IMG/VR virus record: IMGVR_UViG_3300028558_000022
Span: 26,979 to 90,978 of that record
Length of the DNA: 64,000 nt
DNA from: a virus
Direction: 5' to 3' (one strand)
The notes below the pieces were generated by a model. That model was not told the DNA's origin and searched no databases. It saw only the letters and a list, made by a program, of their open reading frames with translations. This document shows positions 1 through 64,000 of the stretch, in pieces; within the stretch, counting starts at the first letter, position 1, and each line of letters opens with the position of its first letter. Both the position numbers and the translations under genes were made by a program.

Positions 1-2
1 AA

Positions 3-359
3 GGTTCGATGAAAACAATCCAGCCGTACCAGTCCCACGAAGACCCTTTGCTCGATGAGGCAAGAGAGCTGGCAGACTTGGCCGCCAAGCTCAAGCCGAG
101 CGAGCGTCTCTTCAACATCACCCGGTCGGGTGTGTTGAAGCTAATCAAGCGTGCTGGCAAACGTGCCGGGATTCCCGAGCACAAGCTGTTCGCTCACGTC
201 TTGAAGCACTCCATCGCCATGCAAACAATCCATACAGCCGGGATCGAGAATGTCCGGCAATGGCTGGGCCACAAGAACATTTCCAGTACGGGCGCCTACC
301 TCCGGGTATCAGACGAGGCCGCCGCGCTCGCTATCGGAAGGGCGATGACAATTGAATAG
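3..359 (+). CDS. Tyrosine recombinase, C-terminal part (5' end outside window)
   Basis: The frame is open to the window edge, so the ATG at 9 is probably internal and the core-binding domain lies outside. What remains is the catalytic C-terminus of a tyrosine (lambda-integrase type) site-specific recombinase: box II reads HVLKHS, followed by WLGHKNISST and the nucleophile tyrosine in GAYLRV. The usual HxxR box carries Lys instead of Arg; recombinases with HVLKHS form a known subgroup, so this need not mean inactivity. The box I arginine would be upstream of the window. A second, complete integrase lies 1.8 kb away at 2132. Whether this copy belongs to the phage or to a neighbouring element cannot be decided here. 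Confidence 0.8.
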   Translation, partial: GSMKTIQPYQSHEDPLLDEARELADLAAKLKPSERLFNITRSGVLKLIKRAGKRAGIPEHKLFAHVLKHSIAMQTIHTAGIENVRQWLGHKNISSTGAYLRVSDEAAALAIGRAMTIE

Positions 360-463
360 CTCCAGTTGCCTTCTACTGGCAAGCACAGGGAAAGTTGCAA
401 GCCTGAACACTGCCGTTGGTTCTCCACGACTCGCTTTCACTGAAGATAGGAGAGATTTCCCCA

Positions 464-706
464 ATGCCATCAATCGAAGTCACACCGGAGGCATACAGCC
501 GGGCTTCGCGCTACGCAGCCGTTTTAGGCATCACTACTGATGAGGCGGTTAGTAAAATGGTTATCGCTTGGATGAACGACACGGGAGACATGGTTCTCTC
601 GTTCCTAGACAGGAAAGACAAGGCCCGCAAAGAGACTGGCACTTCCGCTCAGGTTATAAAAATGCCCGAGCGGGCAACTTCAACGAAAAGAACCACATCG
701 AAGTAA
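464..706 (+). CDS. Small hypothetical protein
   Basis: 80 residues from the ATG at 464, chosen because AGGAGAGA lies at 448-455; the frame opens earlier (416) but nothing supports initiation there. The N-terminal half (TPEAYSRASRYAAVLGITTDEAVSKMV) looks like an amphipathic helical segment reminiscent of ribbon-helix-helix or toxin/antitoxin-type regulators, but no family is recognised. The C-terminus is basic and rich in Lys, Thr and Ser. It precedes an AT-rich promoter region containing the phage-wide palindrome at 717-735. Confidence 0.7.
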   Translation: MPSIEVTPEAYSRASRYAAVLGITTDEAVSKMVIAWMNDTGDMVLSFLDRKDKARKETGTSAQVIKMPERATSTKRTTSK

Positions 707-716
707 ACTGTAAAAA

Positions 717-735
717 GTTTGACAAATTGACGAAT
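717..735. promoter_or_regulatory. Palindromic operator copy 1
   Basis: GTTTGACAAATTGACGAAT matches 17 of 19 positions of the consensus GTTTGNCAAWTTGNCAAAC found at five other places in the window. It lies 30 bases upstream of a TTGACT -35 box (766) in an AT-rich gap between two + strand genes. Its presence left of attP argues that this left part belongs to the same phage. The binding protein is unknown. Confidence 0.6.
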
Positions 736-765
736 TAGGTTTTTTGAAAATTCACATTTAATCGC

Positions 766-794
766 TTGACTTTTCCCCAGATTTTAAGTACGTT
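766..794 (+). promoter_or_regulatory. Candidate promoter for the 857 gene
   Basis: TTGACT at 766-771, a 17-base spacer, and TACGTT at 789-794. The -10 is weak but shares the TAC start of the better phage promoters at 3669 and 6627. The segment is clearly AT-rich compared with the flanking genes. Confidence 0.4.
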
Positions 795-856
795 TAATCA
801 GTACCAAAGTAACACACCCGATAAGTCAAAAAACCATCCACCAGTGAGGTATCAAC

Positions 857-1678
857 ATGGGTCCGAAAAAAGACTATCTGTCCAACGTCACGATCATTCC
901 GCATAACGCGACAGTTGAAGCGGGTCGCTTCATGCCGAAGCAAGAGATTCAACAGATGTCGTTTCTGAAGAACGTGAAGGAACGGGATCAGGAGTTTCTC
1001 ATCGCTGAGATCAGACAAGCGGCGGCTGCGAAGCTGATGCACGAGCGGGCCGGTCTTGCGTTGGGAAGGCACATCCAGAACATCTACAATCGGTGCGAAT
1101 CCTACTCGGGCACTTTTCGCCGCACTATGGCGTATCTCGGGATCAAGGAACGCAACGCGTATCGGTACATGAAGGCGTTCGCTGGAGCCTCAAGTCAATG
1201 GCATGAAAACGTCCTGAACGCTGCGATTGTAAAGGGCCTCGACTTCCGGTCGGCTGACGAGAATAAGCCACTCGGAAAGTACACGGAAGTCGCTCGCTTA
1301 CTTCCAGCTCCGAGCCGTAACCCTGACCCAGTTGAGGCGGTTCGTTACATCGAACAGCTTGAGCAGACATACAAGGATCGCAAGCGGGCCATTAAGGAAG
1401 GAAGGGTCAAGCCGAAGGACCGTAGCCAAGAGGCCGACGATATTCAGCGCGACCCTGAGTTCCTTCTCCGTCAGAACTACCGGGGCATCAAGAACGCCCT
1501 TCAGCACGTCCCGCCGCGTCAGCGTAAGCGGTGGTTCGAGAAGCTCGTAGGCATGAGCCTGACCAATCAGGGAGTAGCAAGCGCGGTCATGTTCTCGCCG
1601 GAAGCTATCCCCGAAGACTTCAACCAAGGGCCGGGACGACCTTCCCTCCCTCAGATGGTTCATGAGAACGTTGCCTGA
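857..1678 (+). CDS. Hypothetical protein, DUF3102-like central region
   Basis: 273 residues; ATG at 857 with GAGGT at 846-850. The central part (about residues 60-115, with ALGRHIQNIYNR followed by GTFRRTMAYLGIKERNAYRYMKAF) resembles the DUF3102 layout, in which a helical stretch precedes a helix-turn-helix-like unit; such proteins occur on phages, plasmids and integrative elements. Around residues 165-200 is a charged helical stretch rich in Lys and Arg. No enzyme motif is visible. It is transcribed away from the 717-794 control region and followed by a terminator, so it seems to be a single-gene unit. A role in replication or maintenance is possible but only by resemblance. Confidence 0.75.
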   Translation: MGPKKDYLSNVTIIPHNATVEAGRFMPKQEIQQMSFLKNVKERDQEFLIAEIRQAAAAKLMHERAGLALGRHIQNIYNRCESYSGTFRRTMAYLGIKERNAYRYMKAFAGASSQWHENVLNAAIVKGLDFRSADENKPLGKYTEVARLLPAPSRNPDPVEAVRYIEQLEQTYKDRKRAIKEGRVKPKDRSQEADDIQRDPEFLLRQNYRGIKNALQHVPPRQRKRWFEKLVGMSLTNQGVASAVMFSPEAIPEDFNQGPGRPSLPQMVHENVA

Positions 1679-1712
1679 TCTCATGTACCGGTAGCGGCTA
1701 AGGCTATGCTTG

Positions 1713-1743
1713 AAGGGCCGGAGCGATTCGGCCCTTACTTTTG
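1713..1743 (+). terminator. Rho-independent terminator
   Basis: Perfect 8-bp stem AAGGGCCG (1713-1720) / CGGCCCTT (1729-1736) with an 8-base loop, followed by ACTTTTGT. It ends the unit containing the 857-1678 gene. Confidence 0.75.
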
Positions 1744-1781
1744 TGGCGCTAGATTAAAACCCTTGGGAGCTTCACCGGGCT

Positions 1782-1901
1782 ATGAAACGAAGGTTGACTC
1801 TTGGTGATGTAGTTGCTTTTGTGATTGGAGTCTCTTTACTGCTGTATGTTCTGGGCTTCACCGATCCGTACCTTGGATCGTTGCTCGGAGTGTTTAGGTG
1901 A
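1782..1901 (+). CDS. Possible small membrane protein
   Basis: 39 codons from the ATG at 1782, starting MKRRLTLGD and continuing into one hydrophobic segment (about residues 10-27, VVAFVIGVSLLLYVLGF), giving a positively charged N-terminus and a single membrane helix. GGGAG at 1766-1770 is rather far from the start. The stop codon overlaps the first arm-type repeat of attP. No family is recognised; it may be an uncoded chance frame. Confidence 0.4.
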   Translation: MKRRLTLGDVVAFVIGVSLLLYVLGFTDPYLGSLLGVFR

Positions 1902-2123
1902 TACGAAGTGATACGAAAAAACTTGTCCCTACAGGCCCCAAGGTATCCTCTGTATCGCGTATATCGTAAATAATAAACAGCTATCTTCCTCTCGATCAGT
2001 GGTTTGCAAGTTAAGCGCCTATCTGTCTGGTACTTAGGCGACGGCGACAAGTCGAATCCCACTCTCTCCGCCAGAGCCTTTAAAATCAATAACTTAGCAA
2101 ATGTGATACGAAGTGTGATACGA
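1898..2123. other. attP: Phage attachment site (attP) with tRNA-Ser core
   Basis: The core at 2051-2073 reads as the 3' end of a tRNA: T-loop-like GTCGAAT, T-stem strand CCCAC, acceptor strand TCTCTCC, discriminator G and CCA. The acceptor strand and G discriminator match bacterial tRNA-Ser. No matching 5' half (GGAGAGA) lies upstream, so this is not an intact tRNA gene. Four copies of GTGATACGA form two pairs, 1898-1906 with 1908-1916 and 2103-2111 with 2115-2123, one pair on each side, as expected of integrase arm-type sites. The integrase starts 9 bases after the last repeat. The exact core limits are inferred. Confidence 0.8.
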
Positions 2124-2131
2124 TCTTCGCT

Positions 2132-3274
2132 ATGAATGTGAAGGTCAATCTCACGAAGCGTATCAATATAGACGGACAGAAGCGGTTCGTCCCAGTCGTT
2201 CAGGCGGCCAACGGTCGGATCAAAGCCGACTGGGTAGTGATCGACGGCGCCGAGCAACGGTATCCCGGTGGGAGCTTCTACATAGACTGGACCGAAGGCG
2301 GCAAGCGTCGGCGGGAATCGGTCGGCGTGAGCGCGGCGACGGCGGTTGCCCGGCAGCTCCGCAAGGAAGCTGAACTCAAGGCTAAGGGTCAAGGACTTAC
2401 CGTAACCTCTCAAGACGACCGCGACCGGCGCCTGACGGTCGAGACAGCCGTATCCGCCTATCTGGAAGAGATCGCACTCACAAAGAAGCCTAAGACCGTT
2501 TCGGCCTACACGACGAGCCTGTCCTATTTTCAAGAATCTTGTACAAAGACCTACATCGATGAGATCGAGCGGCTGGACATGATCCGGTTCCATGCGTACC
2601 TGAGGGACAAGAAGGCACAGTCCCCGCGTAGCTGCTGGAACAAATTCTCGAACGTGATGGGATTCCTGAAGGCTCAAGGTGTTCGCAAGATCGTGAAGCC
2701 GGGCGATTGGCCGAGGTACGTCGAAGAGGAGCCAGAGGCATACGAGCGGGAAGAGCTTGACAAGTTCTTCGACGCTTGTAACGACAATGAGCGTACTCTG
2801 TACGAGTTCTTCCTCATGACCGGGATGCGTGAGCAAGAGGTCATGCACGCCATGTGGCAAGACGTGAACCTCAAGCAAGGGACGATTGCGATGAAGTGGA
2901 AGCCCGAGCTTGACTGGACTCCCAAGGCGTACAAGGAACGCGAGATTCCCGTTCCTACAAAACTTTTGAAGAAGCTCGAAGATCGCCGACCGGCGAACGG
3001 ACGCGGCTTGATCTTCCCTACCTCTGGCGGCCTACCAAACGGTCACTTCCTTTTGTTCTGCAAGAACATTGCGAAGCGTGCCGGTCTCGATCCCGAGAGC
3101 TGGTGGCTTCACAAGTTCCGCGCGACGTTCGCAACGTGGCACCTTCAGGCCGGGGTCGATCTGCGGACCGTACAGAAGTGGCTCGGTCACACAGACCTTG
3201 AGTCAACTATGCGGTACCTGAAGGCCGCCCGTGGCGCCGAGGTTCAGGCGAAGGTCAACCAGACGTTCGCCTAG
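2132..3274 (+). CDS. int: Tyrosine-type integrase
   Basis: 380 residues, normal length for phage integrases. It joins the phage attP to a chromosomal att site through a covalent 3'-phosphotyrosine intermediate. Catalytic residues are visible: Arg233 in TGMRE, His327 and Arg330 in LHKFRATFATW, His353 in KWLGHTD and the nucleophile Tyr362 in STMRYL. Residues 1-90 form an N-terminal arm-binding-type region with basic stretches (GGKRRRESV), and about 105-200 the core-binding SAM-like domain. The ATG at 2132 has no clear Shine-Dalgarno sequence. The gene directly follows the arm-type repeats of attP, so binding of Int there may also control its own expression. Its 3' end overlaps a convergent small gene by 20 bases. 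Confidence 0.95.
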   Translation: MNVKVNLTKRINIDGQKRFVPVVQAANGRIKADWVVIDGAEQRYPGGSFYIDWTEGGKRRRESVGVSAATAVARQLRKEAELKAKGQGLTVTSQDDRDRRLTVETAVSAYLEEIALTKKPKTVSAYTTSLSYFQESCTKTYIDEIERLDMIRFHAYLRDKKAQSPRSCWNKFSNVMGFLKAQGVRKIVKPGDWPRYVEEEPEAYEREELDKFFDACNDNERTLYEFFLMTGMREQEVMHAMWQDVNLKQGTIAMKWKPELDWTPKAYKEREIPVPTKLLKKLEDRRPANGRGLIFPTSGGLPNGHFLLFCKNIAKRAGLDPESWWLHKFRATFATWHLQAGVDLRTVQKWLGHTDLESTMRYLKAARGAEVQAKVNQTFA

Positions 3275-3392
3275 CTTCTCGCGCCTCTTCCCTCTCGATC
3301 TCGCGCTCAAGTTTGCAAGCGTCACATATACGCTTCCGGGAGAGTTGATCTTCAATCGGCTCTCCGCAGTCCTTACAGAGCTTTTCCCTCAT
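3255..3392 (-). CDS. Zinc-ribbon miniprotein
   Basis: 45 residues: MREKLCKDCGEPI followed by RKRICDACKLEREIERE, i.e. two CxxC knuckles (C6/C9 and C23/C26) followed by a charged helix of alternating Glu and Arg. Its ATG overlaps the stop of the excisionase-like gene upstream in an ATGA junction, implying translational coupling, and its 3' end runs 20 bases into the convergent integrase gene. The pattern resembles DksA/TraR-type or other small zinc-finger regulators, but it is too short to assign. It may assist the excisionase or regulate the integration module. Confidence 0.65.
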   Translation of the reverse strand: MREKLCKDCGEPIEDQLSRKRICDACKLEREIEREEAREARRTSG

Positions 3393-3598
3393 TGTCTCTC
3401 CAGCCATTTAGACAGCTCTTGTGGGTCGAACCTCACCGCCGTACTGATACGGAACGATGGGATGTTCCCCCGTCTCGCCTCCCGGCGAATCATCTGAGCT
3501 GACATTCCCAGCACTCCTGCAACCTCTTCAGCCGTTAGCGCCCGTTCATAAGCTGCGATCCTTTCTCGCACACTGGGGACGTGTGTCTGTGTCGTCAT
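3389..3598 (-). CDS. xis: Excisionase-family helix-turn-helix protein
   Basis: 69 residues. Residues 20-66 (TAEEVAGVLGMSAQMIRREARRGNIPSFRI followed by RFDPQELSKWLER) form a winged MerR/excisionase-type helix-turn-helix of the HTH_17 class that reads DNA next to attP. In temperate phages such proteins act as Xis directionality factors or as small repressors. It is transcribed leftward toward int, divergently from the 3681 gene, with a palindromic operator (3644-3662) in the 82-base gap, so autoregulation is plausible. Whether it is the excisionase or the operator-binding repressor cannot be told; the symbol is provisional. Confidence 0.7.
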   Translation of the reverse strand: MTTQTHVPSVRERIAAYERALTAEEVAGVLGMSAQMIRREARRGNIPSFRISTAVRFDPQELSKWLERQ

Positions 3599-3643
3599 AG
3601 GAACACCCTACCACAAACTATTTTCGATTGCAAGAGAAATAAT

Positions 3644-3674
3644 GTTTGACAATTTGGCAAACTTATATTACAGT
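3644..3674 (+). promoter_or_regulatory. Operator copy 2 overlapping a + strand promoter
   Basis: GTTTGACAATTTGGCAAAC at 3644-3662 is identical to the copy at 16133. Its left arm contains TTGACA (3646-3651); 17 bases later comes TACAGT (3669-3674), so the operator covers the -35 and most of the spacer. A protein bound here would block this promoter and could also affect the divergent excisionase-like gene. Confidence 0.65.
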
Positions 3675-3680
3675 TGATTT

Positions 3681-4124
3681 GTGTTCGAGACAACCCAAAC
3701 ATCCCAGCACATCGCCAGCGGTCACATGACTCACCTTCTACGCCCTAAGGAACTGAGAACGAGGATCGACCTTGCGGTCAGGGCATTGCAGACACACACC
3801 TTCGATACGATAGCGTTTCGTGGGATGTCTGGGGCGTTCCTTGGTCCGCAAATCGCAGCGTTTCTTGACAAGGAAATGATCCTTGTTCGGAAGCCCCACG
3901 ACGATACTCATTCGTTCTATAACGTTGAGGGATTCAAAGGCGCAAGGCGATACATCATCGTTGACGACTTTATATCACTGGGCGGCACAAAGCGAGCGAT
4001 CATTGAGGCTGTGTCTAAGTTCGCCCCTGATGCGAATTTCGTCGGACTGCTGCCAGTTTTAAGGATCAGGGACTATATGCTTGAACATTCTGAACGTCAC
4101 AACACGCCCTACCCTTTGGAATAA
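3681..4124 (+). CDS. Phosphoribosyltransferase-like protein
   Basis: 147 residues from GTG 3681. The segment RYIIVDDFISLGGTKRAI (about residues 90-107) matches the PRPP-binding loop of type I phosphoribosyltransferases, usually VDDvxtTGgT, with the two acidic residues kept; an upstream FRGMSGAFLGPQIA resembles the first phosphate-binding turn. Such enzymes move phosphoribose onto bases in nucleotide salvage; the substrate cannot be read from the sequence. The -10 at 3669-3674 would place transcription start at about 3681, so the GTG may be read from a leaderless mRNA; the alternative ATG at 3726 would remove 15 residues and has no good Shine-Dalgarno sequence either. Confidence 0.7.
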   Translation: MFETTQTSQHIASGHMTHLLRPKELRTRIDLAVRALQTHTFDTIAFRGMSGAFLGPQIAAFLDKEMILVRKPHDDTHSFYNVEGFKGARRYIIVDDFISLGGTKRAIIEAVSKFAPDANFVGLLPVLRIRDYMLEHSERHNTPYPLE

Positions 4125-4184
4125 ACCGAGACCATCAGGAACCCCCTGCCGGATCGGTAGTAGTGAACACTAGGAAACAACACG

Positions 4185-4538
4185 TTGCCATTCGATCAGT
4201 ACAAACAACCCCACCGTGTCTTCGTCGATACAGGACGCAAATCCTACCGCATGGGAGTTCCGATAAACGGAAACCCTCACAAGATGGAACCTTTCAGAGA
4301 CCTATGGGAGAAAGGCTGGAGACTTGAGCGTCGTAAAGAAGAAGGTCAACGCTCGCAGTTCAAGCGCCCCGCAGCCCAACAAGGGCAGCAAGGCCAAGCC
4401 GAGCAAAGGGCGCCAAAGAAAGTCGGACACACCCCTTGGCGGGAACTCCGACATAAACGGAAAGAAGAGCCGAAAGGCCCAGTCCTCACCGATGGACTTG
4501 TCGCCCGCTTCAACAGACAGCATAGAACGGCCATCTAA
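4185..4538 (+). CDS. Hypothetical protein (overlaps the next frame)
   Basis: 117 residues from TTG 4185, preceded by AGGAA at 4173-4177. Residues 1-50 look like a folded domain with many aromatic residues (DTGRKSYRMGVPI, FRDLWEKGWRLERR); the rest is basic and Gln/Lys-rich with a final LTDGLVARFNRQ. From 4324 onward it shares its DNA with another frame. No family is recognised. Both frames being coding, or a frameshift joining this N-terminus to the next frame, are possible. Confidence 0.55.
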   Translation: MPFDQYKQPHRVFVDTGRKSYRMGVPINGNPHKMEPFRDLWEKGWRLERRKEEGQRSQFKRPAAQQGQQGQAEQRAPKKVGHTPWRELRHKRKEEPKGPVLTDGLVARFNRQHRTAI

Positions 4539-4731
4539 TCAGCTCCCTTCGGGCGGTACCGTTTCTGTCGGCGATGTGGTTATGTGTTACGACCAAGGCT
4601 GGCGAACGGGCCGCGTCGAAGAGATCATCAAAACTGCGGCGTGGATCAGGGTTACCCCTGCAATCGGTAAGGTAACTCGATCAGCCGTGATGTTTGGATT
4701 TGAAGACATTCGACAGATTGGAGGAGATTGA
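4324..4731 (+). CDS. Hypothetical protein with basic N-terminus and SH3-like C-terminus
   Basis: 135 residues if started at TTG 4324. Residues 1-75 are low-complexity and rich in Lys, Ser and Pro; the last 58 (GGTVSVGDVVMCYDQGWRTG, then VEEIIKTAAWIRVTP) look like a compact beta-barrel of the SH3/KOW kind often seen in small phage proteins. The start is uncertain: TTG 4324 sits immediately after GGAG, while the in-frame ATG at 4492 would leave only the globular part and shorten the overlap with the previous gene to about 47 bases. No function is assigned. Confidence 0.55.
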   Translation: MSVVKKKVNARSSSAPQPNKGSKAKPSKGRQRKSDTPLGGNSDINGKKSRKAQSSPMDLSPASTDSIERPSNQLPSGGTVSVGDVVMCYDQGWRTGRVEEIIKTAAWIRVTPAIGKVTRSAVMFGFEDIRQIGGD

Positions 4732-4732
4732 A

Positions 4733-5032
4733 ATGGAAACTGACATCTGTGCAGTGAATCATGGTGGTAATCCCCAAAGCGTCGCCGCGTTCCAAGGAAT
4801 CGTCCCGACCCTTCCAGCTCTTCGTAAGAAGGTGCTGTTCGCGGTAAGCGAGCTGAAGTTTGCGACCGTAAAAGAGGTCGTAGACAAGACGGGCCTTGAA
4901 CGTCTGACGGTAGGCGCCCGTCTCACCGAGTTGAAAAAGTCAGGGTTACTCACGGCAACCAATACGATCCGTGAAGGATGCCGCGTACTGACACTCTCGG
5001 AGCTGGGGAAGCAAGCAACACAGGCAGTTTAA
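4733..5032 (+). CDS. Winged-helix DNA-binding protein
   Basis: 99 residues from ATG 4733, selected for the strong GGAGGAGAT at 4720-4728; an upstream start would embed that site in coding sequence. The segment VLFAVSELKFATVKEVVDKTG followed by LTVGARLTELKKSGLL (about residues 35-75) is a winged helix-turn-helix like those of MarR, ArsR or replication-restart regulators. It is a candidate for the protein binding the repeated palindrome, although nothing in the sequence proves that. It lies 7 bases before the exonuclease gene, so it is probably co-transcribed with it. Confidence 0.7.
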   Translation: METDICAVNHGGNPQSVAAFQGIVPTLPALRKKVLFAVSELKFATVKEVVDKTGLERLTVGARLTELKKSGLLTATNTIREGCRVLTLSELGKQATQAV

Positions 5033-5039
5033 GGGGTAA

Positions 5040-6401
5040 ATGCTTCTCGACAACTTCATTGACCGCTTCGGCGGTATGACCGAATCCTACTACTTCTACA
5101 ACGGAGAGGTTGAGCTTCGGTACGATCCTAAGGATCACGTCTACCTGTTAGTGAACGGTGACGCTCTCGAACCACAAGACGGCGTTACAACCGTTTGTCA
5201 CATCATCGACAAATCTGAGGCCCTGATTCCTTGGGCCTGTAAGCAGATGGCAACCAAGCTCCTCACGGACTTGACCATTGTGTTGCCGGACGGTCAGAAA
5301 CAGCTCCGTCAAGTCACTTACCAAGACTTTGAGAATCTCGTCATCGCAGCGAAGACGGCCCATCGCGACCGGCTTGAAGAGGCCGGAGAAGTCGGGCACA
5401 TCGCGCACGCGTGGATCGAGATGTACATCAAGGCGATCCTTGCGAACGATCAGTCTCGACAAGAGGAATTGCTTGCCAAGTTCCCAGATGACGAACGGGC
5501 ACGTAACTGTTGCTTCGCCGCTCTCGGGTGGATGAAGAATCACAACGTCCGGTGGATCGGTACCGAACGTAAAATCTACAGCCGCAAATGGAAGTACGCC
5601 GGTACACTCGACGGTCTGTGCGTTGTGGACTCGTGTAGCGATCCGAAATGCTGTCCGCGTCCGTTCAAGGATCGGCTAACGGTCTCGGACTGGAAGACGA
5701 GCAACTATCTGTACAAAGAGTACAGACTACAGACCGCAGCGTATCAATACGCCTACGAGGAAGAAACCGGCGAGAAGATTCAGGATCGCTGGATCATCCG
5801 GCTCGGTAAGGAAGACGCCGAGTTCGATCCGTGGCACGTCGAAGCTGACCAATACTATCGGGACTTCCAAGCATTCCGGCTCGCGCTCGAACTGAGGCGC
5901 ACGGTCGGCGAGATCGACGAAAACATTCAAGCTCGCGACAAGGCCCGCAGAGAAGCTGAGAAGGCGGAGAGACAAGCGGCCAAGGCTGAGGCGGAACGAC
6001 TGAAGCGCGAAGAGCGTGAGAAGCGCAAGGCCGAAGAGAAGGCAGCCCGAGAAGCGGCTCTCAAAGTCGCGTGCCCGAACTCGAAGAAATACAAGGGCCT
6101 CAAGAAACCGCGCTGCAATGGAGGAGAACCATGCGAGACGTGCCTGAAGAAGTATGCGGAAGTACAGGCAGCCAAGCCGAAGAAAGAACCGAAGAAAAAG
6201 AAGGTCAAGGGTGGCGTCCAGAACCTATTATCCGTACTGGACCCCGCTTCATCCTCACTATCGACGGAGACCTCAACACTCCCAATTTCGGAATCAAGTT
6301 CCGACACGAACACTGGAGCTTGTATCTCGGATACATCGGATTCAATCTCATCTGGGGAAAGTTCCGGGACAGCTTCATCGACACTTTCGACGCCGGACTA
6401 G
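5040..6401 (+). CDS. RecB/Cas4-type PD-(D/E)xK exonuclease
   Basis: 453 residues; ATG 5040 follows AAGGGG. Residues 100-290 carry the RecB-type nuclease motifs: GHIAHAWIE (His120, His123), a beta-strand GTERKIYS (Glu176), YAGTLDG (Asp191), VSDWKTS (Asp217 and Lys219) and QTAAYQYAYE (Gln231, Tyr235). Such phage enzymes degrade DNA ends for recombination or host DNA breakdown. Residues 295-350 form a highly charged coiled coil and a Cys cluster (CNGGEPCETC) follows near residue 365. The last ~60 residues are unusually rich in Ser and Thr; there the DNA also encodes another frame (6131-6427), so this tail may be a by-product of overlap. It is a likely recombination partner of the RecA at 20244. 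Confidence 0.85.
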   Translation: MLLDNFIDRFGGMTESYYFYNGEVELRYDPKDHVYLLVNGDALEPQDGVTTVCHIIDKSEALIPWACKQMATKLLTDLTIVLPDGQKQLRQVTYQDFENLVIAAKTAHRDRLEEAGEVGHIAHAWIEMYIKAILANDQSRQEELLAKFPDDERARNCCFAALGWMKNHNVRWIGTERKIYSRKWKYAGTLDGLCVVDSCSDPKCCPRPFKDRLTVSDWKTSNYLYKEYRLQTAAYQYAYEEETGEKIQDRWIIRLGKEDAEFDPWHVEADQYYRDFQAFRLALELRRTVGEIDENIQARDKARREAEKAERQAAKAEAERLKREEREKRKAEEKAAREAALKVACPNSKKYKGLKKPRCNGGEPCETCLKKYAEVQAAKPKKEPKKKKVKGGVQNLLSVLDPASSSLSTETSTLPISESSSDTNTGACISDTSDSISSGESSGTASSTLSTPD

Positions 6402-6427
6402 AGGCGCGTCGAACATCTAAGACCTAA
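6131..6427 (+). CDS. Small protein nested in the exonuclease 3' end
   Basis: 98 residues from ATG 6131, which has a perfect GGAGGAG at 6120-6126. The first 40 residues are charged and overlap the exonuclease frame; the rest (GPRFILTIDGDLNTPNFGIK, then FRHEHWSLYLGYIGF) is rich in aromatic and hydrophobic residues and looks like a folded beta-rich domain, unlike the low-complexity Ser/Thr tail encoded by the exonuclease frame over the same bases. Its stop lies 26 bases past that of the exonuclease. Function unknown. Either a true overlapping gene or the normal C-terminus reached by frameshifting. Confidence 0.6.
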   Translation: MRDVPEEVCGSTGSQAEERTEEKEGQGWRPEPIIRTGPRFILTIDGDLNTPNFGIKFRHEHWSLYLGYIGFNLIWGKFRDSFIDTFDAGLEARRTSKT

Positions 6428-6439
6428 CGAAAGGACAAC

Positions 6440-6574
6440 ATGACCACACTTTCACGTCAGCTCCGTCGTATCGACAAACAACCGGAAGATCGCCGCATCT
6501 CTGAGGATGCCATCCGTGCTGCTCATAAAATGCGTCGCAAAGCGCGGAAGGCTCGCGCTAAGGCCAAAGTTTGA
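6440..6574 (+). CDS. Small basic protein
   Basis: 44 residues from ATG 6440 with AAAGGA just upstream. Very basic: LRRIDKQPEDRR, then HKMRRKARKARAKAKV at the end. Its last codon and stop (GTT TGA) are the first six bases of operator copy 3. Nucleic-acid binding is likely from the charge alone; no family is recognised. Confidence 0.6.
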   Translation: MTTLSRQLRRIDKQPEDRRISEDAIRAAHKMRRKARKARAKAKV

Positions 6575-6587
6575 CAATTTGTCAAGA
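6569..6587. promoter_or_regulatory. Palindromic operator copy 3
   Basis: GTTTGACAATTTGTCAAGA, 17 of 19 bases matching GTTTGNCAAWTTGNCAAAC. It includes the stop codon of the preceding small gene and ends 16 bases before the -35 box at 6604. Confidence 0.6.
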
Positions 6588-6603
6588 ACCGTATCGAATA
6601 CGC

Positions 6604-6632
6604 TTGACAAATCGAAAATAATATAGTACGAT
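6604..6632 (+). promoter_or_regulatory. Strong promoter for the 6687 gene
   Basis: Consensus TTGACA at 6604-6609, 17-base AT-rich spacer, TACGAT at 6627-6632. Transcription would start near 6639, giving a leader of about 48 bases before the ATG at 6687. The best promoter seen on the + strand. Confidence 0.75.
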
Positions 6633-6686
6633 GGAGAAGTAAATCAGACGTTCGTCTGATCGGTGTCAAATTCACACAGGAGATAA

Positions 6687-7559
6687 ATGAGCAGTGAACT
6701 CGTTCAGGTAAATGCTGCCGAATCAGCATTAGTCCAAGCGCCCGTAGGCGGACTTGGCGTAGACTTCAACAATCCCCTCATGCGGGTAAAGCCCGCAACT
6801 CTGGTTATTAACCAGCCCACCACACAGGCGGAAGACGCCATCAAGGGCAAGCTCCGCATCCTTGAGACCGGCGATCAGTATGACGAACTCTACGTCACGC
6901 TTCTGGACATGCCTGTCGAAAAGCGCACATGGTACGCCGGTAAACCCGGTGAACTCAACCGCACGGCTGAGAACCTGATGTGCTTCTCCAACAACGTCAT
7001 TCGCGACGCCAATAAGCGCGAGCTGCAAGGCCCTGACCCGAAGGCCAAGGTTCCCGGTGCGCTCAAGTGCAATGGCTGTCCCAAAGCATCGTGGGAAAAG
7101 TGGCGTCAGACCAAGTTACAGGAAGACATTCCGCCTTGTGAATCGTTCTTCTACGTGACGCTGATCGACACGAACTACAAGATGCCGCTTCGTTGGTATG
7201 TTCGCTCCGGCGCCAAAGACCCATTCGAGTCTGCGCTTCAGAACGTAGCCCGTAAGCTCTTCATGATGCGTGCAAAGGGCGGCAACCCGAACATCTTCGA
7301 CATCGGCTTCAAGATCAAAACGGACAAGCGGACCAAGAACAATAAGACGACTTATGTTCCGGTGTTCTCTGGATTCGATGAGATCACACCCGAGCAAAAG
7401 GCAGACTTCGGTGACATCTTCGCTCAGTACGTTGCGTTCAAGACCGCTCCGGCGCCTGAACAGACCGTAGAGGATGCGGTTGTCGAGTCCCAGTCAAGCA
7501 TCAACGGCGAAGTCGTTGAGCCTTCCGGTCCCGCTCCTACTGGCGAGATCACGATCTAA
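6687..7559 (+). CDS. Candidate single-strand DNA-binding protein
   Basis: 290 residues; ATG 6687 with AGGAGATAA upstream. A beta-rich core (GKLRILETGDQYDELYVTLL, FFYVTLIDTNYKMPLRWYVR) surrounds a short Cys cluster (KCNGCPK at about 130-136); the final 45 residues are acidic and Pro-rich, ending PTGEITI. A beta-barrel core with an acidic, flexible C-terminal tail, a dedicated strong promoter and a place in the replication region fit a phage single-strand-binding protein, but this is inferred from form and context, not from a recognised domain. The same terminal motif (GEISI) ends the primase-helicase at 18275. Confidence 0.6.
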   Translation: MSSELVQVNAAESALVQAPVGGLGVDFNNPLMRVKPATLVINQPTTQAEDAIKGKLRILETGDQYDELYVTLLDMPVEKRTWYAGKPGELNRTAENLMCFSNNVIRDANKRELQGPDPKAKVPGALKCNGCPKASWEKWRQTKLQEDIPPCESFFYVTLIDTNYKMPLRWYVRSGAKDPFESALQNVARKLFMMRAKGGNPNIFDIGFKIKTDKRTKNNKTTYVPVFSGFDEITPEQKADFGDIFAQYVAFKTAPAPEQTVEDAVVESQSSINGEVVEPSGPAPTGEITI

Positions 7560-7783
7560 CAAAAGCTCTCCGGCCCGCCTGTAAGAGGGTAATCGGTCGG
7601 TGAGGGGTGCGGGTGGCACCCAGCCGTGAGGCAAAGCCACCAAGGATCAAGTCCTCCGGGGATGAAAACTGGTACGCGAGTCCGAGCTTGGATGCGTGCC
7701 CATTGGACTGCGGGACAAGCTACCACAACACAAAAGCGAGAAGACGTGGGACGGAGAATCGTTCAGAACGCCTTAGGGCAGTG
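7560..7783 (+). ncRNA. Candidate structured RNA / leader of the RNA ligase gene
   Basis: 224 bases between two well-defined genes without convincing coding. Hairpins visible by eye: GGGTGC (7605-7610) with GCACCC (7616-7621); an arm GGTACGC...GCGTGCC of seven pairs (one G-U) around 7670-7700 that encloses a smaller GTCC/GGAT helix; AGGA/TCCT near 7650; and CCC...GGG just after. A frame is open across it, but its translation is Arg/Ser/Pro-rich and lacks a start with a ribosome-binding site. It could be a regulatory leader or an independent RNA; no known class is recognised. Confidence 0.4.
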
Positions 7784-8965
7784 ATGGGCATACATCAAGC
7801 CGTCGAATCAGGCTCGCTCCAATTGGAGGCGGAAGTGTACCTAAAAGACTACATGGATGTGGACAAGCTCCGCATGTATGAAGACGAAGGAATCATAGAT
7901 CGGCGAGGTCATCGTACCCTTCCGCTCAACATCTACACATTCTCGAAGAGGGCAGTTTACGAGAATCTCTGGGACGACATCACGACAAAGTGTCGCGGCC
8001 TAATCGTTCACCACAGTACCGAAGAGATCATCGCGCGGCCATTCGAGAAGTTCTTCAACATCGACACGGACTATCGCCCGGAGACTCACCGGGCCAATCT
8101 CCCAGACGCTCAACCAATCGTCTCAGAAAAGCTCGACGGTTCGTTGGGAATCCTCTGGCGCTGGGGCGGTCAACAGGGGATCGCTACAAAGGGATCGTTC
8201 CACTCAGAACAGGCGGAGTGGGCCACAAAGACGTACAACCGGTACTACCCGTTCTCGAAGTGGCCGGAAGGCTACACGCCCGTTTTCGAGATCATCAACG
8301 AATCCATTCAGCATCACGTTGTCCACTACCACGGATACAACGATCTTGTGCTCTTGGCGCTGATTGAGAACAAAACCGGTATGGAGCTTAACGAGCATTC
8401 GCTACAGCTCTGGGCACGGATGAACGGAATATCTGTGTCCAAGACCTATAACAAGTCTCTGGATGCAGTGCTGGCAGAAGATCGGAAGAACCATGAGGGA
8501 TACGTTCTATCATGGCCGCGTCTTGGCCGCACGCCGCTCAAGATCAAGGTGAAGCACAAGAGCTTTCTCGATCTTCAGAAGGTCGTTCACGCTGCTACAC
8601 CCGGCGCGATTCTCGAAGCTCTCAAGACTGGGAATGTCGATCTACTCAACACTTGGATCGGACAGACGAACGAACCTATCGGCCAATGGGTCAAGAGCTG
8701 GCTTGTCAGGCTGAATGGTAAGTACGGCGAGATTCTCATCAAGAGCAACAACGCTTACAAGCAAGCTCTCTTCGGCGCCAACCCTTCCGAATCCCGCAAA
8801 GCATTTGCGCTTTACGTGAAGGAACACGCACCGGAATACGCATCGATATGCTTTGCGATGCTCGACGGTAAGGATCACAAGACTCTCGTATGGAAGAAGG
8901 TTGAAGAAAACTTCGATGCGGAGCTGTCCAAGCCGTTCGCTATTGAGGAGGCCAAAGCAGCATGA
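7784..8965 (+). CDS. rnlA: T4 RnlA-type RNA ligase (Rnl1 family)
   Basis: 393 residues from ATG 7784 (AGGG at 7775-7778). ATP-dependent RNA ligases of this family seal 5'-phosphate and 3'-OH ends, for example of tRNA cut by host defence nucleases. Nucleotidyltransferase motifs are all present: motif I SEKLDGS with the AMP-accepting Lys116, CRGLIV upstream of it, motif III-like PVFEII (about 167-171), motif IV HEGYVLS (Glu238) and motif V LKIKVKHKSF (Lys253, Lys255). The C-terminal 130 residues form the helical Rnl1-type extension. Its last four bases overlap the next gene (ATGA), coupling it to a HAD phosphatase that could prepare 3' ends. A hairpin-rich leader precedes it. Confidence 0.85.
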   Translation: MGIHQAVESGSLQLEAEVYLKDYMDVDKLRMYEDEGIIDRRGHRTLPLNIYTFSKRAVYENLWDDITTKCRGLIVHHSTEEIIARPFEKFFNIDTDYRPETHRANLPDAQPIVSEKLDGSLGILWRWGGQQGIATKGSFHSEQAEWATKTYNRYYPFSKWPEGYTPVFEIINESIQHHVVHYHGYNDLVLLALIENKTGMELNEHSLQLWARMNGISVSKTYNKSLDAVLAEDRKNHEGYVLSWPRLGRTPLKIKVKHKSFLDLQKVVHAATPGAILEALKTGNVDLLNTWIGQTNEPIGQWVKSWLVRLNGKYGEILIKSNNAYKQALFGANPSESRKAFALYVKEHAPEYASICFAMLDGKDHKTLVWKKVEENFDAELSKPFAIEEAKAA

Positions 8966-9468
8966 ACGCACCCAAACGGATAGCCGTCGATTTTGACGGA
9001 ACGCTTTGTGATATGGCGTTCCCTGAAATCGGGGCGCCAAAGGTCGGAGCTGTGGAGGCCATGAAGGTTCTCCGTGCTCTTGGATTCAAGATCATCATCT
9101 GGAGCTGCCGGTGTTGCCACTGGGACTACGACGTATACGGCGGAGACCCTAAGCAGCCGGTCATGGAGCGCGACAAGGTTCAAGACATGATCGCGTGGCT
9201 CGAAGCTCACGGGATCGAGTACGACGAGATCGACGACGGCAGCCGGGGTAAGCCGAGCGCGGATTACTACATCGATGACAAAGGTATCCGCTTCGAGGAT
9301 AACTGGATGAACATTGCAGCATTCATCATGAGTCGTACAACGACAGAACGAGTGCTGGCCGAACGTCGGGCAGAGCAAGAAAAGGGTGCGGGCCGGGTAA
9401 TTCCCTTCCCCGTTCCATCGGCGAAAGAGGAAGTTCCTTTCACTGACGGCAGCGGGACAACGGCCTAA
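8962..9468 (+). CDS. HAD-superfamily phosphatase
   Basis: 168 residues. Motif I is VDFDGTL (nucleophile Asp10, acid Asp12); motif II is IIIWSCR with a Ser; a GKPSADYYIDD segment supplies motif III Lys and motif IV acids. About residues 1-130 form the catalytic core, followed by a charged, poorly ordered tail. HAD proteins of this compact kind include the 3'-phosphatase part of T4 polynucleotide kinase, and translational coupling to the RNA ligase (ATGA overlap) makes a role in healing RNA 3' ends attractive, although the sequence alone allows other phosphate esters as substrates. No kinase domain is attached. Confidence 0.8.
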   Translation: MNAPKRIAVDFDGTLCDMAFPEIGAPKVGAVEAMKVLRALGFKIIIWSCRCCHWDYDVYGGDPKQPVMERDKVQDMIAWLEAHGIEYDEIDDGSRGKPSADYYIDDKGIRFEDNWMNIAAFIMSRTTTERVLAERRAEQEKGAGRVIPFPVPSAKEEVPFTDGSGTTA

Positions 9469-9480
9469 CAACGGAGCGCA

Positions 9481-9687
9481 ATGGCGGAGAAATAAACCAT
9501 ATTCACGATCTTTGACGCTTCCGGGGATGAAGTGTCCAAAGTTCAGGCAGACGAGATCGTACAAAACGGTCCCCTCTTTAACCTGAGGAAGAAATACTCG
9601 TCCCCATTCGACATCGAGGCAGTCATCGCACTGACGCCGGGAATGATGATCGTAAAGGAATACAAGGAACCTCAGGAACCACAATAA
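9481..9687 (+). pseudogene. Small gene with in-frame ochre at codon 5
   Basis: ATG 9481 has GGAG four bases upstream; the frame reads MAEK, then TAA (9493-9495), and continues without further stops for 63 codons to 9685 as TIFTIFDASGDEVSKVQADE..., a clearly protein-like sequence ending at the next gene's start. So the gene is either broken by a nonsense change, read through, or restarted at ATA 9499 or GTG 9532 (the latter with GGGGA nearby and giving 51 residues). TAA is used as a normal stop by many neighbours, so code reassignment is not an explanation. Function unknown. Confidence 0.6.
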
Positions 9688-10392
9688 ATGTTCCCAGAAC
9701 AAAGTGTCATCGTCGGCGAAGCTGTCGCTGGCGAGTCCGCTAAGACGCGGGCGATGCTCGAAAGCATTATCAAGAATATCGACAAACAGACGCTCGACGC
9801 GGCTGAGCTTTTGGAAAAGGTTCAGTCACAAGGTCTGTATAACCCGGACTTCAACACGTACAAGGAATACACCCGCTCTATCGGCCTGAAGGACTCAAAG
9901 GCCGAGTACCTTCCGAAGATCGTCAGGGTCATGAAATCGGTCGGGTTTGAGCGCAAGGACTACGACAAGCTCAGTATTTCCCGGCTGCGTCACATCTCGT
10001 CTCTCGATCCTGAGAAGACTTGGAAGAACCCGGAAACCGGTGAAGAGGTTCCGTTCAAGGACTTCATTGTCAACTTCGTTCAGAAGGGTGAAGAGATCGA
10101 CATGGAGACCTTGCTCCAACACATCCGTACCCTCAAGGGTTTCGTGGGAGAGAACGACATCACTTGGCTGAACCTTCCCTTTGCCCGGATCACTATGGAC
10201 AACACTGTGCGCCCGGCAATCGAGAAGATGAAAGCCCTGATCGGATCGGTCGCGAAGGACGAAGACGGAATGTCCAAGGATGCCAGTGACAGCCGTTGTG
10301 TCGAGATGATTACCGTTCACTTCCTCAATGACGAAACCGTAACCGCTGAGCAGCTCAGCGCACCGCAAGGGGAACCTCAACCGGAGGAATAG
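9688..10392 (+). CDS. Hypothetical protein
   Basis: 234 residues, starting directly after the TAA of the preceding frame. Predominantly helical and charged; a segment SISRLRHISSLDPEKTW followed by GEEVPFKDFIVNFVQKGEEI suggests two helical repeats, and the C-terminus (PQGEPQPEE) is acidic. No family is recognised. Its tight packing with the RNA ligase/HAD genes upstream and small genes downstream suggests shared transcription. Confidence 0.75.
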   Translation: MFPEQSVIVGEAVAGESAKTRAMLESIIKNIDKQTLDAAELLEKVQSQGLYNPDFNTYKEYTRSIGLKDSKAEYLPKIVRVMKSVGFERKDYDKLSISRLRHISSLDPEKTWKNPETGEEVPFKDFIVNFVQKGEEIDMETLLQHIRTLKGFVGENDITWLNLPFARITMDNTVRPAIEKMKALIGSVAKDEDGMSKDASDSRCVEMITVHFLNDETVTAEQLSAPQGEPQPEE

Positions 10393-10394
10393 CC

Positions 10395-10586
10395 GTGACT
10401 GAAGCACAGCGGGAACCGATGCGTACTTATCTCCTCGACAAGCTCAAAGAAGCTCGGGAGGAGATAGGTACGGTCAACCCCCAGTATTCGTACTGGGACA
10501 GGCTTGTCGAAGTGGCGATGACTGACGACGATCTCCTAGTCACGCTCGTTCGACGCGTAGAGCTGGACGGATTCAAAGGGGTCTAA
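10395..10586 (+). CDS. Small hypothetical protein
   Basis: 63 residues from GTG 10395, with the CGGAGGA site at 10381-10387 inside the previous gene. Amphipathic helices (EPMRTYLLDKLKEAREEIG) and an acidic patch (MTDDDLLVTLV); no family recognised. Ends two bases from the next start. Confidence 0.6.
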   Translation: MTEAQREPMRTYLLDKLKEAREEIGTVNPQYSYWDRLVEVAMTDDDLLVTLVRRVELDGFKGV

Positions 10587-10730
10587 ATGCCACTCGTAAA
10601 AGGAAAGTCCCGGAAGGCCATCGGTACGAACATCAAGCCCGAAGAGGCTGCGGGCCGCCCGCGTAAACAGGCGATTGCAATTGCACTCAGTAAGGCTGGC
10701 AAAGCAAAGCCGAAGCAAAAGAAAAGGTAG
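10587..10730 (+). CDS. Small basic phage protein of the KQAIAIALSKAG type
   Basis: 47 residues, ATG 10587 immediately after the TAA of the previous gene. MPLVKGKSRKAIGTNIKPE followed by PRKQAIAIALSKAGKAK is a pattern seen repeatedly in small phage proteins (DUF6496-like, from memory). The conserved core is a short helix between Lys-rich ends, suggesting nucleic-acid contact; the role is unknown. Confidence 0.6.
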   Translation: MPLVKGKSRKAIGTNIKPEEAAGRPRKQAIAIALSKAGKAKPKQKKR

Positions 10731-10735
10731 GCGCT

Positions 10736-11056
10736 ATGTCCGAAAACAAACGTCCAAAGCCTATCGTACACGTTGCTCATTCTGTGTACATCGACCCAAT
10801 TCACTGTGACTCTACGGTGTCCTATAAGGTCGTCGAACAGGGCTTAGAAGATAAGCGGTATGCCTCAGGCGAAGTTAAACTGTCGGATTGCACCCGAACA
10901 ATATCGTGGTATTTCGGGGACGGAGAGCATGAAGAATCGTTGGCAAAGATCAACCGGGCCATTGACGCCTTGAAAGCATTCAGAGTCGCCCTTCGTCACG
11001 CTCAGCTCAAGGTCAAGAGACAGCAACGTCTCGCGACAAAATCGGGAGAACAATGA
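10736..11056 (+). CDS. Hypothetical protein
   Basis: 106 residues. The N-terminal two thirds appear to be a beta-sheet domain (CDSTVSYKVVEQG, ISWYFGDGEHEESLAKIN), the C-terminus a basic helix (RHAQLKVKRQQR). Its last four bases overlap the next gene in an ATGA junction. No family is recognised. Confidence 0.65.
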   Translation: MSENKRPKPIVHVAHSVYIDPIHCDSTVSYKVVEQGLEDKRYASGEVKLSDCTRTISWYFGDGEHEESLAKINRAIDALKAFRVALRHAQLKVKRQQRLATKSGEQ

Positions 11057-11433
11057 GTCATTACGACGGATGGGTCGGCGTAGACCTTGACGGTACGCTC
11101 GCCGTATACGATCACTGGCGCGGGCCGACTCATATCGGCGCCCCGATTCCCAAGATGCTCGAACGCGTCAAGGGTTGGCTCGCTGAAGGTAAAGATGTTC
11201 GTATCTTCACGGCCCGTGTCTACGCGCCAAAGGAACCGGTAACCGATCCGGCTGTACTACGGCGTCAGAACGAAGCGGTCGCCGCACTGATCGCGATTCG
11301 GGCATGGTGCGAAGAGCATATCGGTAAAGTGCTTCCCATTACCTGTACCAAGGATTACGGGATGGTTGTCCTCTACGACGACCGTTGCCGACAGGTAGAG
11401 CAGAACACCGGAAGAGTTATCGGAGAGGAATGA
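11053..11433 (+). CDS. Second HAD-like hydrolase
   Basis: 126 residues. Motif I is GVDLDGTLAVYD (Asp11 and Asp13); motif II is VRIFTARVY (Thr in the serine/threonine position); the expected downstream acids are in VVLYDDRCRQV. The layout is that of small phage HAD proteins; substrate unknown. It differs clearly from the HAD protein at 8962, so it is not a recent copy. Coupled to the genes before and after by ATGA overlaps. Confidence 0.75.
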   Translation: MSHYDGWVGVDLDGTLAVYDHWRGPTHIGAPIPKMLERVKGWLAEGKDVRIFTARVYAPKEPVTDPAVLRRQNEAVAALIAIRAWCEEHIGKVLPITCTKDYGMVVLYDDRCRQVEQNTGRVIGEE

Positions 11434-11591
11434 AGACAGGTTTCGTTCACATCGGCATGACGCTACTGTGCGTACTTAGTACGTGCTACTTCGTACCTCA
11501 GCACTATTGGCCGCCAGTGATCGCCGGAGTTGTCATCTCGAACATTACCGGTTGGCTCTTTGAGCGCGTGGCAACGTATTACGGTCACTGA
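11430..11591 (+). CDS. Small membrane protein
   Basis: 53 residues; ATG 11430 overlaps the HAD stop (ATGA) and has GGAGAGG directly upstream. Two hydrophobic stretches, HIGMTLLCVLSTCYFV (about 7-22) and PPVIAGVVISNITGWLF (about 28-44), suggest two membrane helices joined by a short aromatic turn. No family recognised. Confidence 0.65.
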   Translation: MKTGFVHIGMTLLCVLSTCYFVPQHYWPPVIAGVVISNITGWLFERVATYYGH

Positions 11592-11857
11592 TGCCGCTCA
11601 CGCCTTTAATCTCTCGGGCGTGCTTCGCTCGTGACGGCTGGAAGTGCCGACACTGTAACAACCGCTCCGGGCTACATCCCCATCACGTCATCTACCAATC
11701 GCAACAAGGCCCGGATACGCTAGACAACCTCATCACCCTCTGCGCGAGCTGTCACTCGGGGCACCATGCGGGAAAGCTGGGCATAGAGATTACCGCGAAG
11801 CTGAAGGACAACGTGATTGTCAGATTCACTCGCGCGAAGGGATGGAAACCAACATGA
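11591..11857 (+). CDS. HNH endonuclease
   Basis: 88 residues; start shares its A with the preceding TGA. Classic HNH finger: CRHC (C19, C22), the HPHHV strand (His31, His32), DTLDNLITLC (Asn46) and CASCHSGHH (C51, C54, His55, His58), which bind one structural zinc and one catalytic metal. Small HNH proteins act in phage packaging, homing or recombination. Here it lies in the early region far from the terminase, so homing or host DNA cleavage seems likelier than packaging, but this is inference. Confidence 0.85.
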   Translation: MPLTPLISRACFARDGWKCRHCNNRSGLHPHHVIYQSQQGPDTLDNLITLCASCHSGHHAGKLGIEITAKLKDNVIVRFTRAKGWKPT

Positions 11858-12168
11858 TTAAGCTCGCCGCCGCTCTCTTGTTTGCCTTGCTACCGACGCC
11901 CGCACAGGCCCCGGTTCGCTCAGAGCCGATCAACCCAGCTCTCTACCTCACCGCAGAAGCCGCAATCATTACACAGATGGCAGAGTGGCACGTCCGCTAC
12001 CCATACACGCCGAAGGTCTATTTCTACAACGTCATTAGCGACATGCAAAGGATGAACGTCGATCCAATCGGCAGCCCAGAGTTCAACACAGACGTGGAGA
12101 ACCTTGAGGGCGATTTTACGTCACTCGCGTTCTACATCGATCAGCACAAGGACAGCGAGACGATTTAG
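11854..12168 (+). CDS. Secreted or periplasmic hypothetical protein
   Basis: 104 residues from ATG 11854, which overlaps the HNH stop (ATGA); an ATG four codons earlier is also possible. Starts with a clear signal peptide, MIKLAAALLFALLPTPAQA, with AQA before a likely cleavage site. The mature part (about 85 residues, with MAEWHVRYPYTPKVYFYN) is unrecognised. An exported early phage protein suggests action on the cell envelope, such as exclusion of other phages. Confidence 0.65.
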   Translation: MIKLAAALLFALLPTPAQAPVRSEPINPALYLTAEAAIITQMAEWHVRYPYTPKVYFYNVISDMQRMNVDPIGSPEFNTDVENLEGDFTSLAFYIDQHKDSETI

Positions 12169-12175
12169 GAGAGTC

Positions 12176-12325
12176 ATGGCAAAAGCGAGCGGTCATGAAG
12201 GTTGCGACTGGTGCTGCGATCTATGCGGAGAGTGGGCGAACGAATGTACCTGCAATCCGAAGTGCATTGAAAAGGAATCTGATGAAACGCAAATTCAAGA
12301 ATTGGATCATCACGCTCATTGCTAA
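12176..12325 (+). CDS. Cysteine-rich miniprotein
   Basis: 49 residues from ATG 12176 with AGGAGAG at 12167-12173. CDWCCDLC followed by CTCNPKC gives seven Cys in about 20 residues, enough for a zinc finger, and the last residues are HHAHC. The 3' part overlaps the next gene by 44 bases in another frame. Function unknown. Confidence 0.6.
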   Translation: MAKASGHEGCDWCCDLCGEWANECTCNPKCIEKESDETQIQELDHHAHC

Positions 12326-12509
12326 GCGAACGGGCTACACATACGGGGGATCGAGCAAGACTGTTGTGACAAAGGGATTCGGCCTGTTCTTCACAAAGTT
12401 TACAAGTCCTAGCGTTGCCGACCCTGCCGGGATGATGGACAAGGGCGCCTCATTCCATATCAACAGTAAGACGTACCGTTTTTGGAAACCACGCAATAAT
12501 GCAGAATAG
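12282..12509 (+). CDS. Small hypothetical protein
   Basis: 75 residues from ATG 12282, chosen for AAGGA at 12272-12276. Begins with a basic-hydrophobic helix (MKRKFKNWIITLIAKRTG) that could be a membrane or DNA anchor, then a Gly/Thr-rich part and a C-terminus with FHINSKTYRFW. Overlaps both the previous gene and the following helicase gene (11 bases). Confidence 0.6.
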   Translation: MKRKFKNWIITLIAKRTGYTYGGSSKTVVTKGFGLFFTKFTSPSVADPAGMMDKGASFHINSKTYRFWKPRNNAE

Positions 12510-14232
12510 AGCATACCAAGAGAAGGCACACGAAGCGATTCATTCCGGCCTTCTCGCAAGTGTAAATCGACAACTCATCCAAATGGCAACCGGTACAGGC
12601 AAGACGGTTGTCTTCGCGCAATTACCAGAGAAGTTGAAAGACGTTCTCCCCGGTAAGATGCTCGTACTCGCACACCGCGAAGAGTTAATCGATCAGGCTA
12701 TCGCAAAACTGAAAGCGTCGAATCCCCTTCTTCGTATCGATAAGGAAATGGCGGAGCACCGGGCGGACCCGAAGGAAGCAGACATCATTGTCGCGTCCGT
12801 GGCGACGCTGGGCCGCAAGGGAACCAAGCGCATCGAAGGTTACGACTGGTCACTGTTTGACAAGTTCGTAGTGGACGAGGCGCACCATGCGACCGCATCG
12901 ACATACGGCAACATCTTTGAGGCTGCCGGTCTCTTCAACGAAGGCAGCAACCGTTTGCTACTTGGCGTGACCGCGACGCCCCAGCGTGGGGATGGTCAGG
13001 CACTCGCGAAGGTGTTCGAGAAGATCACTTTCACGTACCCGATACGGCAAGCGATTGAGGATGGATGGCTCGTAGAACCGCGCGGGTTCAAGGTATCGAC
13101 CAAAACGTCACTGGACGGGATCAAGGTCTCGAACGGCGATTACGATCAAGTGCAGCTCGCGAACACCGTCAACACTCCAGAGCGTAACGCCCAGATCGCG
13201 AAGGCATGGCTCGAACACGCGAAGGGCCGTCAGACCATCGGCTTCACTGTCGATATTCAACACGCTAAGGACTTGGCCGCAGTCTTCAAACACTACGGCA
13301 TCAATGCTGAGGCGATATGGGGAGACGATCCCCAGCGCGAAGAGAAGCTCAAGAAGCATCGGGCCAAAGAGATCACGGTACTATTCAACGCTGCCCTTCT
13401 GACTGAGGGGTACGACGATTGGCAAATTGGTTGCGTGATCCTTGCCGGTCCCACAAAGTCCCCGGTGAAGTTCGCCCAGATGGTCGGACGCAGCACTCGC
13501 TTAGAGGACGGCATCGGCAACCTGATCGAAGCGAAGTCCGTTTATGAAGGAAAGACTCTCATCAAGGATGCTCTCATAGCCCTTGAGAAGGGCATTTACC
13601 CATTCAAGGTGGATTGCATCATCATCGACGTTGTGGACAACAGCTCTCGCAACTCGCTTGTGACGCTGCCAACACTTCTAGGAATGAGCGCCAAGCTCGA
13701 CCTCAGAGGTAAGGGCATCGTAGCAGCGGTCAAGGAACTGGAAGACGCCCAGAAGCAATACCCGCATATCGACTTCACAAAGCTCGATGACATCTCCCAA
13801 CTTCAGGCACACATCGAGAATGTCAACCTGTTCGACATCAAGTTCCCGGCTGAAGTCGAGATGAACAGTAAGCTCTCATGGTATCCGTCACCTTCGGGTG
13901 GTTACGTCATGTTACTACCGGACAAAGACCGTATCGAGATCAAACAGAATATCCTTGACAAATTCGATATATCTGCTACGATCAAAGGGAATCGATACAA
14001 AGGCGAGCGAGACACGATTGAAGCTGCTTTCGCGGCTGCCGATGACACGATCAACAAAGTAATTCCCGAAGCACTCAAAATCATCAGACGTGAAGAAACG
14101 TGGCATAAGCAACCGGCAACCCCGGCACAGCTTAAACTTCTCGCCAAGTTCTTCAAAGGTAAAGCCATTCCGCCTGACCTCGACAAAGGCAAGGCGAGCA
14201 AACTGATTTCCAGCTACCTTGCTGGGAAATAA
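12499..14232 (+). CDS. Superfamily 2 DEAD/DEAH-type helicase
   Basis: 577 residues. Walker A MATGTGKTVVF (about 29-39), the DEAH box in FVVDEAHHAT, motif III-like VTATPQRGDG and a second RecA-like domain ending in the arginine-finger motif MVGRSTRL make this a complete SF2 translocase of the UvsW/RecG-like or type III restriction-like kind. The C-terminal ~170 residues include a beta-rich stretch (SWYPSPSGGYVMLLPDKDRIEI) and a small helical domain containing TPAQLKLLAKFF. Such phage helicases remodel forks or D-loops, matching the RecA, exonuclease and endonuclease VII in this region. Start overlaps the previous gene by 11 bases. Confidence 0.9.
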   Translation: MQNRAYQEKAHEAIHSGLLASVNRQLIQMATGTGKTVVFAQLPEKLKDVLPGKMLVLAHREELIDQAIAKLKASNPLLRIDKEMAEHRADPKEADIIVASVATLGRKGTKRIEGYDWSLFDKFVVDEAHHATASTYGNIFEAAGLFNEGSNRLLLGVTATPQRGDGQALAKVFEKITFTYPIRQAIEDGWLVEPRGFKVSTKTSLDGIKVSNGDYDQVQLANTVNTPERNAQIAKAWLEHAKGRQTIGFTVDIQHAKDLAAVFKHYGINAEAIWGDDPQREEKLKKHRAKEITVLFNAALLTEGYDDWQIGCVILAGPTKSPVKFAQMVGRSTRLEDGIGNLIEAKSVYEGKTLIKDALIALEKGIYPFKVDCIIIDVVDNSSRNSLVTLPTLLGMSAKLDLRGKGIVAAVKELEDAQKQYPHIDFTKLDDISQLQAHIENVNLFDIKFPAEVEMNSKLSWYPSPSGGYVMLLPDKDRIEIKQNILDKFDISATIKGNRYKGERDTIEAAFAAADDTINKVIPEALKIIRREETWHKQPATPAQLKLLAKFFKGKAIPPDLDKGKASKLISSYLAGK

Positions 14233-14247
14233 GAGGAGATCATACTT

Positions 14248-14601
14248 ATGCGCATCGAAGCTACGCAACCATCCAAAACTCACGGCGGTTTCTACATGAC
14301 GAACGGTGACAACTCAGCGCCTTCAAAACCGAAACGCCCCGTCGATATCACGGTTACAGAGGGCACGGCAAATGATCCGGTCGGTCCTCAAGTCGCTGAC
14401 TTGAAGATCGGTCAGGCACTCAAGTACAAGCTCAGCGGTAATACTGTCGCACGGTTGGCCGGGAACGTATTCGTCAAGGTGTACAACAAGGGCACCTTAC
14501 CCCCGGTGTTCTTCGATACGGATCACGCCGCCTACTTTATCAAGTATGAGCCATCGGTCATGCTGCCTGAGGGTACAACGCTCACGATCAAGCTCCAGTA
14601 A
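14248..14601 (+). CDS. Hypothetical beta-rich protein
   Basis: 117 residues; ATG 14248 with AGAGGAGAT upstream. A disordered N-terminus (SKTHGGFYMTNGDNSAPSKP) leads into an all-beta domain (GQALKYKLSGNTVARLAGNV, MLPEGTTLTIKL). Not recognised. Followed within five bases by operator copy 4. Confidence 0.65.
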   Translation: MRIEATQPSKTHGGFYMTNGDNSAPSKPKRPVDITVTEGTANDPVGPQVADLKIGQALKYKLSGNTVARLAGNVFVKVYNKGTLPPVFFDTDHAAYFIKYEPSVMLPEGTTLTIKLQ

Positions 14602-14605
14602 CGGA

Positions 14606-14624
14606 GTTTGCCAAATTGACAAAC
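14606..14624. promoter_or_regulatory. Palindromic operator copy 4, covering a start codon
   Basis: GTTTGCCAAATTGACAAAC fits the consensus at all 19 positions. It contains the TTG start codon (14616) of the next gene and begins at the last base of the GGAG ribosome-binding site, so a bound protein, or the hairpin formed in mRNA, could affect translation as well as transcription. No -10 box follows at 17 bases. Confidence 0.6.
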
Positions 14625-14927
14625 ATTCCCGCTCTCAGCCGATACCAGTTCGGCTTACTCACACATACTGCGAAGGCAGACATTCCAGTGTTCCTCTTGG
14701 CAATGCCGAACCTGAAAGATACGCCTTCGCAACGGTTCGGGCTAAAGGCCCGGCACAACGAGATCAAAAGCCTAATGGCGGCTGGTCTCATTGAAGAGGC
14801 GTCCGACGAGTTTCGCGAGCACGTTCGCGAGCACGAGAAGCAGACCGGGCGCCGGTTCAAGGTATTCGGCCTCACCGAAATTGGTTTCAAGCTCTTTCAA
14901 GACACGTCAACAGAACACGTTAACTAA
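14616..14927 (+). CDS. Hypothetical protein, possible winged helix
   Basis: 103 residues from TTG 14616 with GGAG at 14603-14606; no other start fits. The middle (RHNEIKSLMAAGLIEEA, later TGRRFKVFGLTEIGFKLFQ) has the rhythm of a winged helix-turn-helix with a beta hairpin, similar in outline to the 4733 protein. The start codon sits inside an operator palindrome, so autoregulation can be imagined. Confidence 0.6.
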   Translation: MTNIPALSRYQFGLLTHTAKADIPVFLLAMPNLKDTPSQRFGLKARHNEIKSLMAAGLIEEASDEFREHVREHEKQTGRRFKVFGLTEIGFKLFQDTSTEHVN

Positions 14928-14957
14928 ACACAGCACTTAACCACATCTGGAGGATTC

Positions 14958-15362
14958 ATGTCGCTACTCGCAGAGGAGACCCCTGTCTCTATCAAGAAAT
15001 CCAACCATCAGGCGAACATCGTTCGCATCTCTGAGCTACTTCCCCACAACAACTCTGACAATCTCGCACTGGTCAAGATCGGCGGCTACCAAGTCGTTGT
15101 GAGAAAGGATCAGTTCAAGATCGGCGATTTGGCCGTATACATTCAACCGGACTCCGTTGTCCCGCAGACTGAGCCATTCCGTTTCATCTGGGAACAGTAC
15201 GCCACATGCTCAGTGTGCGGCAACGGGTGGGGCGCTCATAAAATGAGCTGCTACCCTGAATACCCCAGAAAGGCGTCTGAGGTTCCGGTAACCCGATGTA
15301 CAGATTCAGTAATAGCTTTGAGCCGAATCAGGTACTTGAGATCGCGGTCCGAACTGCGTTGA
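14958..15362 (+). CDS. N-terminal OB-like domain of a DRB0094-type RNA ligase, catalytic domain missing
   Basis: 134 residues; GGAGG precedes ATG 14958. Residues 17-80 (IVRISELLPHNNSDNLALVK, GGYQVVVRKDQFKIGDLAVY, then IQPDSVVPQ) match the N-terminal domain of DRB0094-family RNA ligases and tRNA-binding OB folds. In those enzymes a nucleotidyltransferase domain follows; here the chain continues with a Cys-rich stretch (CSVCGNGWGAHKMSC) and stops, and no ligase motif I is found downstream. It is either a truncated relic or a stand-alone RNA-binding module. The last 67 bases overlap the next gene. Confidence 0.6.
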   Translation: MSLLAEETPVSIKKSNHQANIVRISELLPHNNSDNLALVKIGGYQVVVRKDQFKIGDLAVYIQPDSVVPQTEPFRFIWEQYATCSVCGNGWGAHKMSCYPEYPRKASEVPVTRCTDSVIALSRIRYLRSRSELR

Positions 15363-15556
15363 AACTCTTCGAGCACATGGGCGAACAGCGAAACCGCACA
15401 ATGCGCTATGTACATGAGAACTACCTAGAAAGACTTTGGCGTGAACGGAATCATTTGCGAGTCCCGGCCCCGGTACAGACCGTACCCAGTACGCAAGGAC
15501 GCTTGTTCAGAGAGGAAGACAATGGTCAAGGCACTTCGTCGGTTACTGTCGCATAA
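15296..15556 (+). CDS. Hypothetical helical protein
   Basis: 86 residues from ATG 15296. Residues 8-50 (EPNQVLEIAVRTALKLFEHM, MRYVHENYLERLWRER) form two strong amphipathic helices; the rest is extended and Pro/Gln-rich. It overlaps the end of the previous gene and the start of the next in other frames. No Shine-Dalgarno sequence is obvious. Not recognised. Confidence 0.5.
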   Translation: MYRFSNSFEPNQVLEIAVRTALKLFEHMGEQRNRTMRYVHENYLERLWRERNHLRVPAPVQTVPSTQGRLFREEDNGQGTSSVTVA

Positions 15557-15884
15557 GGACATCGGCTGGAAAGAGATCGGTGAAGAGTTCACGAGATACA
15601 CGATCCTCAAGACGCGGTGGTTCAACGTATACCTTCACCAACTGAACGCCCCGAACTGGCATCCTGAGTGTCACGATCACCCTTGGTCGTTTGTGACGTT
15701 CATCCTGTGGCGCGGGTACCTCGAACAGGTTGGGGACAAGTTGTATCGGCGCCGGGCCGGTTCCGTACACTATCGACCGGCTGACTTCTCGCACAACGTC
15801 ATCACGCCTTACGGTACCGCATGGTCCGTGATCGTGACGACTCGGAAGACCCGCGACTGGGGGTTCAATAGCTGTCCGGTATAA
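15522..15884 (+). CDS. Cupin-like protein, paralogue A
   Basis: 120 residues; ATG 15522 with AGAGGAAG at 15511-15518. A double-stranded beta-helix pattern: HQLNAPNWHPECHDHPWSF with a probable metal-binding HxHDHPW motif, then ILWRGYLEQ, RRAGSVHYRPADFSHNV with a further His, and TTRKTRDWGF. The same order of motifs recurs in the protein at 22503-23042, so the phage carries two members. Cupins of this form bind a metal and act on small molecules or sugars; the substrate is unknown. Confidence 0.65.
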   Translation: MVKALRRLLSHKDIGWKEIGEEFTRYTILKTRWFNVYLHQLNAPNWHPECHDHPWSFVTFILWRGYLEQVGDKLYRRRAGSVHYRPADFSHNVITPYGTAWSVIVTTRKTRDWGFNSCPV

Positions 15885-15916
15885 GGCTGTGGTTGCCTTA
15901 TACTTGAAAGGGTCAC

Positions 15917-16138
15917 ATGAGCGAGGTATTCAAATTCGGCGGAACTGAGCTTGATCTGGAGCACAATGTCGGTGATCCTAAGTGCTCTTCGTGTATGAGC
16001 GATAACTACCCAAAACCATGCTCTCAGCCGGGATGTACCGGGTTGATTCACCTTGAGGGCGAAGAAATTTGGGACAATGAAATTCAAGGGTACGACTATT
16101 TCACGCGTACCAAGTGCGACGCTTGCGGTAATGTTTGA
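15917..16138 (+). CDS. Small zinc-ribbon protein
   Basis: 73 residues; GAAAGGG upstream of ATG 15917. CSSC, then CSQPGC and a final CDAC give six Cys arranged as a split zinc ribbon, with a aspartate/tyrosine-rich segment (GEEIWDNEIQGYDYF) between. Its last codon and stop (GTT TGA) form the first six bases of operator copy 5, the same arrangement as the gene at 6440. Function unknown. Confidence 0.65.
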   Translation: MSEVFKFGGTELDLEHNVGDPKCSSCMSDNYPKPCSQPGCTGLIHLEGEEIWDNEIQGYDYFTRTKCDACGNV

Positions 16139-16151
16139 CAATTTGGCAAAC
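16133..16151. promoter_or_regulatory. Palindromic operator copy 5
   Basis: GTTTGACAATTTGGCAAAC, identical to copy 2 at 3644. It includes the stop codon of the preceding gene and ends 11 bases before the -35 box of the primase-helicase promoter. Confidence 0.65.
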
Positions 16152-16162
16152 ACGGAAATCAT

Positions 16163-16191
16163 TTGACATTTTAAGCAAAACGTGAGATACT
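16163..16191 (+). promoter_or_regulatory. Promoter for the primase-helicase gene
   Basis: TTGACA at 16163-16168, 17-base spacer, GATACT at 16186-16191. Transcription from about 16198 gives a 50-base leader; AAGGGAG at 16237-16243 serves the ATG at 16248. Confidence 0.6.
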
Positions 16192-16247
16192 ACGAACACT
16201 TGAACAAGAGAGCCTTCGGGCGGAGTCAAATCTAGCAAAGGGAGTAA

Positions 16248-18275
16248 ATGCCTAACGTATCAGATAGTTTCGCCGGAAGCCCGGCGTTCCAATTTATACA
16301 GAGTCAAGGATGGAACTGGAAGCCTTCAACCCCACCGAACATTGAATTAGAAACCTGCCCATATTGCGGCAAGACCGGCTACGGTCACTGTTACATGGAG
16401 ATACACGGGACTTCTGACGAACAGAAGAACCGGGACTCTCTTCACATCTGCCACAAATGCGGTAAGGGCGGTCGCCTCTTCGACCTAAAGAAACATCTGA
16501 ACATCTCGATCCCCGACGTTGAGTCTCGTAAGGACTGGTCAGGGGGAGCAAAGAAAACAGAAGACCTACCAGACATCGACGCCTGTCATCAGGCATTGCT
16601 AGAAGACGCTGAGGCGATGGACTACCTCATGAACGGACGCGGCTTCTCGCGAGAGGTCATTGAAAAGCAGAAGGTCGGTCTCGTTCAGGAACGATACTTC
16701 CGCAACATTGGAAAAGCGCGTGCAATCGTTTATCCCTATCTCGTTAATGGCAATTGCGTGTTTGTACATTACCGCACGTTGCCTACTATGCCTCTGGCAG
16801 ATAACAAGGTGCCTAAGGGGTTCAGCTCTCCGACCGGCTGGGATGCTCCGCTGTATAACGGCGAGATTCTTCGCGATGGCCTCAAAGAGGTCTTTATGGT
16901 TGAGGGCGAAGCGAATTGCATCGCGGCGATGGACAAGGGTGTCTCGAACATCTGCGGCGTCCCCGGCGCCAACTTCAAAAAGGCGGAGTGGATCGGGACG
17001 CTGGACAAGCTCGACGGACTTGAGAAGATTTACATCTGCTACGACAAGGATAAGGTCGGGCAGCAAGCGGCACAGAACTTAGCGGTTCGCATCGGTATTG
17101 AGCGTTGCTGGAAGATCACACTCCCAGACTTCGACGTTACGACTGACGAAGGCGAGAAGCGCAAGGGCAAGGACTTAAACGAGTGGTTCGCGGTCGGCGG
17201 CGGTACAGCCGAAGCGTTCGAGAAGCTCAAGGAAGATGCCATCCTGTTCGATGTGGAAGGTGTCGCCAGCTCGAAAGACGCGATACAAGAGTTTGAGGAT
17301 GAGCTTAACGGTAAGGTTGGACTCGAACCGTCGTACAAGACGCAATGGCCCGGCCTGAACAAGCTCGTGGGATTCGATCCCGGCGATGTAATTGACATCA
17401 TCGCTCCTGAGAAGGTCGGCAAGACAACATTCGCACTCAACCTGATCGAACACATGGTTGATACATACGGGGAAGATGGCATCATCATCTGCCTCGAAAT
17501 GACAAGGGCAAAGCTCGCGCGTAAGTGGATTTCACACAAGGCGGGAATTGCCGATGACATTCCAACAACGCCGGAAGAGGCGGTAACACTCAAGTCGAAG
17601 TTCTTAGCGGCAATCCCAGTAGTCCGGGACATGGCCGCAAACAGGCAAGGTGATCTCTACTTCTGCCTACCGAAGTACAAAACAACTGAAGACATCTACA
17701 ACCTCATTCGGCAGTGTATCCGCCGCTATGGAGTCAAGTGGATTGTGCTCGACAACCTTCAACGACTTGCCGATACGACATCGGACAGCGGGAAGGGCCG
17801 GACAACGCACCTTTCGGAGATCAGCAAAGTAACTTCGCAGATCGCCAAGGAATACAACATCCAAATGGTTCGCATCTTGCAGCCTCACCGTGTAGCTCAG
17901 GGCAAGGTTGCGACGAGCGACAACACAGACGGTTCGTCTCAGATCGCAAAAGACTGTGACTGCAACATTGCTCTTCACAGAGAGAAGATCGCCGAGACCG
18001 ATTCGTCCAAGGTGGACATGACGATGGGGACCGATCAGGCCCAGTCGTTCAAAAACGAAACGCTGGTACTGGTAGGACTCTCGCGATTCTCTGGCGGCGG
18101 TAGTACGTGGCTCATGTGTGACGGCGCCCGGAGTACGTTTAGCAACTTCGGCCCGGAAAGCATCGCAGCGGTACAAGCCGAGCTGAACAAGGACAAAGGG
18201 ATTATGGGAACGCTGCAATCAGCCGTTACCCCACCCAACGCAGAGGAACCACCGGTCGGGGAGATCAGCATCTAA
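16248..18275 (+). CDS. T7 gp4-like DNA primase-helicase
   Basis: 675 residues. Domain order: zinc finger (C37, C40, C68, C71); primase core and Toprim fold with VFMVEGEANC (Glu219) and ICYDKDKVG (Asp266, Asp268); DnaB/RecA-like helicase with Walker A APEKVGKTTF (Lys392, Thr393) and Walker B WIVLDNLQRL near residue 500. It would make RNA primers and unwind the fork as a hexameric ring, as in T7 and mitochondrial Twinkle. It has its own promoter and operator. The C-terminus ends GEISI, nearly the same as the GEITI ending of the candidate single-strand-binding protein at 6687. No DNA polymerase gene accompanies it in the window. Confidence 0.93.
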   Translation: MPNVSDSFAGSPAFQFIQSQGWNWKPSTPPNIELETCPYCGKTGYGHCYMEIHGTSDEQKNRDSLHICHKCGKGGRLFDLKKHLNISIPDVESRKDWSGGAKKTEDLPDIDACHQALLEDAEAMDYLMNGRGFSREVIEKQKVGLVQERYFRNIGKARAIVYPYLVNGNCVFVHYRTLPTMPLADNKVPKGFSSPTGWDAPLYNGEILRDGLKEVFMVEGEANCIAAMDKGVSNICGVPGANFKKAEWIGTLDKLDGLEKIYICYDKDKVGQQAAQNLAVRIGIERCWKITLPDFDVTTDEGEKRKGKDLNEWFAVGGGTAEAFEKLKEDAILFDVEGVASSKDAIQEFEDELNGKVGLEPSYKTQWPGLNKLVGFDPGDVIDIIAPEKVGKTTFALNLIEHMVDTYGEDGIIICLEMTRAKLARKWISHKAGIADDIPTTPEEAVTLKSKFLAAIPVVRDMAANRQGDLYFCLPKYKTTEDIYNLIRQCIRRYGVKWIVLDNLQRLADTTSDSGKGRTTHLSEISKVTSQIAKEYNIQMVRILQPHRVAQGKVATSDNTDGSSQIAKDCDCNIALHREKIAETDSSKVDMTMGTDQAQSFKNETLVLVGLSRFSGGGSTWLMCDGARSTFSNFGPESIAAVQAELNKDKGIMGTLQSAVTPPNAEEPPVGEISI

Positions 18276-18276
18276 A

Positions 18277-18768
18277 ATGCGGCGGTTGACATTGAGCAGG
18301 ATCGTTTCCCGGATGAAGAACTACAGACCGGGAACGGTAGAAGAGATTGTCCGGGACTGTGATCTTCCGGTGAAGTTTATAGGATCAGGCGTGTTCCGGG
18401 AAGTGTACAAGATCATCGGTGCGCCCTACGTTGTGAAGATTCCCTATGAGGGAAGCGAAGGGCACGCCGCAACCGAGTACAGGGCATGGAAGCGAATCAA
18501 GACGAAAGAACGCTTCAATGATATTCGGAAGTACCTACCGGAGATCATCCTGTATCAGCGTTCAACCGGGCTTGTGCTGATGCCGTACTACCGGCCAATC
18601 TCAGCACGGCGTTACAACCGGGAAATGGAAGACGTTGACGCGTTTCTCGAAAAGACGTTCGGGATGGGAAGCGCCGACGTGGGGTCTGACAAGTGGGATA
18701 ACTGGGGACTGGACGAAACCGGTCAGCTCAAGCTCATCGACCTCGGATGTATTGAAAACGAAAGCTAG
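18277..18768 (+). CDS. Small protein-kinase-like protein
   Basis: 163 residues starting one base after the primase stop. Kinase-fold signs: glycine-rich loop GSGVFREVYKI, the lysine strand YVVKIPY, and DKWDNWGLDETGQLKLIDLG, which resembles a shortened catalytic loop (Asp...Asn) followed by a DFG-type IDLG. The usual C-lobe helices are missing, so it is much shorter than standard kinases, similar to other phage kinase-like proteins. Phosphorylation of host proteins is a possible job; catalytic competence is uncertain. Confidence 0.6.
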   Translation: MRRLTLSRIVSRMKNYRPGTVEEIVRDCDLPVKFIGSGVFREVYKIIGAPYVVKIPYEGSEGHAATEYRAWKRIKTKERFNDIRKYLPEIILYQRSTGLVLMPYYRPISARRYNREMEDVDAFLEKTFGMGSADVGSDKWDNWGLDETGQLKLIDLGCIENES

Positions 18769-18770
18769 TG

Positions 18771-19196
18771 ATGCCGTCAAAGCCACTCAGCCCGAAGGAT
18801 CGGGCGGCGGACAAGAGGCTGAAGTCAAACTATTCGGGATTCGGTCTTCAGCACTTCGCAACTGTATTGAAGTTCCAAAAGGGCGTCTGTGCGATATGCA
18901 GACAGGCGCCGGTCGCCGGTAAAGCTAGATTCTCCGTCGATCACAGGCACAGTGACGGATTGCTTCGCGGTCTCTTGTGCTGGAAGTGCAACAGGGCGAT
19001 AGGCGCCTTTCAACGGTTTCACCCTGACGCGGTTGAGCTATTCCGGGCCGCGTATGAGTACCTCAAGAACCCGCCAATTACAGCCGTATTCGGTACGGAG
19101 TGGCGAACAGCTCCCGGCAAGGTCGGGACAAAGAAGCGAGCGAAGCTCTTGAAACAGATGGAAGCAAATCCAAATAAGGGGATAAATGCAGCGTGA
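18771..19196 (+). CDS. Recombination endonuclease VII-like HNH protein
   Basis: 141 residues from ATG 18771 (GTG 18768 also possible). A long loop of residues 36-80 holds the endonuclease VII pattern: CAIC (C40, C43), FSVDHRH (Asp57, His58, His60), RGLLCWKCNRAIG (C70, C73, Asn74). T4 endonuclease VII (gp49) cleaves Holliday junctions and branched DNA before packaging, and this protein would do the same together with RecA and the SF2 helicase. The N-terminal 30 residues are basic. Confidence 0.88.
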   Translation: MPSKPLSPKDRAADKRLKSNYSGFGLQHFATVLKFQKGVCAICRQAPVAGKARFSVDHRHSDGLLRGLLCWKCNRAIGAFQRFHPDAVELFRAAYEYLKNPPITAVFGTEWRTAPGKVGTKKRAKLLKQMEANPNKGINAA

Positions 19197-19842
19197 GAGA
19201 AGCGTAAACAAGTCGGCGAAGCGCGGAAGCGTAGCAGCAAATAGGCGTGCGTTCGTCGATATCTTCGGCGACCCTACCGCCCTACCAGAGGCCATACCGG
19301 GCCATTACCAGAACTTCAAAGGTCGCGGCCCTGTCGCGGCAATGAAGAACAACTTTGGAGAGGGTAAGGCCACAAGGAACCCAGCAAGTCCAAACATCAT
19401 CGACTTCTTTTGTGATGTGGATCGCGTCGTCGGTAAAACCCTGACGCAAGATGAGCAAGACAAGCTCCTGTCCCGCTACATATACGAAGACGACGATCAC
19501 GGACTTTCTCAGGCAGAGCAAAACGATATCGAGCAGAGACTTGGCAAAGCGTTCCGGGAAGCCGGAATCAGTCCTGTGACTCGGTACTTCACTGCCATTC
19601 GAGGAGTCTTCGCAATGACCGAGAACCTAAGCACCATCGACCAAGTACAACCCGTAGCGGTTGATAACGACATCATCGTAGATGTTACCCGACAGATGAA
19701 AGAGGAGATCGGAACCGACACGCTCTCCAAAGACGACGAGTTCATGCTTCGTCAGAAGTACGGACTCTCGGCGCCCCAGCTCACGTTGTCGGAACAGAAT
19801 CTCATTCGCAGGGAGGAACGCAATGCAGCCCGCAACCGCTAA
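19186..19842 (+). CDS. Hypothetical protein
   Basis: 218 residues; overlaps the previous gene by 11 bases. Basic N-terminus (RERSVNKSAKRGSVAANRR), then a domain with PNIIDFFCDVDRVV and repeated acidic helices (LTQDEQDKLLSRYIYEDDDH and LSKDDEFMLRQKYGLSAPQL); the two QDEQ/KDDE helix repeats resemble short internal duplications typical of sigma-like or linker folds. No family is recognised. Overlaps the next gene by 20 bases. Confidence 0.7.
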   Translation: MQRERSVNKSAKRGSVAANRRAFVDIFGDPTALPEAIPGHYQNFKGRGPVAAMKNNFGEGKATRNPASPNIIDFFCDVDRVVGKTLTQDEQDKLLSRYIYEDDDHGLSQAEQNDIEQRLGKAFREAGISPVTRYFTAIRGVFAMTENLSTIDQVQPVAVDNDIIVDVTRQMKEEIGTDTLSKDDEFMLRQKYGLSAPQLTLSEQNLIRREERNAARNR

Positions 19843-20347
19843 CGATACTCCCGTCACGCTGAGCACTACTGCCGAAGGTACGCCGAGCATTGCAGTAGAA
19901 ATGCCGGTCGATCCCATGTCGCTGAACTACCGACGCGAGCAACGTATCCGTAAGGTTCCGTTCCGGTCGGCAGAAAAAGGCCCGATCCGGTACCAACGGT
20001 TGCCGGTCTGCCATCACAAGTTTGTGCCCGGCGCCGAGCCGCGTCACCGTAACTGCGAATCGTGTTGGTTCGCGTTCTTCCAGATTCACGGCGAGATCGT
20101 ACAGGCCGCCGATGAGGTTCACAGCAAGTACGGAATCTCTGGCCTTGCTCAGCTCAGAGGCCCGAAGTTCGCACAGAACTTTACGAAGTTCATGGCAACC
20201 GTAGCCGTCTGGAAGAAGGCAATGGAAGAGGCAAAGGAAAAGAATGACACAACCCAAGAATCCGCTGGCGATGCTGGCGGAAGCGGCGGGGATGCCGCAG
20301 TCGAACCCCAAAGCGGAGAACTCTCCGGCCCCGAAGCCGTCCAGTAA
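19823..20347 (+). CDS. Hypothetical protein with a Cys/His site
   Basis: 174 residues. A central LPVCHHKFVPGAEPRHRNCE followed by SCWFAFFQ contains three Cys and three His close together, probably a metal site; helical parts follow and the C-terminus is disordered, rich in Gly, Glu and Ser. Its last 104 bases overlap the RecA gene in another frame. Not recognised. Confidence 0.7.
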   Translation: MQPATANDTPVTLSTTAEGTPSIAVEMPVDPMSLNYRREQRIRKVPFRSAEKGPIRYQRLPVCHHKFVPGAEPRHRNCESCWFAFFQIHGEIVQAADEVHSKYGISGLAQLRGPKFAQNFTKFMATVAVWKKAMEEAKEKNDTTQESAGDAGGSGGDAAVEPQSGELSGPEAVQ

Positions 20348-21368
20348 GGACGACAAGCTCAAGGCGCTTGAGGCTGTAGCCAAAAAGCTGAACGCACAGT
20401 TCAGCACTACGAACAGTCTCATTCGCCTTGGGAGCAAGGCCGCAGCGGTCGTACCGCACATCTCTACCGATATCCCATCACTCGACAACGAAGTGCTGGG
20501 AGTTGGTGGAATCCCGAAGGGCCGAATCATTGAGATATACGGCCCGGAGTCAGCCGGTAAAACGACGGTCACACTTGAGATCATCGCGGCTGAACAACGA
20601 CACGGCGAACTATGCGCGTTCGTTGACGCGGAACACGCTCTCGACCCCAGCTATGCAAAGAAGCTCGGGGTAAACACCGATGAGTTGCTTGTATCCCAGC
20701 CGGACTCCGGCGAACAGGCACTCGAAACCACGATTGCCCTTGTCGAGTCCAGAGCTGTGTCGATTGTCGTTGTGGACTCGGTAGCAGCTCTCGTACCTCA
20801 GGCCGAACTCGACGGCGAGATGGGCGATCAGCACATGGGCCTACAGGCTCGCTTGATGTCTCAGGCGATGCGAAAGCTCCGTGGCATTTGCTCGATCAAC
20901 GGCGTGACGGTGATCTTCATTAACCAGATACGCGAGAAGATCGGCGTCATGTTCGGCAGCCCGGAGACAACAACGGGCGGACGTGCTCTCAAGTTCTACT
21001 CAAGCGTTCGTTTGGACGTTCGTCGCATCGGCGGAGACGCCGGGAAGATCAAGAGCGGAGACGTGCTGGTCGGTCACAAGATGAAGATCAAGGCCGTCAA
21101 GAACAAGGTTGCTGCCCCATTCCGTGAGACGGAAGTTGACGTTATCTACGGTAAGGGCATTGACCGGTTCGCGGATATGATCCGGTACGCGGCTGACGTG
21201 GGAGCGATCCAGAAGAGCGGATCATGGTTGAGCTTCAACGGGGAAAAGCTGGGACAGGGTGCGGACAACGCTATCGCTGTTCTGCGGTCATTGCCGGAGC
21301 TTGTCGAGAAGATCAGGGCCGAAGTTGCAAAGGCAGTACAGGCCCAGCGAGAGGCGGACGCTCAGTGA
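20244..21368 (+). CDS. recA: RecA recombinase
   Basis: 374 residues, bacterial RecA type rather than T4 UvsX. Walker A GPESAGKTTVTL (Lys106, Thr107), FVDAEHALDP, Walker B IVVVDSVAALVP, the L1/L2 region with MGLQARLMSQAMRKL and NQIREKIGVMFGSPETTTGG are intact. It forms filaments on single-stranded DNA and pairs homologous strands. The first 45 residues are Pro/Lys-rich and longer than usual; the acidic C-terminal tail of cellular RecA is missing. AAGGAAAAG precedes the ATG at 20244, which lies inside the previous gene. Partners are probably the RecB-type exonuclease, the single-strand-binding candidate and endonuclease VII. Confidence 0.95.
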   Translation: MTQPKNPLAMLAEAAGMPQSNPKAENSPAPKPSSKDDKLKALEAVAKKLNAQFSTTNSLIRLGSKAAAVVPHISTDIPSLDNEVLGVGGIPKGRIIEIYGPESAGKTTVTLEIIAAEQRHGELCAFVDAEHALDPSYAKKLGVNTDELLVSQPDSGEQALETTIALVESRAVSIVVVDSVAALVPQAELDGEMGDQHMGLQARLMSQAMRKLRGICSINGVTVIFINQIREKIGVMFGSPETTTGGRALKFYSSVRLDVRRIGGDAGKIKSGDVLVGHKMKIKAVKNKVAAPFRETEVDVIYGKGIDRFADMIRYAADVGAIQKSGSWLSFNGEKLGQGADNAIAVLRSLPELVEKIRAEVAKAVQAQREADAQ

Positions 21369-21550
21369 GACATCGCGTGATCCGTAATCGCTGTAAATGC
21401 AAACAGTGTGGCGACGTAATCGAGTCAAAGGGTAGCCATGACTTCGTTCAATGCTCATGTGGAGCCATCTTCACGGACGGCGGAACCGATTACGTCCGCC
21501 GTGGCGGAGTCCTTGGAGCGATTGAGGACATGAGTGAGTTTGAGGACTAA
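21365..21550 (+). CDS. Small zinc-ribbon protein (DUF7695-like)
   Basis: 61 residues from GTG 21365, whose last two bases and the following A form the RecA stop (GTGA). The pattern RNRCKCKQCGDVIESKGSHD then CSCGAIFTDGGTDYVRRGG contains two Cys knuckles and a conserved-looking DGGxDYxRR tail that I recall from many phage and bacterial miniproteins labelled DUF7695. Probably zinc binding; role unknown. Confidence 0.65.
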   Translation: MRHRVIRNRCKCKQCGDVIESKGSHDFVQCSCGAIFTDGGTDYVRRGGVLGAIEDMSEFED

Positions 21551-21553
21551 GCT

Positions 21554-22495
21554 ATGCCCGGATTCAAAGCAAAGACCATCAAGTCCGTGATCTCGAAGAA
21601 GATCAACAAATGGCTTGACACAATCGAAGACGCGGACCTTCGTAAACAGGTTGAGAAAAACGTGATCGTCACTGGAGGCTGCATCGTCTCGATGCTTCTC
21701 GGCGAACCGGTCAACGACTTCGACGTTTACTTCCGCGATCATGACACAACCGTTGCCGTGGCGAAATACTACGTCAGCCGGTTCAAGCACAAGACCACTG
21801 TTGACTTCAAACTCGTCGTCACGGACATTGACGGTCGCGTAAGGGTCCGGGCGCAGTCTGCCGGTGTTGCAAGCGAAGAGACGCCGACCGGAGAGTACAA
21901 ATACTTCGAGAGCCAACCGGAAGAGGAGTCTGCGGACTACATCTCGAAGGTGATGGACAACCCTCAAGAGATCGAGGACACGCACGAAGACACTCAGATC
22001 GAGGTCGCGAAGAACCCAGAAGAGGGTAAGTACCGCCCGGTGTTCCTGAGTAGCAACGCGATCACGCTGAGCGACAAGATTCAAATCGTGCTCCGCTTCT
22101 ACGGCGAGCCGGATGCGATCCACGAAAACTACGACTTCGTACACTGTACGTCGTACTGGCAGAGTTGGGATGGCGGCAAGCTCGTACTTCGCCAAGAGGC
22201 GTTAGAGAGCTGCCTGTCAAAGGAACTGAAGTACGTCGGCAGCAAGTACCCGGTGTGCTCGATTGTCCGGCTTCGCAAGTTCATCAATCGCGGCTGGCGC
22301 ATCAACGCCGGTCAGATTCTCAAGATGTGTATGCAGATCAGTGAACTCGATCTCACGAATGTGGAAGTTCTTGAGGATCAGCTAACAGGCGTTGACACAG
22401 CGTACTTCCTTGAGGTCATCGCCAAGCTGAAAGAAAAAGACCCGGAGAAGGTCAACACGGGTTATCTGGTCGAAATTATTGATCGAATGTTCTGA
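21554..22495 (+). CDS. Nucleotidyltransferase-fold protein
   Basis: 313 residues. VIVTGGCIVSMLLGEPVNDF followed by DVYF is the signature of pol-beta-type nucleotidyltransferases (GG at 41-42, then D55 and D57). A third acidic residue may be in the strand VDFKLVVTDID. An acidic insertion (about residues 130-160) and a long helical C-terminus follow. Family members add nucleotides to tRNA, proteins or small molecules; in this phage, with an RNA ligase present, end-addition to RNA is one option. Target unknown. Confidence 0.65.
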   Translation: MPGFKAKTIKSVISKKINKWLDTIEDADLRKQVEKNVIVTGGCIVSMLLGEPVNDFDVYFRDHDTTVAVAKYYVSRFKHKTTVDFKLVVTDIDGRVRVRAQSAGVASEETPTGEYKYFESQPEEESADYISKVMDNPQEIEDTHEDTQIEVAKNPEEGKYRPVFLSSNAITLSDKIQIVLRFYGEPDAIHENYDFVHCTSYWQSWDGGKLVLRQEALESCLSKELKYVGSKYPVCSIVRLRKFINRGWRINAGQILKMCMQISELDLTNVEVLEDQLTGVDTAYFLEVIAKLKEKDPEKVNTGYLVEIIDRMF

Positions 22496-22502
22496 GGTAA
22501 AT

Positions 22503-23042
22503 ATGGGGATTATCGAACGTATTCTGTGCAAGCTGTTTCCGTACACGGACATCATGCGGGACGACACGAACGACATTTATCTTCGTCGTTGGTTCATCTA
22601 TCCGAGACACAAAGAGTTCAAGAAACTCGAACCTCGAATCTATCTCCACAAGTTCTACCGTGGCGATGAAGACCCGCACTTGCATGACCATCCTTGGCCG
22701 TTTACTAGTCTCATCCTCACTCAGGGCTACTGGGAAGAGACGTTCGACGAGGACGGCGAGAAGGGTACGGGCGAATTTCCCTGCTACGTGACCGGCCCGG
22801 ATGGGTCTCACCGAATGCAGCAATTCTACAAACGATTCAGTATTCTCAGGCGCCCGGCGACGTGGAAGCATCGCGTCATTCTCGACAACAACAAGCCGGT
22901 CTGGACAATCGTCCGTACTGGCGTCAAGGAACGGAGCTGGGGATTCTGGGTCAACAATGCACTGTGCCCGTGGCGCAACTACAGTAAAGGCGTCTGCTGG
23001 TGCGAAAACGAAGGAAAGTCTAACCCGGATGTGGAGGAATAG
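22503..23042 (+). CDS. Cupin-like protein, paralogue B
   Basis: 179 residues; GAGGT just before ATG 22503. RIYLHKFYRGDEDPHLHDHP followed by WPFTSLILTQGYWEE repeats the HxHDHPW and GYxE motifs of the protein at 15522, and later ATWKHRVI and TGVKERSWGF match its His and WGF elements. It is longer by an insertion around residue 85 and a Cys-containing tail (GVCWCENEG). A metal-dependent cupin is likely; substrate unknown. Confidence 0.65.
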   Translation: MGIIERILCKLFPYTDIMRDDTNDIYLRRWFIYPRHKEFKKLEPRIYLHKFYRGDEDPHLHDHPWPFTSLILTQGYWEETFDEDGEKGTGEFPCYVTGPDGSHRMQQFYKRFSILRRPATWKHRVILDNNKPVWTIVRTGVKERSWGFWVNNALCPWRNYSKGVCWCENEGKSNPDVEE

Positions 23043-23044
23043 CG

Positions 23045-23392
23045 ATGGCTGAGCTGGTGACAAAGCAAAAGAGGAAGTTCGACAACCGTAACAATAAGGC
23101 CAACCCGAAGGGTAACAAACCCTTCAAGAAAAAGAAGGGTAAGAAGAAAGCCCTGCCCCGTCGTAAGCGTGGCGAACCGGCGTTCCTCTACTACTGCACC
23201 TGTCACGAGGACACGCGTGCCGTCAAGCTCCCGTGTGAGCGGAAGCCTGAAGATATGGCTGAGAACAAGTTCAGCGAGTCCACGCTCGGCACATGGCGCT
23301 GTGCCATCACGAACCGGAAGTGCAAGGTTCGTCGCGTCAAGAACGTGATCGAACAGGCCCCGGCTGCGATTGAAGAACAGGTAGCAGCGTGA
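23045..23392 (+). CDS. Lys-rich protein with a Cys motif
   Basis: 115 residues. The first 55 are extremely basic (KRKFDNRNNKANPKGNKPFK, KKKGKKKALPRRKR), suggesting RNA or DNA binding; then YYCTCHEDTRAVKLPC and WRCAITNRKCKVRR add five Cys that may hold zinc. Ends in a Glu/Ala-rich tail. Unrecognised. Confidence 0.65.
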   Translation: MAELVTKQKRKFDNRNNKANPKGNKPFKKKKGKKKALPRRKRGEPAFLYYCTCHEDTRAVKLPCERKPEDMAENKFSESTLGTWRCAITNRKCKVRRVKNVIEQAPAAIEEQVAA

Positions 23393-23532
23393 CGCTTAAC
23401 CCAAAACTCTTGCCAGTCATCATGATCGTCATTGATGTACTGGCAAGTCTGGTCTATTTGTACAACCGCGATTGGAGACACGGCTTGTATTGGCTCTTCG
23501 CGGCTGCTTTGACCGCCTGTGTCACTTACTAG
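23389..23532 (+). CDS. Small two-helix membrane protein
   Basis: 47 residues from GTG 23389, joined to the previous gene by a GTGA overlap. Two hydrophobic stretches, LLPVIMIVIDVLASLVYLY and GLYWLFAAALTACVTY, are separated by NRDWRH. Could be an early membrane effector; no family recognised. Confidence 0.6.
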   Translation: MTLNPKLLPVIMIVIDVLASLVYLYNRDWRHGLYWLFAAALTACVTY

Positions 23533-23539
23533 AGGAAAC

Positions 23540-23890
23540 GTGGAAGTATTCACATTAAACGACTATCAGCGGGCAGCAATAGCCACCGCTGAGTACCCGG
23601 ATCGCGGAAAGAACATGATCTACCCTTCTCTAAAGCTCAACGGAGAAGCCGGTGAGATCGCAGAGAAGATCGGAAAGCATTGGCGCAATGAAGGGATCAC
23701 TGACCCTAACAAATTGAACGCCGAACAGAAGCTCGAACTGGTCAAAGAGATGGGCGATGTGCTTTGGTATCTCGCGGCACTTGCCGATGAACTGAACGTC
23801 GATCTCAGCTATGTTGCTCGGAAGAACATCGAGAAGCTCCGGGACCGTAAGGCTCGCGGCGTCATCAAGTCTGAAGGCGACAACCGATAA
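23540..23890 (+). CDS. MazG-like nucleotide pyrophosphohydrolase
   Basis: 116 residues from GTG 23540 after AGAGGAAA. The all-alpha NTP-pyrophosphatase signature is present: LNGEAGEIAEKIGKHW (ExxE) and LVKEMGDVLWYLAALADEL (ExxD), which bind magnesium and cleave (d)NTPs to monophosphates. Phage MazG proteins adjust host nucleotide or alarmone pools. It is the last gene before a strong terminator, and works beside the ribonucleotide reductase and the dGTP/dATP diphosphohydrolase-like protein on the other strand. Confidence 0.85.
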   Translation: MEVFTLNDYQRAAIATAEYPDRGKNMIYPSLKLNGEAGEIAEKIGKHWRNEGITDPNKLNAEQKLELVKEMGDVLWYLAALADELNVDLSYVARKNIEKLRDRKARGVIKSEGDNR

Positions 23891-23911
23891 GCTCTTGTCA
23901 ATCATAAACTG

Positions 23912-23945
23912 ACCCTCTTATACTTCTGGTATAGGAGGGTTTTTA
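23912..23945 (+). terminator. Rho-independent terminator
   Basis: Stem ACCCTCTTATAC (23912-23923) / GTATAGGAGGGT (23929-23940), 12 pairs with one G-U, loop TTCTG, then TTTTAGTTTT. The 3' arm also contains GGAGGG, which can serve the TTG start at 23949. Confidence 0.88.
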
Positions 23946-23948
23946 GTT

Positions 23949-24170
23949 TTGCAGATAGAGAAATTCGTTCAAGAGCTTGACGCCGAAATCGAAAAGCTCA
24001 CTCGCTTAAAGAGCCTTGCGCTGGAAGTCAACCCCACAAGTCCGAAAGTATCGCGTTCCCCTCGCGGTCCTTACAAAAAGAAAAAGCGCGTCATGTCCCC
24101 AGAAGCGCGAGCAAAAATCTCAAAAGCAGTTAAGGCAAGATGGGCCGGGTTGAAAAAAAAAGCCGCATAA
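23949..24170 (+). CDS. Small basic DNA-binding-like protein
   Basis: 73 residues from TTG 23949; the ribosome-binding site GGAGGG lies in the 3' arm of the terminator hairpin. A helical coiled N-terminus (KFVQELDAEIEKLTRLKSLA), an AT-hook-like RGPYKKKKR in the middle, and a basic end with ARAKISKAVKARWAGLKKK. The layout recalls small histone-like or H-NS-like phage proteins. It lies alone between two terminators. Confidence 0.65.
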   Translation: MQIEKFVQELDAEIEKLTRLKSLALEVNPTSPKVSRSPRGPYKKKKRVMSPEARAKISKAVKARWAGLKKKAA

Positions 24171-24181
24171 ACGAAGAAAGA

Positions 24182-24209
24182 CGGCCCACCCTCGAATGAA
24201 GGTGGGCCG
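24182..24209. terminator. Bidirectional terminator between the convergent halves
   Basis: Stem CGGCCCACC (24182-24190) / GGTGGGCCG (24201-24209) with a 10-base loop, flanked by AACGA on the left and TCGTT on the right that extend the pairing. It separates the + strand early genes from the - strand block. Confidence 0.8.
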
Positions 24210-24215
24210 ATTCGT

Positions 24216-25865
24216 TTATGAGCCGCAAGTTCCGCCGCGCGTAATATCGCAGATGTCCATAGCCTCTACGAAAATCTTACCCTCGTGCTTGATCGCGGTT
24301 GTGTATTTGACCGGCGTGAGGGGTTGTCCGCCTCTGGCGCCGTCTGGGTAGCAAGTGATTCCCCGAAGTCGCGGGAGGTACTTGATGAGCATCTTCCCAA
24401 ACTCTTTGACACCCTCTTCGTTGTTCAGCTCTGAACCCCACTCGGGAATGTTGAGCGTCGAGCTGATCGCATGATCCACGTACTGTTGTAGCCATGCTTG
24501 GAACGCTACACGACGTTCGGGTTCCTTCGCGAGAGAGTACGCGTCTTCTACGGCGTCCGGGTGAACGCCTGACTCGATCAGTCGCTTGGCGGCGGGATCG
24601 ATCACGTACTGGTAACTCCAGACCTTACCGTCAAGGTACCGGCGCTTGTAGGCGACGCAGAACACCGGCTCAATGCCGGTCGTAGTCTCTCCCACAATGC
24701 CAATCGTTCCGGTCGGAGCAATCGCGCGAGTCTTGATGGGTCGGGAGATTCCCCACTCATCAGCCTTGGCCGCCGCGATCTCCGTACTGGTGGCGTAGAC
24801 TTCCATGTACTTTGCCAGCTCGTCACTCGGTCCGTACTTCTGACCGCGTTTGAGCATCCACTCATGGAGCCCCATCAAGCCGAGACCAAGGCGCCGATTC
24901 TTCGTTCTGATCTCATCGACCTTCGCGAAAGGAATATCGCTGTAGATCGTCCCAGCCAACAGGAACCATGTGCCGTACTTGACGACATGGAGCATCTCGG
25001 ATAGCGTTTCTATCCGGGCCATGTTGACGCTGCCTAAATTGCAGATGTCAGAATCATCGCGGCTGGTGACTTCTGTACAAGCGTTGCGGAGATTCTCCCC
25101 GGCATTCTCCGCAACATCTACGGAGAAACCCGGCTCAGCGGATTCGAGCATGTGGCGTACTGTGTCCCAATAGACCTTGTACGCTTGTTTGTGAAGTGGG
25201 TGTTTGTCGTGATGGTACGCCTTGAAGAACTCATCATCGAGTTCTACGGAAATGTTTGTACCATCCATCGGCGCCGGGAAGTTGAAGTCTTTTTCCTTCA
25301 GCGCCCGAACCTCTGGGGTCCAGTCTTTGAGGGTGATGAATTTGAAGATGTCAGGATGTGCCCAGTTCAGCCCGGCCCAAATTGCGGATCGGCGGGAGCC
25401 GCCTTGCATGATTCCGCGCCCGCACTCATTCGTCATTTGCATGAGAGCGATGGGACCGGTTGCTTTGCCGCCTGTTCTGCGGATCGGGGCGCCTTCCGGT
25501 CGGACGAGACTGTAATCAATTCCAATCCCGGCGCCGGTCATGAGAGCCATTGCACATTTCTGTAGATGGTCTGCCCAGCCTTCGCGACTATCTTCGACGC
25601 GCATGAGTAGGCAGTTCTGAACCTGATGGAAGGGTCTACCAGAGGCGTACAGGTATCGGCCACCGGGGATGAATTTGCGTTCTGCGATTAGTCTTGCTGT
25701 TTCTTTGATTTGATCTTCGGGTGCGCCCACTGCTGACAGGACTGCACGGGCTACACGATTGGCAACCTCTTCCCACGTTTCTTTTGTTCCATCTTGTTTT
25801 TCGTGGGAATACTTATTCTGCATGATCGCCGATGCAAAGGCGCTCATGTCCGAGCCATGATTCAC
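24216..25865 (-). CDS. nrdJ: Class II (B12-dependent) ribonucleotide reductase
   Basis: 549 residues from GTG 25865 (GAGGAGA eight bases upstream). It reduces ribonucleotides to deoxyribonucleotides with an adenosylcobalamin-generated thiyl radical. Cys85 (QVQNC) and Cys275 (DICNLGSVNM) should be the redox pair, and Cys263 with Asn261 and Glu265 (NACTEV) the active-site finger loop; this NxCxE motif is NPCGE in most relatives. C-terminal Cys539 and Cys547 (CDITRGGTCGS) can re-reduce the site. No ATP-cone or small subunit gene is present. It is shorter than cellular NrdJ and typical of compact phage forms. It lies last in the - strand nucleotide operon. Confidence 0.88.
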   Translation of the reverse strand: MNHGSDMSAFASAIMQNKYSHEKQDGTKETWEEVANRVARAVLSAVGAPEDQIKETARLIAERKFIPGGRYLYASGRPFHQVQNCLLMRVEDSREGWADHLQKCAMALMTGAGIGIDYSLVRPEGAPIRRTGGKATGPIALMQMTNECGRGIMQGGSRRSAIWAGLNWAHPDIFKFITLKDWTPEVRALKEKDFNFPAPMDGTNISVELDDEFFKAYHHDKHPLHKQAYKVYWDTVRHMLESAEPGFSVDVAENAGENLRNACTEVTSRDDSDICNLGSVNMARIETLSEMLHVVKYGTWFLLAGTIYSDIPFAKVDEIRTKNRRLGLGLMGLHEWMLKRGQKYGPSDELAKYMEVYATSTEIAAAKADEWGISRPIKTRAIAPTGTIGIVGETTTGIEPVFCVAYKRRYLDGKVWSYQYVIDPAAKRLIESGVHPDAVEDAYSLAKEPERRVAFQAWLQQYVDHAISSTLNIPEWGSELNNEEGVKEFGKMLIKYLPRLRGITCYPDGARGGQPLTPVKYTTAIKHEGKIFVEAMDICDITRGGTCGS

Positions 25866-25885
25866 TTAGATTGTCTCCTCAGACA

Positions 25886-25909
25886 AAACGAGCGCCCCCG
25901 AAGGGGCGC
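25886..25909 (-). terminator. Terminator or attenuator before the reductase gene
   Basis: On the - strand: GCGCCCC, TTCG tetraloop, GGGGCGC, then TCGTTTTGT. It lies between the 25936 gene and the ribonucleotide reductase start, only about 20 bases before the reductase ribosome-binding site, so it may lower reductase expression relative to upstream genes. Confidence 0.7.
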
Positions 25910-25935
25910 GAGGTACTACGTAAAGGTGGTAGGGG

Positions 25936-26700
25936 TTAGAAGTGGAGAAGTAGGTATACAGCTCCCCCGGCGCCCAGTGCTAGGCCACGGAGAAACCAAT
26001 TGCGCTTGCTTTTGTTGTCTGCTGCCTTCTGAGCGGCGAGCTGGGTCTTGCATACTTTCTCGTCGTCAGTGACGGTGAGTTTGAGACCGGCGATTTGTTG
26101 CTTCTGCCCGTCGATCACATTGTTCGCACCGGTAAGCTCTTGTTGAGTGTTCGCGGCGACGGTCGTTTCGTCTTTAAGGTTCGCCTCAAGCACGGGAACC
26201 TGTTCGAGCTTCTGAACCGTAGCGCGGGCCGCCGTATCCGATACGGTGATGCCGTTTGATGTTGCTGTCAGCTCGGACTTGTCTACTCCGGCAAGCTCGG
26301 CCCAATGAGCACCGAGATCAGGGAGAGGCATCGTCTTATCGGCTGCCTGTTGCTGTTGAAGGACAATGGTTCGGTTCGCCATTGAAGCGGCAAGCCGGGC
26401 GTTCTCTGACGCCATCTCCGAAACCAAAGCCTGATATTGAGAGCTGAGCTGGGCGACCTGTGCGGCCATTGCCGCATCCTTCGCCTGTTGCTCTTTGAGT
26501 TGCTGTACCGCTATCGCGGCGGATTGGCTGGTGGCGGCGGCCCGTGTATCTAGCCAACGGTTGCCAAACCACGTCCCAGCTAAGAGCACGAGGAAGACGA
26601 TAACAATTCGCTCATGCTTTTGGAGCCAGCTTAGCGACTTTGTTACGTCTGCCTTGGCTGCGCTTTCCAGCGCGGTTAGAGGGTTGTTGCTTGTTCCCAT
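25936..26700 (-). CDS. Membrane-anchored coiled-coil protein, possibly spanin-like
   Basis: 254 residues. An N-terminal helix (IVIVFLVLLAGTWFGNRWLD, about 33-50) is followed by a long Ala/Gln-rich coiled coil (about 55-120 and 155-225) and a C-terminal hydrophobic, Gly-rich segment (FLRGLALGAGGAVYLLLHF). One membrane anchor with a periplasmic coiled coil is the form of inner-membrane spanins of the Rz type, and holin-like and hydrolase-like genes lie a few kb upstream. The second C-terminal hydrophobic segment is unusual for Rz. Function is inferred only. Confidence 0.55.
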   Translation of the reverse strand: MGTSNNPLTALESAAKADVTKSLSWLQKHERIVIVFLVLLAGTWFGNRWLDTRAAATSQSAAIAVQQLKEQQAKDAAMAAQVAQLSSQYQALVSEMASENARLAASMANRTIVLQQQQAADKTMPLPDLGAHWAELAGVDKSELTATSNGITVSDTAARATVQKLEQVPVLEANLKDETTVAANTQQELTGANNVIDGQKQQIAGLKLTVTDDEKVCKTQLAAQKAADNKSKRNWFLRGLALGAGGAVYLLLHF

Positions 26701-26741
26701 CTTTGCCTTTCCCGAAGACGTACTCTTCGAGCAAGTTCTTG

Positions 26742-27245
26742 TCAGCTCCGGGGAGCTTCTTGATTACTGCTACCTTCGGTTGATTTCGCATTCTTGACCC
26801 TCTCAGCGACCCATGCGCTCAGCTCGTCGGCAACCTTGCCGTATACGCCCGGCGCCCGGTCGTCAATGAGATTCCCATTCGCTTGTGCGTCGAGAAGTAT
26901 TCCGAGACAGGCCCGTGCATGGGCTAGGTGATGTACACCGGAGTCCTTTGCCTTCTCTTCCTTCTCTGACCATGCAGAGATGTGGCGAAGGGCCGCGTCG
27001 ATATAAATTCGAGCGACAACGTGCTTTTCGCGCCAATTGCGGAAACCGTACTTGAGATCGCCGTCCAGCATTGCACAAGATTCGTGCGCCATTGCCACCG
27101 GGCAAACCTGCCCTAGTGGGACTTTCTTGATTCCGAGCAAGTCCTTGGGATTCGTTCCCGTTGCCTTGGACGTTGCTCCCGTAGCGGTTCGGGAGAGATT
27201 TGAACCGTGCTCTTTCTCCCAAGCCGTTCCATCTGCTAAACTCAT
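26742..27245 (-). CDS. dGTP/dATP diphosphohydrolase N-terminal-like protein
   Basis: 167 residues; AGGAGGAGA precedes ATG 27245. The stretch NPKDLLGIKKVPLGQVCPVA followed by MAHESCAMLDGDLKYGFRNW and ending in HHLAHARACLGILLDAQANG is typical of phage proteins labelled dATP/dGTP diphosphohydrolase N-terminal (DUF5664). Members have been linked to dNTP pool control, in some phages with 2-aminoadenine DNA. Catalytic residues cannot be confirmed by eye; no purZ-type gene is visible here. It is next to ribonucleotide reductase, consistent with nucleotide metabolism. Confidence 0.7.
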   Translation of the reverse strand: MSLADGTAWEKEHGSNLSRTATGATSKATGTNPKDLLGIKKVPLGQVCPVAMAHESCAMLDGDLKYGFRNWREKHVVARIYIDAALRHISAWSEKEEKAKDSGVHHLAHARACLGILLDAQANGNLIDDRAPGVYGKVADELSAWVAERVKNAKSTEGSSNQEAPRS

Positions 27246-27263
27246 TCTCCTCCTGCTCTTGGA

Positions 27264-28628
27264 TTACGCCGCGATCTTCAGCTCTCGTGAAGTAGTGATC
27301 GCGGGTTGTGCTTCATCGTTGTAGAACGCCATGCCGACAAGACCTTCGTCTTTGTTCCAAACGTATGCCTCGGCTGCCCTGATGTTTCCAACGAAGCCAT
27401 TCTCGCTGTGCCAATCGTCCGGGGGACAGAGGGCGGGGAGCACGCGGACGCGAACGCCGTGTTGCTCATCCATCTTTGTCATGTGTGTATGCCCGGTATG
27501 GCACTCGCGAAACTTTGTCGATCCGAACATCTCCGGCTTTTCTGTAGCCATCAGCAACGGGTAATCTGTGCGCTTGCCCTTGTCACCGTGCGTGAACATG
27601 AGCATGACCTTGCCGTGCTGGAAATACTTGCGGAGTGTTGGTTCGTTGTCGATCTCAACGTCTGTGTACTTGTGGAAGTAACATTCGAGAGAATCGCCCA
27701 GATGCCAAACGGACTGCTGATCGTGGTTACCGCTCACCATCACAACCCGAACTGGGGCAATCTGGCGAAGACGTTCGATGCACGCCGTAATTGTCTTGCG
27801 GACCTTCCAGAAGGTTTTGTAGTAGCGACCGTCCGTCGTCACACGGGTACCGCGCGTCGTCTGATCTTCGAGGTTGTCCGAGTTGAACAAGTCGTTGCCG
27901 ACAACGAAGACGACCTGATCGTACTTGTAACCCTTTGAGCGTTCGATGAGAGTCTCAAGAGCACGAATGAACATGCCCTCAGCAATCTTGACATCGTAGT
28001 TCTCGTAGCCGGTCTCGACGCCCCATGCGAGCTTGCCGAAGTGAGTGTCGGGGATGTTGATTTCCAACACGTTGCCGGATCGCACAATCGACCGAACAAC
28101 CGGAGACGGGATACGAGCGGCGGCCTTGGCGTCTGCCTTCAGGCGCTCGATCTCTTTGCGGATCGCAATGACTTCGGTACGGCGCCTGAAAGTGGCCTTG
28201 ATTTGGAACAGCTCTTCAACGACTATACCTTTGAGTTGTCCGTCTGCCTTATCAGCGGCACCCATCTCCCATTTGTTCGCGATGAAGCGTTCGACTTCCC
28301 ACACGGAAGTGTCAATTTGAAAACGCTCAATCAACTCTGGAAGGGTTTGAATCCGGCTCTTGAGAGTTAAATCCCACTTGTCGCCGTGGAAGACACTCGT
28401 CTCTTCCGGCTCTTGTGGCTTTTGGGATTTGGCCGGTCCGAGTCCCGCAGCGTTGCGAAACTGGGTGAAGTCTGAAAAGTATTTAGACCACTGAGAATCT
28501 TTATTGAACTTCCCGTGGTGTCTATAGAAATCGCGATTGATCGTCGCGTTAGGGAACTTCTGTCCAAGGCGTTTTAGATCATCGATCAGTTCCCTCTTGG
28601 ATGGGAACCCCTTCGTCCTACTACTCAT
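27264..28628 (-). CDS. Calcineurin-like metallophosphoesterase
   Basis: 454 residues from ATG 28628, chosen for GGAGG four bases upstream; an earlier frame start adds 12 residues without a site. The C-terminal half contains the two-metal signature in order: IPDTHFGK, VVGNDLF, VSGNHDQQS, MFTHGDKG and CHTGHTHM. Residues 1-190 form a helical region (KGFPSKRELIDDLKRLGQKF) that may bind DNA. Similar phage proteins are DNA-end nucleases or phosphatases; the target is unknown. A - strand promoter (28667-28695) lies just before it, so it heads the operon running to the ribonucleotide reductase. Confidence 0.85.
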   Translation of the reverse strand: MSSRTKGFPSKRELIDDLKRLGQKFPNATINRDFYRHHGKFNKDSQWSKYFSDFTQFRNAAGLGPAKSQKPQEPEETSVFHGDKWDLTLKSRIQTLPELIERFQIDTSVWEVERFIANKWEMGAADKADGQLKGIVVEELFQIKATFRRRTEVIAIRKEIERLKADAKAAARIPSPVVRSIVRSGNVLEINIPDTHFGKLAWGVETGYENYDVKIAEGMFIRALETLIERSKGYKYDQVVFVVGNDLFNSDNLEDQTTRGTRVTTDGRYYKTFWKVRKTITACIERLRQIAPVRVVMVSGNHDQQSVWHLGDSLECYFHKYTDVEIDNEPTLRKYFQHGKVMLMFTHGDKGKRTDYPLLMATEKPEMFGSTKFRECHTGHTHMTKMDEQHGVRVRVLPALCPPDDWHSENGFVGNIRAAEAYVWNKDEGLVGMAFYNDEAQPAITTSRELKIAA

Positions 28629-28666
28629 CTGCCTCCATACGTGGATTTGACACCGACTGCTCAATC

Positions 28667-28695
28667 ATAATAGCAAAATCGGGACGAAATTGCAA
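28667..28695 (-). promoter_or_regulatory. - strand promoter for the nucleotide-metabolism genes
   Basis: Read on the - strand: TTGCAA (28695-28690), 17-base spacer, TATTAT (28672-28667), in an AT-rich gap between two genes. Transcription would start near 28660, about 32 bases before the ATG at 28628. Confidence 0.6.
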
Positions 28696-28699
28696 GTGA

Positions 28700-29080
28700 T
28701 TATTTTGCCTTTTTCGCCTTGGGTTTCGGTTTGGCTGGAGCCTTCGGTTTGGTCTGACTCTTGCGAGCGCGGGCCGGGGCCATCACCGGATCGGGCGCCA
28801 TGTAGAAAGTTCGGAAGTCGTCGCGGAGATCGCGAAAGCCGCGATCAGTTACGGCCTGTAATGTACTGAACCCGCTCGCGATTGTCTCTGTCTGCTTTGT
28901 AAGTTCGGTGTTCGCAATGGCTACGTCGGACTTGAGACCCTTGAGGTCTTTCTCGCGAATGTCCTTAACCCAGTTCAAGCCGTTAAACACGGCCCATAGA
29001 CCTCCGACTAAACCTGCCCAAAATTTGATTTCAGGGTAGAGCTTAATGAGAAGTGAAGGGTCAATGTTCGATTGGATCAC
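28700..29080 (-). CDS. Small membrane protein with a Lys-rich tail
   Basis: 126 residues. One hydrophobic stretch near the N-terminus (FWAGLVGGLWAVFNGLNWV, about 20-38), a helical middle that may form a coiled coil (SDVAIANTELTKQTETIASG), and a Pro/Lys/Ala-rich basic tail (KPKAPAKPKPKAKKAK). Coupled to the 29077 gene by an ATGA overlap. A basic C-terminal tail after a membrane helix is common in holins and holin-associated proteins. Confidence 0.6.
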   Translation of the reverse strand: MIQSNIDPSLLIKLYPEIKFWAGLVGGLWAVFNGLNWVKDIREKDLKGLKSDVAIANTELTKQTETIASGFSTLQAVTDRGFRDLRDDFRTFYMAPDPVMAPARARKSQTKPKAPAKPKPKAKKAK

Positions 29081-29355
29081 TGCTGGTCTCCATCTTTGTC
29101 CGCATCCTTCCGGCCAAACTTATTGCCAAGGTATGCGCTCGCTCCGGCAGCGAGTACAGCCGCGATGCCGTAAAACTGTCCTTCCGTTGGAAGAGACTTG
29201 TGTACGACAAAGTTCGCGATCATCAGGCCCGATAGCGTACCGCCGACCATTAGGCCGAGAATACGACTTGAGCTTCCGTTACCGTTCGGCTCTGAGGGTA
29301 TGGTTTTGATCCACTTACCGCACGAACCGAGTAATGCAAAAATCTTTTGCCACAT
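29077..29355 (-). CDS. Holin-like membrane protein
   Basis: 92 residues. Two hydrophobic segments, ILGLMVGGTLSGLMIANFVV (about 32-51) and FYGIAAVLAAGASAYLGNKF (about 61-80), and a charged C-terminus (GRKDADKDGDQQ). A small two-helix protein next to a putative wall hydrolase and a second membrane gene is the usual picture of a phage holin, which forms the inner-membrane lesion at lysis. No sequence family is recognised, so this relies on form and context. Confidence 0.6.
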   Translation of the reverse strand: MWQKIFALLGSCGKWIKTIPSEPNGNGSSSRILGLMVGGTLSGLMIANFVVHKSLPTEGQFYGIAAVLAAGASAYLGNKFGRKDADKDGDQQ

Positions 29356-29361
29356 GATGCC

Positions 29362-29766
29362 TCACACGAACAAGGCCAAGGTGTTCATCTCCATTACGCG
29401 GCGATGCACTTCTGACTGGCCCAGAATCTTCTCTTTGAAGAACGGAGTCGAAACGTCCCGTGTGTCGCACCAGTAAAGGGCGCCGTTCGAGTGATCGTTC
29501 GTACCGTCGTAGATGCCCTCTACTTCGTGAAGCAATCTCACGAATCCCGGCTCCCATATTGCGGGCGTGCCGGTCGGCATCTCGGTTGTTGCTGCGAAGT
29601 TTGGAATTTTGTCGAGAACCTCAAGGACCGTTCCCCATCCAAGGCGAACCCGGTTCATTAGGCACGACATAATCATGCAAGCGGCCAAATGACCACCGTA
29701 CTGTTTTCCCCAGCGCCATCCCGTAAGGACTAGCTGAGACTTTTGAAAATCGTCTTGACGAAGCAC
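29362..29766 (-). CDS. Possible SleB-like cell-wall hydrolase
   Basis: 134 residues from GTG 29766 with GAGGT upstream. HLAACMIMSCLMNRVRLGWG followed by TVLEVLDKIPNF resembles the start of SleB-type hydrolases (VvlNRv...tVxdVv), and GALYWCDTRD plus the final RVMEMNTLALFV correspond to their end; the match is weak. In the lysis region it may be an accessory peptidoglycan hydrolase. It starts beside operator copy 6 and is divergent from a small + strand gene. Confidence 0.45.
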   Translation of the reverse strand: MLRQDDFQKSQLVLTGWRWGKQYGGHLAACMIMSCLMNRVRLGWGTVLEVLDKIPNFAATTEMPTGTPAIWEPGFVRLLHEVEGIYDGTNDHSNGALYWCDTRDVSTPFFKEKILGQSEVHRRVMEMNTLALFV

Positions 29767-29778
29767 GTTACCTCAGTT

Positions 29779-29805
29779 CTTTGACAAAATGACAAACAAT
29801 TGACA
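29779..29805. promoter_or_regulatory. Palindromic operator copy 6 with an adjacent + strand -35
   Basis: CTTTGACAAAATGACAAAC (29779-29797) fits the consensus at 17 of 19 positions; TTGACA follows directly at 29800-29805. A -10 is not clear: GATAAA at 29821-29826 is spaced 15. The site lies in the gap between a - strand gene (start 29766) and a + strand gene (start 29846), as copy 2 does at 3644. Confidence 0.55.
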
Positions 29806-29845
29806 AGGCCCCAGCACTGTGATAAACCTCTCTGATGGAGGTTCT

Positions 29846-29983
29846 ATGTTGTCAGTGATTACGGGCCTTGTACTGATTGTCGGTGCGATTTGCTACTTGG
29901 GGTTGATTATTCTTCGAGTCATGTTTCCTACTGACCCAGCGCCCCCGCTACGCTCTGGTAGACGTTCTTCAGACCACTTCTGA
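29846..29983 (+). CDS. Small single-span membrane protein on the opposite strand (moron candidate)
   Basis: 45 residues; GGAGG at 29837-29841 precedes ATG 29846. The first 27 residues (LSVITGLVLIVGAICYLGLI and on) form one membrane helix; the remainder (PTDPAPPLRSGRRSSDHF) is a Pro/Arg-rich cytoplasmic tail whose coding overlaps the 3' end of the - strand gene at 29928. It is the only + strand gene found in the whole 24-64 kb block, with its own operator-linked control region. This is how lysogenically expressed accessory genes (morons) look; exclusion or lysis control are possible roles. Confidence 0.6.
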   Translation: MLSVITGLVLIVGAICYLGLIILRVMFPTDPAPPLRSGRRSSDHF

Positions 29984-32000
29984 TCGACTCTGAGTTCTGG
30001 GCTAACGTGCCCCGAGCTACATTCGCAGCCGTCTTAGCGGTCCCGCTGTTGGCGGCCTTCCCAGCCGCCCGGAACGTTGCCCAGACTGCCGGGTGATTCG
30101 CGACGTAGTTGAGCATTTCCCTGCCCTTGGCGATCCCGCCGCCTTCAGCGACAGTCAAGCCGAGCAAGGTACCAAGCCCGACGCCTAACGGCCCGGACAC
30201 CGGTCCCAACGCTCCTGCCGCCGCGCCAACTCCGCCGAGTACGCCGAGTCGCGTAAGATGCTGAAGCTCTGCGGCTGACTGAGCGTCGCGAACGAGTTTA
30301 TTCAACCCGTTCTTGGCATTGTTCATGTCGAACAGGTTGCCCTTCGTCTCTTCATTCACCCGCTTCCAAGTCTCAATGAACTTCGCCGGGTTGAACCGGT
30401 CGTTTTCAACTGAGTCTTGCAGCATCGTTCCGAATACCTGCCGTCCGAATTGCTTCAAACCGTCGTATCCGACAATGCCCTCAAGGGCGTCCGTGTTGAA
30501 CCGAATCTTACCGGCTGTAGGAAGTGCCGTACCGTTACGCACGACGCCGACAAAATCCTTGGCAGCATCGTCAACCTTACCGTCTCTCAACTTCTGAATG
30601 ACAGGGTTGTCGAACAGGTTGATCTTGTCACGATAGTTCGCCCGGAGCTGACGGTAATCCGAGAGTGCCGAAGCATCCCCGGACTGTTCGGCTAAGTGTT
30701 CGATGGTTTCATCCATCGGAGACACCTTGTCACCAAAGCCGTTAATGAGCGAACGCAGTGCGCGTGAGTTCACATCACCGTACTCGTAAGAGTCGGCTAG
30801 TTTGCGGACTGTCTGACGTAGTGTTACAAGATCGTTGACCTTGTACGGAGGGGCGAGCTTTGTTGTAGCTTCGGCCTCATTAGCGGGTATGGTATTTCCG
30901 AACTGATCGAGTAGACCGGACGGTTCGGCTGCGGCTTCCCCTTCACCGGGCAGCTCACCTGAAGCGATGGATTCCAGAAGGGACTTTACTTTCTTATCGA
31001 GTCTGTCGCCCGCCGCTTGTTTCGCCTGTGAAACAGTTGGGTGTTCCTCAGGGTTCGGTTCAGAGAGAAGTTCCTTTGCTTTACCGGCAAGAGGATTGTC
31101 CTGTGCGCTGACCTCAGCACCTTGAAGCCTGTCGTTTAAGTCCTGAATACCGGACTCGTAGTTTGTATGGAGATCATCCTTTGCCTTATTGATCTTGTTA
31201 GAGATCGACTGGGCAACTTCTTCTTTCGTCGGGGCGTTACCAGCGACTCTCGCGAGATTCGCAGCGCCCTCGGCAGATGATCCGAAATGACTAAGGACTT
31301 TCCCGACAGCGCCGGTCCCCGTAGACAATGCACCGGCAGTCGCGCCAGTTGTTGCCGCATCCTTGGCAGCTTCTCCCGCATCACCAGTACGAGCGAGAGT
31401 CTGGGCGCCTTGTACGATGCCCGCCTCAGTTCCATGAAGTCCAGCTTCTTTCAGAACAGAAGCGCCAACCTTCAGAGCTTGTACGATTCGAGGAGAACCT
31501 TCAACAGTCCTCATTGTCTTGGCAGCGATTTCCAAACGCTTTGCCAGAGGCAGAGCTTTCAGAGCTTCATCACCTAGCATGAACTCCATCAGGGTTTCGC
31601 CACCATACCCAACTTCTTGAGCGGTTCCCTGAGGGGTTGCCATTTCCTTTACGTGCTGAAGATCGGCGGGCTTTCCAAATCCGAAATTGGAATTTGTAAG
31701 TACCGCTGGAAGATGCTTGCGTGCCCATTCATCCGTACCGGACAACGTACTGAGTAAGCCCTTACCGGCACCGACAATCGCGTTCCCCGCAGCCTCACCG
31801 GTCTTCTCAAGGAACCCTTCATCTTGTCCGGGTTGTGAAGTGGATGTCGGCTGTGAAGGCTGACCCGGTGTATTCGGATTGTCTCCGATCACAGCGCCTT
31901 GCGGGATCGCAGCTCCCGTAGGTGCGTCGCCAATTGTGGCGCCTTGCGGGATAGCGGCACCCGGAGATGCCGCCTGAGTTGGATCGTTCAAACCTGCCAT
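29928..32000 (-). CDS. Internal virion-like protein
   Basis: 690 residues. Begins with two copies of GAAIPQGA(T/V)IGD, then a Pro/Gln/Ser-rich linker. Most of the rest is helical and Ala/Gly-rich, with charged coiled coils (NKINKAKDDLHTNYESGIQD, AKQAAGDRLDKKVKSLLESI) and a hydrophobic Gly-rich patch around 600-640 (LGVLGGVGAAAGALGPVSGP) that may insert in a membrane. In podoviruses a gene at this place, beside the transglycosylase protein, encodes an ejected internal virion protein (compare T7 gp15). That role is inferred from position and composition. Confidence 0.65.
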   Translation of the reverse strand: MAGLNDPTQAASPGAAIPQGATIGDAPTGAAIPQGAVIGDNPNTPGQPSQPTSTSQPGQDEGFLEKTGEAAGNAIVGAGKGLLSTLSGTDEWARKHLPAVLTNSNFGFGKPADLQHVKEMATPQGTAQEVGYGGETLMEFMLGDEALKALPLAKRLEIAAKTMRTVEGSPRIVQALKVGASVLKEAGLHGTEAGIVQGAQTLARTGDAGEAAKDAATTGATAGALSTGTGAVGKVLSHFGSSAEGAANLARVAGNAPTKEEVAQSISNKINKAKDDLHTNYESGIQDLNDRLQGAEVSAQDNPLAGKAKELLSEPNPEEHPTVSQAKQAAGDRLDKKVKSLLESIASGELPGEGEAAAEPSGLLDQFGNTIPANEAEATTKLAPPYKVNDLVTLRQTVRKLADSYEYGDVNSRALRSLINGFGDKVSPMDETIEHLAEQSGDASALSDYRQLRANYRDKINLFDNPVIQKLRDGKVDDAAKDFVGVVRNGTALPTAGKIRFNTDALEGIVGYDGLKQFGRQVFGTMLQDSVENDRFNPAKFIETWKRVNEETKGNLFDMNNAKNGLNKLVRDAQSAAELQHLTRLGVLGGVGAAAGALGPVSGPLGVGLGTLLGLTVAEGGGIAKGREMLNYVANHPAVWATFRAAGKAANSGTAKTAANVARGTLAQNSESIRSGLKNVYQSVAGALGQ

Positions 32001-32009
32001 CTATTTCCT

Positions 32010-34778
32010 TTACTGACCTTGATACTGGTAGGAGAAGGTCTTCCCGTCCGCAGAGTAACCAGCAAACTTACCGTTCACCCAGACAGGCTTTTCGTTCGGC
32101 TGAGCCTGACGTACACCTTGCGGAATCTGAGGAGCTGACTGCAATCCGATTGCCTGAGCGACCGTCTGTCCCGGCCTTCCGCGACCATCGGAAGAACCGA
32201 AGATCGTACCGCCTGTGTCCATATCGCCGATGATGTTGGTTAGTTCTGGCATCATCTTGATTGTCTTCAGAGCGTCCGGGCTTACGAGACCGGGGAAGTT
32301 ACGACCAAACACACGCTTCCAGTCGTTGTTCGTTTCTTTCAACCGGTATGCAGAAGTCTCGGCAAATCTCTTGAGCTGCTCTTGGAGCTGTGCTGTTGAG
32401 AAGTGCATTGCGAGCAAATCGTCGCCAGCTTTCTTGTCGGATTCCGTCAGCGCATGGTTGTTGTTCAGAAACGTCATGAACTCGGACTTGACCGGCTGGA
32501 TCGCCGCAAGTACGGACGTGACGTTCGGATCGCCAAGCGCATCTTTACGAATCGCGTTTAGCGGTTTGTTGAGAAGAGGAGAACCGGTGTTCCGCAGATT
32601 GTTAACCGCCTCAGACGCCGCCCCGATATGATCGAACAGCGTGTTAAACGACTTGATCTGCTGAGACGCCTTGCCCGAATCCGTTGTGAAGTCCTTCCAC
32701 TTGTCGAGCTTCAATTCAGCGTTCGCCGGGTTGAAGTTCGGGTTGATCTTCTTCGCAAGGTCGTAGACCTTCGGACGGTCGGCGGTACGCTGAGAAATCA
32801 ACTTATCGAGAGCCATCATGTCCCCACTTGCGGGATCATTTGGGTCTCCGGCAATTGCCTTCGCATCGGCGTAATACGCAGCTTCGTTCTCTGCGTTCTT
32901 ATCAGCCCGTTCCTGAGCTTGACGCTTCAGAAGCTCATCGTTCTCAGCCTTCTTCTTTAGGGCATCGCCCTTCAAGAAAGCCTGTTGGTCGTAGTGATTG
33001 ATTAGGCTTGAGCCGCCGTAGAGTGCCATGATCTTTCCGGCCTCTTGCGGGTTCTTGGCGCCAAGCTCACCAATCGCCTTCGAGTAGTTCGGGATGCCAT
33101 TCTGAGAAGTGGCGTTCAGGTACGGTTGAAAATCCATCAAGGCGTCAACGAGAGTTGGATCGTCTTGAACGGCCTTTGCAAGATCGACCGGCTCATACGC
33201 GTCCTTCTCGCCCGGCTGAGGGGTTTGAGGGTTGTCGAGTCCAACGGCCTTCGAGATCGCATCAACGTACTGCTTTGTCTCTCCGTTGTCCGGTACATGA
33301 TCCGTAACGTTGCCCGGCCCAGCGTTATACGCCGCGAGCGCGAGCTTCGTGTCGCCCTTGTATTGATCGAGCAACTGTTTAAGGTAGCGAACTCCGCCGT
33401 CGATATTCTGCTGTGCGTTGGTCGGATCGCTTACGCCCAAAGTTTTTGCAGTATCAGGCATCAATTGCATGACGCCTACTGCGCCTTTCGGACTTTTCGC
33501 GTTCGGGTTGCCGCCTGATTCTTGCATGGCAACTGCCCGTACAAGAGCCTTCGGGACTCCATAACGATTCGCCGCGTCGTCAACAATTGTCTGAATTGAC
33601 TGGTCGTGCATTGTCGGCAACTGTAATGGCACATTGCCATTTTCAACGCCATCGTTGAGCGAACCGTAGTAGTCCTTTATGTCGCCTTCCGCGAGACGAA
33701 GGGCGCCGATCTTTGCCTTGTACCCGGCTGCCATGCTGAGGCGCATTGGCAAGCTATCCGGCAGTTTCGACGGCTTACCGTCGCTGTCAGCAAATCCGGG
33801 GAGACGATACTTCGCAGCCATAGCCTTATCTTCAGCCGAGAGGAAATCCCCTGACTTGAAGTGCGGATCAACTACGAGATACTGAACGTCCCACTGAGGT
33901 TCGCCGAACTGATTCGTGACTTGCTCACCGGTCTTTGGATCGACACGCTTAACGACTCCGATAGGGATGGCACTATCCTTCGTGACGTGATACTTCGACA
34001 AGTCACTCTCAGCTACCACGCCCTGAACCGCTTGCGGATACTGTTTCTGCAAAAGCTCGGCAAGTGGTTTGAATTGCTGAACGTAAGAGTCGTTCGCCTC
34101 GAAGCCAAGCCTACCCAACTGCACCGCGTTCTGGTGAAGACGCATATTCGTGTCTAACACCTGATAGTGGCGAGCGAAGTCGGCCTGTGCCTGTGCGTCC
34201 TGCTGTTGTTGCTGTTGTTGCTTTTCCTGTAGTGCCTGTTGGTAACCCGCTTCACCGGCACGTCCGACAGCTCCCGGTCCCTTTTGGGAAAGGCCCGCAA
34301 GCGAGCCACTGATCGCTTCCATAGCGATAGCCAAACCGATGTCAGTCTTCGACACCGGTACCGGAGTGCGAGTCATCTCTCCAGTGTTCGCGTCTATCTT
34401 CTCTGCGTAACGCGGGCCACCGGCAAGAGTTTGAGCGATTGTGTGAATGAGTCCGGCCTTCTGGACGGACGGGTGTTGTGAGACATCAGGCGCCGGAGCT
34501 TGTGGCGCCGGGGCGTTCGCATCCGGCTTACCCGGAGCCGATGGTGACTGTTGCTGCGGACCCTGTTGTGGACCCTGTTGCTGCGGGCCTTGCTGCCCGA
34601 CCGGAGGTTGAGGGGTACTCGCGCTCGCCGTCTCTGGGGCCGCGTCGTTCGTTGCAACCTGCCCACCATCGGGCGGATTTGACACACCCTCATACTGAGG
34701 TAATGTGCTTGTGTCCGTCGTATCGACAGAATCCGTGTTGCTCACTGGAGCATTTGAAGTCGAGATATTATCGCTCAT
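32010..34778 (-). CDS. Internal virion protein with lytic transglycosylase domain
   Basis: 922 residues. Residues 1-110 are Gln/Pro-rich and disordered; about 397-510 form an SLT-type lytic transglycosylase domain with catalytic Glu420 in VRAVAMQESGGNP, then SPKGAVGVMQLMP and LALAAYNAGPGNV. Helical regions before and after (including a run of seven Gln near 188) likely form the shaft. Like T7 gp16 it would be ejected with the DNA and open the peptidoglycan locally. The domain is central rather than N-terminal as in gp16. It is followed by the 690-residue partner and preceded by a small gp14-like gene. Confidence 0.85.
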   Translation of the reverse strand: MSDNISTSNAPVSNTDSVDTTDTSTLPQYEGVSNPPDGGQVATNDAAPETASASTPQPPVGQQGPQQQGPQQGPQQQSPSAPGKPDANAPAPQAPAPDVSQHPSVQKAGLIHTIAQTLAGGPRYAEKIDANTGEMTRTPVPVSKTDIGLAIAMEAISGSLAGLSQKGPGAVGRAGEAGYQQALQEKQQQQQQQDAQAQADFARHYQVLDTNMRLHQNAVQLGRLGFEANDSYVQQFKPLAELLQKQYPQAVQGVVAESDLSKYHVTKDSAIPIGVVKRVDPKTGEQVTNQFGEPQWDVQYLVVDPHFKSGDFLSAEDKAMAAKYRLPGFADSDGKPSKLPDSLPMRLSMAAGYKAKIGALRLAEGDIKDYYGSLNDGVENGNVPLQLPTMHDQSIQTIVDDAANRYGVPKALVRAVAMQESGGNPNAKSPKGAVGVMQLMPDTAKTLGVSDPTNAQQNIDGGVRYLKQLLDQYKGDTKLALAAYNAGPGNVTDHVPDNGETKQYVDAISKAVGLDNPQTPQPGEKDAYEPVDLAKAVQDDPTLVDALMDFQPYLNATSQNGIPNYSKAIGELGAKNPQEAGKIMALYGGSSLINHYDQQAFLKGDALKKKAENDELLKRQAQERADKNAENEAAYYADAKAIAGDPNDPASGDMMALDKLISQRTADRPKVYDLAKKINPNFNPANAELKLDKWKDFTTDSGKASQQIKSFNTLFDHIGAASEAVNNLRNTGSPLLNKPLNAIRKDALGDPNVTSVLAAIQPVKSEFMTFLNNNHALTESDKKAGDDLLAMHFSTAQLQEQLKRFAETSAYRLKETNNDWKRVFGRNFPGLVSPDALKTIKMMPELTNIIGDMDTGGTIFGSSDGRGRPGQTVAQAIGLQSAPQIPQGVRQAQPNEKPVWVNGKFAGYSADGKTFSYQYQGQ

Positions 34779-34837
34779 CTAGTTTCCTTAGGCGTTCGCA
34801 GTGCTCAATGGCCCGCTCGCTACCGGCAGAAGGTTAC

Positions 34838-35590
34838 TCACACCGCCGCCGCCGCTTTATTACCGCTACCGAAGTTCCGCAACATACCGCCAGTAGCCGC
34901 GCCAGCCACGCCGCCAAGTGCGCCCGTCACAGCTTGTACCCAAGAGTTGTTCTCTTGTGCTATCTGGTTTGCCGTGTTCGCGGTTCCCTCTTGCGAGCTT
35001 GTCGCAGCATTACCCGCCGATGTAGCCGGGTTGAATACATTCGGAGCATCTGACAACCGCTCGGCGGCGAACTGATAGTTCTGGCGCCCTTGGTTGTAAT
35101 TGGCCTGATCGATTTGACTAAGCTCACTTGAGGTCTGGTTAGCCGCGCTCTCCGCAAGGTTGAGATCGGTCCCCACCTTCGCACCGCTTGTGATGCCGGG
35201 TGTATTTCCGCCGCCCTGTGCGGCCTGTGCTTGGCCGACCGCCTGACGCGCGTTTCTGTACGCCTGACCGGTTGATGTGATCGCGTTCGATTGAAGGTTC
35301 GCCTTCTCCGCCGCTGAGAACCCTTCCTGATTCGGTCCGGCCTGAACGGTCGGTAGGAAAGTGTTGACAAGATCGTTGAACACCTTTGACGAGTTGCCAA
35401 AGATTTGCGAAGCCTGTTGAACCAACTGCTGAGAGAATTGGGATTGCTGTTGCTGGATTTGATTCTGTGCCGATGTCGCACCGCAGAGCTGTGCAACCGG
35501 ACCATCGTAATCGAAGGACTCTTCGTACTCTCGAACGTATTGTCCGCTGGCTTCATCCCAGCTCATGACCAGCGTTGTGTAAATCTTCAT
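34838..35590 (-). CDS. Internal virion protein, gp14-like
   Basis: 250 residues. A short beta N-terminus (TTLVMSWDEASGQYVREYEE) is followed by Ala/Gln/Asn-rich helices (QNQIQQQQSQFSQQLVQQAS, GQAYRNARQAVGQAQAAQGG) and a hydrophobic Gly/Ala C-terminus (AVTGALGGVAGAATGGML). Size, Ala/Gln richness and place before the two large internal proteins agree with the T7 gp14 type that forms the outer-membrane part of the ejection channel. No direct homology is visible. Start overlaps the acetyltransferase stop (ATGA). Confidence 0.6.
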   Translation of the reverse strand: MKIYTTLVMSWDEASGQYVREYEESFDYDGPVAQLCGATSAQNQIQQQQSQFSQQLVQQASQIFGNSSKVFNDLVNTFLPTVQAGPNQEGFSAAEKANLQSNAITSTGQAYRNARQAVGQAQAAQGGGNTPGITSGAKVGTDLNLAESAANQTSSELSQIDQANYNQGRQNYQFAAERLSDAPNVFNPATSAGNAATSSQEGTANTANQIAQENNSWVQAVTGALGGVAGAATGGMLRNFGSGNKAAAAV

Positions 35591-35973
35591 GCTAGAAACT
35601 TCCTCAATTCGCCTTGGCTCTCCTCAAAGCCGAATCGCTTGGTACAAAAGGCCCGTAACAAGTCGTTGTTCGTGTTGAACACTATCTCGGTAAAGCCGTT
35701 CTCTTTTGCTTTGGCAGCCAGTTTGTCGAACCCTTCCAGCATTGCCTTCATGTTACGCTTCTTGTCCAAGTTCGAGACGTACTGGATGTCGAGTCGAAGG
35801 GCCTTCGTGCCCCGGACGAAACAGATGGGACCAAGTTCGTCTTCGTAGACCTTGCAAATGCTTCCGGGATTAGTGAAGAACTTGACCTCAGTCCCTTGGT
35901 GATGTTCGTCTTTGGCAAGACTTAACTCCAGCAACTCTAAGTCGCCCGGTTCAAGAAATCTGTCTGTTACCAT
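35587..35973 (-). CDS. GNAT-type acetyltransferase-like protein
   Basis: 128 residues from ATG 35973 (CGGAGTGAA upstream); the frame opens earlier without support. FTEIVFNTNNDLLRAFCTKR followed by FGFEES recalls the end of GNAT domains (ALYEKLGFE), and SICKVYEDELGPICFVRG the first strands. GNAT enzymes transfer acetyl groups from acetyl-CoA; in phages they can modify virion or host proteins. The canonical acetyl-CoA loop (Q/RxxGxG/A) is not clear, so activity is uncertain. Confidence 0.55.
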   Translation of the reverse strand: MVTDRFLEPGDLELLELSLAKDEHHQGTEVKFFTNPGSICKVYEDELGPICFVRGTKALRLDIQYVSNLDKKRNMKAMLEGFDKLAAKAKENGFTEIVFNTNNDLLRAFCTKRFGFEESQGELRKFLA

Positions 35974-35983
35974 TTCACTCCGT

Positions 35984-37015
35984 TTAGTAGATGACGCACG
36001 TATTCCCCCCACTTGAAGGGGGCGCGATAATTATCTGGAAGGTATGGGTACCTAATGATCCATTCGCATCAGTGACTCCGATACTAAAGGTGTACGTACC
36101 TACTACACTCGGCGTACCTGATATCACACCGGTAGTGCTGTTCAAATTGGTCCCTGTTGGTAATGATCCAGACGACACGGCGAATGTAAACGGCGGCGTA
36201 CCGTTTACAACCGATATGGTTACTGAATACGCTGTGCCTAAGGAACCCCCAATTAGGTTTTGGACAATAGGGCTAGGGTTGTTCCCGATGACAAGATAAC
36301 TTGGTTTCCCTTTCTGAGCGTAAGCCGGACCTTTAGGAACAACTTCAGACCCTAACTTATTGCCTTTCACAACAAGAGCAGCAACTCCGGTACGAAGCTC
36401 CAGAGCTGCGGCTGCGTACTGGTTAATAGCACTACTGCCCATCTGTGTGCCGACTGTGAAGGCTGTGTTGGGGTATTGAATCGGTCCTACATCGACCAGT
36501 GCGATAGACGCAGTAGTAAGTGCAGGAATCACACTCTGTCTGAGAGTTCCTAGTAACGCCCCAGTAAATGTTTGACCTGACGTTGTGGCTACAGCTATAG
36601 CCCCAACACCCCAACTTCCGTTGTCCTGTGTGTTTATAGCGCAATCTGGGATGTTAGTGTTTCCCGTAGCAGACGGACCTATGTTCCCTAAGCCAGTCAT
36701 TCCGGCATACTCTTCGTATGCTGCACTTGCCAACGTCGAGCCACTGAAGTTTATGGTGATCGTCCTGCTACCCGTCGCAGCAGTTACCGGACCAGACCAC
36801 AGCTCAACTCGTACATTCGAGCTGTTGTTGGCTGCGGTGATTAAAGTGTAGGTATTAACGCCATCAGTGATACTTGACACGCTCACCGAGGTATTAGCGA
36901 TAGCGATCCCTATGACGACTCGTTGGCCGTTAGTCAGTGTGTTTGCGGCAAACGCAAGTGATGTTGCCGCAGATGAGAGACTGGCCGTTGCTCCAGTTGT
37001 TGCACTGATAGCCAT
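35984..37015 (-). CDS. Virion surface protein with a putative Ig-like domain
   Basis: 343 residues, rich in Ala, Thr, Ser and Gly. Residues 1-215 are beta-rich (QRVVIGIAIANTSVSVSSIT, SRTITINFSGSTLASAAYEE). Around 265-335 a He_PIG-type Ig domain is visible: GTPPFTFAVSSGSLPTGTNL then GVISGTPSVVGTYTFSIGVT. Such domains decorate tails or fibres and bind weakly to carbohydrates. Overlaps the next gene upstream by one base. Confidence 0.7.
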   Translation of the reverse strand: MAISATTGATASLSSAATSLAFAANTLTNGQRVVIGIAIANTSVSVSSITDGVNTYTLITAANNSSNVRVELWSGPVTAATGSRTITINFSGSTLASAAYEEYAGMTGLGNIGPSATGNTNIPDCAINTQDNGSWGVGAIAVATTSGQTFTGALLGTLRQSVIPALTTASIALVDVGPIQYPNTAFTVGTQMGSSAINQYAAAALELRTGVAALVVKGNKLGSEVVPKGPAYAQKGKPSYLVIGNNPSPIVQNLIGGSLGTAYSVTISVVNGTPPFTFAVSSGSLPTGTNLNSTTGVISGTPSVVGTYTFSIGVTDANGSLGTHTFQIIIAPPSSGGNTCVIY

Positions 37016-38208
37016 CAGTCATACTCCACACATAGCGTGCAAGGATAGTTGAAGCCTCCGCTGTTTCCCATAGGCGGTCCAATTCCGAAGTTACCAGCGG
37101 AGTTACGAAACGGTATGTATGTCTTTGTTTGCCCGTATTGGTTCGTCAACGTGAAAGGCACGCCTTCTGCAAAGTCACCGTTAGCGGCCACACCAAGAAC
37201 GGTACACGGGTAGTCCCACCTTCCGGGGCAAGGAGAAGTGAACCATACTGGCACGGTTCCAGCACCGGCTAGACTATTGTTGACACTGCTGAATATGGTT
37301 GGGTACGGTATACCGGTGCCGTTAGATACCTCAACACTTCTAGGAAAGTACCCCAAGACTCCGTAGGTGAAGTGAAGGGTTGACTGGAATGTGCTGGATG
37401 GGTATGCCTGATTAAAACTAACGAAGAATCGCGTACTTCCAAATCCAAACATGGATACATACTCGTTCGTCGTAGCTCCCGATGAGTTCAATGCCCTTTG
37501 AACACAGAATCCTTGACATTGGTAGAAACTGTTCCTAAACAGGATTATCGACAGCCTTCCACTGTCTCCCGAGAAGTCGCACTCAAACGACTGAGTGGTG
37601 CTGGGAGTAAAAATGCCTTGAGCATTAGTGGAGATCGGAATAGCAGCCGTTACGAATCCTGTCAGAGTACCGGAACCGTTAGTGGCTGTACCTAGACTGA
37701 TTCTTATCGTCGGCCATGCCATAGAACCGTTAGTGTTGTTGTTGCCGTACTCAAGTTTCAGGTAGAAATTTTGGTTGCCGTCACCCGGTTGCCAAATCTC
37801 GTAGTTATACACGTTACCGGCTGGAGCAGAAGAACTCTGTGTGACTACACCAGTACCGCCTGACGCGACGTTAACGCCTGAGGAATTTACACAAGTGAAT
37901 GTTCCTGCGCCCAGACTGGTAATTCTAAAGGTTCCGTTGTTTCCTGTGTTTCCTCCGGTCCACCCGGTAATCGTCAGGGTGCGGCCTACAGCCAATGCCA
38001 GTCCAGTCAAGCCGCTGTACGTACAGGTCATATTGGACCCAGACATTGAAACTGAGGAAATGCTCAGTCCGGTCCACATGATCTGTCCTGTATCTGTGCT
38101 TTGCAGCCATCCAACAGATGCTAAGAAGGCACTTACGGCTGAGGCCCATCCGTAGTAGTTAGCGTAGGTGGTTACATCAGCGACAATGAATGATTGTTGT
38201 GTTGCCAC
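37015..38208 (-). CDS. Tail/fibre protein, tandem copy 1
   Basis: 397 residues, about the same length as and clearly homologous to the neighbour at 38232. Residues 1-45 (MATQQSFIVADVTTYANYYG) are nearly identical in both; about 58-125 hold module A (TCTYSGLTGLALAVGRTLTI, then GNTGNNGTFRI) shared with two other virion proteins; the remainder is beta-rich with matching motifs (PGDGNQNFYLKLEYGN, SFECDFSGDSGRLSI) and a common end. Probably tail-spike or fibre subunits. Confidence 0.75.
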   Translation of the reverse strand: MATQQSFIVADVTTYANYYGWASAVSAFLASVGWLQSTDTGQIMWTGLSISSVSMSGSNMTCTYSGLTGLALAVGRTLTITGWTGGNTGNNGTFRITSLGAGTFTCVNSSGVNVASGGTGVVTQSSSAPAGNVYNYEIWQPGDGNQNFYLKLEYGNNNTNGSMAWPTIRISLGTATNGSGTLTGFVTAAIPISTNAQGIFTPSTTQSFECDFSGDSGRLSIILFRNSFYQCQGFCVQRALNSSGATTNEYVSMFGFGSTRFFVSFNQAYPSSTFQSTLHFTYGVLGYFPRSVEVSNGTGIPYPTIFSSVNNSLAGAGTVPVWFTSPCPGRWDYPCTVLGVAANGDFAEGVPFTLTNQYGQTKTYIPFRNSAGNFGIGPPMGNSGGFNYPCTLCVEYD

Positions 38209-38231
38209 AGTCCCTTCCCTTCAACTTCATA

Positions 38232-39437
38232 TCAGTCGTACTCCATACACATTGTCACTGCGAACGTCGCAGCACTAGTGTTTGTCAACGCCTGTGTTAT
38301 AGCTGTCTGAGCAGCGGAGGTCTTAGTTGGAATATAGGTCTTGGTTTGTCCGTACTGGTTTGTCACCGTAAACGGAACGCCCTCGATGAAGTCAACGTAG
38401 TTCGCTATCCCGATAACGGTGCATGGGTAGTCCCACATACCAACAACGGGTGAAGGATTCCACAGTGGGATCGATCCTCCAACAGCTAGGCTACCGATAA
38501 CACCCGTATTGGACTGAAAGTAAGGTATGCCGAGATAGTTAGCGTTGCTTGTCTGTATTGCACCGGGAAAATATCCAACCACCCCGTACTGAAAGTGCAA
38601 ACTAACCTGCCATGAGCTAGATGACATACGTTGAGCAGCGGAGAAGAATGAGTTACCGTTTCCGATCCCCCACATACTCACATACGTGGAAGTAGGGGAG
38701 CCTGACGCACTCAGCGACCTTTGGACTCCGAACCACTGGCACTGATAGAAATTGTTTCTAAACAGGCAGATCGACAACCTACCGGAGTCGCCAGAAAAGT
38801 TGCACTCATACGCCGCAACTGGACTTGGTGTCCAGAACGTCGTACTTGCGTTTGCTGAGAGAAATTTATCCGCTGTCGCGAAGCCTAGTAGGTTCCCGGC
38901 ACCATCGCTCTTCTGGGCAAGAGAAAGCCTTAAAGTAGGCCAATTGGCTCCTGACGTAGGGACGTTGCTGTTGCCGTATTCTAGCTTTAGAACAAAGTCT
39001 TGAAGTCCGTCCCCCGGATGCCATATCTCATATACGTAGTTACCGGCAGTTGGAACCGTTGAACTTTGTGTAACAATCCCTGTTCCACCAGAAGCGACGT
39101 TAACGCCTGAGGCATTTACACAAGTGAATGTACCGGCACCAAGACCTGTGATTCTAAATGTGCCGTTATTTCCTGTGTTTCCTCCGGTCCACCCGGTAAT
39201 CGTCAGTGTTCTACCGACTGCAAGTGCCAAACCAGTAAGGCCGGAGTATGTGCAAGTCATATTAGAGCCGGACATACTCACTGCGGTAATGCTTAGTCCA
39301 GTCCACATGATTTGCCCGGTATCGGTCCCTTGGAGCCATCCAACTGACGCGATAAACGCCGAGACCGCTGAACCCCAGCCAAAATAGTTCGCATAGGTAG
39401 ACATATCCGCAATGAGAAATGATTGTTGCGTTGCCAT
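38232..39437 (-). CDS. Tail/fibre protein, tandem copy 2
   Basis: 401 residues from ATG 39437 (TGGAG upstream); an upstream frame extension of ten residues lacks support. Paralogue of the 37015 gene: start MATQQSFLIADMSTYANYFG, module A with GGNTGNNGTFRITGLGAGTF, then GDGLQDFVLKLEYGN and YECNFSGDSGRLSI, ending MCMEYD versus LCVEYD. The DNA of module A is almost identical between copies, while the outer parts have diverged, suggesting recombination between them. Confidence 0.75.
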   Translation of the reverse strand: MATQQSFLIADMSTYANYFGWGSAVSAFIASVGWLQGTDTGQIMWTGLSITAVSMSGSNMTCTYSGLTGLALAVGRTLTITGWTGGNTGNNGTFRITGLGAGTFTCVNASGVNVASGGTGIVTQSSTVPTAGNYVYEIWHPGDGLQDFVLKLEYGNSNVPTSGANWPTLRLSLAQKSDGAGNLLGFATADKFLSANASTTFWTPSPVAAYECNFSGDSGRLSICLFRNNFYQCQWFGVQRSLSASGSPTSTYVSMWGIGNGNSFFSAAQRMSSSSWQVSLHFQYGVVGYFPGAIQTSNANYLGIPYFQSNTGVIGSLAVGGSIPLWNPSPVVGMWDYPCTVIGIANYVDFIEGVPFTVTNQYGQTKTYIPTKTSAAQTAITQALTNTSAATFAVTMCMEYD

Positions 39438-39439
39438 GT

Positions 39440-39880
39440 TTACTCCAGTTGCGCTGTAAACTCCCACGTTCCGGTTCCGCTTGTGATGTTCATATTGAAC
39501 ACATCACCTTGAGTGATACTTAGAGGAGAGGACGTAAGTGCGGTAAACGTGAAGGTCGATCCGGCCACAACTCCACTTGAAATTGATGGATTCGCCGAGA
39601 AGACATTTGTCCCGTTCTGCGTAATGTTGAAGGTTAGACCGGTAGTAAGATCAGACTTCGTGACTACAACGGCGCACTTTGTTACATACCCATTGCGAGG
39701 AGCAATTCCGTACAGCGCGACATTAGAGCCTACTGTCCCACTTGAGATCGAAAATGCTACCACAATGGGAGGCGTATTCGTTACGGTCACAACGCCGGGT
39801 GACGTTATCACCGCGCTCGTCGTTCCGCCCAAGTTGAAGTCGATCTCATTTATTCCGTTTGTGTTTACCGGGATGCTCAT
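39440..39880 (-). CDS. Beta-rich virion protein
   Basis: 146 residues. All-beta with alternating Thr/Ser/Val (NTPPIVVAFSISSGTVGSNV, SDLTTGLTFNITQNGTNVFS, GDVFNMNITSGTGTWEF). A related stretch (FSIKQNGTQVATLTFNTGSS) occurs in the 47630 protein, so this fold is used more than once. Probably part of a tail appendage. Confidence 0.65.
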   Translation of the reverse strand: MSIPVNTNGINEIDFNLGGTTSAVITSPGVVTVTNTPPIVVAFSISSGTVGSNVALYGIAPRNGYVTKCAVVVTKSDLTTGLTFNITQNGTNVFSANPSISSGVVAGSTFTFTALTSSPLSITQGDVFNMNITSGTGTWEFTAQLE

Positions 39881-39889
39881 TGACCGCCC

Positions 39890-40297
39890 TTAGTAACCAG
39901 CCAAGCCCGCGTTCGTCGCGTACCAATTTGTGTCCGCAGAGTTGTACGAAAACCTCTGAGCGGTTCGCTTGTTTGCAGTTGTGCTTATGGCTATCGCACC
40001 GAGAAGATTGGACGGGAGCGTTACCGCATGGCCGGATGCGTCCTGTACCCAAATAATCGTGATTTCCTGACCATCAATGACGCCGCTAGGGACTGTAATG
40101 GATGTCAGAGCTTGATTGACGCTAACGAAGAAACTTGAGTACAGAGTCGCATCCAAAGTGATCGTACCGGATGAAGGTGTGACCGTTTGCTTTTTGATGC
40201 CGTAGTACCCAGAGACATTCCCGGAGCTATCTTGCTGCCATGTAATGTTTGTCCCGCCAGCGGGTGCGGCGGGAGTCGTGTTACTTAGGTTAATCAC
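39890..40297 (-). CDS. Beta-rich virion protein
   Basis: 135 residues. Disordered Pro/Gly/Ala N-terminus, then SSGTITLDATLYSSFFVSVN and EITIIWVQDASGHAVTLPSN, a repeating strand-turn pattern seen in phage fibre C-termini. Its end (ADTNWYATNAGLAGY) is aromatic. No enzyme motif. Confidence 0.65.
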   Translation of the reverse strand: MINLSNTTPAAPAGGTNITWQQDSSGNVSGYYGIKKQTVTPSSGTITLDATLYSSFFVSVNQALTSITVPSGVIDGQEITIIWVQDASGHAVTLPSNLLGAIAISTTANKRTAQRFSYNSADTNWYATNAGLAGY

Positions 40298-40319
40298 TCG
40301 ATGTTGCCCTTTTTACACT

Positions 40320-41411
40320 TCAACCAATAAACCAGCCAGTGCCGTCAGACCATACTGGGACTTTATTTGCCCCGCCACTTGTGTATGCCGTTCCGAATGT
40401 ATTGGCCGTAGCATCACTAACGAACGCTCTTGCACCCACGCCCGCTGTTGCGGCTGAGACTATTGGCGTTCCGGCTGCACTATAAACAATCTTTGCTTTC
40501 GTGTAGGGTAGCTCTACCGGTCCTGCAAAAGAACTTAAACTAGTTCCTTCTGAGAATAGTTGGTAAACGGTTCCAACACCTGAAGCATTCTGCTCTTGGA
40601 TGTACAAGCCACGACGCAACGTGATTGTTGAGCCGTTGGTCAGTACCGGAGTGTTAACGTTTATACCGTTTGCTTCGTCGATGGTCCCTGCGTTCGTCTC
40701 AAAATATACATCTACGTTCGTGGCATTTGCCATTCCCCCGACACTGTTGTTGTAAATGTCGAATTGGGCGTTCGTCGCATTGTCTATTCTGCCTGTGCCA
40801 TTATTGGCGACTGCCGCTCCCATCCCAAAAGCCGTCTGGACTTCTCCAGATGATGTATTTGTAATACCGCAGTCAAAGGCGAACATCGTTGGCAATGCCG
40901 ATGCGCCCGTCCCTGTACCGCTGTAATTTGCGTTTGCCTGAAACGCCGCTCCGCCCTGCGTCCAGTTGTTCCCGTTCATATCCATTTGAATCTTAATGGC
41001 GGTAGGAAAAGCGGTCTGAGAGGCAGATGGATCGAGTGTCAATCCTACAAATAATCCATTCTCGGTCGATGAATTATTATTGGTTTCAGTAACGACAACA
41101 ATTGAGGCGGAAGGGCTTCCATCTCCAGTCGGCACACTGTCAATGGTCGATCCCGCGCCAAATGCAAAGTGTGTACCGTTGGTTGTGCCACCTGATGCAC
41201 CGGCAAAACTAGCAGCATTGTTAAACTGAATTTCTGAAGTCGATCCACCGGGATTACCGCTACCAACAGACACGACTTCCCAGCCATTACCGGCTGATAT
41301 GTACAACTCTTTGTTCACAACGTCTACACCGAACGATGGACTCTGATGTGAACCCGGAGCGGCGACATCCTGTACTGTCGGATCGCCTTGGAATACCTTA
41401 TCGAACGCCAA
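40320..41411 (-). CDS. Tail fibre-like protein
   Basis: 363 residues rich in Asn, Thr and Gly. N-terminus MAFDKVFQGDPTVQDVAAPG is of the type seen in phage fibre attachment regions; the middle is a long series of short beta-strands with NNGT- and DxYNNS-type turns (TGRIDNATNAQFDIYNNSVG), like a trimeric beta-helix. The C-terminus (GGANKVPVWSDGTGWFIG) is typical of fibre tips. Receptor unknown. Confidence 0.7.
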   Translation of the reverse strand: MAFDKVFQGDPTVQDVAAPGSHQSPSFGVDVVNKELYISAGNGWEVVSVGSGNPGGSTSEIQFNNAASFAGASGGTTNGTHFAFGAGSTIDSVPTGDGSPSASIVVVTETNNNSSTENGLFVGLTLDPSASQTAFPTAIKIQMDMNGNNWTQGGAAFQANANYSGTGTGASALPTMFAFDCGITNTSSGEVQTAFGMGAAVANNGTGRIDNATNAQFDIYNNSVGGMANATNVDVYFETNAGTIDEANGINVNTPVLTNGSTITLRRGLYIQEQNASGVGTVYQLFSEGTSLSSFAGPVELPYTKAKIVYSAAGTPIVSAATAGVGARAFVSDATANTFGTAYTSGGANKVPVWSDGTGWFIG

Positions 41412-41439
41412 TTTCTTTTCTCCTATTATACAACGCGTG

Positions 41440-41712
41440 TCAAGCGCCGTTGACCTTAACCATCTTCGGAACGTTAACGGTGATTAGGTAGTCATCGCTC
41501 ACCGTCACATTGTTGACTTGAATCGCCGCACGGATTGTCGGTTCCCACATATTCGTATTCGGGTTGAACTCAATAACCTCGCCGCCGATGAGAACGACGT
41601 TATCAACTGTCTTCCCACGAATGCCTACAACGGTCGCGTTCTGATTGCCAGCTTGAGACTGTACGTCGCCTTGTAACGGGTATAGGCCGCCCGGAAAGAT
41701 TTCGCGGTTCAT
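41440..41712 (-). CDS. Small virion-associated protein
   Basis: 90 residues from ATG 41712, which overlaps the stop of the preceding gene; GGAGAG lies just upstream. Beta-rich: TVVGIRGKTVDNVVLIGGEV followed by IRAAIQVNNVTVSDDYLITV. The frame is open further upstream but only as an antisense-like overlap with the 41712 gene. Probably a small head-tail or fibre accessory. Confidence 0.65.
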   Translation of the reverse strand: MNREIFPGGLYPLQGDVQSQAGNQNATVVGIRGKTVDNVVLIGGEVIEFNPNTNMWEPTIRAAIQVNNVTVSDDYLITVNVPKMVKVNGA

Positions 41713-42434
41713 TAGCTCTCCAGTCCGACGTATTGAATCGTCAAGGTCACCGCGTCGCTTGTCGCATCCAGATTCGTAATCGTCACGTAGACTGTCCCAA
41801 CTTGCGGGGTGTCTGCGTTGGCGCCGATTCGGTTCTGAAAGCTCCACTGATACGGGACCGTATCAAGGGCCACATCGCAGATAATGTTCTGCGCGGTCCC
41901 GGCTCCGGGCGGAGCGTCTAACGCGCGTGACAAATCTTGTGTCTGTGCGAGTGCTGTGCCGTAGAGTTGAACCCTACACGGACTGCCGACCGCAATTGAG
42001 AGAAGTTGGAAACTCTTCGGCATCGTGAAAGAGCCGACGAATTTGTTACCGGGAAATATGACAGGCGTCTTTACGACCGCCTGTGCCGCAGTGATCGAAC
42101 TGCCGCTTGAAGAACCACCGCCGCTCGATCCGCTTATGACGGTCGTATTGACAGTTGTAGTACCAGACGCCCCGACCGGCCCCAGCGACACCGGAGTAAG
42201 CAAACGCCGTTGAGGAACCTGACCCTTGACGTAGAACTGTCTCAGGGAGTCGGGTGACGCTTGCCACAATGGAGGCAATGGGCAGCGAATCATGGTATTC
42301 CTACCCGGTTCAAGACCGCCCGCCTGTTGTCCGTCGAATGTCGGCGACGGTGTGGGAGGGGCCGGACTTGGCGGGGTAGGTTGGTACCCCGTCAAGTTCT
42401 GCTTCGACACAATCGCATCAGCGATAGATGGCAC
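41712..42434 (-). CDS. Virion protein
   Basis: 240 residues. A Pro-rich linker (QPTPPSPAPPTPSPTF) near the N-terminus, a Ser/Gly linker (SGSSGGGSSSGSS) near 105, and a C-terminal beta domain (SFQLLSIAVGSPCRVQLYGT, GTVYVTITNLDATSDAVTLT). The last part looks like a jelly-roll subunit. Sits just after the large tail protein and coupled to the 90-residue gene. Confidence 0.65.
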   Translation of the reverse strand: MPSIADAIVSKQNLTGYQPTPPSPAPPTPSPTFDGQQAGGLEPGRNTMIRCPLPPLWQASPDSLRQFYVKGQVPQRRLLTPVSLGPVGASGTTTVNTTVISGSSGGGSSSGSSITAAQAVVKTPVIFPGNKFVGSFTMPKSFQLLSIAVGSPCRVQLYGTALAQTQDLSRALDAPPGAGTAQNIICDVALDTVPYQWSFQNRIGANADTPQVGTVYVTITNLDATSDAVTLTIQYVGLES

Positions 42435-42435
42435 G

Positions 42436-45400
42436 TCAATTCTCCTGTAAATAGCCGCCGAACACGGTGAGACTATTTAACTCGTTCGCGTAATTCTCAG
42501 CCGCCCACTTCACTTGAATCTGGATGTGGCGGCAAGCCGCTGCATCTTTCATCTCGTTTAGATAGAAACGCTGCGAATAGAACGAACGGCTTTCTTTCAG
42601 TCCGGGAGGATCAGGCTCCCATTTCTTCAGAATCTCGAACGGACCTTGGTAGTAAGGCAATGCCTCATCTACCAGTAGTCCGAGTGTGAGAGGGGTTCCC
42701 ACTCGCACTGATTCTGTTGTAATGAACCCGATGACTGCTACCTGTCCGGGTTGCGCCAATACCACCGACCCGATAACAGCATTGGCCGAATAGTTCTGAC
42801 CGTTGTCTTGGCTACTGCTCAAGTCGCGGTTCAAAATAGGTCCGGTTGCCGTTGGGCCGAGTAACAAACGATGCACGCCCGGCTGAACCTCGATACTCTG
42901 TACCGCTTTGCAGCCGCCGACAATTGTCGCAAACGGTGACCACGTATATCCCGTCTCAGGGGATGGGGTAGGTATCAATCGATACCATCCGTACTGACCG
43001 TCCGATACAAACCAGCCCTGATCTTCTCCATTGACGTACCACGTAACGTACACATCAGAGGAGTCCCATGTTTGACCGGGTTGTCCGTTGTTCAAACGGA
43101 ACTGATCGCCGATGGGGAAGCCCGCGTATGTGTCGCCCGCAGACGGATCGAGAATACAGAACTGATTGTCAGTCGTAAAGAACCCGATGAGCGACCCGTT
43201 GAGATCGAGAGCGTTGTAGCTCAAGAGACCAACACCTTCCATGATCGGAATGGGACTCTGGATCGGATTCGATGCCGTGCCCTGCCCTTGGATCGCGTAC
43301 ACATCCGAAACCGTGAACACAATCGCGCCGACCGCAGTCGGAACAATTCGTTTCACGAGCGACGGGAAGTTAGCGAAGTTCAACGGCGGAGTTCCGTTGA
43401 TTCCGTTACCTACCGGCGTATCGGGACCGGCTGTCCAGTACACGGTGTTACCGATGCTGTAGAAAATGCGGTTCAAGTGAAACGCGAGATTCATAGCGCC
43501 GGAAGCCGGAGGGGTGTTCTCCCCGGCGACAGCACCTTGGATCAGATTGTTCAGACCTGTATCCGGTGTGCTGTCTGTATAGCCGTTCACAATGTACTCC
43601 GCAAGCGGTACCGTGTACGTTGTGTACTTACCCGGTATCAGGAACGGAGTTGACTGACCGTCCGTTGTGCGGAAGATCGCAACGTAGTCACTTTGCGGAT
43701 CGATCTTGTCAAGACTCGGTAACCCGGCGCCGGGCGCCAAGGTCACTCCGGCAACGCCGATAAAGTTCCCGGTCGCTGCGGATAGAGTCGTGCAATTCGA
43801 CACTGTGTTGTCGAGCGTGTTTACAAGTGCTACCGCGTATTTCCAGCCACCGTTAAATGTACTGACCGTTCCAGTCGGCGGACTCGTTGCCGCACCGTCA
43901 TTGATCCAGATGAGATTTGGATTGTCCAACGTGAGTTGGTTCAATCCCGTCTGGAATGTCGGGGCAGTCGTGCCCGTCACACCTGACCTGTACGGCGTTT
44001 CTTTGTTGCCGTTCGGATCGGTGATAGACGAGTTAGCAAGTGTGAAGTTTGTACCGCCTGTCCAAACGAAGTCCGTGACCGGTCCGATATTCCACCATGT
44101 CAACTGACCGTTGGTCTCAGTCACGCTGGGATATTTCGGAGCGTAAGACGTGCTCCAAGACGGCCACACCGGGACATTCGTACCGCTCTCGGGGACACCG
44201 TTCGCAAGAGGAAAACCATTGCAGAGTACGTTTAGAACCTGACCTGAGTGGTACCAGTAATCAATGTCAAGCTCAATCGGATACACACCCGCAGTGGGGA
44301 AGTTCACCGTAAACGTATCGATGTTGGTCCCGCTAAGGTTCGTTCCGCCAAAGACGGGATAACCTTGTGCCGGAGTAATTGTCTGTCCGCTGGGATTGTT
44401 GTTCGGTCCACTGACTAGCGTGGCCCCGTTTCCAATTCCCCAAATCATACCGTCATGATGAGTGATCGTGAAGGTATACTGCCCGGCAACCGGTACGTTA
44501 AGGGACGACAGGATGATGAGCTGATAGTCCTGATGAAAGGACGGGAACGGATTCGTAGTAGAAACCGTCTCGCCCGCACCGTTCGTTACAACCCAGTTCA
44601 ACGAAGAGCCTGAACTCAACGGAGTGCCGGTATAGCTCAAGCTATTCAATGTCGTCGCCGACGCGAGCGCCGAGCCGGTGCTTGTGGGGTTCGTAAGAAT
44701 CACTCGTCCGACCGGACCCGAAGTCGGGGCCGAGTACAGATAAGCACTTACATTACCCTGAAGCGTTGGCTGCGATTGAGGCGCCAACTGAAACAGACAG
44801 TTCGTTCCGTAAGCATTTCCTATGACGAACTGACTCTGCGTTACCGCCGTGCCGTTTGCTGTCTCTGCAACGCCTGACGCGTTCTGAAGCGTGACGGTCG
44901 TCGATGACGACGCAGTGCAAAGGAATGTTCCGTTGTTCGCAGAGTGCGTGAATCCAGTTACAACGAAGAGCTTCCCGGCATAAGCGTTCAGTGCTCCGCC
45001 AGTGACACTGCCCGTGTATACCGTTGTGCCCGCGCTCGCATTGGCAACCGAAGTCAGGGCCAAAGTCGCGCCGGGGACGTAGTTCGTGTGTGACGACCAA
45101 TTCAATGAGGCCGCCGTCTGGATCATTCTCCAAACGACCGTGCCGTCTGTCGTTGTAGTACCGACACTCGTTGCCCACGTAGGCGCTGATGTGCCGCTCT
45201 TCCCTGCTGTGACAACCTGTTGGAGGTTTCCGTTCGCGTCGATTATGACGCCAGCATAAGAGAAATAAGTACCCGATCTCCACGATACCGCCGATTGGCC
45301 GATAGTCGGGGTAATCGCCGTCGTCGGCATGGCGATTCCCCAATTCATAACCGGGTTACCGCGATTCGTCCATTGAACTGTACCGTCAATGGTCGTGCCG

Positions 45401-46302
45401 CCTTGGTAGTTGTTCCCGCTCGCCGGGACAACAGTGCTCCATGTCGGAACGACTCCACCGGAAATAGGTGTTGACGTTAGTGTCAGCTCAGCGGCCTGAA
45501 CGTTGCTCTCAGCGGTAGGGCCGTAGTCACCTGTCGTAAACGTTGCGGTGAAGGTGCTGCCGGAAACGGACACTACAGTGACGGTCTGATTCTCCAATAC
45601 AGTCGCGGCCATGCTCGCCGGGAATTGAATCACGCATCCCGTACTGAGTACGTTCGTCAATGCCGTACTCGCCGTGACCGTCAAAACATTACTCGTGACC
45701 TGAGTCTGAGTAACAGTGATGACGGTACCGGTAAGCTGCTGAATGTTGCCGTTTGGGTCTATCAGAAATGTCGAAAAGAACGAAGACACCGGTCCGTTCC
45801 AAACGGTGTTTCCCGTCCAATTGACGAGCGTCTGAAGCCACTTTTTATTACTGACTCCATCTCCCCAGTACAAAGAGTTCCCTACCGATTGCATGTAGCT
45901 CTGCCCGGCGCCCGTGGTCTTTGTCCAGAGGAGTGTCTTAGTTCCTTGGTAAAGCGAGTAAAGGGCGGCGGCCTGATCCACCATGATCTTGATCTGTTCA
46001 ACGTTCGCATCGAACATGCGGAACTCGTAGAACCGATTGACTGAGGTATAGGAGTTCGAGTCGTATACAGGATTACCGGGGCGCCGACCCAGTGTCAGTC
46101 GGTTTGTGATCTCAACGTTACTACCAGCAATGAGCGCATCGCCAGCGGCCCCGTAATACTTCTCCGTGATTCGAGTTGTAGTGGCATCACGTAACGGACT
46201 GCGATTCGTGTTCAAACCACCTGACCAGCGACCTACATAGATAGTCGCAAATTTTGTCTCGCTCTGTGGCTGAGCGCCGGATAGTCCTAAAATGTTTGGC
46301 AT
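42436..46302 (-). CDS. Large tail protein (tail-tubular-B-like) with inserted modules
   Basis: 1288 residues. The start (ATIYVGRWSGGLNTNRSPLR, then YYGAAGDALIAGSNVEIT) and the end (PGLKESRSFYSQRFYLNEMK) fit podovirus tail tubular protein B (T7 gp12-like), but it is about 500 residues longer. The surplus is made of modules: three copies of the DPNGNxQ...APTW...DGTVxW unit (one split by another module), one GSTFTATFTTGDYGPTAES unit, one NNGTF unit with ANNGTFLCTASSS, and a PA14-like carbohydrate-binding barrel (GQYTFTITHHDGMIWGIGNG). It likely forms the tail nozzle and binds the cell surface. Confidence 0.75.
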   Translation of the reverse strand: MPNILGLSGAQPQSETKFATIYVGRWSGGLNTNRSPLRDATTTRITEKYYGAAGDALIAGSNVEITNRLTLGRRPGNPVYDSNSYTSVNRFYEFRMFDANVEQIKIMVDQAAALYSLYQGTKTLLWTKTTGAGQSYMQSVGNSLYWGDGVSNKKWLQTLVNWTGNTVWNGPVSSFFSTFLIDPNGNIQQLTGTVITVTQTQVTSNVLTVTASTALTNVLSTGCVIQFPASMAATVLENQTVTVVSVSGSTFTATFTTGDYGPTAESNVQAAELTLTSTPISGGVVPTWSTVVPASGNNYQGGTTIDGTVQWTNRGNPVMNWGIAMPTTAITPTIGQSAVSWRSGTYFSYAGVIIDANGNLQQVVTAGKSGTSAPTWATSVGTTTTDGTVVWRMIQTAASLNWSSHTNYVPGATLALTSVANASAGTTVYTGSVTGGALNAYAGKLFVVTGFTHSANNGTFLCTASSSTTVTLQNASGVAETANGTAVTQSQFVIGNAYGTNCLFQLAPQSQPTLQGNVSAYLYSAPTSGPVGRVILTNPTSTGSALASATTLNSLSYTGTPLSSGSSLNWVVTNGAGETVSTTNPFPSFHQDYQLIILSSLNVPVAGQYTFTITHHDGMIWGIGNGATLVSGPNNNPSGQTITPAQGYPVFGGTNLSGTNIDTFTVNFPTAGVYPIELDIDYWYHSGQVLNVLCNGFPLANGVPESGTNVPVWPSWSTSYAPKYPSVTETNGQLTWWNIGPVTDFVWTGGTNFTLANSSITDPNGNKETPYRSGVTGTTAPTFQTGLNQLTLDNPNLIWINDGAATSPPTGTVSTFNGGWKYAVALVNTLDNTVSNCTTLSAATGNFIGVAGVTLAPGAGLPSLDKIDPQSDYVAIFRTTDGQSTPFLIPGKYTTYTVPLAEYIVNGYTDSTPDTGLNNLIQGAVAGENTPPASGAMNLAFHLNRIFYSIGNTVYWTAGPDTPVGNGINGTPPLNFANFPSLVKRIVPTAVGAIVFTVSDVYAIQGQGTASNPIQSPIPIMEGVGLLSYNALDLNGSLIGFFTTDNQFCILDPSAGDTYAGFPIGDQFRLNNGQPGQTWDSSDVYVTWYVNGEDQGWFVSDGQYGWYRLIPTPSPETGYTWSPFATIVGGCKAVQSIEVQPGVHRLLLGPTATGPILNRDLSSSQDNGQNYSANAVIGSVVLAQPGQVAVIGFITTESVRVGTPLTLGLLVDEALPYYQGPFEILKKWEPDPPGLKESRSFYSQRFYLNEMKDAAACRHIQIQVKWAAENYANELNSLTVFGGYLQEN

Positions 46303-46324
46303 TCGATTCTTTTGGTCTCTTTAT

Positions 46325-47620
46325 TTACGGAGTTCGCGTGTTACCTACATTCACCCATACGCGCGGAATGTTCGGCACGGAGTAAATAGTCATCTGAAGG
46401 TTATTCAAATCGACCTGTGCGCCGTTGGATAAGGTACCGCTGATATTCACGCCGAGAGTGTTGGTTCCGTTAACGGCATTCCACGCAAGCGGCCCGACGC
46501 CCCACGTATCGCCGTCGCCGCCGAGAGTATAACTAGATGCCCAGCTACCTACCGTGAGGTTCTTCGGCGTACCTATTGGCGTGCCATTCAAAGTAAGCTG
46601 GGCCACGAGATTCGCAGCTCCACCGCCTACTGAGTCTCCAGTAGAAAAGTTGACCTGAACTCCAGAAGTACGACTAGCTCCGGGAATGTTGATTGTGAAA
46701 TGTGATGCGCTCAACGTTTGAAGTTGAGTAGCACCGACAGGAGTTCCTCCGCCCGGTAGAGAGTACACAACTGCTACGCCGAAAAACGATATATAGCTGT
46801 TGTAGAAATAAGGGGTACCGACGCCAGCGGTCGTAGACTGAATCTCAAAGCTAAAAGTTACACTCGAAAGAACTGACAGACTCGTACCGAGATTCGGACC
46901 TACCTGCAACGTACCATCCAAGGGGAATTGATAGGACAAGCTCGTCGGGTAATGTACCTTGAAACCCTGAGTGGAGCCGCCCGCTGTGGTCCCTTGTGCG
47001 ACGGGATAAATAGCTTGCACTACGGCGCCGGGAGGCAAAGTCGGTATCGTGCATGACCCACTTGTTGAAACTAAAAGCGGAGCAAACGAGCATCCATCAC
47101 ACCCACCGCCGCCGCGAAGTGTGCTTACATAACCGCCCGGCAGAAGATTAAAGCATCCTCCAATAGCGGATTGTGGGTTGGGATCGGGACCGGGCGGTCC
47201 TGTGTAGACCACATATTGCCCGACTGGTGGCGTTACGGCTTGGAAGTTGGCCGCATAGGTGTACTTCGTTGTCGGAGTGGCGACTCCAAGGTCAAACGTG
47301 GAACTAACATCAGCGTGAGTGAAATTCGCAGAAAATGAAGTTGAACTAAGTCCAGCGGGAAGGACAGTGAGTGTCACGCCGTTCAAGTATGTACCAGTCA
47401 GAAGGCTAGAGATCACTACACTCTGACCGGCTGAAAGCGTAACTCCCTGAGGGTTCGTAGAAAAGCTGACTACATTCGAACTTATCGAGAATCCAATGAT
47501 GAAAGCAACCGCTGTCGTACCTATTCCTGTACTTGTAGCCGAGCTGGAATCTGCCCAGAGTATGCCTTCACCCTGACTTGTAACTGATCCCGGACTTATC
47601 GGGCCAAACGGTATTCCCAT
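46325..47620 (-). CDS. Virion surface protein with a module-B unit
   Basis: 431 residues from ATG 47620 (AGGGG five bases upstream); GTG 47623 is the alternative. Near residues 42-115 is module B (SVVISSLLTGTYLNGVTLTV then FSANFTHADVSSTFDLG), related to one unit in the 1288-residue protein. A Cys-containing turn (RGGGGCDGCSFAPL) follows, and the C-terminal 220 residues form a large beta-sandwich (SRTSGVQVNFSTGDSVGGGA, NLQMTIYSVPNIPRVWVNVG). Probably a tail appendage. Confidence 0.7.
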   Translation of the reverse strand: MGIPFGPISPGSVTSQGEGILWADSSSATSTGIGTTAVAFIIGFSISSNVVSFSTNPQGVTLSAGQSVVISSLLTGTYLNGVTLTVLPAGLSSTSFSANFTHADVSSTFDLGVATPTTKYTYAANFQAVTPPVGQYVVYTGPPGPDPNPQSAIGGCFNLLPGGYVSTLRGGGGCDGCSFAPLLVSTSGSCTIPTLPPGAVVQAIYPVAQGTTAGGSTQGFKVHYPTSLSYQFPLDGTLQVGPNLGTSLSVLSSVTFSFEIQSTTAGVGTPYFYNSYISFFGVAVVYSLPGGGTPVGATQLQTLSASHFTINIPGASRTSGVQVNFSTGDSVGGGAANLVAQLTLNGTPIGTPKNLTVGSWASSYTLGGDGDTWGVGPLAWNAVNGTNTLGVNISGTLSNGAQVDLNNLQMTIYSVPNIPRVWVNVGNTRTP

Positions 47621-47629
47621 CACTTACCC

Positions 47630-48334
47630 CTAATTGAGAGCGATTCCGCTCAGAAGAATACCAACGTCCGAAAGAGTGGTATCGGCAACTGACGGAGCCA
47701 CAACGCTTAGCACGTCCCCTGCATTGAAGGTCACGCCTACCGACGAAAACACACCGGAAGAAGAACCGGTATTGAACGTCAGTGTGGCAACTTGCGTGCC
47801 ATTTTGTTTTATTGAAAACACAGCCGCAGATGTCGCGTTCGTACCGCACGTTCCCGTGCTCGGCGATAGGTTCGCTGAGAATCGAACTGGACGTTCCAGT
47901 TTGAGCAAAAGAACTAACTCACTCGCGCTCGGAACTCCCGGAACGAACATACCGATGTCGTAAGTGACAATGGGCGTGCTCGTTGTATTGATGCTCGCCG
48001 GTACCCATGCCCCAACATCATACGGAGAAGGCGTACTGAACACTTGCTGAGCGTTCGGACCCCACACAAGCTGTCCTTGCTGGGTATAGGCGGAGACGGT
48101 GTAGAACGTGTTGACCGGACTGATTACATCATTAGGCCACACACTTTGAGCCGGAGACGTACTGATGTTCCCGTTTGAGTCGAGAGTGATCTCGATCTCC
48201 CGGCCCGCTGCGATCTCCGTGTTACCGTTGACCTGTCCGTCCTGACTGAGCTGCATCAAGAGGAACCCGTTAGCGAGCGGATTACCCTCAACGTCTTGAA
48301 ATGCTCCACCCGTGAGTTGTACTTTCGATGCCAT
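47630..48334 (-). CDS. Tail appendage protein
   Basis: 234 residues. The first ~105 (GGAFQDVEGNPLANGFLLMQ, TLDSNGNISTSPAQSVWPND, then TVSAYTQQGQLVWGPNAQQV) are homologous to the whole 111-residue protein at 49328, a fold frequent at the start of podovirus appendages. The C-terminal part repeats the QNGTxVxTLTF strand pattern of the 39440 protein. Likely an adhesin subunit. Confidence 0.7.
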   Translation of the reverse strand: MASKVQLTGGAFQDVEGNPLANGFLLMQLSQDGQVNGNTEIAAGREIEITLDSNGNISTSPAQSVWPNDVISPVNTFYTVSAYTQQGQLVWGPNAQQVFSTPSPYDVGAWVPASINTTSTPIVTYDIGMFVPGVPSASELVLLLKLERPVRFSANLSPSTGTCGTNATSAAVFSIKQNGTQVATLTFNTGSSSGVFSSVGVTFNAGDVLSVVAPSVADTTLSDVGILLSGIALN

Positions 48335-48337
48335 TGT

Positions 48338-49324
48338 TTACACCTTGCACTTAATGAACCACGTCAGGCCGCCCGTGTTGTTGTACTCCCCGGAGAAGAT
48401 GGTCACGGAGTTGTACTGTGCGGCCAATACATAAGTTGATGCGCCGTCAATTGTGTCTCCGTGTCCGGCATTTGGAGTTATGGTCACAGCGTTAGCCGAT
48501 GCGTCCATCTTCTTGAAAGTGAACTCAAAGCCGGTACCGGCACCCGCCGACCCCAAACTGGGAAGATTGACCGTGATCGCGCCGGAGGTTGCATCGAACA
48601 CGATCATGTTGTTGAAGGTAAACGCTACGTTATAAGTGGCTGAAGTAACGCGAGTGCATAGGTATTCAATTGTCCCGGAGAACTGAACCTGACCTGCGTT
48701 AATACCAACAAAGGTGGCGTTGACGAACAAATCTCCGGTCGCGTTTTCAAAACTGATGTTGTACGAAAAGTTCTGGAGGTTGACGTTCCAACTTCCACTA
48801 GCTCCGTTCGCATTCTCATTTATAGTGTCCGCATTGAACTCTATATCGCCGTTAGCCGACCTATGCGGCCCTAACTCAAAGCTCTGACCGCTAGGGATCG
48901 TTACAGTTTGGCTGCCTGTCGGACTCAGTAAAACGAATCCGCCCGTTTGCCATGTCGTTCCGTCAAAGTACACGAATTGCCCGAGGTCAACGGCCCAGAG
49001 TACCCACCCAGCCTTAGGGACATAGAAGTCCCAATTTGGAGCCAGTGTATCGTTGCCCGCATCCGTTACTTGAGTTGACCAGACGGCAATCTGATTGTCC
49101 TTGCCCGTCCACGCTCCTGTTAGGCTACCGCCGATCAGTAAGTACGAATCGCCGTTGCTCGGACTTGCGGGAGGGTCAGTTACGGACGTGCTCGTCACTC
49201 CACTCTGGACTAAAGCATCGACGCCACGTAAGAACGGACGAAGCTGATCGTAATACGCCTCGCCAATCGCGGCATTGTTGAGAAGGCCCAATTTAGGGCC
49301 GTAAGATATTGCGGCTGTACCCAC
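48338..49324 (-). CDS. Tail fibre protein with DUF2793-like domain
   Basis: 328 residues. Residues 45-130 (PPASPSNGDSYLLIGGSLTG, NQIAVWSTQVTDA, then WVLWAVDLGQFVYFDGTTW) match the DUF2793 pattern found in phage and gene-transfer-agent tail proteins. The C-terminal 90 residues (ATSGAITVNLPSLG, KKMDASANAVTITP, GDTIDGASTYVLAAQYNSV) form the common fibre-tip beta module. It is probably a receptor-binding fibre. Confidence 0.75.
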   Translation of the reverse strand: MGTAAISYGPKLGLLNNAAIGEAYYDQLRPFLRGVDALVQSGVTSTSVTDPPASPSNGDSYLLIGGSLTGAWTGKDNQIAVWSTQVTDAGNDTLAPNWDFYVPKAGWVLWAVDLGQFVYFDGTTWQTGGFVLLSPTGSQTVTIPSGQSFELGPHRSANGDIEFNADTINENANGASGSWNVNLQNFSYNISFENATGDLFVNATFVGINAGQVQFSGTIEYLCTRVTSATYNVAFTFNNMIVFDATSGAITVNLPSLGSAGAGTGFEFTFKKMDASANAVTITPNAGHGDTIDGASTYVLAAQYNSVTIFSGEYNNTGGLTWFIKCKV

Positions 49325-49327
49325 TAA

Positions 49328-49663
49328 TTAACTCCCAAATGAATCGCCAAACGCTATTCCGAAACCGGATATTTGTTGATAAACAATTACCTTCAGCGGA
49401 CCGAGAACAAGCTCGCCGTCCGACGTAAATCCGCGAAGGATGTAGTACGAATCGGACGGGGATAACTGACTGTTAGGCCAAACTTGAGGTACAGATACCA
49501 GTGCGCCGTTAGCGTCAAGCGTTCCCCGTAACGTCATACCCTGACATAACGACCCGCTCGGGGATTTGACATCCTCATTGAGTTCGAGAAGGATGTACCC
49601 GTTACTAAGTACATTGCCGGATGGGTCCGTGAAGGTGGTATATGGAAAGGCTTGACGGGCCAT
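49328..49663 (-). CDS. Small tail appendage protein
   Basis: 111 residues, homologous throughout to the first half of the 47630 protein: TFTDPSGNVLSNGYILLELN, TLDANGALVSVPQVWPNSQL, then YYILRGFTSDGELVLGP. Stand-alone form of that beta domain; it may act as an adaptor between the tail and the two larger fibres encoded beside it. Confidence 0.7.
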   Translation of the reverse strand: MARQAFPYTTFTDPSGNVLSNGYILLELNEDVKSPSGSLCQGMTLRGTLDANGALVSVPQVWPNSQLSPSDSYYILRGFTSDGELVLGPLKVIVYQQISGFGIAFGDSFGS

Positions 49664-50578
49664 TTATAGTCCTCGTGCTTGGTATCCCTGCTGCATCTTG
49701 TTTGAATCAGAGATAGGCTGGCCGGTGTTCTGCTGCCAACCTTGAAGGAAGATATTCCTCTTTGTCTCGTCCATCCCTTCGGCGGTACCTAAGAGCTGTG
49801 AAACAAACTTCTGATTTGCGACAGCGTAACGGGGATCGTCGGCGAAGAGCCACATCAAACTAAGGAATCCCCAGTTGTAGATGCGTGCGTACTCATCCGG
49901 GATCGGCGCCCATGTCTGATTGACGCTCGTGAACTGAGCGGGCTTCTGCTGCAAAGTGATCGCGACCGGGTATGCTTTATCCGGTACCGGCATTAGCCGG
50001 AAAGTGATGTTACCGTTTCCGTCATCGCCCTGAGCCGAAACGAAGCGCGGTCTTGCTTGAGAAGAATCCAGAGCAAGGTCAAGCTCGTTCGTCATCTCGA
50101 ACCACTTCGCTGTACCATTCACCGTATCCTGTACGGAAGCGTTCTCAACGAAACCCATACTGTAGGTCTGTGAGGTTGTCGTTCCGATGAGACCGATATT
50201 CGTCCAAACGGCACTGCCGTCTACCGTTGTCTGCCCTGTCGTTGCGTTCCAAGTCGGGGCCGAAGCGCCGGTAGGTCCGGCTGTAGTCACCTTCTGACAG
50301 TTGCCGTTGTTATCGACAAGCACCCAGCCGAGTTTGACAGCGGTCGTGGCGGCCCAGTTGAAGATTGTGTAATCCTGCTGACCCGGTACCGTAATGAACC
50401 CTGTCACAACGCGATTCCAGCGCCATGCGAACGGCGGTCCAAGGATGGTCTGCATCACCGTGTTCGCGCTCGTCATCGCGGGTTCGAGAAAGTTGCCGAT
50501 AGCAGAACGACGCCCGAAGTTGAGTTTCTTTGCCCACTCCATTGTGCGGAGTAGTGTATTTGCGGAAGATGATGCCAT
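49664..50578 (-). CDS. Tail adaptor protein (tail-tubular-A-like), copy 1
   Basis: 304 residues. Helical N-terminus (TSANTVMQTILGPPFAWRWN) and C-terminus (EYARIYNWGFLSLMWLFADD) framing a beta part, as in podovirus tail tubular A/adaptor proteins. Inserted at about 80-125 is module C (DNNGNCQKVTTAGPTGASAP then TTVDGSAVWTNIG). Paralogous to the 50587 protein, with the same WxWNR start and PDxxxxxYxxGF end. Confidence 0.65.
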   Translation of the reverse strand: MASSSANTLLRTMEWAKKLNFGRRSAIGNFLEPAMTSANTVMQTILGPPFAWRWNRVVTGFITVPGQQDYTIFNWAATTAVKLGWVLVDNNGNCQKVTTAGPTGASAPTWNATTGQTTVDGSAVWTNIGLIGTTTSQTYSMGFVENASVQDTVNGTAKWFEMTNELDLALDSSQARPRFVSAQGDDGNGNITFRLMPVPDKAYPVAITLQQKPAQFTSVNQTWAPIPDEYARIYNWGFLSLMWLFADDPRYAVANQKFVSQLLGTAEGMDETKRNIFLQGWQQNTGQPISDSNKMQQGYQARGL

Positions 50579-50586
50579 TTAATTCC

Positions 50587-51702
50587 TTAGTTCGAGTTCC
50601 ATGCGCCGAAGGGGTAGGCCGGATTGATCGGATTCATATTGACTCCGGTGTCCATGATCGAAGTACCCGGATAGAAACCCACATCATCCATCTCGCGATC
50701 CGATTGACGAACCGCTTTATCAAGTGCCTCAAGGAAGAGCTGACGCTCTAACTGATACTTCGCGCGAATCTTCTGATCGGGATTACGTCTGTAGCACTCA
50801 GCGAAGAACCCTTGCTTGAAGTGCGTTACAAAGTCGTCCGGGATCGGTTCAAGCGTTTGACCCAGCGCGGAGAATCTCGGCGCCCTCATTTGCGCTACAG
50901 GTTGAATTAGCCATACGACGCCCGTTTGCGGCGGGATCGGGTTGAGCCTGAATCCCTGACCTGACGGGTTGATCGCGGTCCATACGCAAGTACCATCCGT
51001 AACGGTAGTGGCAACCTGATTCGGATTCTGAAGTGTGGGGTACACCGGAGTTGTCGGCCATGTAGGTTGCGTATTACCGCAAGTACCGTATGTCGTCAGT
51101 GCCCAGAGGTTACCGTTCGGATCGGTGATGCAAGTTGTGGCATTGATCGGCTGATTAGCGATTCCAATTGGATTCGTATAGATCACTCCGGGACCGGGAT
51201 TCTGTATCCCGCTCGGATTGGCACCTATTGAACCGACATCCCCGGACGGGTTGCCCGCAGTGGGACCGAGTGGCACCGCGCCCCATGTGCCGGTCTGCAA
51301 AAGACTGTTAGGAATCCAGCAAATCTTTCCGGGATACCCGGTCTGATCGTAGGTAACCTCAAGGTCTTTCTTGACCTCAAGCTGTTGCTTCTGTTTCGGG
51401 ATCGATGTTTGATTGATGTTGACGGCCCAGCAACTTTCGAGCCATCCAATGTTGATGACACCGGGGACAAAATAGTCCTGCTGATAGCTGATCGTTGCGA
51501 ACGGCTTGACATTAAATCGATTCCACTTCCAGTTGTAGGGCTGCCCAGCGGGACCGCCGTTAATCATCGCTTGCATGACATCGTTCGCAATCGAGATCGC
51601 CGGGGCGTCTGAAAAGCCACCTGTGGCAAGGGCCGGTGATACGTCTCCTAATGACGAAGCGTCATCTACAATCTGCTGAAGTGTGGTATTTGAATTTGGC
51701 AC
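50587..51702 (-). CDS. Tail adaptor protein (tail-tubular-A-like), copy 2
   Basis: 371 residues. Same plan as the 49664 protein: ISIANDVMQAMINGGPAGQP, NWKWNRFNVKPFATISYQQD, and near the end PIPDDFVTHFKQGFFAECYR. It carries a longer module C variant (TDPNGNLWALTTYGTCGNTQ, later TTVTDGTCVWTAINP) and a Pro/Gly/Asn-rich linker (PSGDVGSIGANPSGIQNPGP). Two such adaptors side by side suggest two rings in the neck or a heteromeric tail joint. Confidence 0.65.
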   Translation of the reverse strand: MPNSNTTLQQIVDDASSLGDVSPALATGGFSDAPAISIANDVMQAMINGGPAGQPYNWKWNRFNVKPFATISYQQDYFVPGVINIGWLESCWAVNINQTSIPKQKQQLEVKKDLEVTYDQTGYPGKICWIPNSLLQTGTWGAVPLGPTAGNPSGDVGSIGANPSGIQNPGPGVIYTNPIGIANQPINATTCITDPNGNLWALTTYGTCGNTQPTWPTTPVYPTLQNPNQVATTVTDGTCVWTAINPSGQGFRLNPIPPQTGVVWLIQPVAQMRAPRFSALGQTLEPIPDDFVTHFKQGFFAECYRRNPDQKIRAKYQLERQLFLEALDKAVRQSDREMDDVGFYPGTSIMDTGVNMNPINPAYPFGAWNSN

Positions 51703-51714
51703 TCGATTGTTTCC

Positions 51715-52143
51715 TTACTGCAAGAACAAGGTTCGCTCGCTTGTACGGCGCCGAACCAAACCATCAAATCTCTTACCGCCCGCGTAAACCCATTGCATGA
51801 ATTGATCGGCAGCGGCGGCAAGGTCTCCGTTGTTAACGTCCTTCAAGAGTGTTGACTGAAGGAAGTTCGCCCGGCCAACGTTGAACGTGAAATCGACAAG
51901 GGCATCAAATTGAGCTTGGTCGATTGGGTAGGTGACGGCGTGCTGAACGCACGCGACGGCGGAAGCGATGTCCGCCAAAAGTAATGTCTCGGCTTGCGCC
52001 TGAGTGATGGTCATCCCCGGTACAACATCATGCCCGGTGTGACCGTAACCTATTGTCCAAATTCCTCTCACATCTTGGTAGGCTGTGAGGCGTAAGCCCT
52101 CAAAGCTCTCTGTGAGCTTGAGGCCGTTTGCGTCGTATTGCAT
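51715..52143 (-). CDS. Endolysin, T4-lysozyme-type muramidase
   Basis: 142 residues, GH24 family. The catalytic triad area is intact: Glu15 in ESFEGLRLTAY, Asp24 in YQDVRGIW and Thr30 in WTIGYGHTG. It hydrolyses the MurNAc-GlcNAc bond of peptidoglycan. There is no signal peptide or anchor, so it needs a holin (candidates at 28700-29355). It lies among tail genes, about 22 kb from the holin-like genes, and so may also serve in the virion. Preceded by a terminator at 52166-52198. Confidence 0.92.
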   Translation of the reverse strand: MQYDANGLKLTESFEGLRLTAYQDVRGIWTIGYGHTGHDVVPGMTITQAQAETLLLADIASAVACVQHAVTYPIDQAQFDALVDFTFNVGRANFLQSTLLKDVNNGDLAAAADQFMQWVYAGGKRFDGLVRRRTSERTLFLQ

Positions 52144-52165
52144 TCATCATCCTTGGCGCAAACAC

Positions 52166-52198
52166 GAAAAACCGGCCTTGAGTTGAGTCAAGGCCGGT
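52166..52198 (-). terminator. Rho-independent terminator (- strand)
   Basis: Perfect 11-bp stem ACCGGCCTTGA (52171-52181) / TCAAGGCCGGT (52188-52198) with a 6-base loop; read on the - strand the final T joins TTTT. It follows the 52208 gene and would reduce transcription into the endolysin and tail genes. Confidence 0.88.
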
Positions 52199-52207
52199 AG
52201 TGAATCG

Positions 52208-52810
52208 TTATCGCAATGTTGAGTCTTTGGTCACTTCGCGGAAGTATGCGCCGTTATCCGAGAAGCGGAACAGATAAGACGAGGACGGAGAGTTCTTCGT
52301 CGGGAAGTTCTTCGCCTGTTCGTAATCGTTAAGAGCTTTGACGTATTCCTCGACCGACTTGTAATGATCCTGAACGGCAGGTTTCCAAGTCTTACCGCAA
52401 CGTTGGCAGCGAATCCACATATCGCCGTTCAACATCGTGTGTTTGATTACCGCGTAGTCAAGCGAATCGCCCTGACCGCCGATCACGCCAGCCGCGCCGT
52501 TGCCGCCCTTACGGTGGTTACAACGCTTCTGAACTGCCTTGTCCTGTTCGGCAAGGGCCTTCAGAGTGGTACCGTTTGTGATGCTCGTCTGTCGGACCAA
52601 CTCGCGGCGATTCTGACGCTCTGCAAGTCGTTCCTGAATGTCTTCGAGGTTCGCTTTCTTTTCGGCAACCTCAAGCCGGAGGCGCTCAAGCTCAAGTGCT
52701 TTTGCTTCCTCTTCCTCTTCCATCGCCGCGATTTTATTCTTCGCGGGCTTTGCGGGCGCCTGATTGTCTACGCCCTCAGCCGTTTCCGGCTTCTGAATCT
52801 TCTCGTCCAA
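52208..52810 (-). CDS. Coiled-coil protein with a zinc site
   Basis: 200 residues. Residues 28-75 form a strong Glu/Arg/Leu coiled coil (EEEEAKALELERLRLEVAEK). C-terminal to it are KRCNHRKGGNGAAG and MWIRCQRCGKTWKP, three Cys and a His in zinc-ribbon spacing. The end resembles a small beta fold (SSSYLFRFSDNGAYFREVTK). Not recognised. Located between capsid and tail genes. Confidence 0.7.
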   Translation of the reverse strand: MDEKIQKPETAEGVDNQAPAKPAKNKIAAMEEEEEAKALELERLRLEVAEKKANLEDIQERLAERQNRRELVRQTSITNGTTLKALAEQDKAVQKRCNHRKGGNGAAGVIGGQGDSLDYAVIKHTMLNGDMWIRCQRCGKTWKPAVQDHYKSVEEYVKALNDYEQAKNFPTKNSPSSSYLFRFSDNGAYFREVTKDSTLR

Positions 52811-52819
52811 AATTCCTCC

Positions 52820-53509
52820 CTATCGGATTTCTAAGCTGTTGCCGTTGTTACGGAACGCTTGCAACAAACTGTTGTACCGGTGAAATGCGTCTGTCTGTTT
52901 CGGATGTCCGAACATCTTGTTCGCTTCGCGCTCGCTGACAATCCCTTTGAGAAGTAATTGCAGCAAACAGGTTCTCCATCCACGCCGACGCTCGTTCACC
53001 GGAATACCGTGCTCATCGAATCGCATGATCGAAAGCTCCGGCATAAAGCCAAGCTGTACCCAACAAGCGGTCTCAAGTCCTCGACCTTCTCGAAGGACGA
53101 CCAGAGTTGCTTTATCAGGGTGTGGATGGTCACGATACCAACACTCGACGTTCATCTTGCGAAGGATCGTGATGAATTGAGCGTGCGTTAGCACTTGCCC
53201 GATTCGTTGTTCAAGGTCTGCGTACTCTTCCGGCGTCAGCCAACGATACTCTTTCGAGATTTCGTCGTTAATTTCTCGCTGACGGTGAAGTTCCTCTTTT
53301 GCTTCATTTGTGGACTCGGTTTGATCGTACCGACGCTCGGCGTATTCGGCTACAGCCGCCGCCAGTTCGGAAGACATCTTTGTTTCCATCTCGGCGCCGT
53401 AGGATTCCCACGGGGCCTTTTCGCTCAAACGAGTTCCTTGACCTGTAACTGATTCCAAGCTCTCCCCTTGGTAGATAACGTGTCTCCCGTTCAATGAAGT
53501 CCATGACAC
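52820..53509 (-). CDS. Hypothetical protein
   Basis: 229 residues from ATG 53509; the Shine-Dalgarno is poor and starts at internal Met41 or Met45 are possible. A charged helical middle (EAKEELHRQREINDEISKEY) and a folded C-terminal half (VLTHAQFITILRKMNVECWY, ELSIMRFDEHGIPVNERRRG) with a conserved-looking RGWRTCLLQLLLKG motif. Similar proteins are found next to capsid genes of podoviruses, but I cannot name a family. Confidence 0.65.
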   Translation of the reverse strand: MSWTSLNGRHVIYQGESLESVTGQGTRLSEKAPWESYGAEMETKMSSELAAAVAEYAERRYDQTESTNEAKEELHRQREINDEISKEYRWLTPEEYADLEQRIGQVLTHAQFITILRKMNVECWYRDHPHPDKATLVVLREGRGLETACWVQLGFMPELSIMRFDEHGIPVNERRRGWRTCLLQLLLKGIVSEREANKMFGHPKQTDAFHRYNSLLQAFRNNGNSLEIR

Positions 53510-53625
53510 TCATTGAGGGGAGTGCAAGCATACGGACTGGCCGGTCACATAGCTCACAAAATGCCAAACCACGTTGGCCGGATATGAGTAATCCACTCTC
53601 ACCGGTAACTCAGTTTGGCGCAAAC

Positions 53626-53949
53626 TCAATTTCCTTCTGCTGATGTGCTCTTGGTAGGCCCTTGGGCCATCTCGCGATACACCTTCAATGCGCGTATGGA
53701 GACATCGACTATTTCGTCATAATCCTCTGGGCCACAGGGAGGCTGGAACCCACCTTCTTCCCAGAGTCTCCGAAGAGACAACTCAGCGGCAGGACTGGTT
53801 TCACAAAGGGCAGCAAAGAGCGTATCGGAACGCTCCCCTTCCCTTCGTACTCGCTTTCTCAGCGAACTTACGATGCGGCGTAGTGTCCGGTTTTGCCGAC
53901 GCACTACGCTCTGCATCTCAATTGGTTCTGAACAACTCTCGCAAAGCAT
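53626..53949 (-). CDS. Small protein with a Cys knuckle
   Basis: 107 residues. Starts MLCESCSEPIEMQSVVRRQN, a single CxxC with a following basic helix, then an acidic part (LWEEGGFQPPCGPEDYDEIV). Unrecognised. A short frame upstream of the next gene (53510-53567) begins with a similar CxxC and P(V/I) pattern. Confidence 0.6.
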   Translation of the reverse strand: MLCESCSEPIEMQSVVRRQNRTLRRIVSSLRKRVRREGERSDTLFAALCETSPAAELSLRRLWEEGGFQPPCGPEDYDEIVDVSIRALKVYREMAQGPTKSTSAEGN

Positions 53950-53983
53950 TCGGCGCTCCTCTTTCGCACAAATGTCCTAGAGG

Positions 53984-54583
53984 TTACAGACCTACAAAGA
54001 CGTTGATTTCCTTGTAGATTTTCTCCACTGGTAGGCCGTTCATCGGGTTACCCGAGCTGGAGATATTTCCCAGAGTGTTGTTAAACACCGGGTAAGATAC
54101 CTCAATCACGGTGTTGCCAACCGCCACACCGGTAATGACACCGGTAGCGGAAACGGTCGCAACGCTGGGATTCTGCGACCAGAAGGTCAGTGCGGCTGCA
54201 CCTTCAAGGGTTGCGGTACCCGCGTGCGTCTCGGAGACACCCGCAGCGTTGTCCACAGTCAGGGTCGTAGTGCTCGATGCCGTGACAATGAACGTACCGT
54301 TGTTCGCGCCAGTCGTGAAACCGGCGATTACAACTTCTCTGCCAACGAGAGCATTGCTCCCGCCGCCCGTGATGGTACCGGTGTACTGGGTCGTGCTACC
54401 ACTTGCGTTAGCAGCCGCGCTCAATACAAGAGCAGTTCCGGGGTCCGCGTTACCAGCGGAATCCTCAACCGAAGCGTTGATCTGATGAGTGGCAGTGCCA
54501 CCCAGCGACAACGACAGTGAGGTTGAATCGACGGCGATCTTTGTTGCCGTCCCAACTCCGTCAGTCTGAGCAGGATAAGTCAT
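53984..54583 (-). CDS. Capsid decoration-like protein, BIG2 domain with inserted module A
   Basis: 199 residues directly after the major capsid gene. A bacterial Ig-like (BIG2) domain is recognisable in two pieces: KIAVDSTSLSLSLGGTATHQ at the start and SQNPSVATVSATGVITGVAV at about 136-155. Between them (about 51-128) lies module A (TQYTGTITGGG, VVIAGFTTGANNGTFIVTAS), which is also found in three tail proteins. Place and domain suggest a capsid decoration protein that adheres to surfaces. Confidence 0.75.
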   Translation of the reverse strand: MTYPAQTDGVGTATKIAVDSTSLSLSLGGTATHQINASVEDSAGNADPGTALVLSAAANASGSTTQYTGTITGGGSNALVGREVVIAGFTTGANNGTFIVTASSTTTLTVDNAAGVSETHAGTATLEGAAALTFWSQNPSVATVSATGVITGVAVGNTVIEVSYPVFNNTLGNISSSGNPMNGLPVEKIYKEINVFVGL

Positions 54584-54612
54584 TCTTTGTTTTCCTCAGT
54601 TTTGCTAATCGA

Positions 54613-54651
54613 ACAAAAGAGGCGCACCGGGTATCTAATCCAGTGCGCCTC
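54613..54651 (-). terminator. Rho-independent terminator after the capsid gene
   Basis: Perfect 9-bp stem GAGGCGCAC (54619-54627) / GTGCGCCTC (54643-54651); on the - strand it is followed by TTTTGTT. It ends just past the major capsid stop codon, as expected for a highly expressed gene. Confidence 0.85.
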
Positions 54652-54657
54652 GATTGC

Positions 54658-55689
54658 TTAGCTGATCGCGGAAGCCGCGTCGATCTCACGGATGCGGACC
54701 GTGGTGTCCGGGCCGAGCGAAGTCGTGAAGTGTACACGATAGCTCGTCCATCCGGGGATCAAGCCCTCGGGATCGGCAACAGTCGGCTCGGCGTTCTGCA
54801 CGATGTTGCAATTGATGTTCTGCCAATCACCGTCGCCGTACTCGGTGTCGCCCTGAGCACCCAGCTTAATGCTGAAGATGCCGTCGCGCCCGAAGATATA
54901 AGTACGCAGTGCCGTGAGGCCCGAGATGCTCTTATAGTTCGAGGTTGCCGTCACCTGATTGGTCTGGAAGAAGTGAACGCCGGAACCCGGAAGTTCGATC
55001 ATCTCCGTCAAATCAACCGAGATCAAGTCTTCCATCTTGGCCTGACCCACAGGGGTGTGCTTCAGGATGTCGATGGGCGAGTTGTTGGTCGTGTCAGCCA
55101 ACACGTCGCCAAGGGCGAACGGGTGGATCACACCGCAGAATGCCTTTGACGCCTCGTCGAACGGACGAACCGAACGACCGGCAAGGCTCTGGACCGAGTT
55201 ACGAATCTGATTCAAGCTCAGAGTCGTGAAGGTAGTCAGCGAAGACGCCGGGAGCTGGGTGAGCACGCTCGCGTCAACGGAGTTGGCGCCGTCAGCGGTT
55301 GCACGCACCAGACCGCTCAGGGTTTCGCCCAGACGGTACGACATTTCGCGAGCAACGTTCTCGACGGTGTTGTCAATGGCGGTCGCCAGAGACAGAGACG
55401 AGAAGTTTGCATAGTCGGCATATTCACCGATGGTCGCGGTCGTGTTCAGCACGCTAACCTGAATCGAGTTGCCGACCGTACCTTCCGTGGTCTGGGACTG
55501 GTTACCCGCCAACGGAACATACATGAACATCTCGTACTGGTTACCGGAGTTCTTCGGGAGATCAAGACGCTCAGAGCACGCTACGAAGGGAGTCTGTGCC
55601 TTGAGGTTTTCGCGGAACTTCTTGTCGTAGAACTTCACAGTAGACTGCGGAAGCTGCGACTGTCCGTTACCGGCAGGAGTATAACTCAT
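54658..55689 (-). CDS. Major capsid protein, N4-gp56 type
   Basis: 343 residues. The N-terminal KFYDKKFRENLKAQTPFVAC, the EYADYANFSSLS segment, VENVAREMSYRLGETLSGLV and the C-terminal YIFGRDGIFSIKLGA fit the N4 gp56 family of HK97-fold capsid proteins. It follows the portal and candidate scaffold, has a long leader with repeats (55690-55958), and is closed by a strong terminator. It forms the icosahedral shell. Confidence 0.85.
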   Translation of the reverse strand: MSYTPAGNGQSQLPQSTVKFYDKKFRENLKAQTPFVACSERLDLPKNSGNQYEMFMYVPLAGNQSQTTEGTVGNSIQVSVLNTTATIGEYADYANFSSLSLATAIDNTVENVAREMSYRLGETLSGLVRATADGANSVDASVLTQLPASSLTTFTTLSLNQIRNSVQSLAGRSVRPFDEASKAFCGVIHPFALGDVLADTTNNSPIDILKHTPVGQAKMEDLISVDLTEMIELPGSGVHFFQTNQVTATSNYKSISGLTALRTYIFGRDGIFSIKLGAQGDTEYGDGDWQNINCNIVQNAEPTVADPEGLIPGWTSYRVHFTTSLGPDTTVRIREIDAASAIS

Positions 55690-55958
55690 TTGTTGTAATT
55701 CCTAACTACAGCTAGTACGTCTATCCATTCCCTCCTCCCAGATAAGGAACATTGACGCTACCGCCCTCTATGTGACACAGCTCCACGCAACGGTAATCCG
55801 ACCGTTACGAGTAACTGACCGGTCAGGGACTCAGACCGGTGTTAACCTCGCACATGACTAGGGGATGCTGTACAGTAATCCGACTGCCAACACATCCAGA
55901 ACTTAAAAGGCCGAACTCTCCGGCTGTCACACCACTCGGTAGGTGTCACCATTTTCGT
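55690..55958 (-). promoter_or_regulatory. Long repeat-containing leader of the capsid gene
   Basis: 269 bases without a credible gene. It holds a perfect 12-bp palindrome CTGACCGGTCAG (55815-55826) with a related AGACCGGT nearby (55833-55840), and a 10-base direct repeat GTAATCCGAC at 55793-55802 and 55875-55884. GGGAGGAGGGA lies near 55729-55739 on the - strand, and the gene start is at 55689. No clear -35/-10 pair is seen. It may be an mRNA leader controlling capsid expression or contain an unusual promoter. Confidence 0.45.
55904..55924 (-). terminator. Weak terminator after the scaffold-like gene
   Basis: On the - strand: GCCGGA, loop GAG, TTCGGC, then CTTTT. Six pairs with one G-U and a short T run; possibly partial termination between the scaffold and capsid genes. 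Confidence 0.5.
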
Positions 55959-57023
55959 TTAGCGACTCTTCGCGCGTCTGCGCTCAGCCGCTTCCTTTTC
56001 GAGTGCCTGTTCTTTCTTCGCGAAGTTCGGATCAGACATCAGGCGCCGTTTGTACTCGTCGGCGGGCATCGCGTTGATCGCGGCCAAACCGGTGTACTTG
56101 CGCTTCTGTCCATTCACTTCGACAATGTAGGTAATCTCGTCAGGATTGACCGCCGAACGTACCGGACCAATCTCTTCGGAGTTGTTCCGATTCAAACCGG
56201 TCGGGATACGTGGTACCGATACAGGCTCTTCTACAGGAGCGACTGCAACTGGAACCTCTACGACCGGCTCGGGAGCGGGTTCGTCCACTTGGACAGGCTC
56301 CGGTACCGGCTCAACGACCGGCTCGGGTTCAGGTTCTACATTCGAGTAGGTGAGCACCAGAACGGGCGGATCGATATTCTTGAGAGCCTCGTAAGCTCTC
56401 TGGAAGTTCTGCCTCGTAGGAGCAAGGTTCTTGCGGAGCATCCAACCGGTGATCGCGTCAGAGTTCTCTTTACAGACGACGTAATCGGAATTGGCTGCCT
56501 TGAACGCTTCCACTTCGATGCGAGCACGCTCATTGATACGATCCTGCTGCAACTCTGCAATCGTATCCGTCAAGACCTTGGGCTTCGCGCCCATCTTGGC
56601 CTCGAATAGAGTATCTGTCGCTTCGTCAAAACGCTCGGGATCGAGAATATCGCGAGAGAGTTGAATACGTTCCTCTGCCGAGAGGGTACGCGGCTTGAAA
56701 TCTACCGGCTCTTCAAATCGCTGAGCCTCATCGGGAACTTGCTCGTCATCAAGGATGCCGAGACGATTCTTTCGTGTCGCTTCCCGGAGCTTTCGGACCA
56801 AAAGCGTATTCTGTTCAGTCAGCTTTCCGGCAAGCTCTTCAGGCGTCGTGTACTTGATTACCTGCTTACCGCCGATAGGCCGTCCTGATTCGTCCGTGGG
56901 CTGATACTCGTAACGCAATTCGACAGGCGCAACCGGCGCCGGGACTTCAACTACAACCTGTTCCGGGGTTTCAATTGCGGGTGTATCCGCGCCCGGCTGA
57001 AGCTCAATTGCTTCAACGCTCAT
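55959..57023 (-). CDS. Candidate scaffolding protein
   Basis: 354 residues, acidic and helical. Residues 60-200 are charged helices (GKLTEQNTLLVRKLREATRK, QQDRINERARIEVEAFKAAN); about 230-275 form a Pro/Glu/Val repeat (EPEPEPVVEPVPEPVQVDEP); the C-terminus is a basic coiled coil (KKEQALEKEAAERRRAKSR). A charged, helical protein encoded just before the capsid gene with a basic end is typical of phage scaffolds, which guide capsid assembly and then leave. Its family is not recognised directly. Confidence 0.65.
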   Translation of the reverse strand: MSVEAIELQPGADTPAIETPEQVVVEVPAPVAPVELRYEYQPTDESGRPIGGKQVIKYTTPEELAGKLTEQNTLLVRKLREATRKNRLGILDDEQVPDEAQRFEEPVDFKPRTLSAEERIQLSRDILDPERFDEATDTLFEAKMGAKPKVLTDTIAELQQDRINERARIEVEAFKAANSDYVVCKENSDAITGWMLRKNLAPTRQNFQRAYEALKNIDPPVLVLTYSNVEPEPEPVVEPVPEPVQVDEPAPEPVVEVPVAVAPVEEPVSVPRIPTGLNRNNSEEIGPVRSAVNPDEITYIVEVNGQKRKYTGLAAINAMPADEYKRRLMSDPNFAKKEQALEKEAAERRRAKSR

Positions 57024-57418
57024 TCATCCTCCTCGATGATTTCAAACTCATTTGACAAATCGTCGTCCAAATCGCTTTGAGTGCTCGCTGGGGCGCCCAA
57101 ATCGATTGTGCCTTCTGTCACGTCAACCGGATCGCCGACCTTCGCTACTGCTGCCCTGAACGCCTCAACCTCGAAGTTGATGCGGTTCATAAAGGCTGTG
57201 TAGACCTGTGCGGCTGCCTTCGCAAGACGGTGATTTGCGACAATCGCTGCCTCGTTCTCTACCCCAGTGTTGATGAGTCCAACAATGAACTTGTCAACTT
57301 CGGAGCGAATGAGACGGTGAATGATCGGAAAACCGTTCGTGGCTACCGCGTGCGCGACTAAAGCGCGTTCGGTGTGATCCAGAACTACTTCCGGCTCAAA
57401 ACTTTTATGTGTTTCCAC
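57020..57418 (-). CDS. Hypothetical head-region protein
   Basis: 132 residues. A helical domain (HRLIRSEVDKFIVGLINTGV, KAAAQVYTAFMNRINFEVEA) and a very acidic tail (DLDDDLSNEFEIIEEDE). Starts after a strong hairpin and overlaps the scaffold-like gene by four bases. Function unknown; probably involved in head assembly given its place. Confidence 0.65.
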   Translation of the reverse strand: METHKSFEPEVVLDHTERALVAHAVATNGFPIIHRLIRSEVDKFIVGLINTGVENEAAIVANHRLAKAAAQVYTAFMNRINFEVEAFRAAVAKVGDPVDVTEGTIDLGAPASTQSDLDDDLSNEFEIIEEDE

Positions 57419-57438
57419 TTCTCCCCCAAGTGGCTCAA

Positions 57439-57470
57439 AGGTATCCGCCTCTCCATCGAGACGGATACCT
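57439..57470 (-). terminator. Hairpin, probable terminator after the portal gene
   Basis: Stem AGGTATCCG (57439-57447) / CGGATACCT (57462-57470), nine pairs, with a second small helix inside; on the - strand TTTGAG follows, so the T run is short. It may act as an attenuator or RNA-processing site instead. Confidence 0.6.
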
Positions 57471-57478
57471 CAAGATTG

Positions 57479-59599
57479 CTAAACGACCTCAGGCATAGAA
57501 CCTTGGAGTCCCGTGAGACTCGGTACGCCCTCTGCGGCTTCGCTTTGCCCGTTTTGGCGGAATGCGTTGACCACAAGATCGCGTTTGATTCGGTTATCAG
57601 CGGATTGCTGATCCAGTGCGGATTTCTGCTGGAACTTCTGCTGATTAGTCTGAGCTGTGATGGCGGCCTTCGACTGAGCTTGAGCGGCTTGTGACTTTGC
57701 TTGCCGGTCTTGCTTCATCTGATCCGTCATCGGCTTGATGATGTCGTTCTTGTCTTTCCACTCTGACGCTTCGATCCACATAGCGACGATGACTTTCCAG
57801 TCGATGTACTCGCCGTTGATGTCCGCAAGCTGATCGACAATTTGCGGGTTCTCAAGAATCTGAGTCAACAGCGTCATTGACTGAGCCATTGTTCGCTTGG
57901 CGGCAAGTGCCGCGCCCGCAAGAACCTCATACGAGATACGCGCGTCGTGGTATGCCTGAAGATCAAGCTCGTAATCCTTGCCCATCTCGTCGCCGAGGAT
58001 GGCAAAGATTTCCGCATCAGAAATGTAGGACATTACCAGCTCATCCAAGATGTACAGGAATGGGCTGAATACTTGTTCGATGAAGTTGTCAAGCGGACCG
58101 TCAAGACGCGTCGCGCTGGCGGCCCCAAGTTGGGCAGCTCCGCCCGCTGTACGACCCATCGAAGTTCGCGGCCCGGCTGTCGAGCCTTGCACAAGTGCTT
58201 GGTCGGCGCCGGAGCTACTCTCTGTTGCCTTCTCGGACTCCGCGAGTGCGTTCCACACTTCGCCGGGAATCTTCGGAATGTCGAGCAACTTGTATGCTTT
58301 GTCAACCTCTCCGTCAACCGTGAGAATCTTACCGAGACCGGTACGGATCATCTGCGTCGGTGCGTTTGTGTCACGCTTACGCAGGTAAACCGGGTTCACA
58401 CCGAATGACAAGAGTTTGAGAATTGCGTTGATAGTCCCTTGATCGACTCGTTGGTTCTGTCCAACGATCAGGCCAAGGCCCATGCCGTAAAACGCCTTCG
58501 GACGGTTCCACCAATTAGCAGAAAGGAACGGAATCTGATTGAAGGGGTTCTTACCGGAGAAGATCACATGATTACGGTCAATAACCATAATCTTGCGGCC
58601 CTTGTCCCAGTATTCCAAAACCTCCATCTTCTTAAAGAGAAGGTCCGGGGTCACTTCAATGTTCACATCTTCTGAATGGTGAACGGCGCCATTGGCGTAG
58701 GTCGTTTGATCTGTGCCGAGAATTTCAGGGCCGTCCGACTGGGTGGGAGGCATCCACCATTTCTTGAGTTCCTCTTCGCCCTTCGGGAGCTTCCAACCTT
58801 CAAGGTCGGGATGATCCGGCTTTTTCTCTCTCAGCTCTTCAAGTGACTTGCGAATCCTGTCGAGTTGGTAGAAGTCCATGTAGCGGACATCCACAACGAA
58901 ATCAGCATGTCGAATATCTCCGACATTGCACTTCGGATCGACCAGAACCTTGTCGAGAGGTCTGCTTTCAAAGAACGGACGCGGTACGAAACGAACCGAT
59001 TTCTTAATGTTAGGTATCTCGTCCTTCGGAATCTGTACCGTGTCCTGTGCGTCAACCGGCCCGGACCGCAGGGTCGAGACCGTCGCTTCGCGTTTCTTTG
59101 TAACAACCTCTTGAAAATCGATACCCCACTTCCAAATGCCCGTACCAAATACGGCCATCTGTTCGAGGCCCCACTTTGTCTCTGTTTTGAACTTGCAGGA
59201 ATCCAGCAAGTACGAGAAGACGGTCGTCTTTGCGTCAACGACTTTCTGACTCGTTCCGGGACGTGGGCGCAGAACCATCGGGGGATCGGCGTAGAACAAA
59301 CCTTTGTAGAGTTGCGGTACAACCGCATTCGCTACCTTGGCAACCGTGAACCGCTGAACATTTGGTTCGAGGATGTATGTGTTCTCGTAAACCGACAACG
59401 GACGCGGCGATTGATACAAAAGATCAGCGTCGCGCCAAAGAAGGTTCCACTGTTTGTTTGAAATGTATGACTCGGACTTCCGAGCGGCACCAACGACCAG
59501 AGCGAGATCGGCACTGGCGGTCTTTAACTGTCCGCCCTTTCCGTAGTCCTCAGGCGTAAGGGACCGGCTCTGACTGCCGTCCGTCTCTGGAAGTGACAT
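57479..59599 (-). CDS. Portal protein (podovirus type)
   Basis: 706 residues, long like P22-type or N4-type portals. Helical N-terminus (ISNKQWNLLWRDADLLYQSP), a core with FVVDVRYMDFYQLDRIRKSL, NQIPFLSANWWNRPKAFYGM and GLGLIVGQNQRVDQGTINAI, where the last matches the usual portal region before the stem, then a Gln/Ala-rich coiled C-terminus (AKSQAAQAQSKAAITAQTNQ) that could form the barrel. Dodecameric channel for DNA entry; lies between the terminase and scaffold genes as usual. Confidence 0.85.
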   Translation of the reverse strand: MSLPETDGSQSRSLTPEDYGKGGQLKTASADLALVVGAARKSESYISNKQWNLLWRDADLLYQSPRPLSVYENTYILEPNVQRFTVAKVANAVVPQLYKGLFYADPPMVLRPRPGTSQKVVDAKTTVFSYLLDSCKFKTETKWGLEQMAVFGTGIWKWGIDFQEVVTKKREATVSTLRSGPVDAQDTVQIPKDEIPNIKKSVRFVPRPFFESRPLDKVLVDPKCNVGDIRHADFVVDVRYMDFYQLDRIRKSLEELREKKPDHPDLEGWKLPKGEEELKKWWMPPTQSDGPEILGTDQTTYANGAVHHSEDVNIEVTPDLLFKKMEVLEYWDKGRKIMVIDRNHVIFSGKNPFNQIPFLSANWWNRPKAFYGMGLGLIVGQNQRVDQGTINAILKLLSFGVNPVYLRKRDTNAPTQMIRTGLGKILTVDGEVDKAYKLLDIPKIPGEVWNALAESEKATESSSGADQALVQGSTAGPRTSMGRTAGGAAQLGAASATRLDGPLDNFIEQVFSPFLYILDELVMSYISDAEIFAILGDEMGKDYELDLQAYHDARISYEVLAGAALAAKRTMAQSMTLLTQILENPQIVDQLADINGEYIDWKVIVAMWIEASEWKDKNDIIKPMTDQMKQDRQAKSQAAQAQSKAAITAQTNQQKFQQKSALDQQSADNRIKRDLVVNAFRQNGQSEAAEGVPSLTGLQGSMPEVV

Positions 59600-59607
59600 C
59601 TACTCTC

Positions 59608-60489
59608 CTACATCAAATCCGCAAACGGATCGATGAAACCTTGCCCGTCCGTGTTCCCGGCTTGCTCAATCTGGAAGGCGGTAACCGGATTGTCGTCCGA
59701 CTGACCGGCCTTGTTCAGATACGCGTATTTGCCGATGCAGTGGACAAGATCGTGAATCTCGGCAGCCTGTTGGTTTGTTGCGTACTGCGTATTCACGTAA
59801 TTGATCTTGCTGTCCATGTCGGCATAGGCGCCGAATTGATCGGCGAGCAACGACAACGCAGAGACAATATCGTCGTGCGCGTCATCACTTGTACCGGTGA
59901 ACTGTTCCAGCTCCGAGTAAATCTCCTCAAGTCCCTCACAGGCGTTTGAGAAGTACATTCGCTCATCACCGAGCAAGCGAAGCACGGGCTTCGCCTTCAT
60001 CTGTTTCGCTTTGGCCTTTGTTCCGAGGCCGAGGGACACATACTCAACGGGGATCGCGATTTGGAGCTTGTCCATTTCGCGCCGGAGTTCGCGGCCCATC
60101 CACTTCACACCTACCGAGTCTTCGATTGCGATCTTTTTAGGCTTCCACTTACGCCCTGTCGCTGCGATGACTGCCGGTAGTTCGTATTCGTTGTATCTCC
60201 CACGAGTCATGTTCACGATGTAGAACCGCCCGCCGTAGATCAGCGCGGTCATAATCACCGTGTAGTCTGCCCAAGACTTTGTAGAGTACGCCGTATCGAC
60301 CGTCGTAACTACGATGCCTTGTGCCGGTAACTGGTTATGGGGGATCGTCCGCCGCGTGAGAAGCTCGCGCGGGAACTTGATCTTGTTTATCTGACGCGGG
60401 TTGTTCAGGTACTTGATTGCGAACCCGTCTTGGTCTTTCTTACGTTCCTTCGCAAGGAACTCGTAAGACAACCTTTCCGGGAACCACAA
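59608..60489 (-). CDS. terL: Large terminase, nuclease part (split frame)
   Basis: 293 residues if begun at TTG 60489, which lacks a Shine-Dalgarno. RNase H-like nuclease motifs: TVDTAYSTKSWADYTV, IAIEDSVGVKWMGRELRREM and DDAHDDIVSALSLL. It cuts the concatemer during packaging. The frame is open upstream to a TAG and reads DYELWFPERLSYEF, a normal internal piece of TerL linking ATPase and nuclease, so this is the C-terminal half of one protein whose frame changes by +1 at 60497. Confidence 0.85.
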   Translation of the reverse strand: MWFPERLSYEFLAKERKKDQDGFAIKYLNNPRQINKIKFPRELLTRRTIPHNQLPAQGIVVTTVDTAYSTKSWADYTVIMTALIYGGRFYIVNMTRGRYNEYELPAVIAATGRKWKPKKIAIEDSVGVKWMGRELRREMDKLQIAIPVEYVSLGLGTKAKAKQMKAKPVLRLLGDERMYFSNACEGLEEIYSELEQFTGTSDDAHDDIVSALSLLADQFGAYADMDSKINYVNTQYATNQQAAEIHDLVHCIGKYAYLNKAGQSDDNPVTAFQIEQAGNTDGQGFIDPFADLM

Positions 60490-60496
60490 CTCGTAG

Positions 60497-61630
60497 TCAG
60501 TCTACCGCCTCAGCCTCAATCTTTCCGGCTTCAGCGGCTTTGTCGTTCAACCAAAGTGCGGCCCGCAGGTAGACGTTGACATAAACGGAGCTATTGAAAC
60601 GACCGCTATCGACGGAGCCTTTGATATTTTCCTGTAGGCCCTCTTCTTCAGCAAACGTCTCTTCCTGCTTAATCGTCTTACCGTAGTAGTCCTTCTCGTC
60701 GTACCACGTACCGATGACATCCATAAAGCCATACGGGTGAAGCATGGCCCGGTTGACGCTAATTTGTTTGTTCGTCTTTTCCAGACGATCTACCGTCAAG
60801 CTGTTCTCGTTCGTTACAACGTCGTCCAGCTTCAGCACTCCAAAGTGCATACCGGACAAAGCCTGTTCGATAGATGCCGCGCGGATTGTCGGTTCCTTCT
60901 CGTCACCGCCCGCTGGCGTTTGAAATTCGGTTTGCTTCCCGTCGCCGGGCGCCGTGCAATGCTCGGGAAAGAGCACTTGGAACAAACTATCACTCCACTC
61001 GCCCGTTTCCTTGTCCATCATCTTTCTAGGACCGTGACCGCTCTTTCCGGTCTTCGGATCGGGAATGCCGTTCTCTTCAAGTGTGAAGTGTTGCTTGATT
61101 TCGCCTACAAAGTCTGTGGCGAGCTGCAAAGTTCCAGTAAGAATCAGAATGGTGATTGCAGGGAATGAAATGATCCACTGGACGCAATCCGCCATGTCGA
61201 TTGAAGACTTGAACCCACCGCGCGGTACCAGAAGCATTCGATCCTTGAGATCGGTGTACTGGTTTGCAAACTTCTCGAACGTCGCGAATGTGGGATTCTT
61301 CTGCACAAAGAACTTGTTGCAAATGTCTTCGTGTGTCTTGACGGTGACTTGACTGTACTTCTCTAGCAGGTTGCACAGAAAGAACAGATTTGTCTGAGCA
61401 AGGAAACGGAAGATTAGAAGCTCCGTGCCCGTGACTTCGTTGAGAGTCTCTCCGGCAGCCGTCAGAGCGTTGATCCAACTCTTCTGTACCTTCTCTTGCT
61501 GTGCGCTAGACAATCGCTGGAAGCTCTTTTGTGCCATCTCAAGTAGTGCGTCTTCTGAGATGTCCCTGAACTGATAGTTCGGGTGCTCGCGTGCTTCCTG
61601 TGCGAGTTGCCGTAACCGGCTAAGAACCAT
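60497..61630 (-). CDS. terL: Large terminase, ATPase part (split frame)
   Basis: 377 residues. ATPase domain with a Walker A variant LLVPRGGFKSSIDM, a coupling region ITILILTGTLQLA and Walker B FGVLKLDDVVTNENS. It drives DNA into the head through the portal. It ends GAC UGA C, immediately before the nuclease frame; a +1 shift there would give a fused TerL of about 675 residues, longer than the usual 500-600. The N-terminal 100 residues are an extra helical region that could be small-terminase-like. No separate small terminase is recognised nearby. Confidence 0.85.
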   Translation of the reverse strand: MVLSRLRQLAQEAREHPNYQFRDISEDALLEMAQKSFQRLSSAQQEKVQKSWINALTAAGETLNEVTGTELLIFRFLAQTNLFFLCNLLEKYSQVTVKTHEDICNKFFVQKNPTFATFEKFANQYTDLKDRMLLVPRGGFKSSIDMADCVQWIISFPAITILILTGTLQLATDFVGEIKQHFTLEENGIPDPKTGKSGHGPRKMMDKETGEWSDSLFQVLFPEHCTAPGDGKQTEFQTPAGGDEKEPTIRAASIEQALSGMHFGVLKLDDVVTNENSLTVDRLEKTNKQISVNRAMLHPYGFMDVIGTWYDEKDYYGKTIKQEETFAEEEGLQENIKGSVDSGRFNSSVYVNVYLRAALWLNDKAAEAGKIEAEAVD

Positions 61631-61655
61631 ACCTCTCCGTTATGGGCGCCGTTGT

Positions 61656-62192
61656 TTACTTTTTGTGCCAGCCTTCCATCGTGTGAGCGAGATTTGCCAT
61701 CTCGCGAACATGAGGGTTCTTGCTGTTACGCGCCTCGTTGAGCTTTTCCTTCGGGATCGTCTCACCCTCAGGAATGTGTAACGCGCGATGTAGGCCGCCT
61801 TTGTGAAGGTGCATTACCACGCGATGCTTGCTCAATTGAACTGTGTCTGTGTGCCCGCTCGACTTACGTGCTCTATGCTTGTCTGCTTCCTCTTTGGTAA
61901 GCACGGCCTCCCCTTTATGCAGGATCGCCGGACCGGTCTCGGGGACGTAATCCGTACCGTTCTTGTACTTCGGAAGTAGAGATTTAGCCGCGTTCTTGAA
62001 TGCTTCATTCGCGGACTTTATAGGGCTATCCTGATTTGAGTTATCCGGCTTGCTCTGAGGCGCCGGGGAAGAATCACCGACTCCCAGATAATGCTTGGCC
62101 GTATCAACGGCGTGGGACACTGCGTCGCGAGCATTCTTGAAGGTAAATGTGTCCTTCAGATCATCTGCAATCTTTTGGCCGTCGTTTGCCAT
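61656..62192 (-). CDS. Hypothetical protein
   Basis: 178 residues. Helical N-terminus (NARDAVSHAVDTAKHYLGVG), a disordered Ser/Pro/Asn linker, then a compact part with GPAILHKGEAVLTKEEADKH, a motif seen in many phage proteins that begin tape-measure-like or internal virion proteins, and HRVVMHLHKGGLHRALHIPE. Possibly a virion-associated factor. Coupled to the His-rich gene by one base. Confidence 0.65.
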   Translation of the reverse strand: MANDGQKIADDLKDTFTFKNARDAVSHAVDTAKHYLGVGDSSPAPQSKPDNSNQDSPIKSANEAFKNAAKSLLPKYKNGTDYVPETGPAILHKGEAVLTKEEADKHRARKSSGHTDTVQLSKHRVVMHLHKGGLHRALHIPEGETIPKEKLNEARNSKNPHVREMANLAHTMEGWHKK

Positions 62193-62530
62193 TACCCCGC
62201 CATTCCTGTAGGGGCCGCACCGGGCATGGGTGACGGCTGTGCGCCCGCAGCGGGCATCTGAGCTGCGTCGGGTGTACCGGCGTCCGCTTCCTGCTCACCG
62301 GGATTAGGCGTCCCGGCATGAGTAAGCATGTGCTCGACCATCTCATCATCTCCGCGCTTTGTGTGCGTTTCCATCGGGTGATGGTCGGGGCGAGTGTGAT
62401 GATGCTCGAAAATATGATCGCCGTTGTGCGACTTGCGATGCGTGATGTGGCTGATTTCTTTCTTTGGCTTCTCGTGTTCGCCGCCGAGATGCCGGGCGGC
62501 CTCGGTCATGTAGTTATGATCCATTTCCAT
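62192..62530 (-). CDS. His-rich protein
   Basis: 112 residues with about 17 His: EISHITHRKSHNGDHIFEHH then HTRPDHHPMETHTKRGDDEM. The C-terminus is Pro/Ala/Gly-rich (PMPGAAPTGMAG). Metal binding is likely; the role is unknown. Its start overlaps the phosphatase-like gene. Confidence 0.65.
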   Translation of the reverse strand: MEMDHNYMTEAARHLGGEHEKPKKEISHITHRKSHNGDHIFEHHHTRPDHHPMETHTKRGDDEMVEHMLTHAGTPNPGEQEADAGTPDAAQMPAAGAQPSPMPGAAPTGMAG

Positions 62531-63029
62531 CCTTGTTCAAGAGGTTCTCAAACGTGTCCCAGTGGCTACGTGCAAACTGTCGGACACCGAGACCCGGATC
62601 GTACTTCGGATAAAGCGTTCGGAAGACTCTCTCCGAGCTGATAAAGTTGCTCGGAAGCTCTCCGATACTCCGCAAGTACAACATCGCAGTTGTGGGACCG
62701 CGCGAATGACCGGCGTTACAGGCAATCAATACTTTGTCGCCGTGTGCCAGTTTCTTTTGAACGTACTGAAGTCCCTCTTTAACCATCGCCTCAGGGATGA
62801 GGTTAGGATCATCAGGGTCAATCATGTTGAGCGCCATACGATTGCGCTTCATTGCGGCGAGATACTCTGGGCTGTCCTTAGGAGCGCCGGGCGTTGTGTA
62901 CCCTAACGAGTCGCGATGACCTCCCGGTCCCTCTTTGCAGCATCGAAGCGACCGCCAGTCGCCACGATCTTTGATCTTCTCGTAATCGGCGTCATCGCCA
63001 ACATACAAGTCGCCGATAATGTTTGTCAT
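62514..63029 (-). CDS. Dual-specificity-phosphatase-like protein
   Basis: 171 residues. VLIACNAGHSRGPTTAM contains the CX5R loop of protein tyrosine/dual-specificity phosphatases (Cys104, Arg110), with Ala in place of the His usually before the Cys; a general acid may be Asp72 or Asp74 in MIDPDDPNL. Begins with NIIGDLYVGD, the usual first strand of DSPs. Phage DSPs could act on host phosphoproteins, RNA 5' ends or phosphoinositides. Confidence 0.75.
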   Translation of the reverse strand: MTNIIGDLYVGDDADYEKIKDRGDWRSLRCCKEGPGGHRDSLGYTTPGAPKDSPEYLAAMKRNRMALNMIDPDDPNLIPEAMVKEGLQYVQKKLAHGDKVLIACNAGHSRGPTTAMLYLRSIGELPSNFISSERVFRTLYPKYDPGLGVRQFARSHWDTFENLLNKDGNGS

Positions 63030-63037
63030 GATCCGCC

Positions 63038-63184
63038 TTACTTAGCGGACTGAACGGTCGGCTCAACGCTGTATTCACCATACTTCGCGATGAAATCGTC
63101 TTTCTTCATCGTTGCGTAATCGTATCTACGCTGATCGGTGTTATGCGTCGCCGGAACCGTGAACGTCTTCCGTGTGTAGAGCAT
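63038..63184 (-). CDS. Small hypothetical protein
   Basis: 48 residues; ATG 63184 shares a base with the stop of the previous gene (TAATG). MLYTRKTFTVPATHNTDQRR leads to a basic-aromatic middle (YDYATMKKDDFIAKYGEYSV). Unrecognised; protein-like and well placed between two genes of the same strand. Confidence 0.6.
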   Translation of the reverse strand: MLYTRKTFTVPATHNTDQRRYDYATMKKDDFIAKYGEYSVEPTVQSAK

Positions 63185-63393
63185 TACGAAACCCCCTCCG
63201 TGATGATCTTCGGCTTGGCCGCTTCTGCGGCCCGTGCTGCTGCCTGTCGCTGTGCGTTCTCGATGAACGACTTGAGAACTACGTTCGCAAAGTCAGCCGC
63301 GAACTGATGATGAATGTCGCTCAGAAAGATCGCTACGCCTTTGTGCGTCCAGACCTTACCAAACTCTTGTGCGTCTTTTGCGCTAACCTGCAT
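63184..63393 (-). CDS. Small hypothetical protein
   Basis: 69 residues from ATG 63393 (GGAGAAGG upstream). DAQEFGKVWTHKGVAIFLSD followed by HQFAADFANVVLKSFIENAQ is helical; the C-terminus is Ala/Lys-rich. The frame opens further upstream but only as an Arg-rich shadow of the neighbouring gene. Overlaps the 63383 gene by 11 bases. Confidence 0.6.
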   Translation of the reverse strand: MQVSAKDAQEFGKVWTHKGVAIFLSDIHHQFAADFANVVLKSFIENAQRQAAARAAEAAKPKIITEGVS

Positions 63394-63700
63394 CGGCCTT
63401 CTCCCTTGGCTTCTGCCCCAGAATGTTCGCCCAAACCTCTTTGACCTTCGATGTCGCCTCAGCGTCAGACCGTGTGAGGAACTTCTCCGGGTTCGGCGGA
63501 TCGTCCGGCTCAAACCAGCGGAGCTGTCTCGGATCGCCGAAGACGCTCAGAGCCAACGCTGTGTAAAGCGTCTTCTCTTCGTCTGTCTCGGCGTCAAGGA
63601 TCAATGACAACTGTTCGGCGAATATGGCGAGACGCGGGACAAGCCGCACATCGCGTAAGATTCGGTTCAGGTTACTCAGATGTTGCTTTTTTCTTCGCAT
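63383..63700 (-). CDS. Hypothetical protein
   Basis: 105 residues. Basic start (MRRKKQHLSNLNRILRDVRL), a helix with AIFAEQLSLILDAETDEEKT, and a Pro-rich segment (RWFEPDDPPNPEKFLTRSDA). Overlaps the JAMM gene by 29 bases. No family recognised; its place before the terminase would allow a small-terminase role, for which there is no sequence proof. Confidence 0.6.
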   Translation of the reverse strand: MRRKKQHLSNLNRILRDVRLVPRLAIFAEQLSLILDAETDEEKTLYTALALSVFGDPRQLRWFEPDDPPNPEKFLTRSDAEATSKVKEVWANILGQKPREKADAG

Positions 63701-63998
63701 ACACGATTTCGCAGGGCAACGCGCAATCGGGCACCCAAAAGCGGACCTTCGTCTTCCCGCCCATCACCGAGCACACACCGCAAATACGGGCGCCAATGAT
63801 ATACGAGGCTTTGAAGTCGTGATCCGACAGGATCGTGTCGCTGTTGACGTGAGTGTGGATGTCTCCGATGATTCGTTTCCCGCGCTCCTCCGCCTTTCGC
63901 GCTACGCGGTCAAACTCAGTTTTGTACCACGCTACCTCAATCTCAGTCTGGGTACCGTACTCCCTCGTGTATTCAAAGGAATCGATCACTGTCAGATG
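63672..63998 (-). CDS. JAMM/MPN metalloprotease-like protein (5' end outside window)
   Basis: The visible 105 residues (from an in-frame GTG at 63989; the frame stays open to the edge) carry the zinc motif HTHVNSDTILSDHD, i.e. HxH, seven residues, S, two residues, D (His45, His47, Ser55, Asp58), preceded by the strand KRIIGDI. The upstream catalytic glutamate is missing because the gene is cut off. JAMM proteins cleave isopeptide or peptide bonds; in phages they occur in tail assembly proteins and could also remove ubiquitin-like conjugates used by host defences. Confidence 0.75.
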   Translation of the reverse strand, partial: HLTVIDSFEYTREYGTQTEIEVAWYKTEFDRVARKAEERGKRIIGDIHTHVNSDTILSDHDFKASYIIGARICGVCSVMGGKTKVRFWVPDCALPCEIVYAKKKATSE

Positions 63999-64000
63999 AG

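Follow-up and report, generated by a model that had tools for sequence, protein, structure and literature searches.

A conserved three-stem pseudoknot RNA between genes and among tRNAs in soil phages

Within a 64,000-nucleotide stretch of viral DNA (positions 26,979 to 90,978 of IMG/VR record IMGVR_UViG_3300028558_000022; termed here the window), a gap at positions 7560-7783 separates a gene encoding a 290-aa protein (s290; 6687-7559) from an Rnl1-type RNA ligase gene, which matches the Pfam family RNA_lig_T4_1 (E = 1.6e-17) and which is followed by a HAD-type gene (8962-9468; PHROG matches) and by a gene for a 234-aa protein (p234). The question raised by this gap is whether it is coding, whether it serves the ligase gene, or whether it harbors an RNA with a role of its own. 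A sequence-only reading had taken it to be non-coding, and codon usage in both candidate frames agrees. The ligase frame stays open upstream to 7607 (GTG), and the ligase start is overlapped (TGATG) by an open reading frame of 40 codons; the codon scores of the GTG extension (7607-7783) and of the small frame (7662-7781) are -0.23 and -0.18, respectively, both of which are non-coding-like when measured against 120-nt windows of the neighboring genes (mean +0.26; minimum -0.01). Homology among the ligases sets in only past 7784, and the small frame, which lacks a counterpart in two homologous loci (L007 and L022), is unconserved and probably not coding. On the basis of these scores and of where ligase homology begins, both a ligase N-terminal extension and a small protein are rejected. 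Nor does ARAGORN find a tRNA cloverleaf anywhere in the window.

What the gap does contain is a 38-nt core (7604-7641) that aligns without gaps across eight loci and that corresponds to a three-stem H-type pseudoknot. Its parts occur in the order S1 (5 bp), GCG, S2 (6 bp), S1', a 3-bp hairpin with a GTGA loop (P3), RRA and S2' (Table 1). In the window copy the P3 stem pairs 7623-7625 with 7630-7632, and the bottom pair of S1 is a G.A mismatch, as it likewise is in L128 and L148.

Table 1. Features of the gap, of its downstream neighbor and of the corresponding slots in related phages (window coordinates unless a locus is named)
Feature	Position	Strand	Basis or remark
Conserved RNA, probable extent (5' AAGC box, P1, core, short tail)	7563-7655	+	alignments; covariance match over 7596-7655
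P1 5' strand, TCTCCGGCC	7567-7575	+	duplex energy, suggestive only; pairs with 7595-7603, one U.U mismatch
P1 3' strand, GGTCGGTGA	7595-7603	+	duplex energy; abuts S1
S1 5' strand, GGGGT	7604-7608	+	pairs with 7618-7622; 3 of 5 pairs changed on both sides
L1, GCG	7609-7611	+	alignment; invariant in 8 of 8 loci
S2 5' strand, GGTGGC	7612-7617	+	pseudoknot with 7636-7641; every cell paired (100%), both sides changed in 3 of 6 pairs
S1 3' strand, ACCCA	7618-7622	+	covariation
P3 hairpin, GCC-GTGA-GGC	7623-7632	+	alignment, covariation; GNRA-type loop, GTGA in 8 of 8 loci
L3, AAA	7633-7635	+	alignment; RRA in 8 of 8 loci
S2 3' strand, GCCACC	7636-7641	+	covariation
Small open reading frame, 40 codons	7662-7784	+	codon score; no counterpart in L022 and L007
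Rnl1-type RNA ligase gene	7784-8965	+	Pfam and homologues; downstream neighbor, not a fixed partner
s290-ligase slots in relatives	L003:3462-3554, L009:3616-3709, L005:3179-3340, L002:3720-3780, L025:3892-3990		

Support for this predicted structure comes from comparison and not from folding energy, because the nested minimum free energy (MFE) fold of the whole stretch is unremarkable (z = -0.89; 32 of 200 shuffles are as good). In the eight-sequence alignment, 96.4% of cells pair, as against at most 49.1% when the partners are slid; base-pair swaps match between the two strands, with 7 of 14 pairs altered on both sides; and covariation scores 0.513, versus 0.174 in shuffles. The covariation counts are alike when the window sequence is left out. 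Moreover, a covariance model built from the other seven loci only finds the window site within its 91-kb record at E = 2.9e-9 (the runner-up has E = 3.5), and a descriptor of the core and its loops has no match in 18 Mb of shuffled sequence. A covariance match of 68.7 bits spans 7596-7655 of the window. The earlier proposal of a structured non-coding RNA is thus upheld, both by covariation at eight loci and by the model from which the window was withheld. Because the scan patterns through which L123, L128 and L130 were found fixed CGTGAG and some other bases, the conservation of these bases at those three loci is partly a product of selection; the window, L007, L022, L137 and L148 were found without this constraint and carry the same bases.

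Upstream of the core, a helix (P1) likely ends directly at S1 in L007, L130, L137 and L148, where 2-18 of 500 shuffles have an equally good duplex energy; for the window copy (70 of 500 shuffles) the indication is weak, and in L022, L123 and L128 this comparison with shuffles does not support P1. The individual hairpins first noticed in the gap have held up less well than its structured character: a 6-bp hairpin at 7605-7621 is present, but the better-supported pseudoknot helix 7612-7617/7636-7641 (6 bp) is in competition with the two pairs at its top, and a 7-bp arm at about 7670-7700 appears in the window's own MFE fold and in none of the homologues.

The core defines a small family with eight distinct members, comprising the window and at least seven other soil viruses. 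The gap of L007 is clearly similar in sequence to that of the window; L022, in which the element fills the entire gap of about 80 nt, was added through a profile search with s290; and L123/L124, L128 and L130 came from motif scans of viral contigs. L137, which lies on the minus strand of Tunturiibacter phage Tunturi_3 within PP885686.1 86800-86910, was found by blastn from L123 with a match that is weak alone (E = 0.02), yet it matches the structure in full. L148 (E = 1.2e-10) was reached by the covariance model alone, in a search of 50 whole phage records; 10 of 50 records were positive, each with one copy. All of 50 further records, most of them bearing Rnl1, lack the RNA; blastn with the window gap matches no named phage; and a scan of a bacterial genome collection with the motif pattern gives no match. 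Other candidates were discarded. A match in Serratia phage MQ-4 lacks S1 and S2 and is attributable to chance, as the pattern matches in L016, L018, L020, L021, L122, L126, L127, L129 and L131-L136, which failed the pairing test, also appear to be; the slots of L025, L002/L037, L023 and L005 are not diverged members, because their records give no model match.

The surroundings of the copies bear upon the second part of the question. The gene order exonuclease - s290 - gap - ligase - HAD - p234 is common to L002, L003, L005, L007 and L009. The RNA precedes a ligase gene at three of the eight loci only (the window, L007 and L022). Elsewhere it lies between tRNA-Gly and tRNA-Ala within a 17-tRNA array (L123/L124), 20 nt before a tRNA-Tyr (L130) or after a 1382-aa gene and far from the ligase (L148). 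The Tunturi_3 copy, which bears no annotation, comes behind a lipoprotein gene; two tRNAs and a permuted tmRNA lie on the same strand, about 0.9-1.5 kb upstream of it. An Rnl1 ligase is present in the window phage, L007/L010, L022, the phage of L148 and Tunturi_3, and absent from the records of L123/L124 (67-74 kb), L128 and L130 (the latter two being short fragments). Because records without Rnl1 carry the RNA while mostly Rnl1-bearing records lack it, the ligase is no fixed partner. Within related phages, the same slot holds a tRNA-Tyr (L003) or a tRNA-Ile (L009), and in L002 and L005 it holds other sequence. The sequence-only reading had offered either a substrate or guide of the repair system or a leader of the ligase gene; both are unlikely, because copies occur in a tRNA array, near tmRNA and tRNAs and far from the ligase, and because a tRNA fills the slot in relatives. 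The s290-ligase slot itself appears to be an RNA hot spot, where a tRNA or other hairpin-rich sequence replaces the pseudoknot RNA in relatives.

The RNA fits no catalogued family. Rfam 15 has no match in the window at the gathering score and none even at E ≤ 10 for 7400-8000, consistent with the initial impression that no known RNA class applies; in Tunturi_3 and L148 its hits are all weak, due to chance and located beyond the core. None of the Rfam families of frameshift elements or antitoxins can be aligned with the core, and no HDV family matches it. Nor was a description of the motif found in the literature, which is weak evidence inasmuch as subscription papers lay mostly outside the search. 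Coronavirus frameshift elements are three-stem H-type pseudoknots with the same topology, S1-S2-S1'-hairpin-S2', but the window RNA lies outside coding sequence. Type III antitoxins also are compact H-type pseudoknots; the window RNA, however, has neither a repeat array nor a toxin gene, and membership in that class is rejected on the strength of one copy per positive record and no ToxN-like gene among the neighbors named (from a partial family search). The short S1, G-rich S2 and A-rich third loop of tmRNA pseudoknot pk1 are likewise common to the window RNA, which differs by its extra P3 hairpin and by having neither a tag nor a tRNA-like domain; the same phages encode their permuted tmRNA separately, at another site. 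Phage tRNA regions do host structured RNAs, since both theta (minimal HDV-like) ribozymes (PMC10879173) and GOLLD and ROOL, which are phage RNAs of unknown function often near tRNA islands (PMC12286853), occur there. Like the window RNA, theta ribozymes are small, pseudoknotted and often directly beside phage tRNA genes, but they differ in strand order and helices, and the window RNA is not confined to tRNA 3' ends; GOLLD and ROOL are ornate and many hundreds of nt long, as opposed to a 38-nt core, and neither family matches.

From the observed core structure, its conservation, its varied genomic contexts and its single copy per positive record, we infer, beyond a conserved pseudoknot RNA, a putative stand-alone small RNA gene, optional in phage tRNA/tmRNA regions, that would act in trans and whose knot would bind a protein or the ribosome; the probability assigned to this reading is roughly 0.45, that is, a little short of even. 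Such an RNA gene would resemble phage tRNA genes in being optional and single-copy and in occupying tRNA regions and the borders between genes. It would be about 80-110 nt long, fill RNA-gene slots of soil phages as optional cargo, and be transcribed either together with adjacent genes or tRNAs or by a promoter of its own. With the upstream helix P1 abutting the three-stem pseudoknot, the invariant GCG, GTGA and RRA may form one face for recognition by a protein or by the ribosome, and the RNA could play a role within these phages' translation-support set of RNAs (tRNAs, permuted tmRNA and, in one phage, RNase P RNA). Against a stand-alone RNA are its start at upstream 3' ends in five of eight copies, the backing for P1 in only about half of the copies, the absence of a recognizable promoter or terminator from the window copy and the small size of the family. 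More ambitiously, it may represent a class of trans-acting phage RNA not described before, with the conserved three-stem pseudoknot as its head, within a phage-encoded translation or RNA-maintenance kit (i.e., tRNAs, permuted tmRNA, RNase P RNA and RNA ligase), and putatively binding the ribosome or some host factor in the course of infection; this is a tentative proposal, rather likelier to fail than to hold. With this family, the short list of RNAs known from phage tRNA regions gains one more compact, structurally well-defined member. The sole named host among the carriers is Tunturiibacter (Acidobacteriota); because Tunturi_3 is a sequenced isolate with a known host (Tunturiibacter psychrotolerans X5P2), expression, partners and the effects of deletion are directly testable, and solving the structure of a 38-nt core with invariant loop bases is a manageable task.

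Among the competing explanations, the one that survives best, while itself unlikely, is that the knot forms a 3' boundary on the mRNA or tRNA transcribed upstream of it, where it would block 3' exonucleases or mark a processing site. This is kept alive by the abrupt start of the RNA, 0-3 nt from an upstream stop codon or tRNA CCA in those five copies: the AAGC box overlaps the stop codon (TAAGCTC) in L022 and L137; in the window and L007 the box lies 2-3 nt past that codon, and in L123 it abuts the encoded CC(A) of tRNA-Gly; and a tight pseudoknot is a plausible roadblock. However, in L148 some 40 nt separate the stop codon from P1, with a promoter-like site (TTGACA-17-TAAAGT, whose end lies about 40 nt before the core) in between; the L128 and L130 copies are likewise spaced from the upstream gene; the window copy lacks a terminator-like site; and a roadblock requires less than invariant unpaired GCG, GTGA and RRA.

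Those same unpaired bases, together with a compact pseudoknot, two tRNA-adjacent contexts and the precedent of HDV-like ribozymes beside phage tRNAs (PMC10879173), could instead point to a putative small self-cleaving ribozyme that frees an upstream or downstream RNA end in the manner of theta ribozymes. By analogy this is conceivable but distinctly improbable: the HDV-like order P1-P2-P3-P1'-P4-P2' differs from the covarying order S1-S2-S1'-P3-S2', which has no hairpin between the 5' strand of S2 and the 3' strand of S1; none of the thresholds tried yields a match to a ribozyme family; and several copies follow protein genes, where releasing a 3' end has no obvious use.

More doubtful still is a cis-acting leader that, like an mRNA pseudoknot operator, controls how the gene after it, which in three phages is the ligase, is translated. 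The core does end 5 nt short of the ligase ATG in L022, and an ATG lies about 20 nt after it in the window and L007, but the next gene is a tRNA in L123 and L130, no gene is annotated for about 690 nt after the L137 copy, and the downstream genes of different copies are mutually unrelated; a ligase leader is the reading least able to explain the copies in tRNA arrays. Least credible is a putative decoy or antitoxin-like RNA directed, by analogy, against a host or phage nuclease, which proximity to tRNAs and RNA-repair genes and the optional presence typical of counter-defense cargo would suit, but which the single copy, without a repeat array or an adjoining toxin gene in the loci examined, speaks against.

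Several companions of the RNA merit separate mention. Permuted tmRNA (Rfam RF04321, over the cut-off) occurs in the window's phage outside the window (G000:C1:6627-6865), in Tunturi_3 (PP885686.1 88172-88396; not among the annotated features of the stretch examined) and in records G004, G005, G009, G016, G018, G019, G022, G024, G025, G026, G027, G030 and G033. A specific link to the pseudoknot RNA is rejected, because permuted tmRNA is general in this phage group, being found in all tested records of at least about 85 kb with or without the pseudoknot RNA. The s290 protein, whose gene adjoins an exonuclease gene, matches no Pfam or PHROG family and has no relatives in the bacterial genome collection; it has a conserved CxxC pair, and its gene position prompts the guess that it may bind single-stranded DNA in this phage group. 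Tunturi_3 encodes both a PF09414-type and an Rnl1-type RNA ligase (PP885686.1 50868-51389 and 57281-58462). Finally, the phage tRNA array of L123 (IMGVR_UViG_3300029922_000057) includes, at L123:2375-2772, a bacterial RNase P RNA of class A that is complete in length and scores 162.5 bits.

Follow-up and report, generated by a model that had tools for sequence, protein, structure and literature searches.

Domains shared between otherwise unrelated phage proteins are a known form of mosaicism, most abundant in endolysins and in the fibres and spikes of tails (PMC10684548). In Kuravirus SU10 the nozzle protein carries four Ig-like domains beyond its propeller (PMC9509320), and viral copies of ice-binding proteins have elsewhere been read as auxiliary genes for host cryoprotection (PMC11515562). 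The closest named relative of the phage analysed here, Tunturiibacter phage Tunturi_3 (PP885686.1), is described as an isolated podovirus with a 77-nm head and a 21-nm tail, infecting the tundra acidobacterium Tunturiibacter psychrotolerans X5P2; within the accessible text of that description, a search returned no passage on 'structural protein', 'ice-binding' or 'mass spectrometry' (PMC11924767). Our phage, represented by a 64,000-nucleotide stretch of an IMG/VR virus record (the window), likewise has domains in common between unrelated proteins, but here they are carried by decoration, adaptor and nozzle-like proteins, the inserts are nested in other domains, and single loops can be seen empty, filled and swapped among close relatives. 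The known kind of event is phage domain swapping, mostly of fibres, spikes and lysins, and nested inserts in decoration and neck loops add to it.

Relatives of the window phage

Tunturi_3 was reached by protein-level search only; phage records searched by megablast gave no match to the region. Its capsid protein is 88% identical to that of the window phage over the full length and its gene order is the same. The decoration gene, gp7, has two copies of module A and both adaptors, gp12 and gp13, contain module C, whereas gp19, homologous to the 1288-residue tail protein, lacks modules A and B. When contigs were scanned with a tightened module A alignment, one relative turned up, in a metagenome-assembled genome of Acidobacteriaceae from palsa. 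The window phage belongs to a podovirus lineage that probably infects Acidobacteriota of tundra and peat soils.

Three inserted modules and their carriers

Profiles for modules A, B and C (about 78, 75 and 57 residues) were built from relatives alone, with no window sequence, to avoid circularity, and were searched against all window open reading frames of at least 60 residues together with 1,400 shuffled proteins. The best shuffles scored 6.3, 7.1 and 8.0 bits for A, B and C, respectively, and all three modules were recovered above them, within a few codons of the positions that the earlier note had given (Table 1). The decoration and tail copies of A are 55% identical over 83 residues (BLASTP within a seven-protein set, E ~1e-22). 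Profile–profile comparison gave P values of 1e-32 for these two, 1e-6 for A against the 37–39 kb copies, 3e-9 for B in tail protein and adaptor, and 5e-24 and 2e-9 for C in the tail protein against C in the 304- and 371-residue adaptors. No relation between A and B could be detected in this way, and a single family for the two was rejected. Some of the copies that had been listed are remote: those of A in the two 37–39 kb proteins were recovered, at low scores, and of the three copies of C claimed for the 1288-residue protein the first two are clear and the third is distant. The two 37–39 kb genes lie in tandem and are paralogues with 65% identity; they therefore count as one event.

Table 1. 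Features of the window (minus strand throughout). Module scores in bits are those of the window-free profiles.
Feature	Position	Strand	Evidence
1288-aa tail protein, probably nozzle	42436..46302	-	homologue alignment
Module C copy 1, first half, aa 167-192	45727..45804	-	18.5 bits; unbroken in L085, L086, L117, L120
Module B copy 1, splits C copy 1, aa 191-273	45484..45732	-	77.3 bits; absent from L085, L086, L117, L120
Module C copy 1, second half, aa 275-314	45361..45480	-	22.5 bits
Module C copy 2, aa 339-395	45118..45288	-	57.2 bits
Module A copy 2, aa 412-489, between ...TxY and NGQFVIG...	44836..45069	-	100.1 bits; clean absence in L117, L119, L120
PA14/GLEYA-like lectin-type domain, aa 582-679	44266..44559	-	Pfam PA14 17.2 bits; Foldseek to Epa, Flo, MpAFP PA14 lectins
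Module C copy 3, aa 745-803	43894..44070	-	11.2 bits; weak, yet conserved in homologues
Decoration protein, 199 aa, BIG2 split by module A	53984..54583	-	directly downstream of major capsid gene; Pfam Big_2; AlphaFold pLDDT 83
BIG2 first part, aa 13-49	54437..54547	-	continuous with second part in L057
Module A copy 1 in BIG2, aa 50-126	54206..54436	-	100.7 bits; pLDDT mostly 84-95; six strands
BIG2 second part, aa 128-165	54089..54202	-	Pfam Big_2
304-aa head-tail adaptor, SU10_adaptor family	49664..50578	-	Pfam PF24175 E 5e-7
Module C in 304-aa adaptor loop, aa 73-129	50192..50362	-	83.4 bits; loop empty in L128, L131; B in nine relatives
371-aa adaptor paralogue	50587..51702	-	BLASTP to 304-aa adaptor E 1e-6
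Module C in 371-aa adaptor, aa 182-245	50968..51159	-	31.4 bits
Remote module A in 397-aa protein	37843..38073	-	14.7 bits; hhalign P 1e-6
Remote module A in 411-aa tandem paralogue	39072..39302	-	14.0 bits
Module B copy 2, N-terminal in 46325-47623 protein, aa 41-112	47288..47503	-	21.4 bits

In the decoration protein the split Big_2 domain (PF02368) scores 23.5 bits against a curated cut-off of 22.8, while the 127-residue decoration protein of one relative (L057) has an uninterrupted Big_2 at residues 36–95 (33.1 bits, E 5e-8). Lone BIG2 decoration proteins of 82 to 167 residues span 183–186 columns of the query when aligned, and so bracket the insert, and in the AlphaFold model A forms a six-stranded unit between BIG2 strands 37–41 and 133–136. 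The claim that A splits a BIG2 domain therefore holds, both against the empty site and in the model. By fold, it also matches the decoration protein of Presley. Among relatives the number of A copies ranges from 0 to 3, often with one A inside another; in eight of twelve distinct two-copy proteins, joining the leftover strand that precedes the inner copy to the rest raised the score of the outer module by 8 to 12 bits, more than in any shuffle.

In the 1288-residue protein, homologue alignment confines the modules to residues 167–803 between conserved core segments (1–165 and 818–1288). The two half-matches to C that flank B correspond to a C unbroken in four homologues, confirming that B is a true insertion within C; one further relative (L092) has A at another position, residues 712–784. 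A model of the tail fragment is of moderate confidence (pLDDT 76, pTM 0.54). Because the C-terminal core has no significant sequence match among PDB structures, we infer a nozzle-like role from gene order and from the architecture of SU10, where the nozzle likewise has extra domains beyond the propeller; the stretch corresponding to its four Ig-like domains would here consist of A, B, C and a PA14-like domain (PMC9509320). In the protein starting at 46325, B lies near the N-terminal end; nesting of B is demonstrated in the tail protein.

The 304-residue adaptor matches the SU10 adaptor family PF24175 (30.9 bits, cut-off 27), to which its 371-residue paralogue is tied by BLASTP only. C sits in different loops in the two, and the loop of the 304-residue protein holds C in 20 relatives and B in 9 and is empty in 2. 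A PA-IL lectin suggested by eye in the 532-residue adaptor of another relative (L015) had no Pfam or PDB match.

These alignments support the reading of A, B and C as domains that have entered loops belonging to other domains, and the relatives display insertions, empty sites, swaps and a series in copy number. A also occurs in tail proteins of unrelated phages, a baseplate hub (L137) and a Phage-tail_3 protein (L138), so the module is not confined to this phage. We propose that the modules are compact all-beta domains that have been spliced in-frame into loops at the surface of virion proteins. The carriers are a BIG2-fold decoration protein, the two paralogous adaptors and a large tail protein resembling a nozzle, with modules also serving as carriers (A in A, B in C). 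Each loop would gain, lose or swap its occupant over time; ordinary recombination would suffice for this and no dedicated mobile element would be involved, a turnover that would be possible because the inserts tolerate splicing into a loop while the carrier fold stays intact. We put the probability of this explanation as a whole at roughly three in four. Gene order and homology would place the carriers at the virion surface, and the decoration protein on that of the capsid.

Folds and possible functions of the inserts

Foldseek with the decoration model suggests that the fold of A is similar to the FCCH barrel found in E1 enzymes of the ubiquitin pathway (UBA6, UBA1), which was among the best compact single-domain matches (about 80 columns, rmsd 3.6–3.8 Å, probability 1.00, E ~0.03 for UBA6); since Foldseek's aligned range was not shown, we take this match to belong to A by its size and from knowledge of E1 structure. 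Pfam gave no FCCH match (PF16190) for the decoration or tail protein at E up to 1. To our knowledge the FCCH domain is not a lectin. None of the three modules matched a carbohydrate-binding module or lectin family in Pfam, A and C had no carbohydrate-binding match in the PDB, and B matched nothing known. An assignment of C to CBM5/12, guessed from its motif, found no Pfam or PDB support. The earlier proposal that the modules bind carbohydrate was thus borne out by none of these tests.

The modules could instead be structural spacers or stabilisers that enlarge or rigidify their carriers and bind no ligand, a reading we hold to be a possible but minority one. The FCCH-like fold of A and the lack of carbohydrate-binding families matching B and C favour it, as does the role of many decoration proteins as capsid cement (PMC7602432). 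However, phages whose capsid proteins are 80–90% identical differ in their decoration slot, which holds anything from 0 to 3 copies; this makes a fixed structural need unlikely. The same carriers also accept ice-binding-like domains, while the tail protein has a lectin-like PA14 domain. Binding of host or soil carbohydrate by the modules themselves is comparably tentative. One argument for it is the adjoining PA14/GLEYA-like domain, absent from the earlier note and the sole part of the 1288-residue protein that resembles a lectin: its Pfam PA14 score falls below the cut-off of 24, and in Foldseek it agrees best in fold with Epa, Flo and MpAFP domains solved with bound glycan (E 1e-5 to 1e-3, probability 1.00). 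C is also shared with a PHROG annotated as head decoration. Against this stands the absence of any module-specific match to a carbohydrate-binding family in Pfam or PDB.

Virion proteins of relatives also take up domains of the DUF3494 ice-binding family (PF11999), which match ice-binding and antifreeze proteins of solved structure (the best being 6eio, E 2e-20). They occur in the decoration loop that also takes A, in two relatives (L077, E 6e-34; L017, E 9e-37), the first of which has A, A and an ice-binding-like domain, and in the tail proteins of three others (L133, L229, L252). Profile searches found none in the window phage, the positive control of one of these searches itself being without a match. 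Unlike the viral copies read as auxiliary genes (PMC11515562), these lie inside virion-protein genes, which suggests that some viral ice-binding-like domains may be parts of the virion rather than genes that help the host.

Returning to modules plugged into surface loops, we infer that they may be interchangeable adhesive or surface-extending tips. The chances of a role in adhesion seem to us evenly balanced, because PA14-like and ice-binding-like domains enter the same carriers. A more speculative extension, to which we give somewhat less credence, is that the loops would be interchangeable sockets for A, B, C or an ice-binding-like domain, nested if needed, by which soil phages tune the stickiness of the particle; in cold-soil relatives the particle itself would then bind or adhere to ice, as opposed to carrying an auxiliary gene for host protection.

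Age and mode of the exchange

Thirteen changes of occupancy at the decoration slot were counted among 52 phages, and at least four for A and at least three for B in the tail protein, while two suffice for the adaptor loop. Occupants are stable within clades, as the adaptor loop illustrates, so shuffling is slow. In a poorly resolved tree of A (74 columns), copies mostly group by site, if loosely. A copies of different phages are no more than about 78% identical in DNA over 100 bp (some 84% over 43 bp), one identical record aside, and DNA searches showed no sign that copies had lately passed from one locus to another. Neither the tree nor these searches support recent copying of modules from gene to gene within a genome. 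The low DNA identity, the grouping by site and the lack of a reverse transcriptase point to exchange that is real but old; of the 'mobile domains' first proposed, exchange survives in the empty, filled and swapped sites, but without sign of recent mobility.

Another reading is a dedicated element, such as a diversity-generating retroelement, that moves or varies the modules. The many Asn-rich module copies in putatively host-facing proteins might hint at one, yet a search whose positive control was recovered found no reverse transcriptase (PF00078) in the 91-kb record, which may be incomplete; with no high-identity module copies between window genes save the tandem 37–39 kb pair, and no recent transfers, we consider it most improbable. 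The same goes for the idea that a single continuous fold is merely repeated and that the insertions are alignment artefacts: all segments are Thr/Ser/Gly/Asn-rich beta proteins, which can resemble one another in composition, but the window-free profiles score higher than any of the 1,400 shuffles, homologues have empty sites and A is unrelated to B. Taken together, the empty, filled and swapped sites, the position of A between BIG2 strands and its presence in unrelated phages thus contradict both ordinary repeats and restriction to this phage.

Single decoration and neck-protein loops that are empty, filled, multiply filled or refilled among phages with 77–90% identical capsid proteins offer a natural series for testing the function of the inserts, and one phage of the lineage, Tunturi_3, is in culture. 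In the public record of that phage gp7 is entered as 'tail fiber protein', and 'head decoration protein' is the name given to gp19; the tail protein appears to have received its name through inserts in common, a warning for annotation.

Module copies and the interrupted decoration protein

The window covers bases 26979-90978 of a virus record of 90,978 bp. Its virion genes are encoded on the minus strand: the portal gene comes first, followed by those for the capsid and decoration proteins, the two adaptors (371 and then 304 aa), several smaller proteins, the 46325 protein and finally the 1288-aa tail protein. Each window ORF was searched with profiles of modules A, B and C built from relatives only, and 1,400 shuffled proteins served as the control set. 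All of the copies claimed in the earlier note were recovered, and each outscores every shuffle. Module A scores 100 bits in each of the decoration and tail proteins and 14 to 15 bits, weak yet above the shuffles, in the two 37-39 kb genes, which are tandem paralogues; module B scores 77 and 21 bits in its two copies; and module C scores 83 and 31 bits in the adaptors, 57 bits in its second tail copy and 11 bits (again weak, yet above shuffles) in the third. The matches to the first tail copy of C fall on both sides of B, one for each half (18.5 and 22.5 bits), as expected if B splits it. Profile-profile comparison supports common ancestry for each module across its carriers and finds no relation between A and B. 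In the tandem genes, a 300-nt block spanning the N-terminal part and module A (37822-38121 and 39051-39350) has 79% DNA identity.

The proposal that A splits the BIG2 domain of the decoration protein is likewise borne out, including in a structure model. The decoration protein of a relative, L057 (127 aa), lacks A and has a single continuous BIG2 domain, scoring 33.1 bits against 23.5 bits for the interrupted window protein. In the AlphaFold model of the latter (mean pLDDT 83), six A strands lie between the BIG2 strands at 37-41 and 133-136. Lone BIG2 proteins (82 to 167 residues) align across 183 to 186 query columns, alignments that we read as spanning the A insert.

Empty, filled and nested sites among relatives

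Scanning viral contigs with the capsid protein gave 211 relatives; the 80 best, at 77-90% identity, were retained. Only one named member of the phage collection is a close relative: Tunturiibacter phage Tunturi_3 (capsid protein 88% identical), described as a podovirus from Finland with a 77 nm head and 21 nm tail, isolated on a tundra acidobacterium (PMC11924767). The window host is probably also an acidobacterium, given the host of this close relative.

The modules are insertions rather than parts of one continuous fold. In the tail protein, A is cleanly absent from L117, L119 and L120, in which the sequence on either side of the site runs on; L092 lacks it at the window site and carries it at residues 712-784 instead; and the first C copy is intact in L085, L086, L117 and L120. 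The loop of the 304-aa adaptor holds C in 20 cases (window included) and a B-type module in nine (tail B versus adaptor B, P 3e-9), and is empty in two. C occupies a different loop in the 371-aa paralogue, where it contains a B-like module in L074 and an insert of ~160 aa in L015 (8680-9180). By eye this last insert resembled a PA-IL-type lectin, but it gave no Pfam or PDB match.

The number of A copies in decoration proteins of relatives ranges from zero to three. Of 12 distinct proteins with two copies, 8 have the second A wrapped around the first, with a leftover first strand preceding the inner copy; the score of the outer A rises by 8 to 12 bits, beyond every shuffle, when this strand is rejoined to the rest of that copy. 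The others comprise one weak nesting case and three tandem arrangements. In L014, inner copies seem on inspection to occupy two separate loops of a single outer A.

Module A also occurs outside this lineage. A scan for it found 144 stretches, including one within a baseplate-hub protein (L137), one within a Phage-tail_3 protein that also has PA14 and GLEYA domains (L138), and one together with C and the ice-binding-like domain PF11999 in a single protein (L162). Another lineage (e.g. L194, L196, L203) has A in its tail protein and in both adaptor-like proteins, identified as such from gene position and length. In an Acidobacteriaceae MAG from a palsa, three A copies follow one another in a protein of 1981 aa (L275, 2414-8359).

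Age of exchange and ice-binding-like domains

The modules have moved repeatedly, though not recently, because trees require multiple changes, same-site copies group together and DNA identity has a low ceiling. The tail-protein core tree requires at least four changes at the A site and at least three at the B site, and the capsid tree of 52 phages at least 13 in the decoration slot, a count that automatic labels and genes cut at contig ends may inflate; the 304-aa adaptor loop needs only two. Same-site copies tend to cluster in the poorly resolved A tree. DNA identity among A copies of different phages reaches at most ~78% over 100 bp, the exception being one short record (L134, 4,459 bp; locus 734-1333), whose module A is identical to the window copy and which is probably the same phage. 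A search of the 91-kb genome record found no reverse transcriptase.

PF11999 also occurs in relatives, and in L041, L044, L045 and L033 it lies in a separate 394-aa gene adjoining the capsid gene. Among solved structures, the putative ice-binding domain of L077 matches ice-binding proteins (6eio, E 2e-20). Profile searches found no PF11999 in the window phage, although in one of them the control also gave no match. Viral PF11999 genes from Arctic seawater were interpreted as auxiliary genes with a possible host-protective role (PMC11515562), whereas here the domain is part of virion-protein genes.

PF11999-bearing genes in relatives, inside decoration or tail proteins or beside the capsid gene
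Record	Coordinates	Position of PF11999	E-value
L077	10607-12232	decoration loop, after two A copies	6e-34
L017	11635-13269	decoration loop, after two A copies	9e-37
L133		tail-protein homologue	
L229		tail-protein homologue	
L252		tail-protein homologue	
L261	3737-4921		

In other relatives the capsid gene appears split into two ORFs ~900 bp apart or appears over-long (1258-1288 bp versus an expected 1029; L250, L251, L253, L255 and L258 near bases 450-3000; L078, L079 and L080 near 10001-11290), which suggests introns or other inserts.

Function and identity of the tail protein

In the mechanism that we favour, the modules would be tolerated, outward-facing inserts. We put the probability that they were selected for adhesion at about 50%; selection as spacers and stabilisers is a somewhat weaker contender. 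The carbohydrate binding presumed in the earlier note is not supported for A, B or C by anything tested. The 1288-aa tail protein itself contains a PA14/GLEYA-like domain (Pfam score under the cut-off) whose fold matches that of lectins from yeast and bacteria, structures that often contain a bound sugar.

This protein is probably the nozzle, because gene order fits and the nozzle of the Kuravirus SU10 (PMC9509320) likewise has additional Ig-like domains; no sequence match supports the assignment. In the Tunturi_3 record (PP885686.1), its counterpart gp19 is labelled 'head decoration protein' and the decoration protein, gp7, 'tail fiber protein'; the former label is probably due to the shared insert C, since module C matches a PHROG named head decoration.
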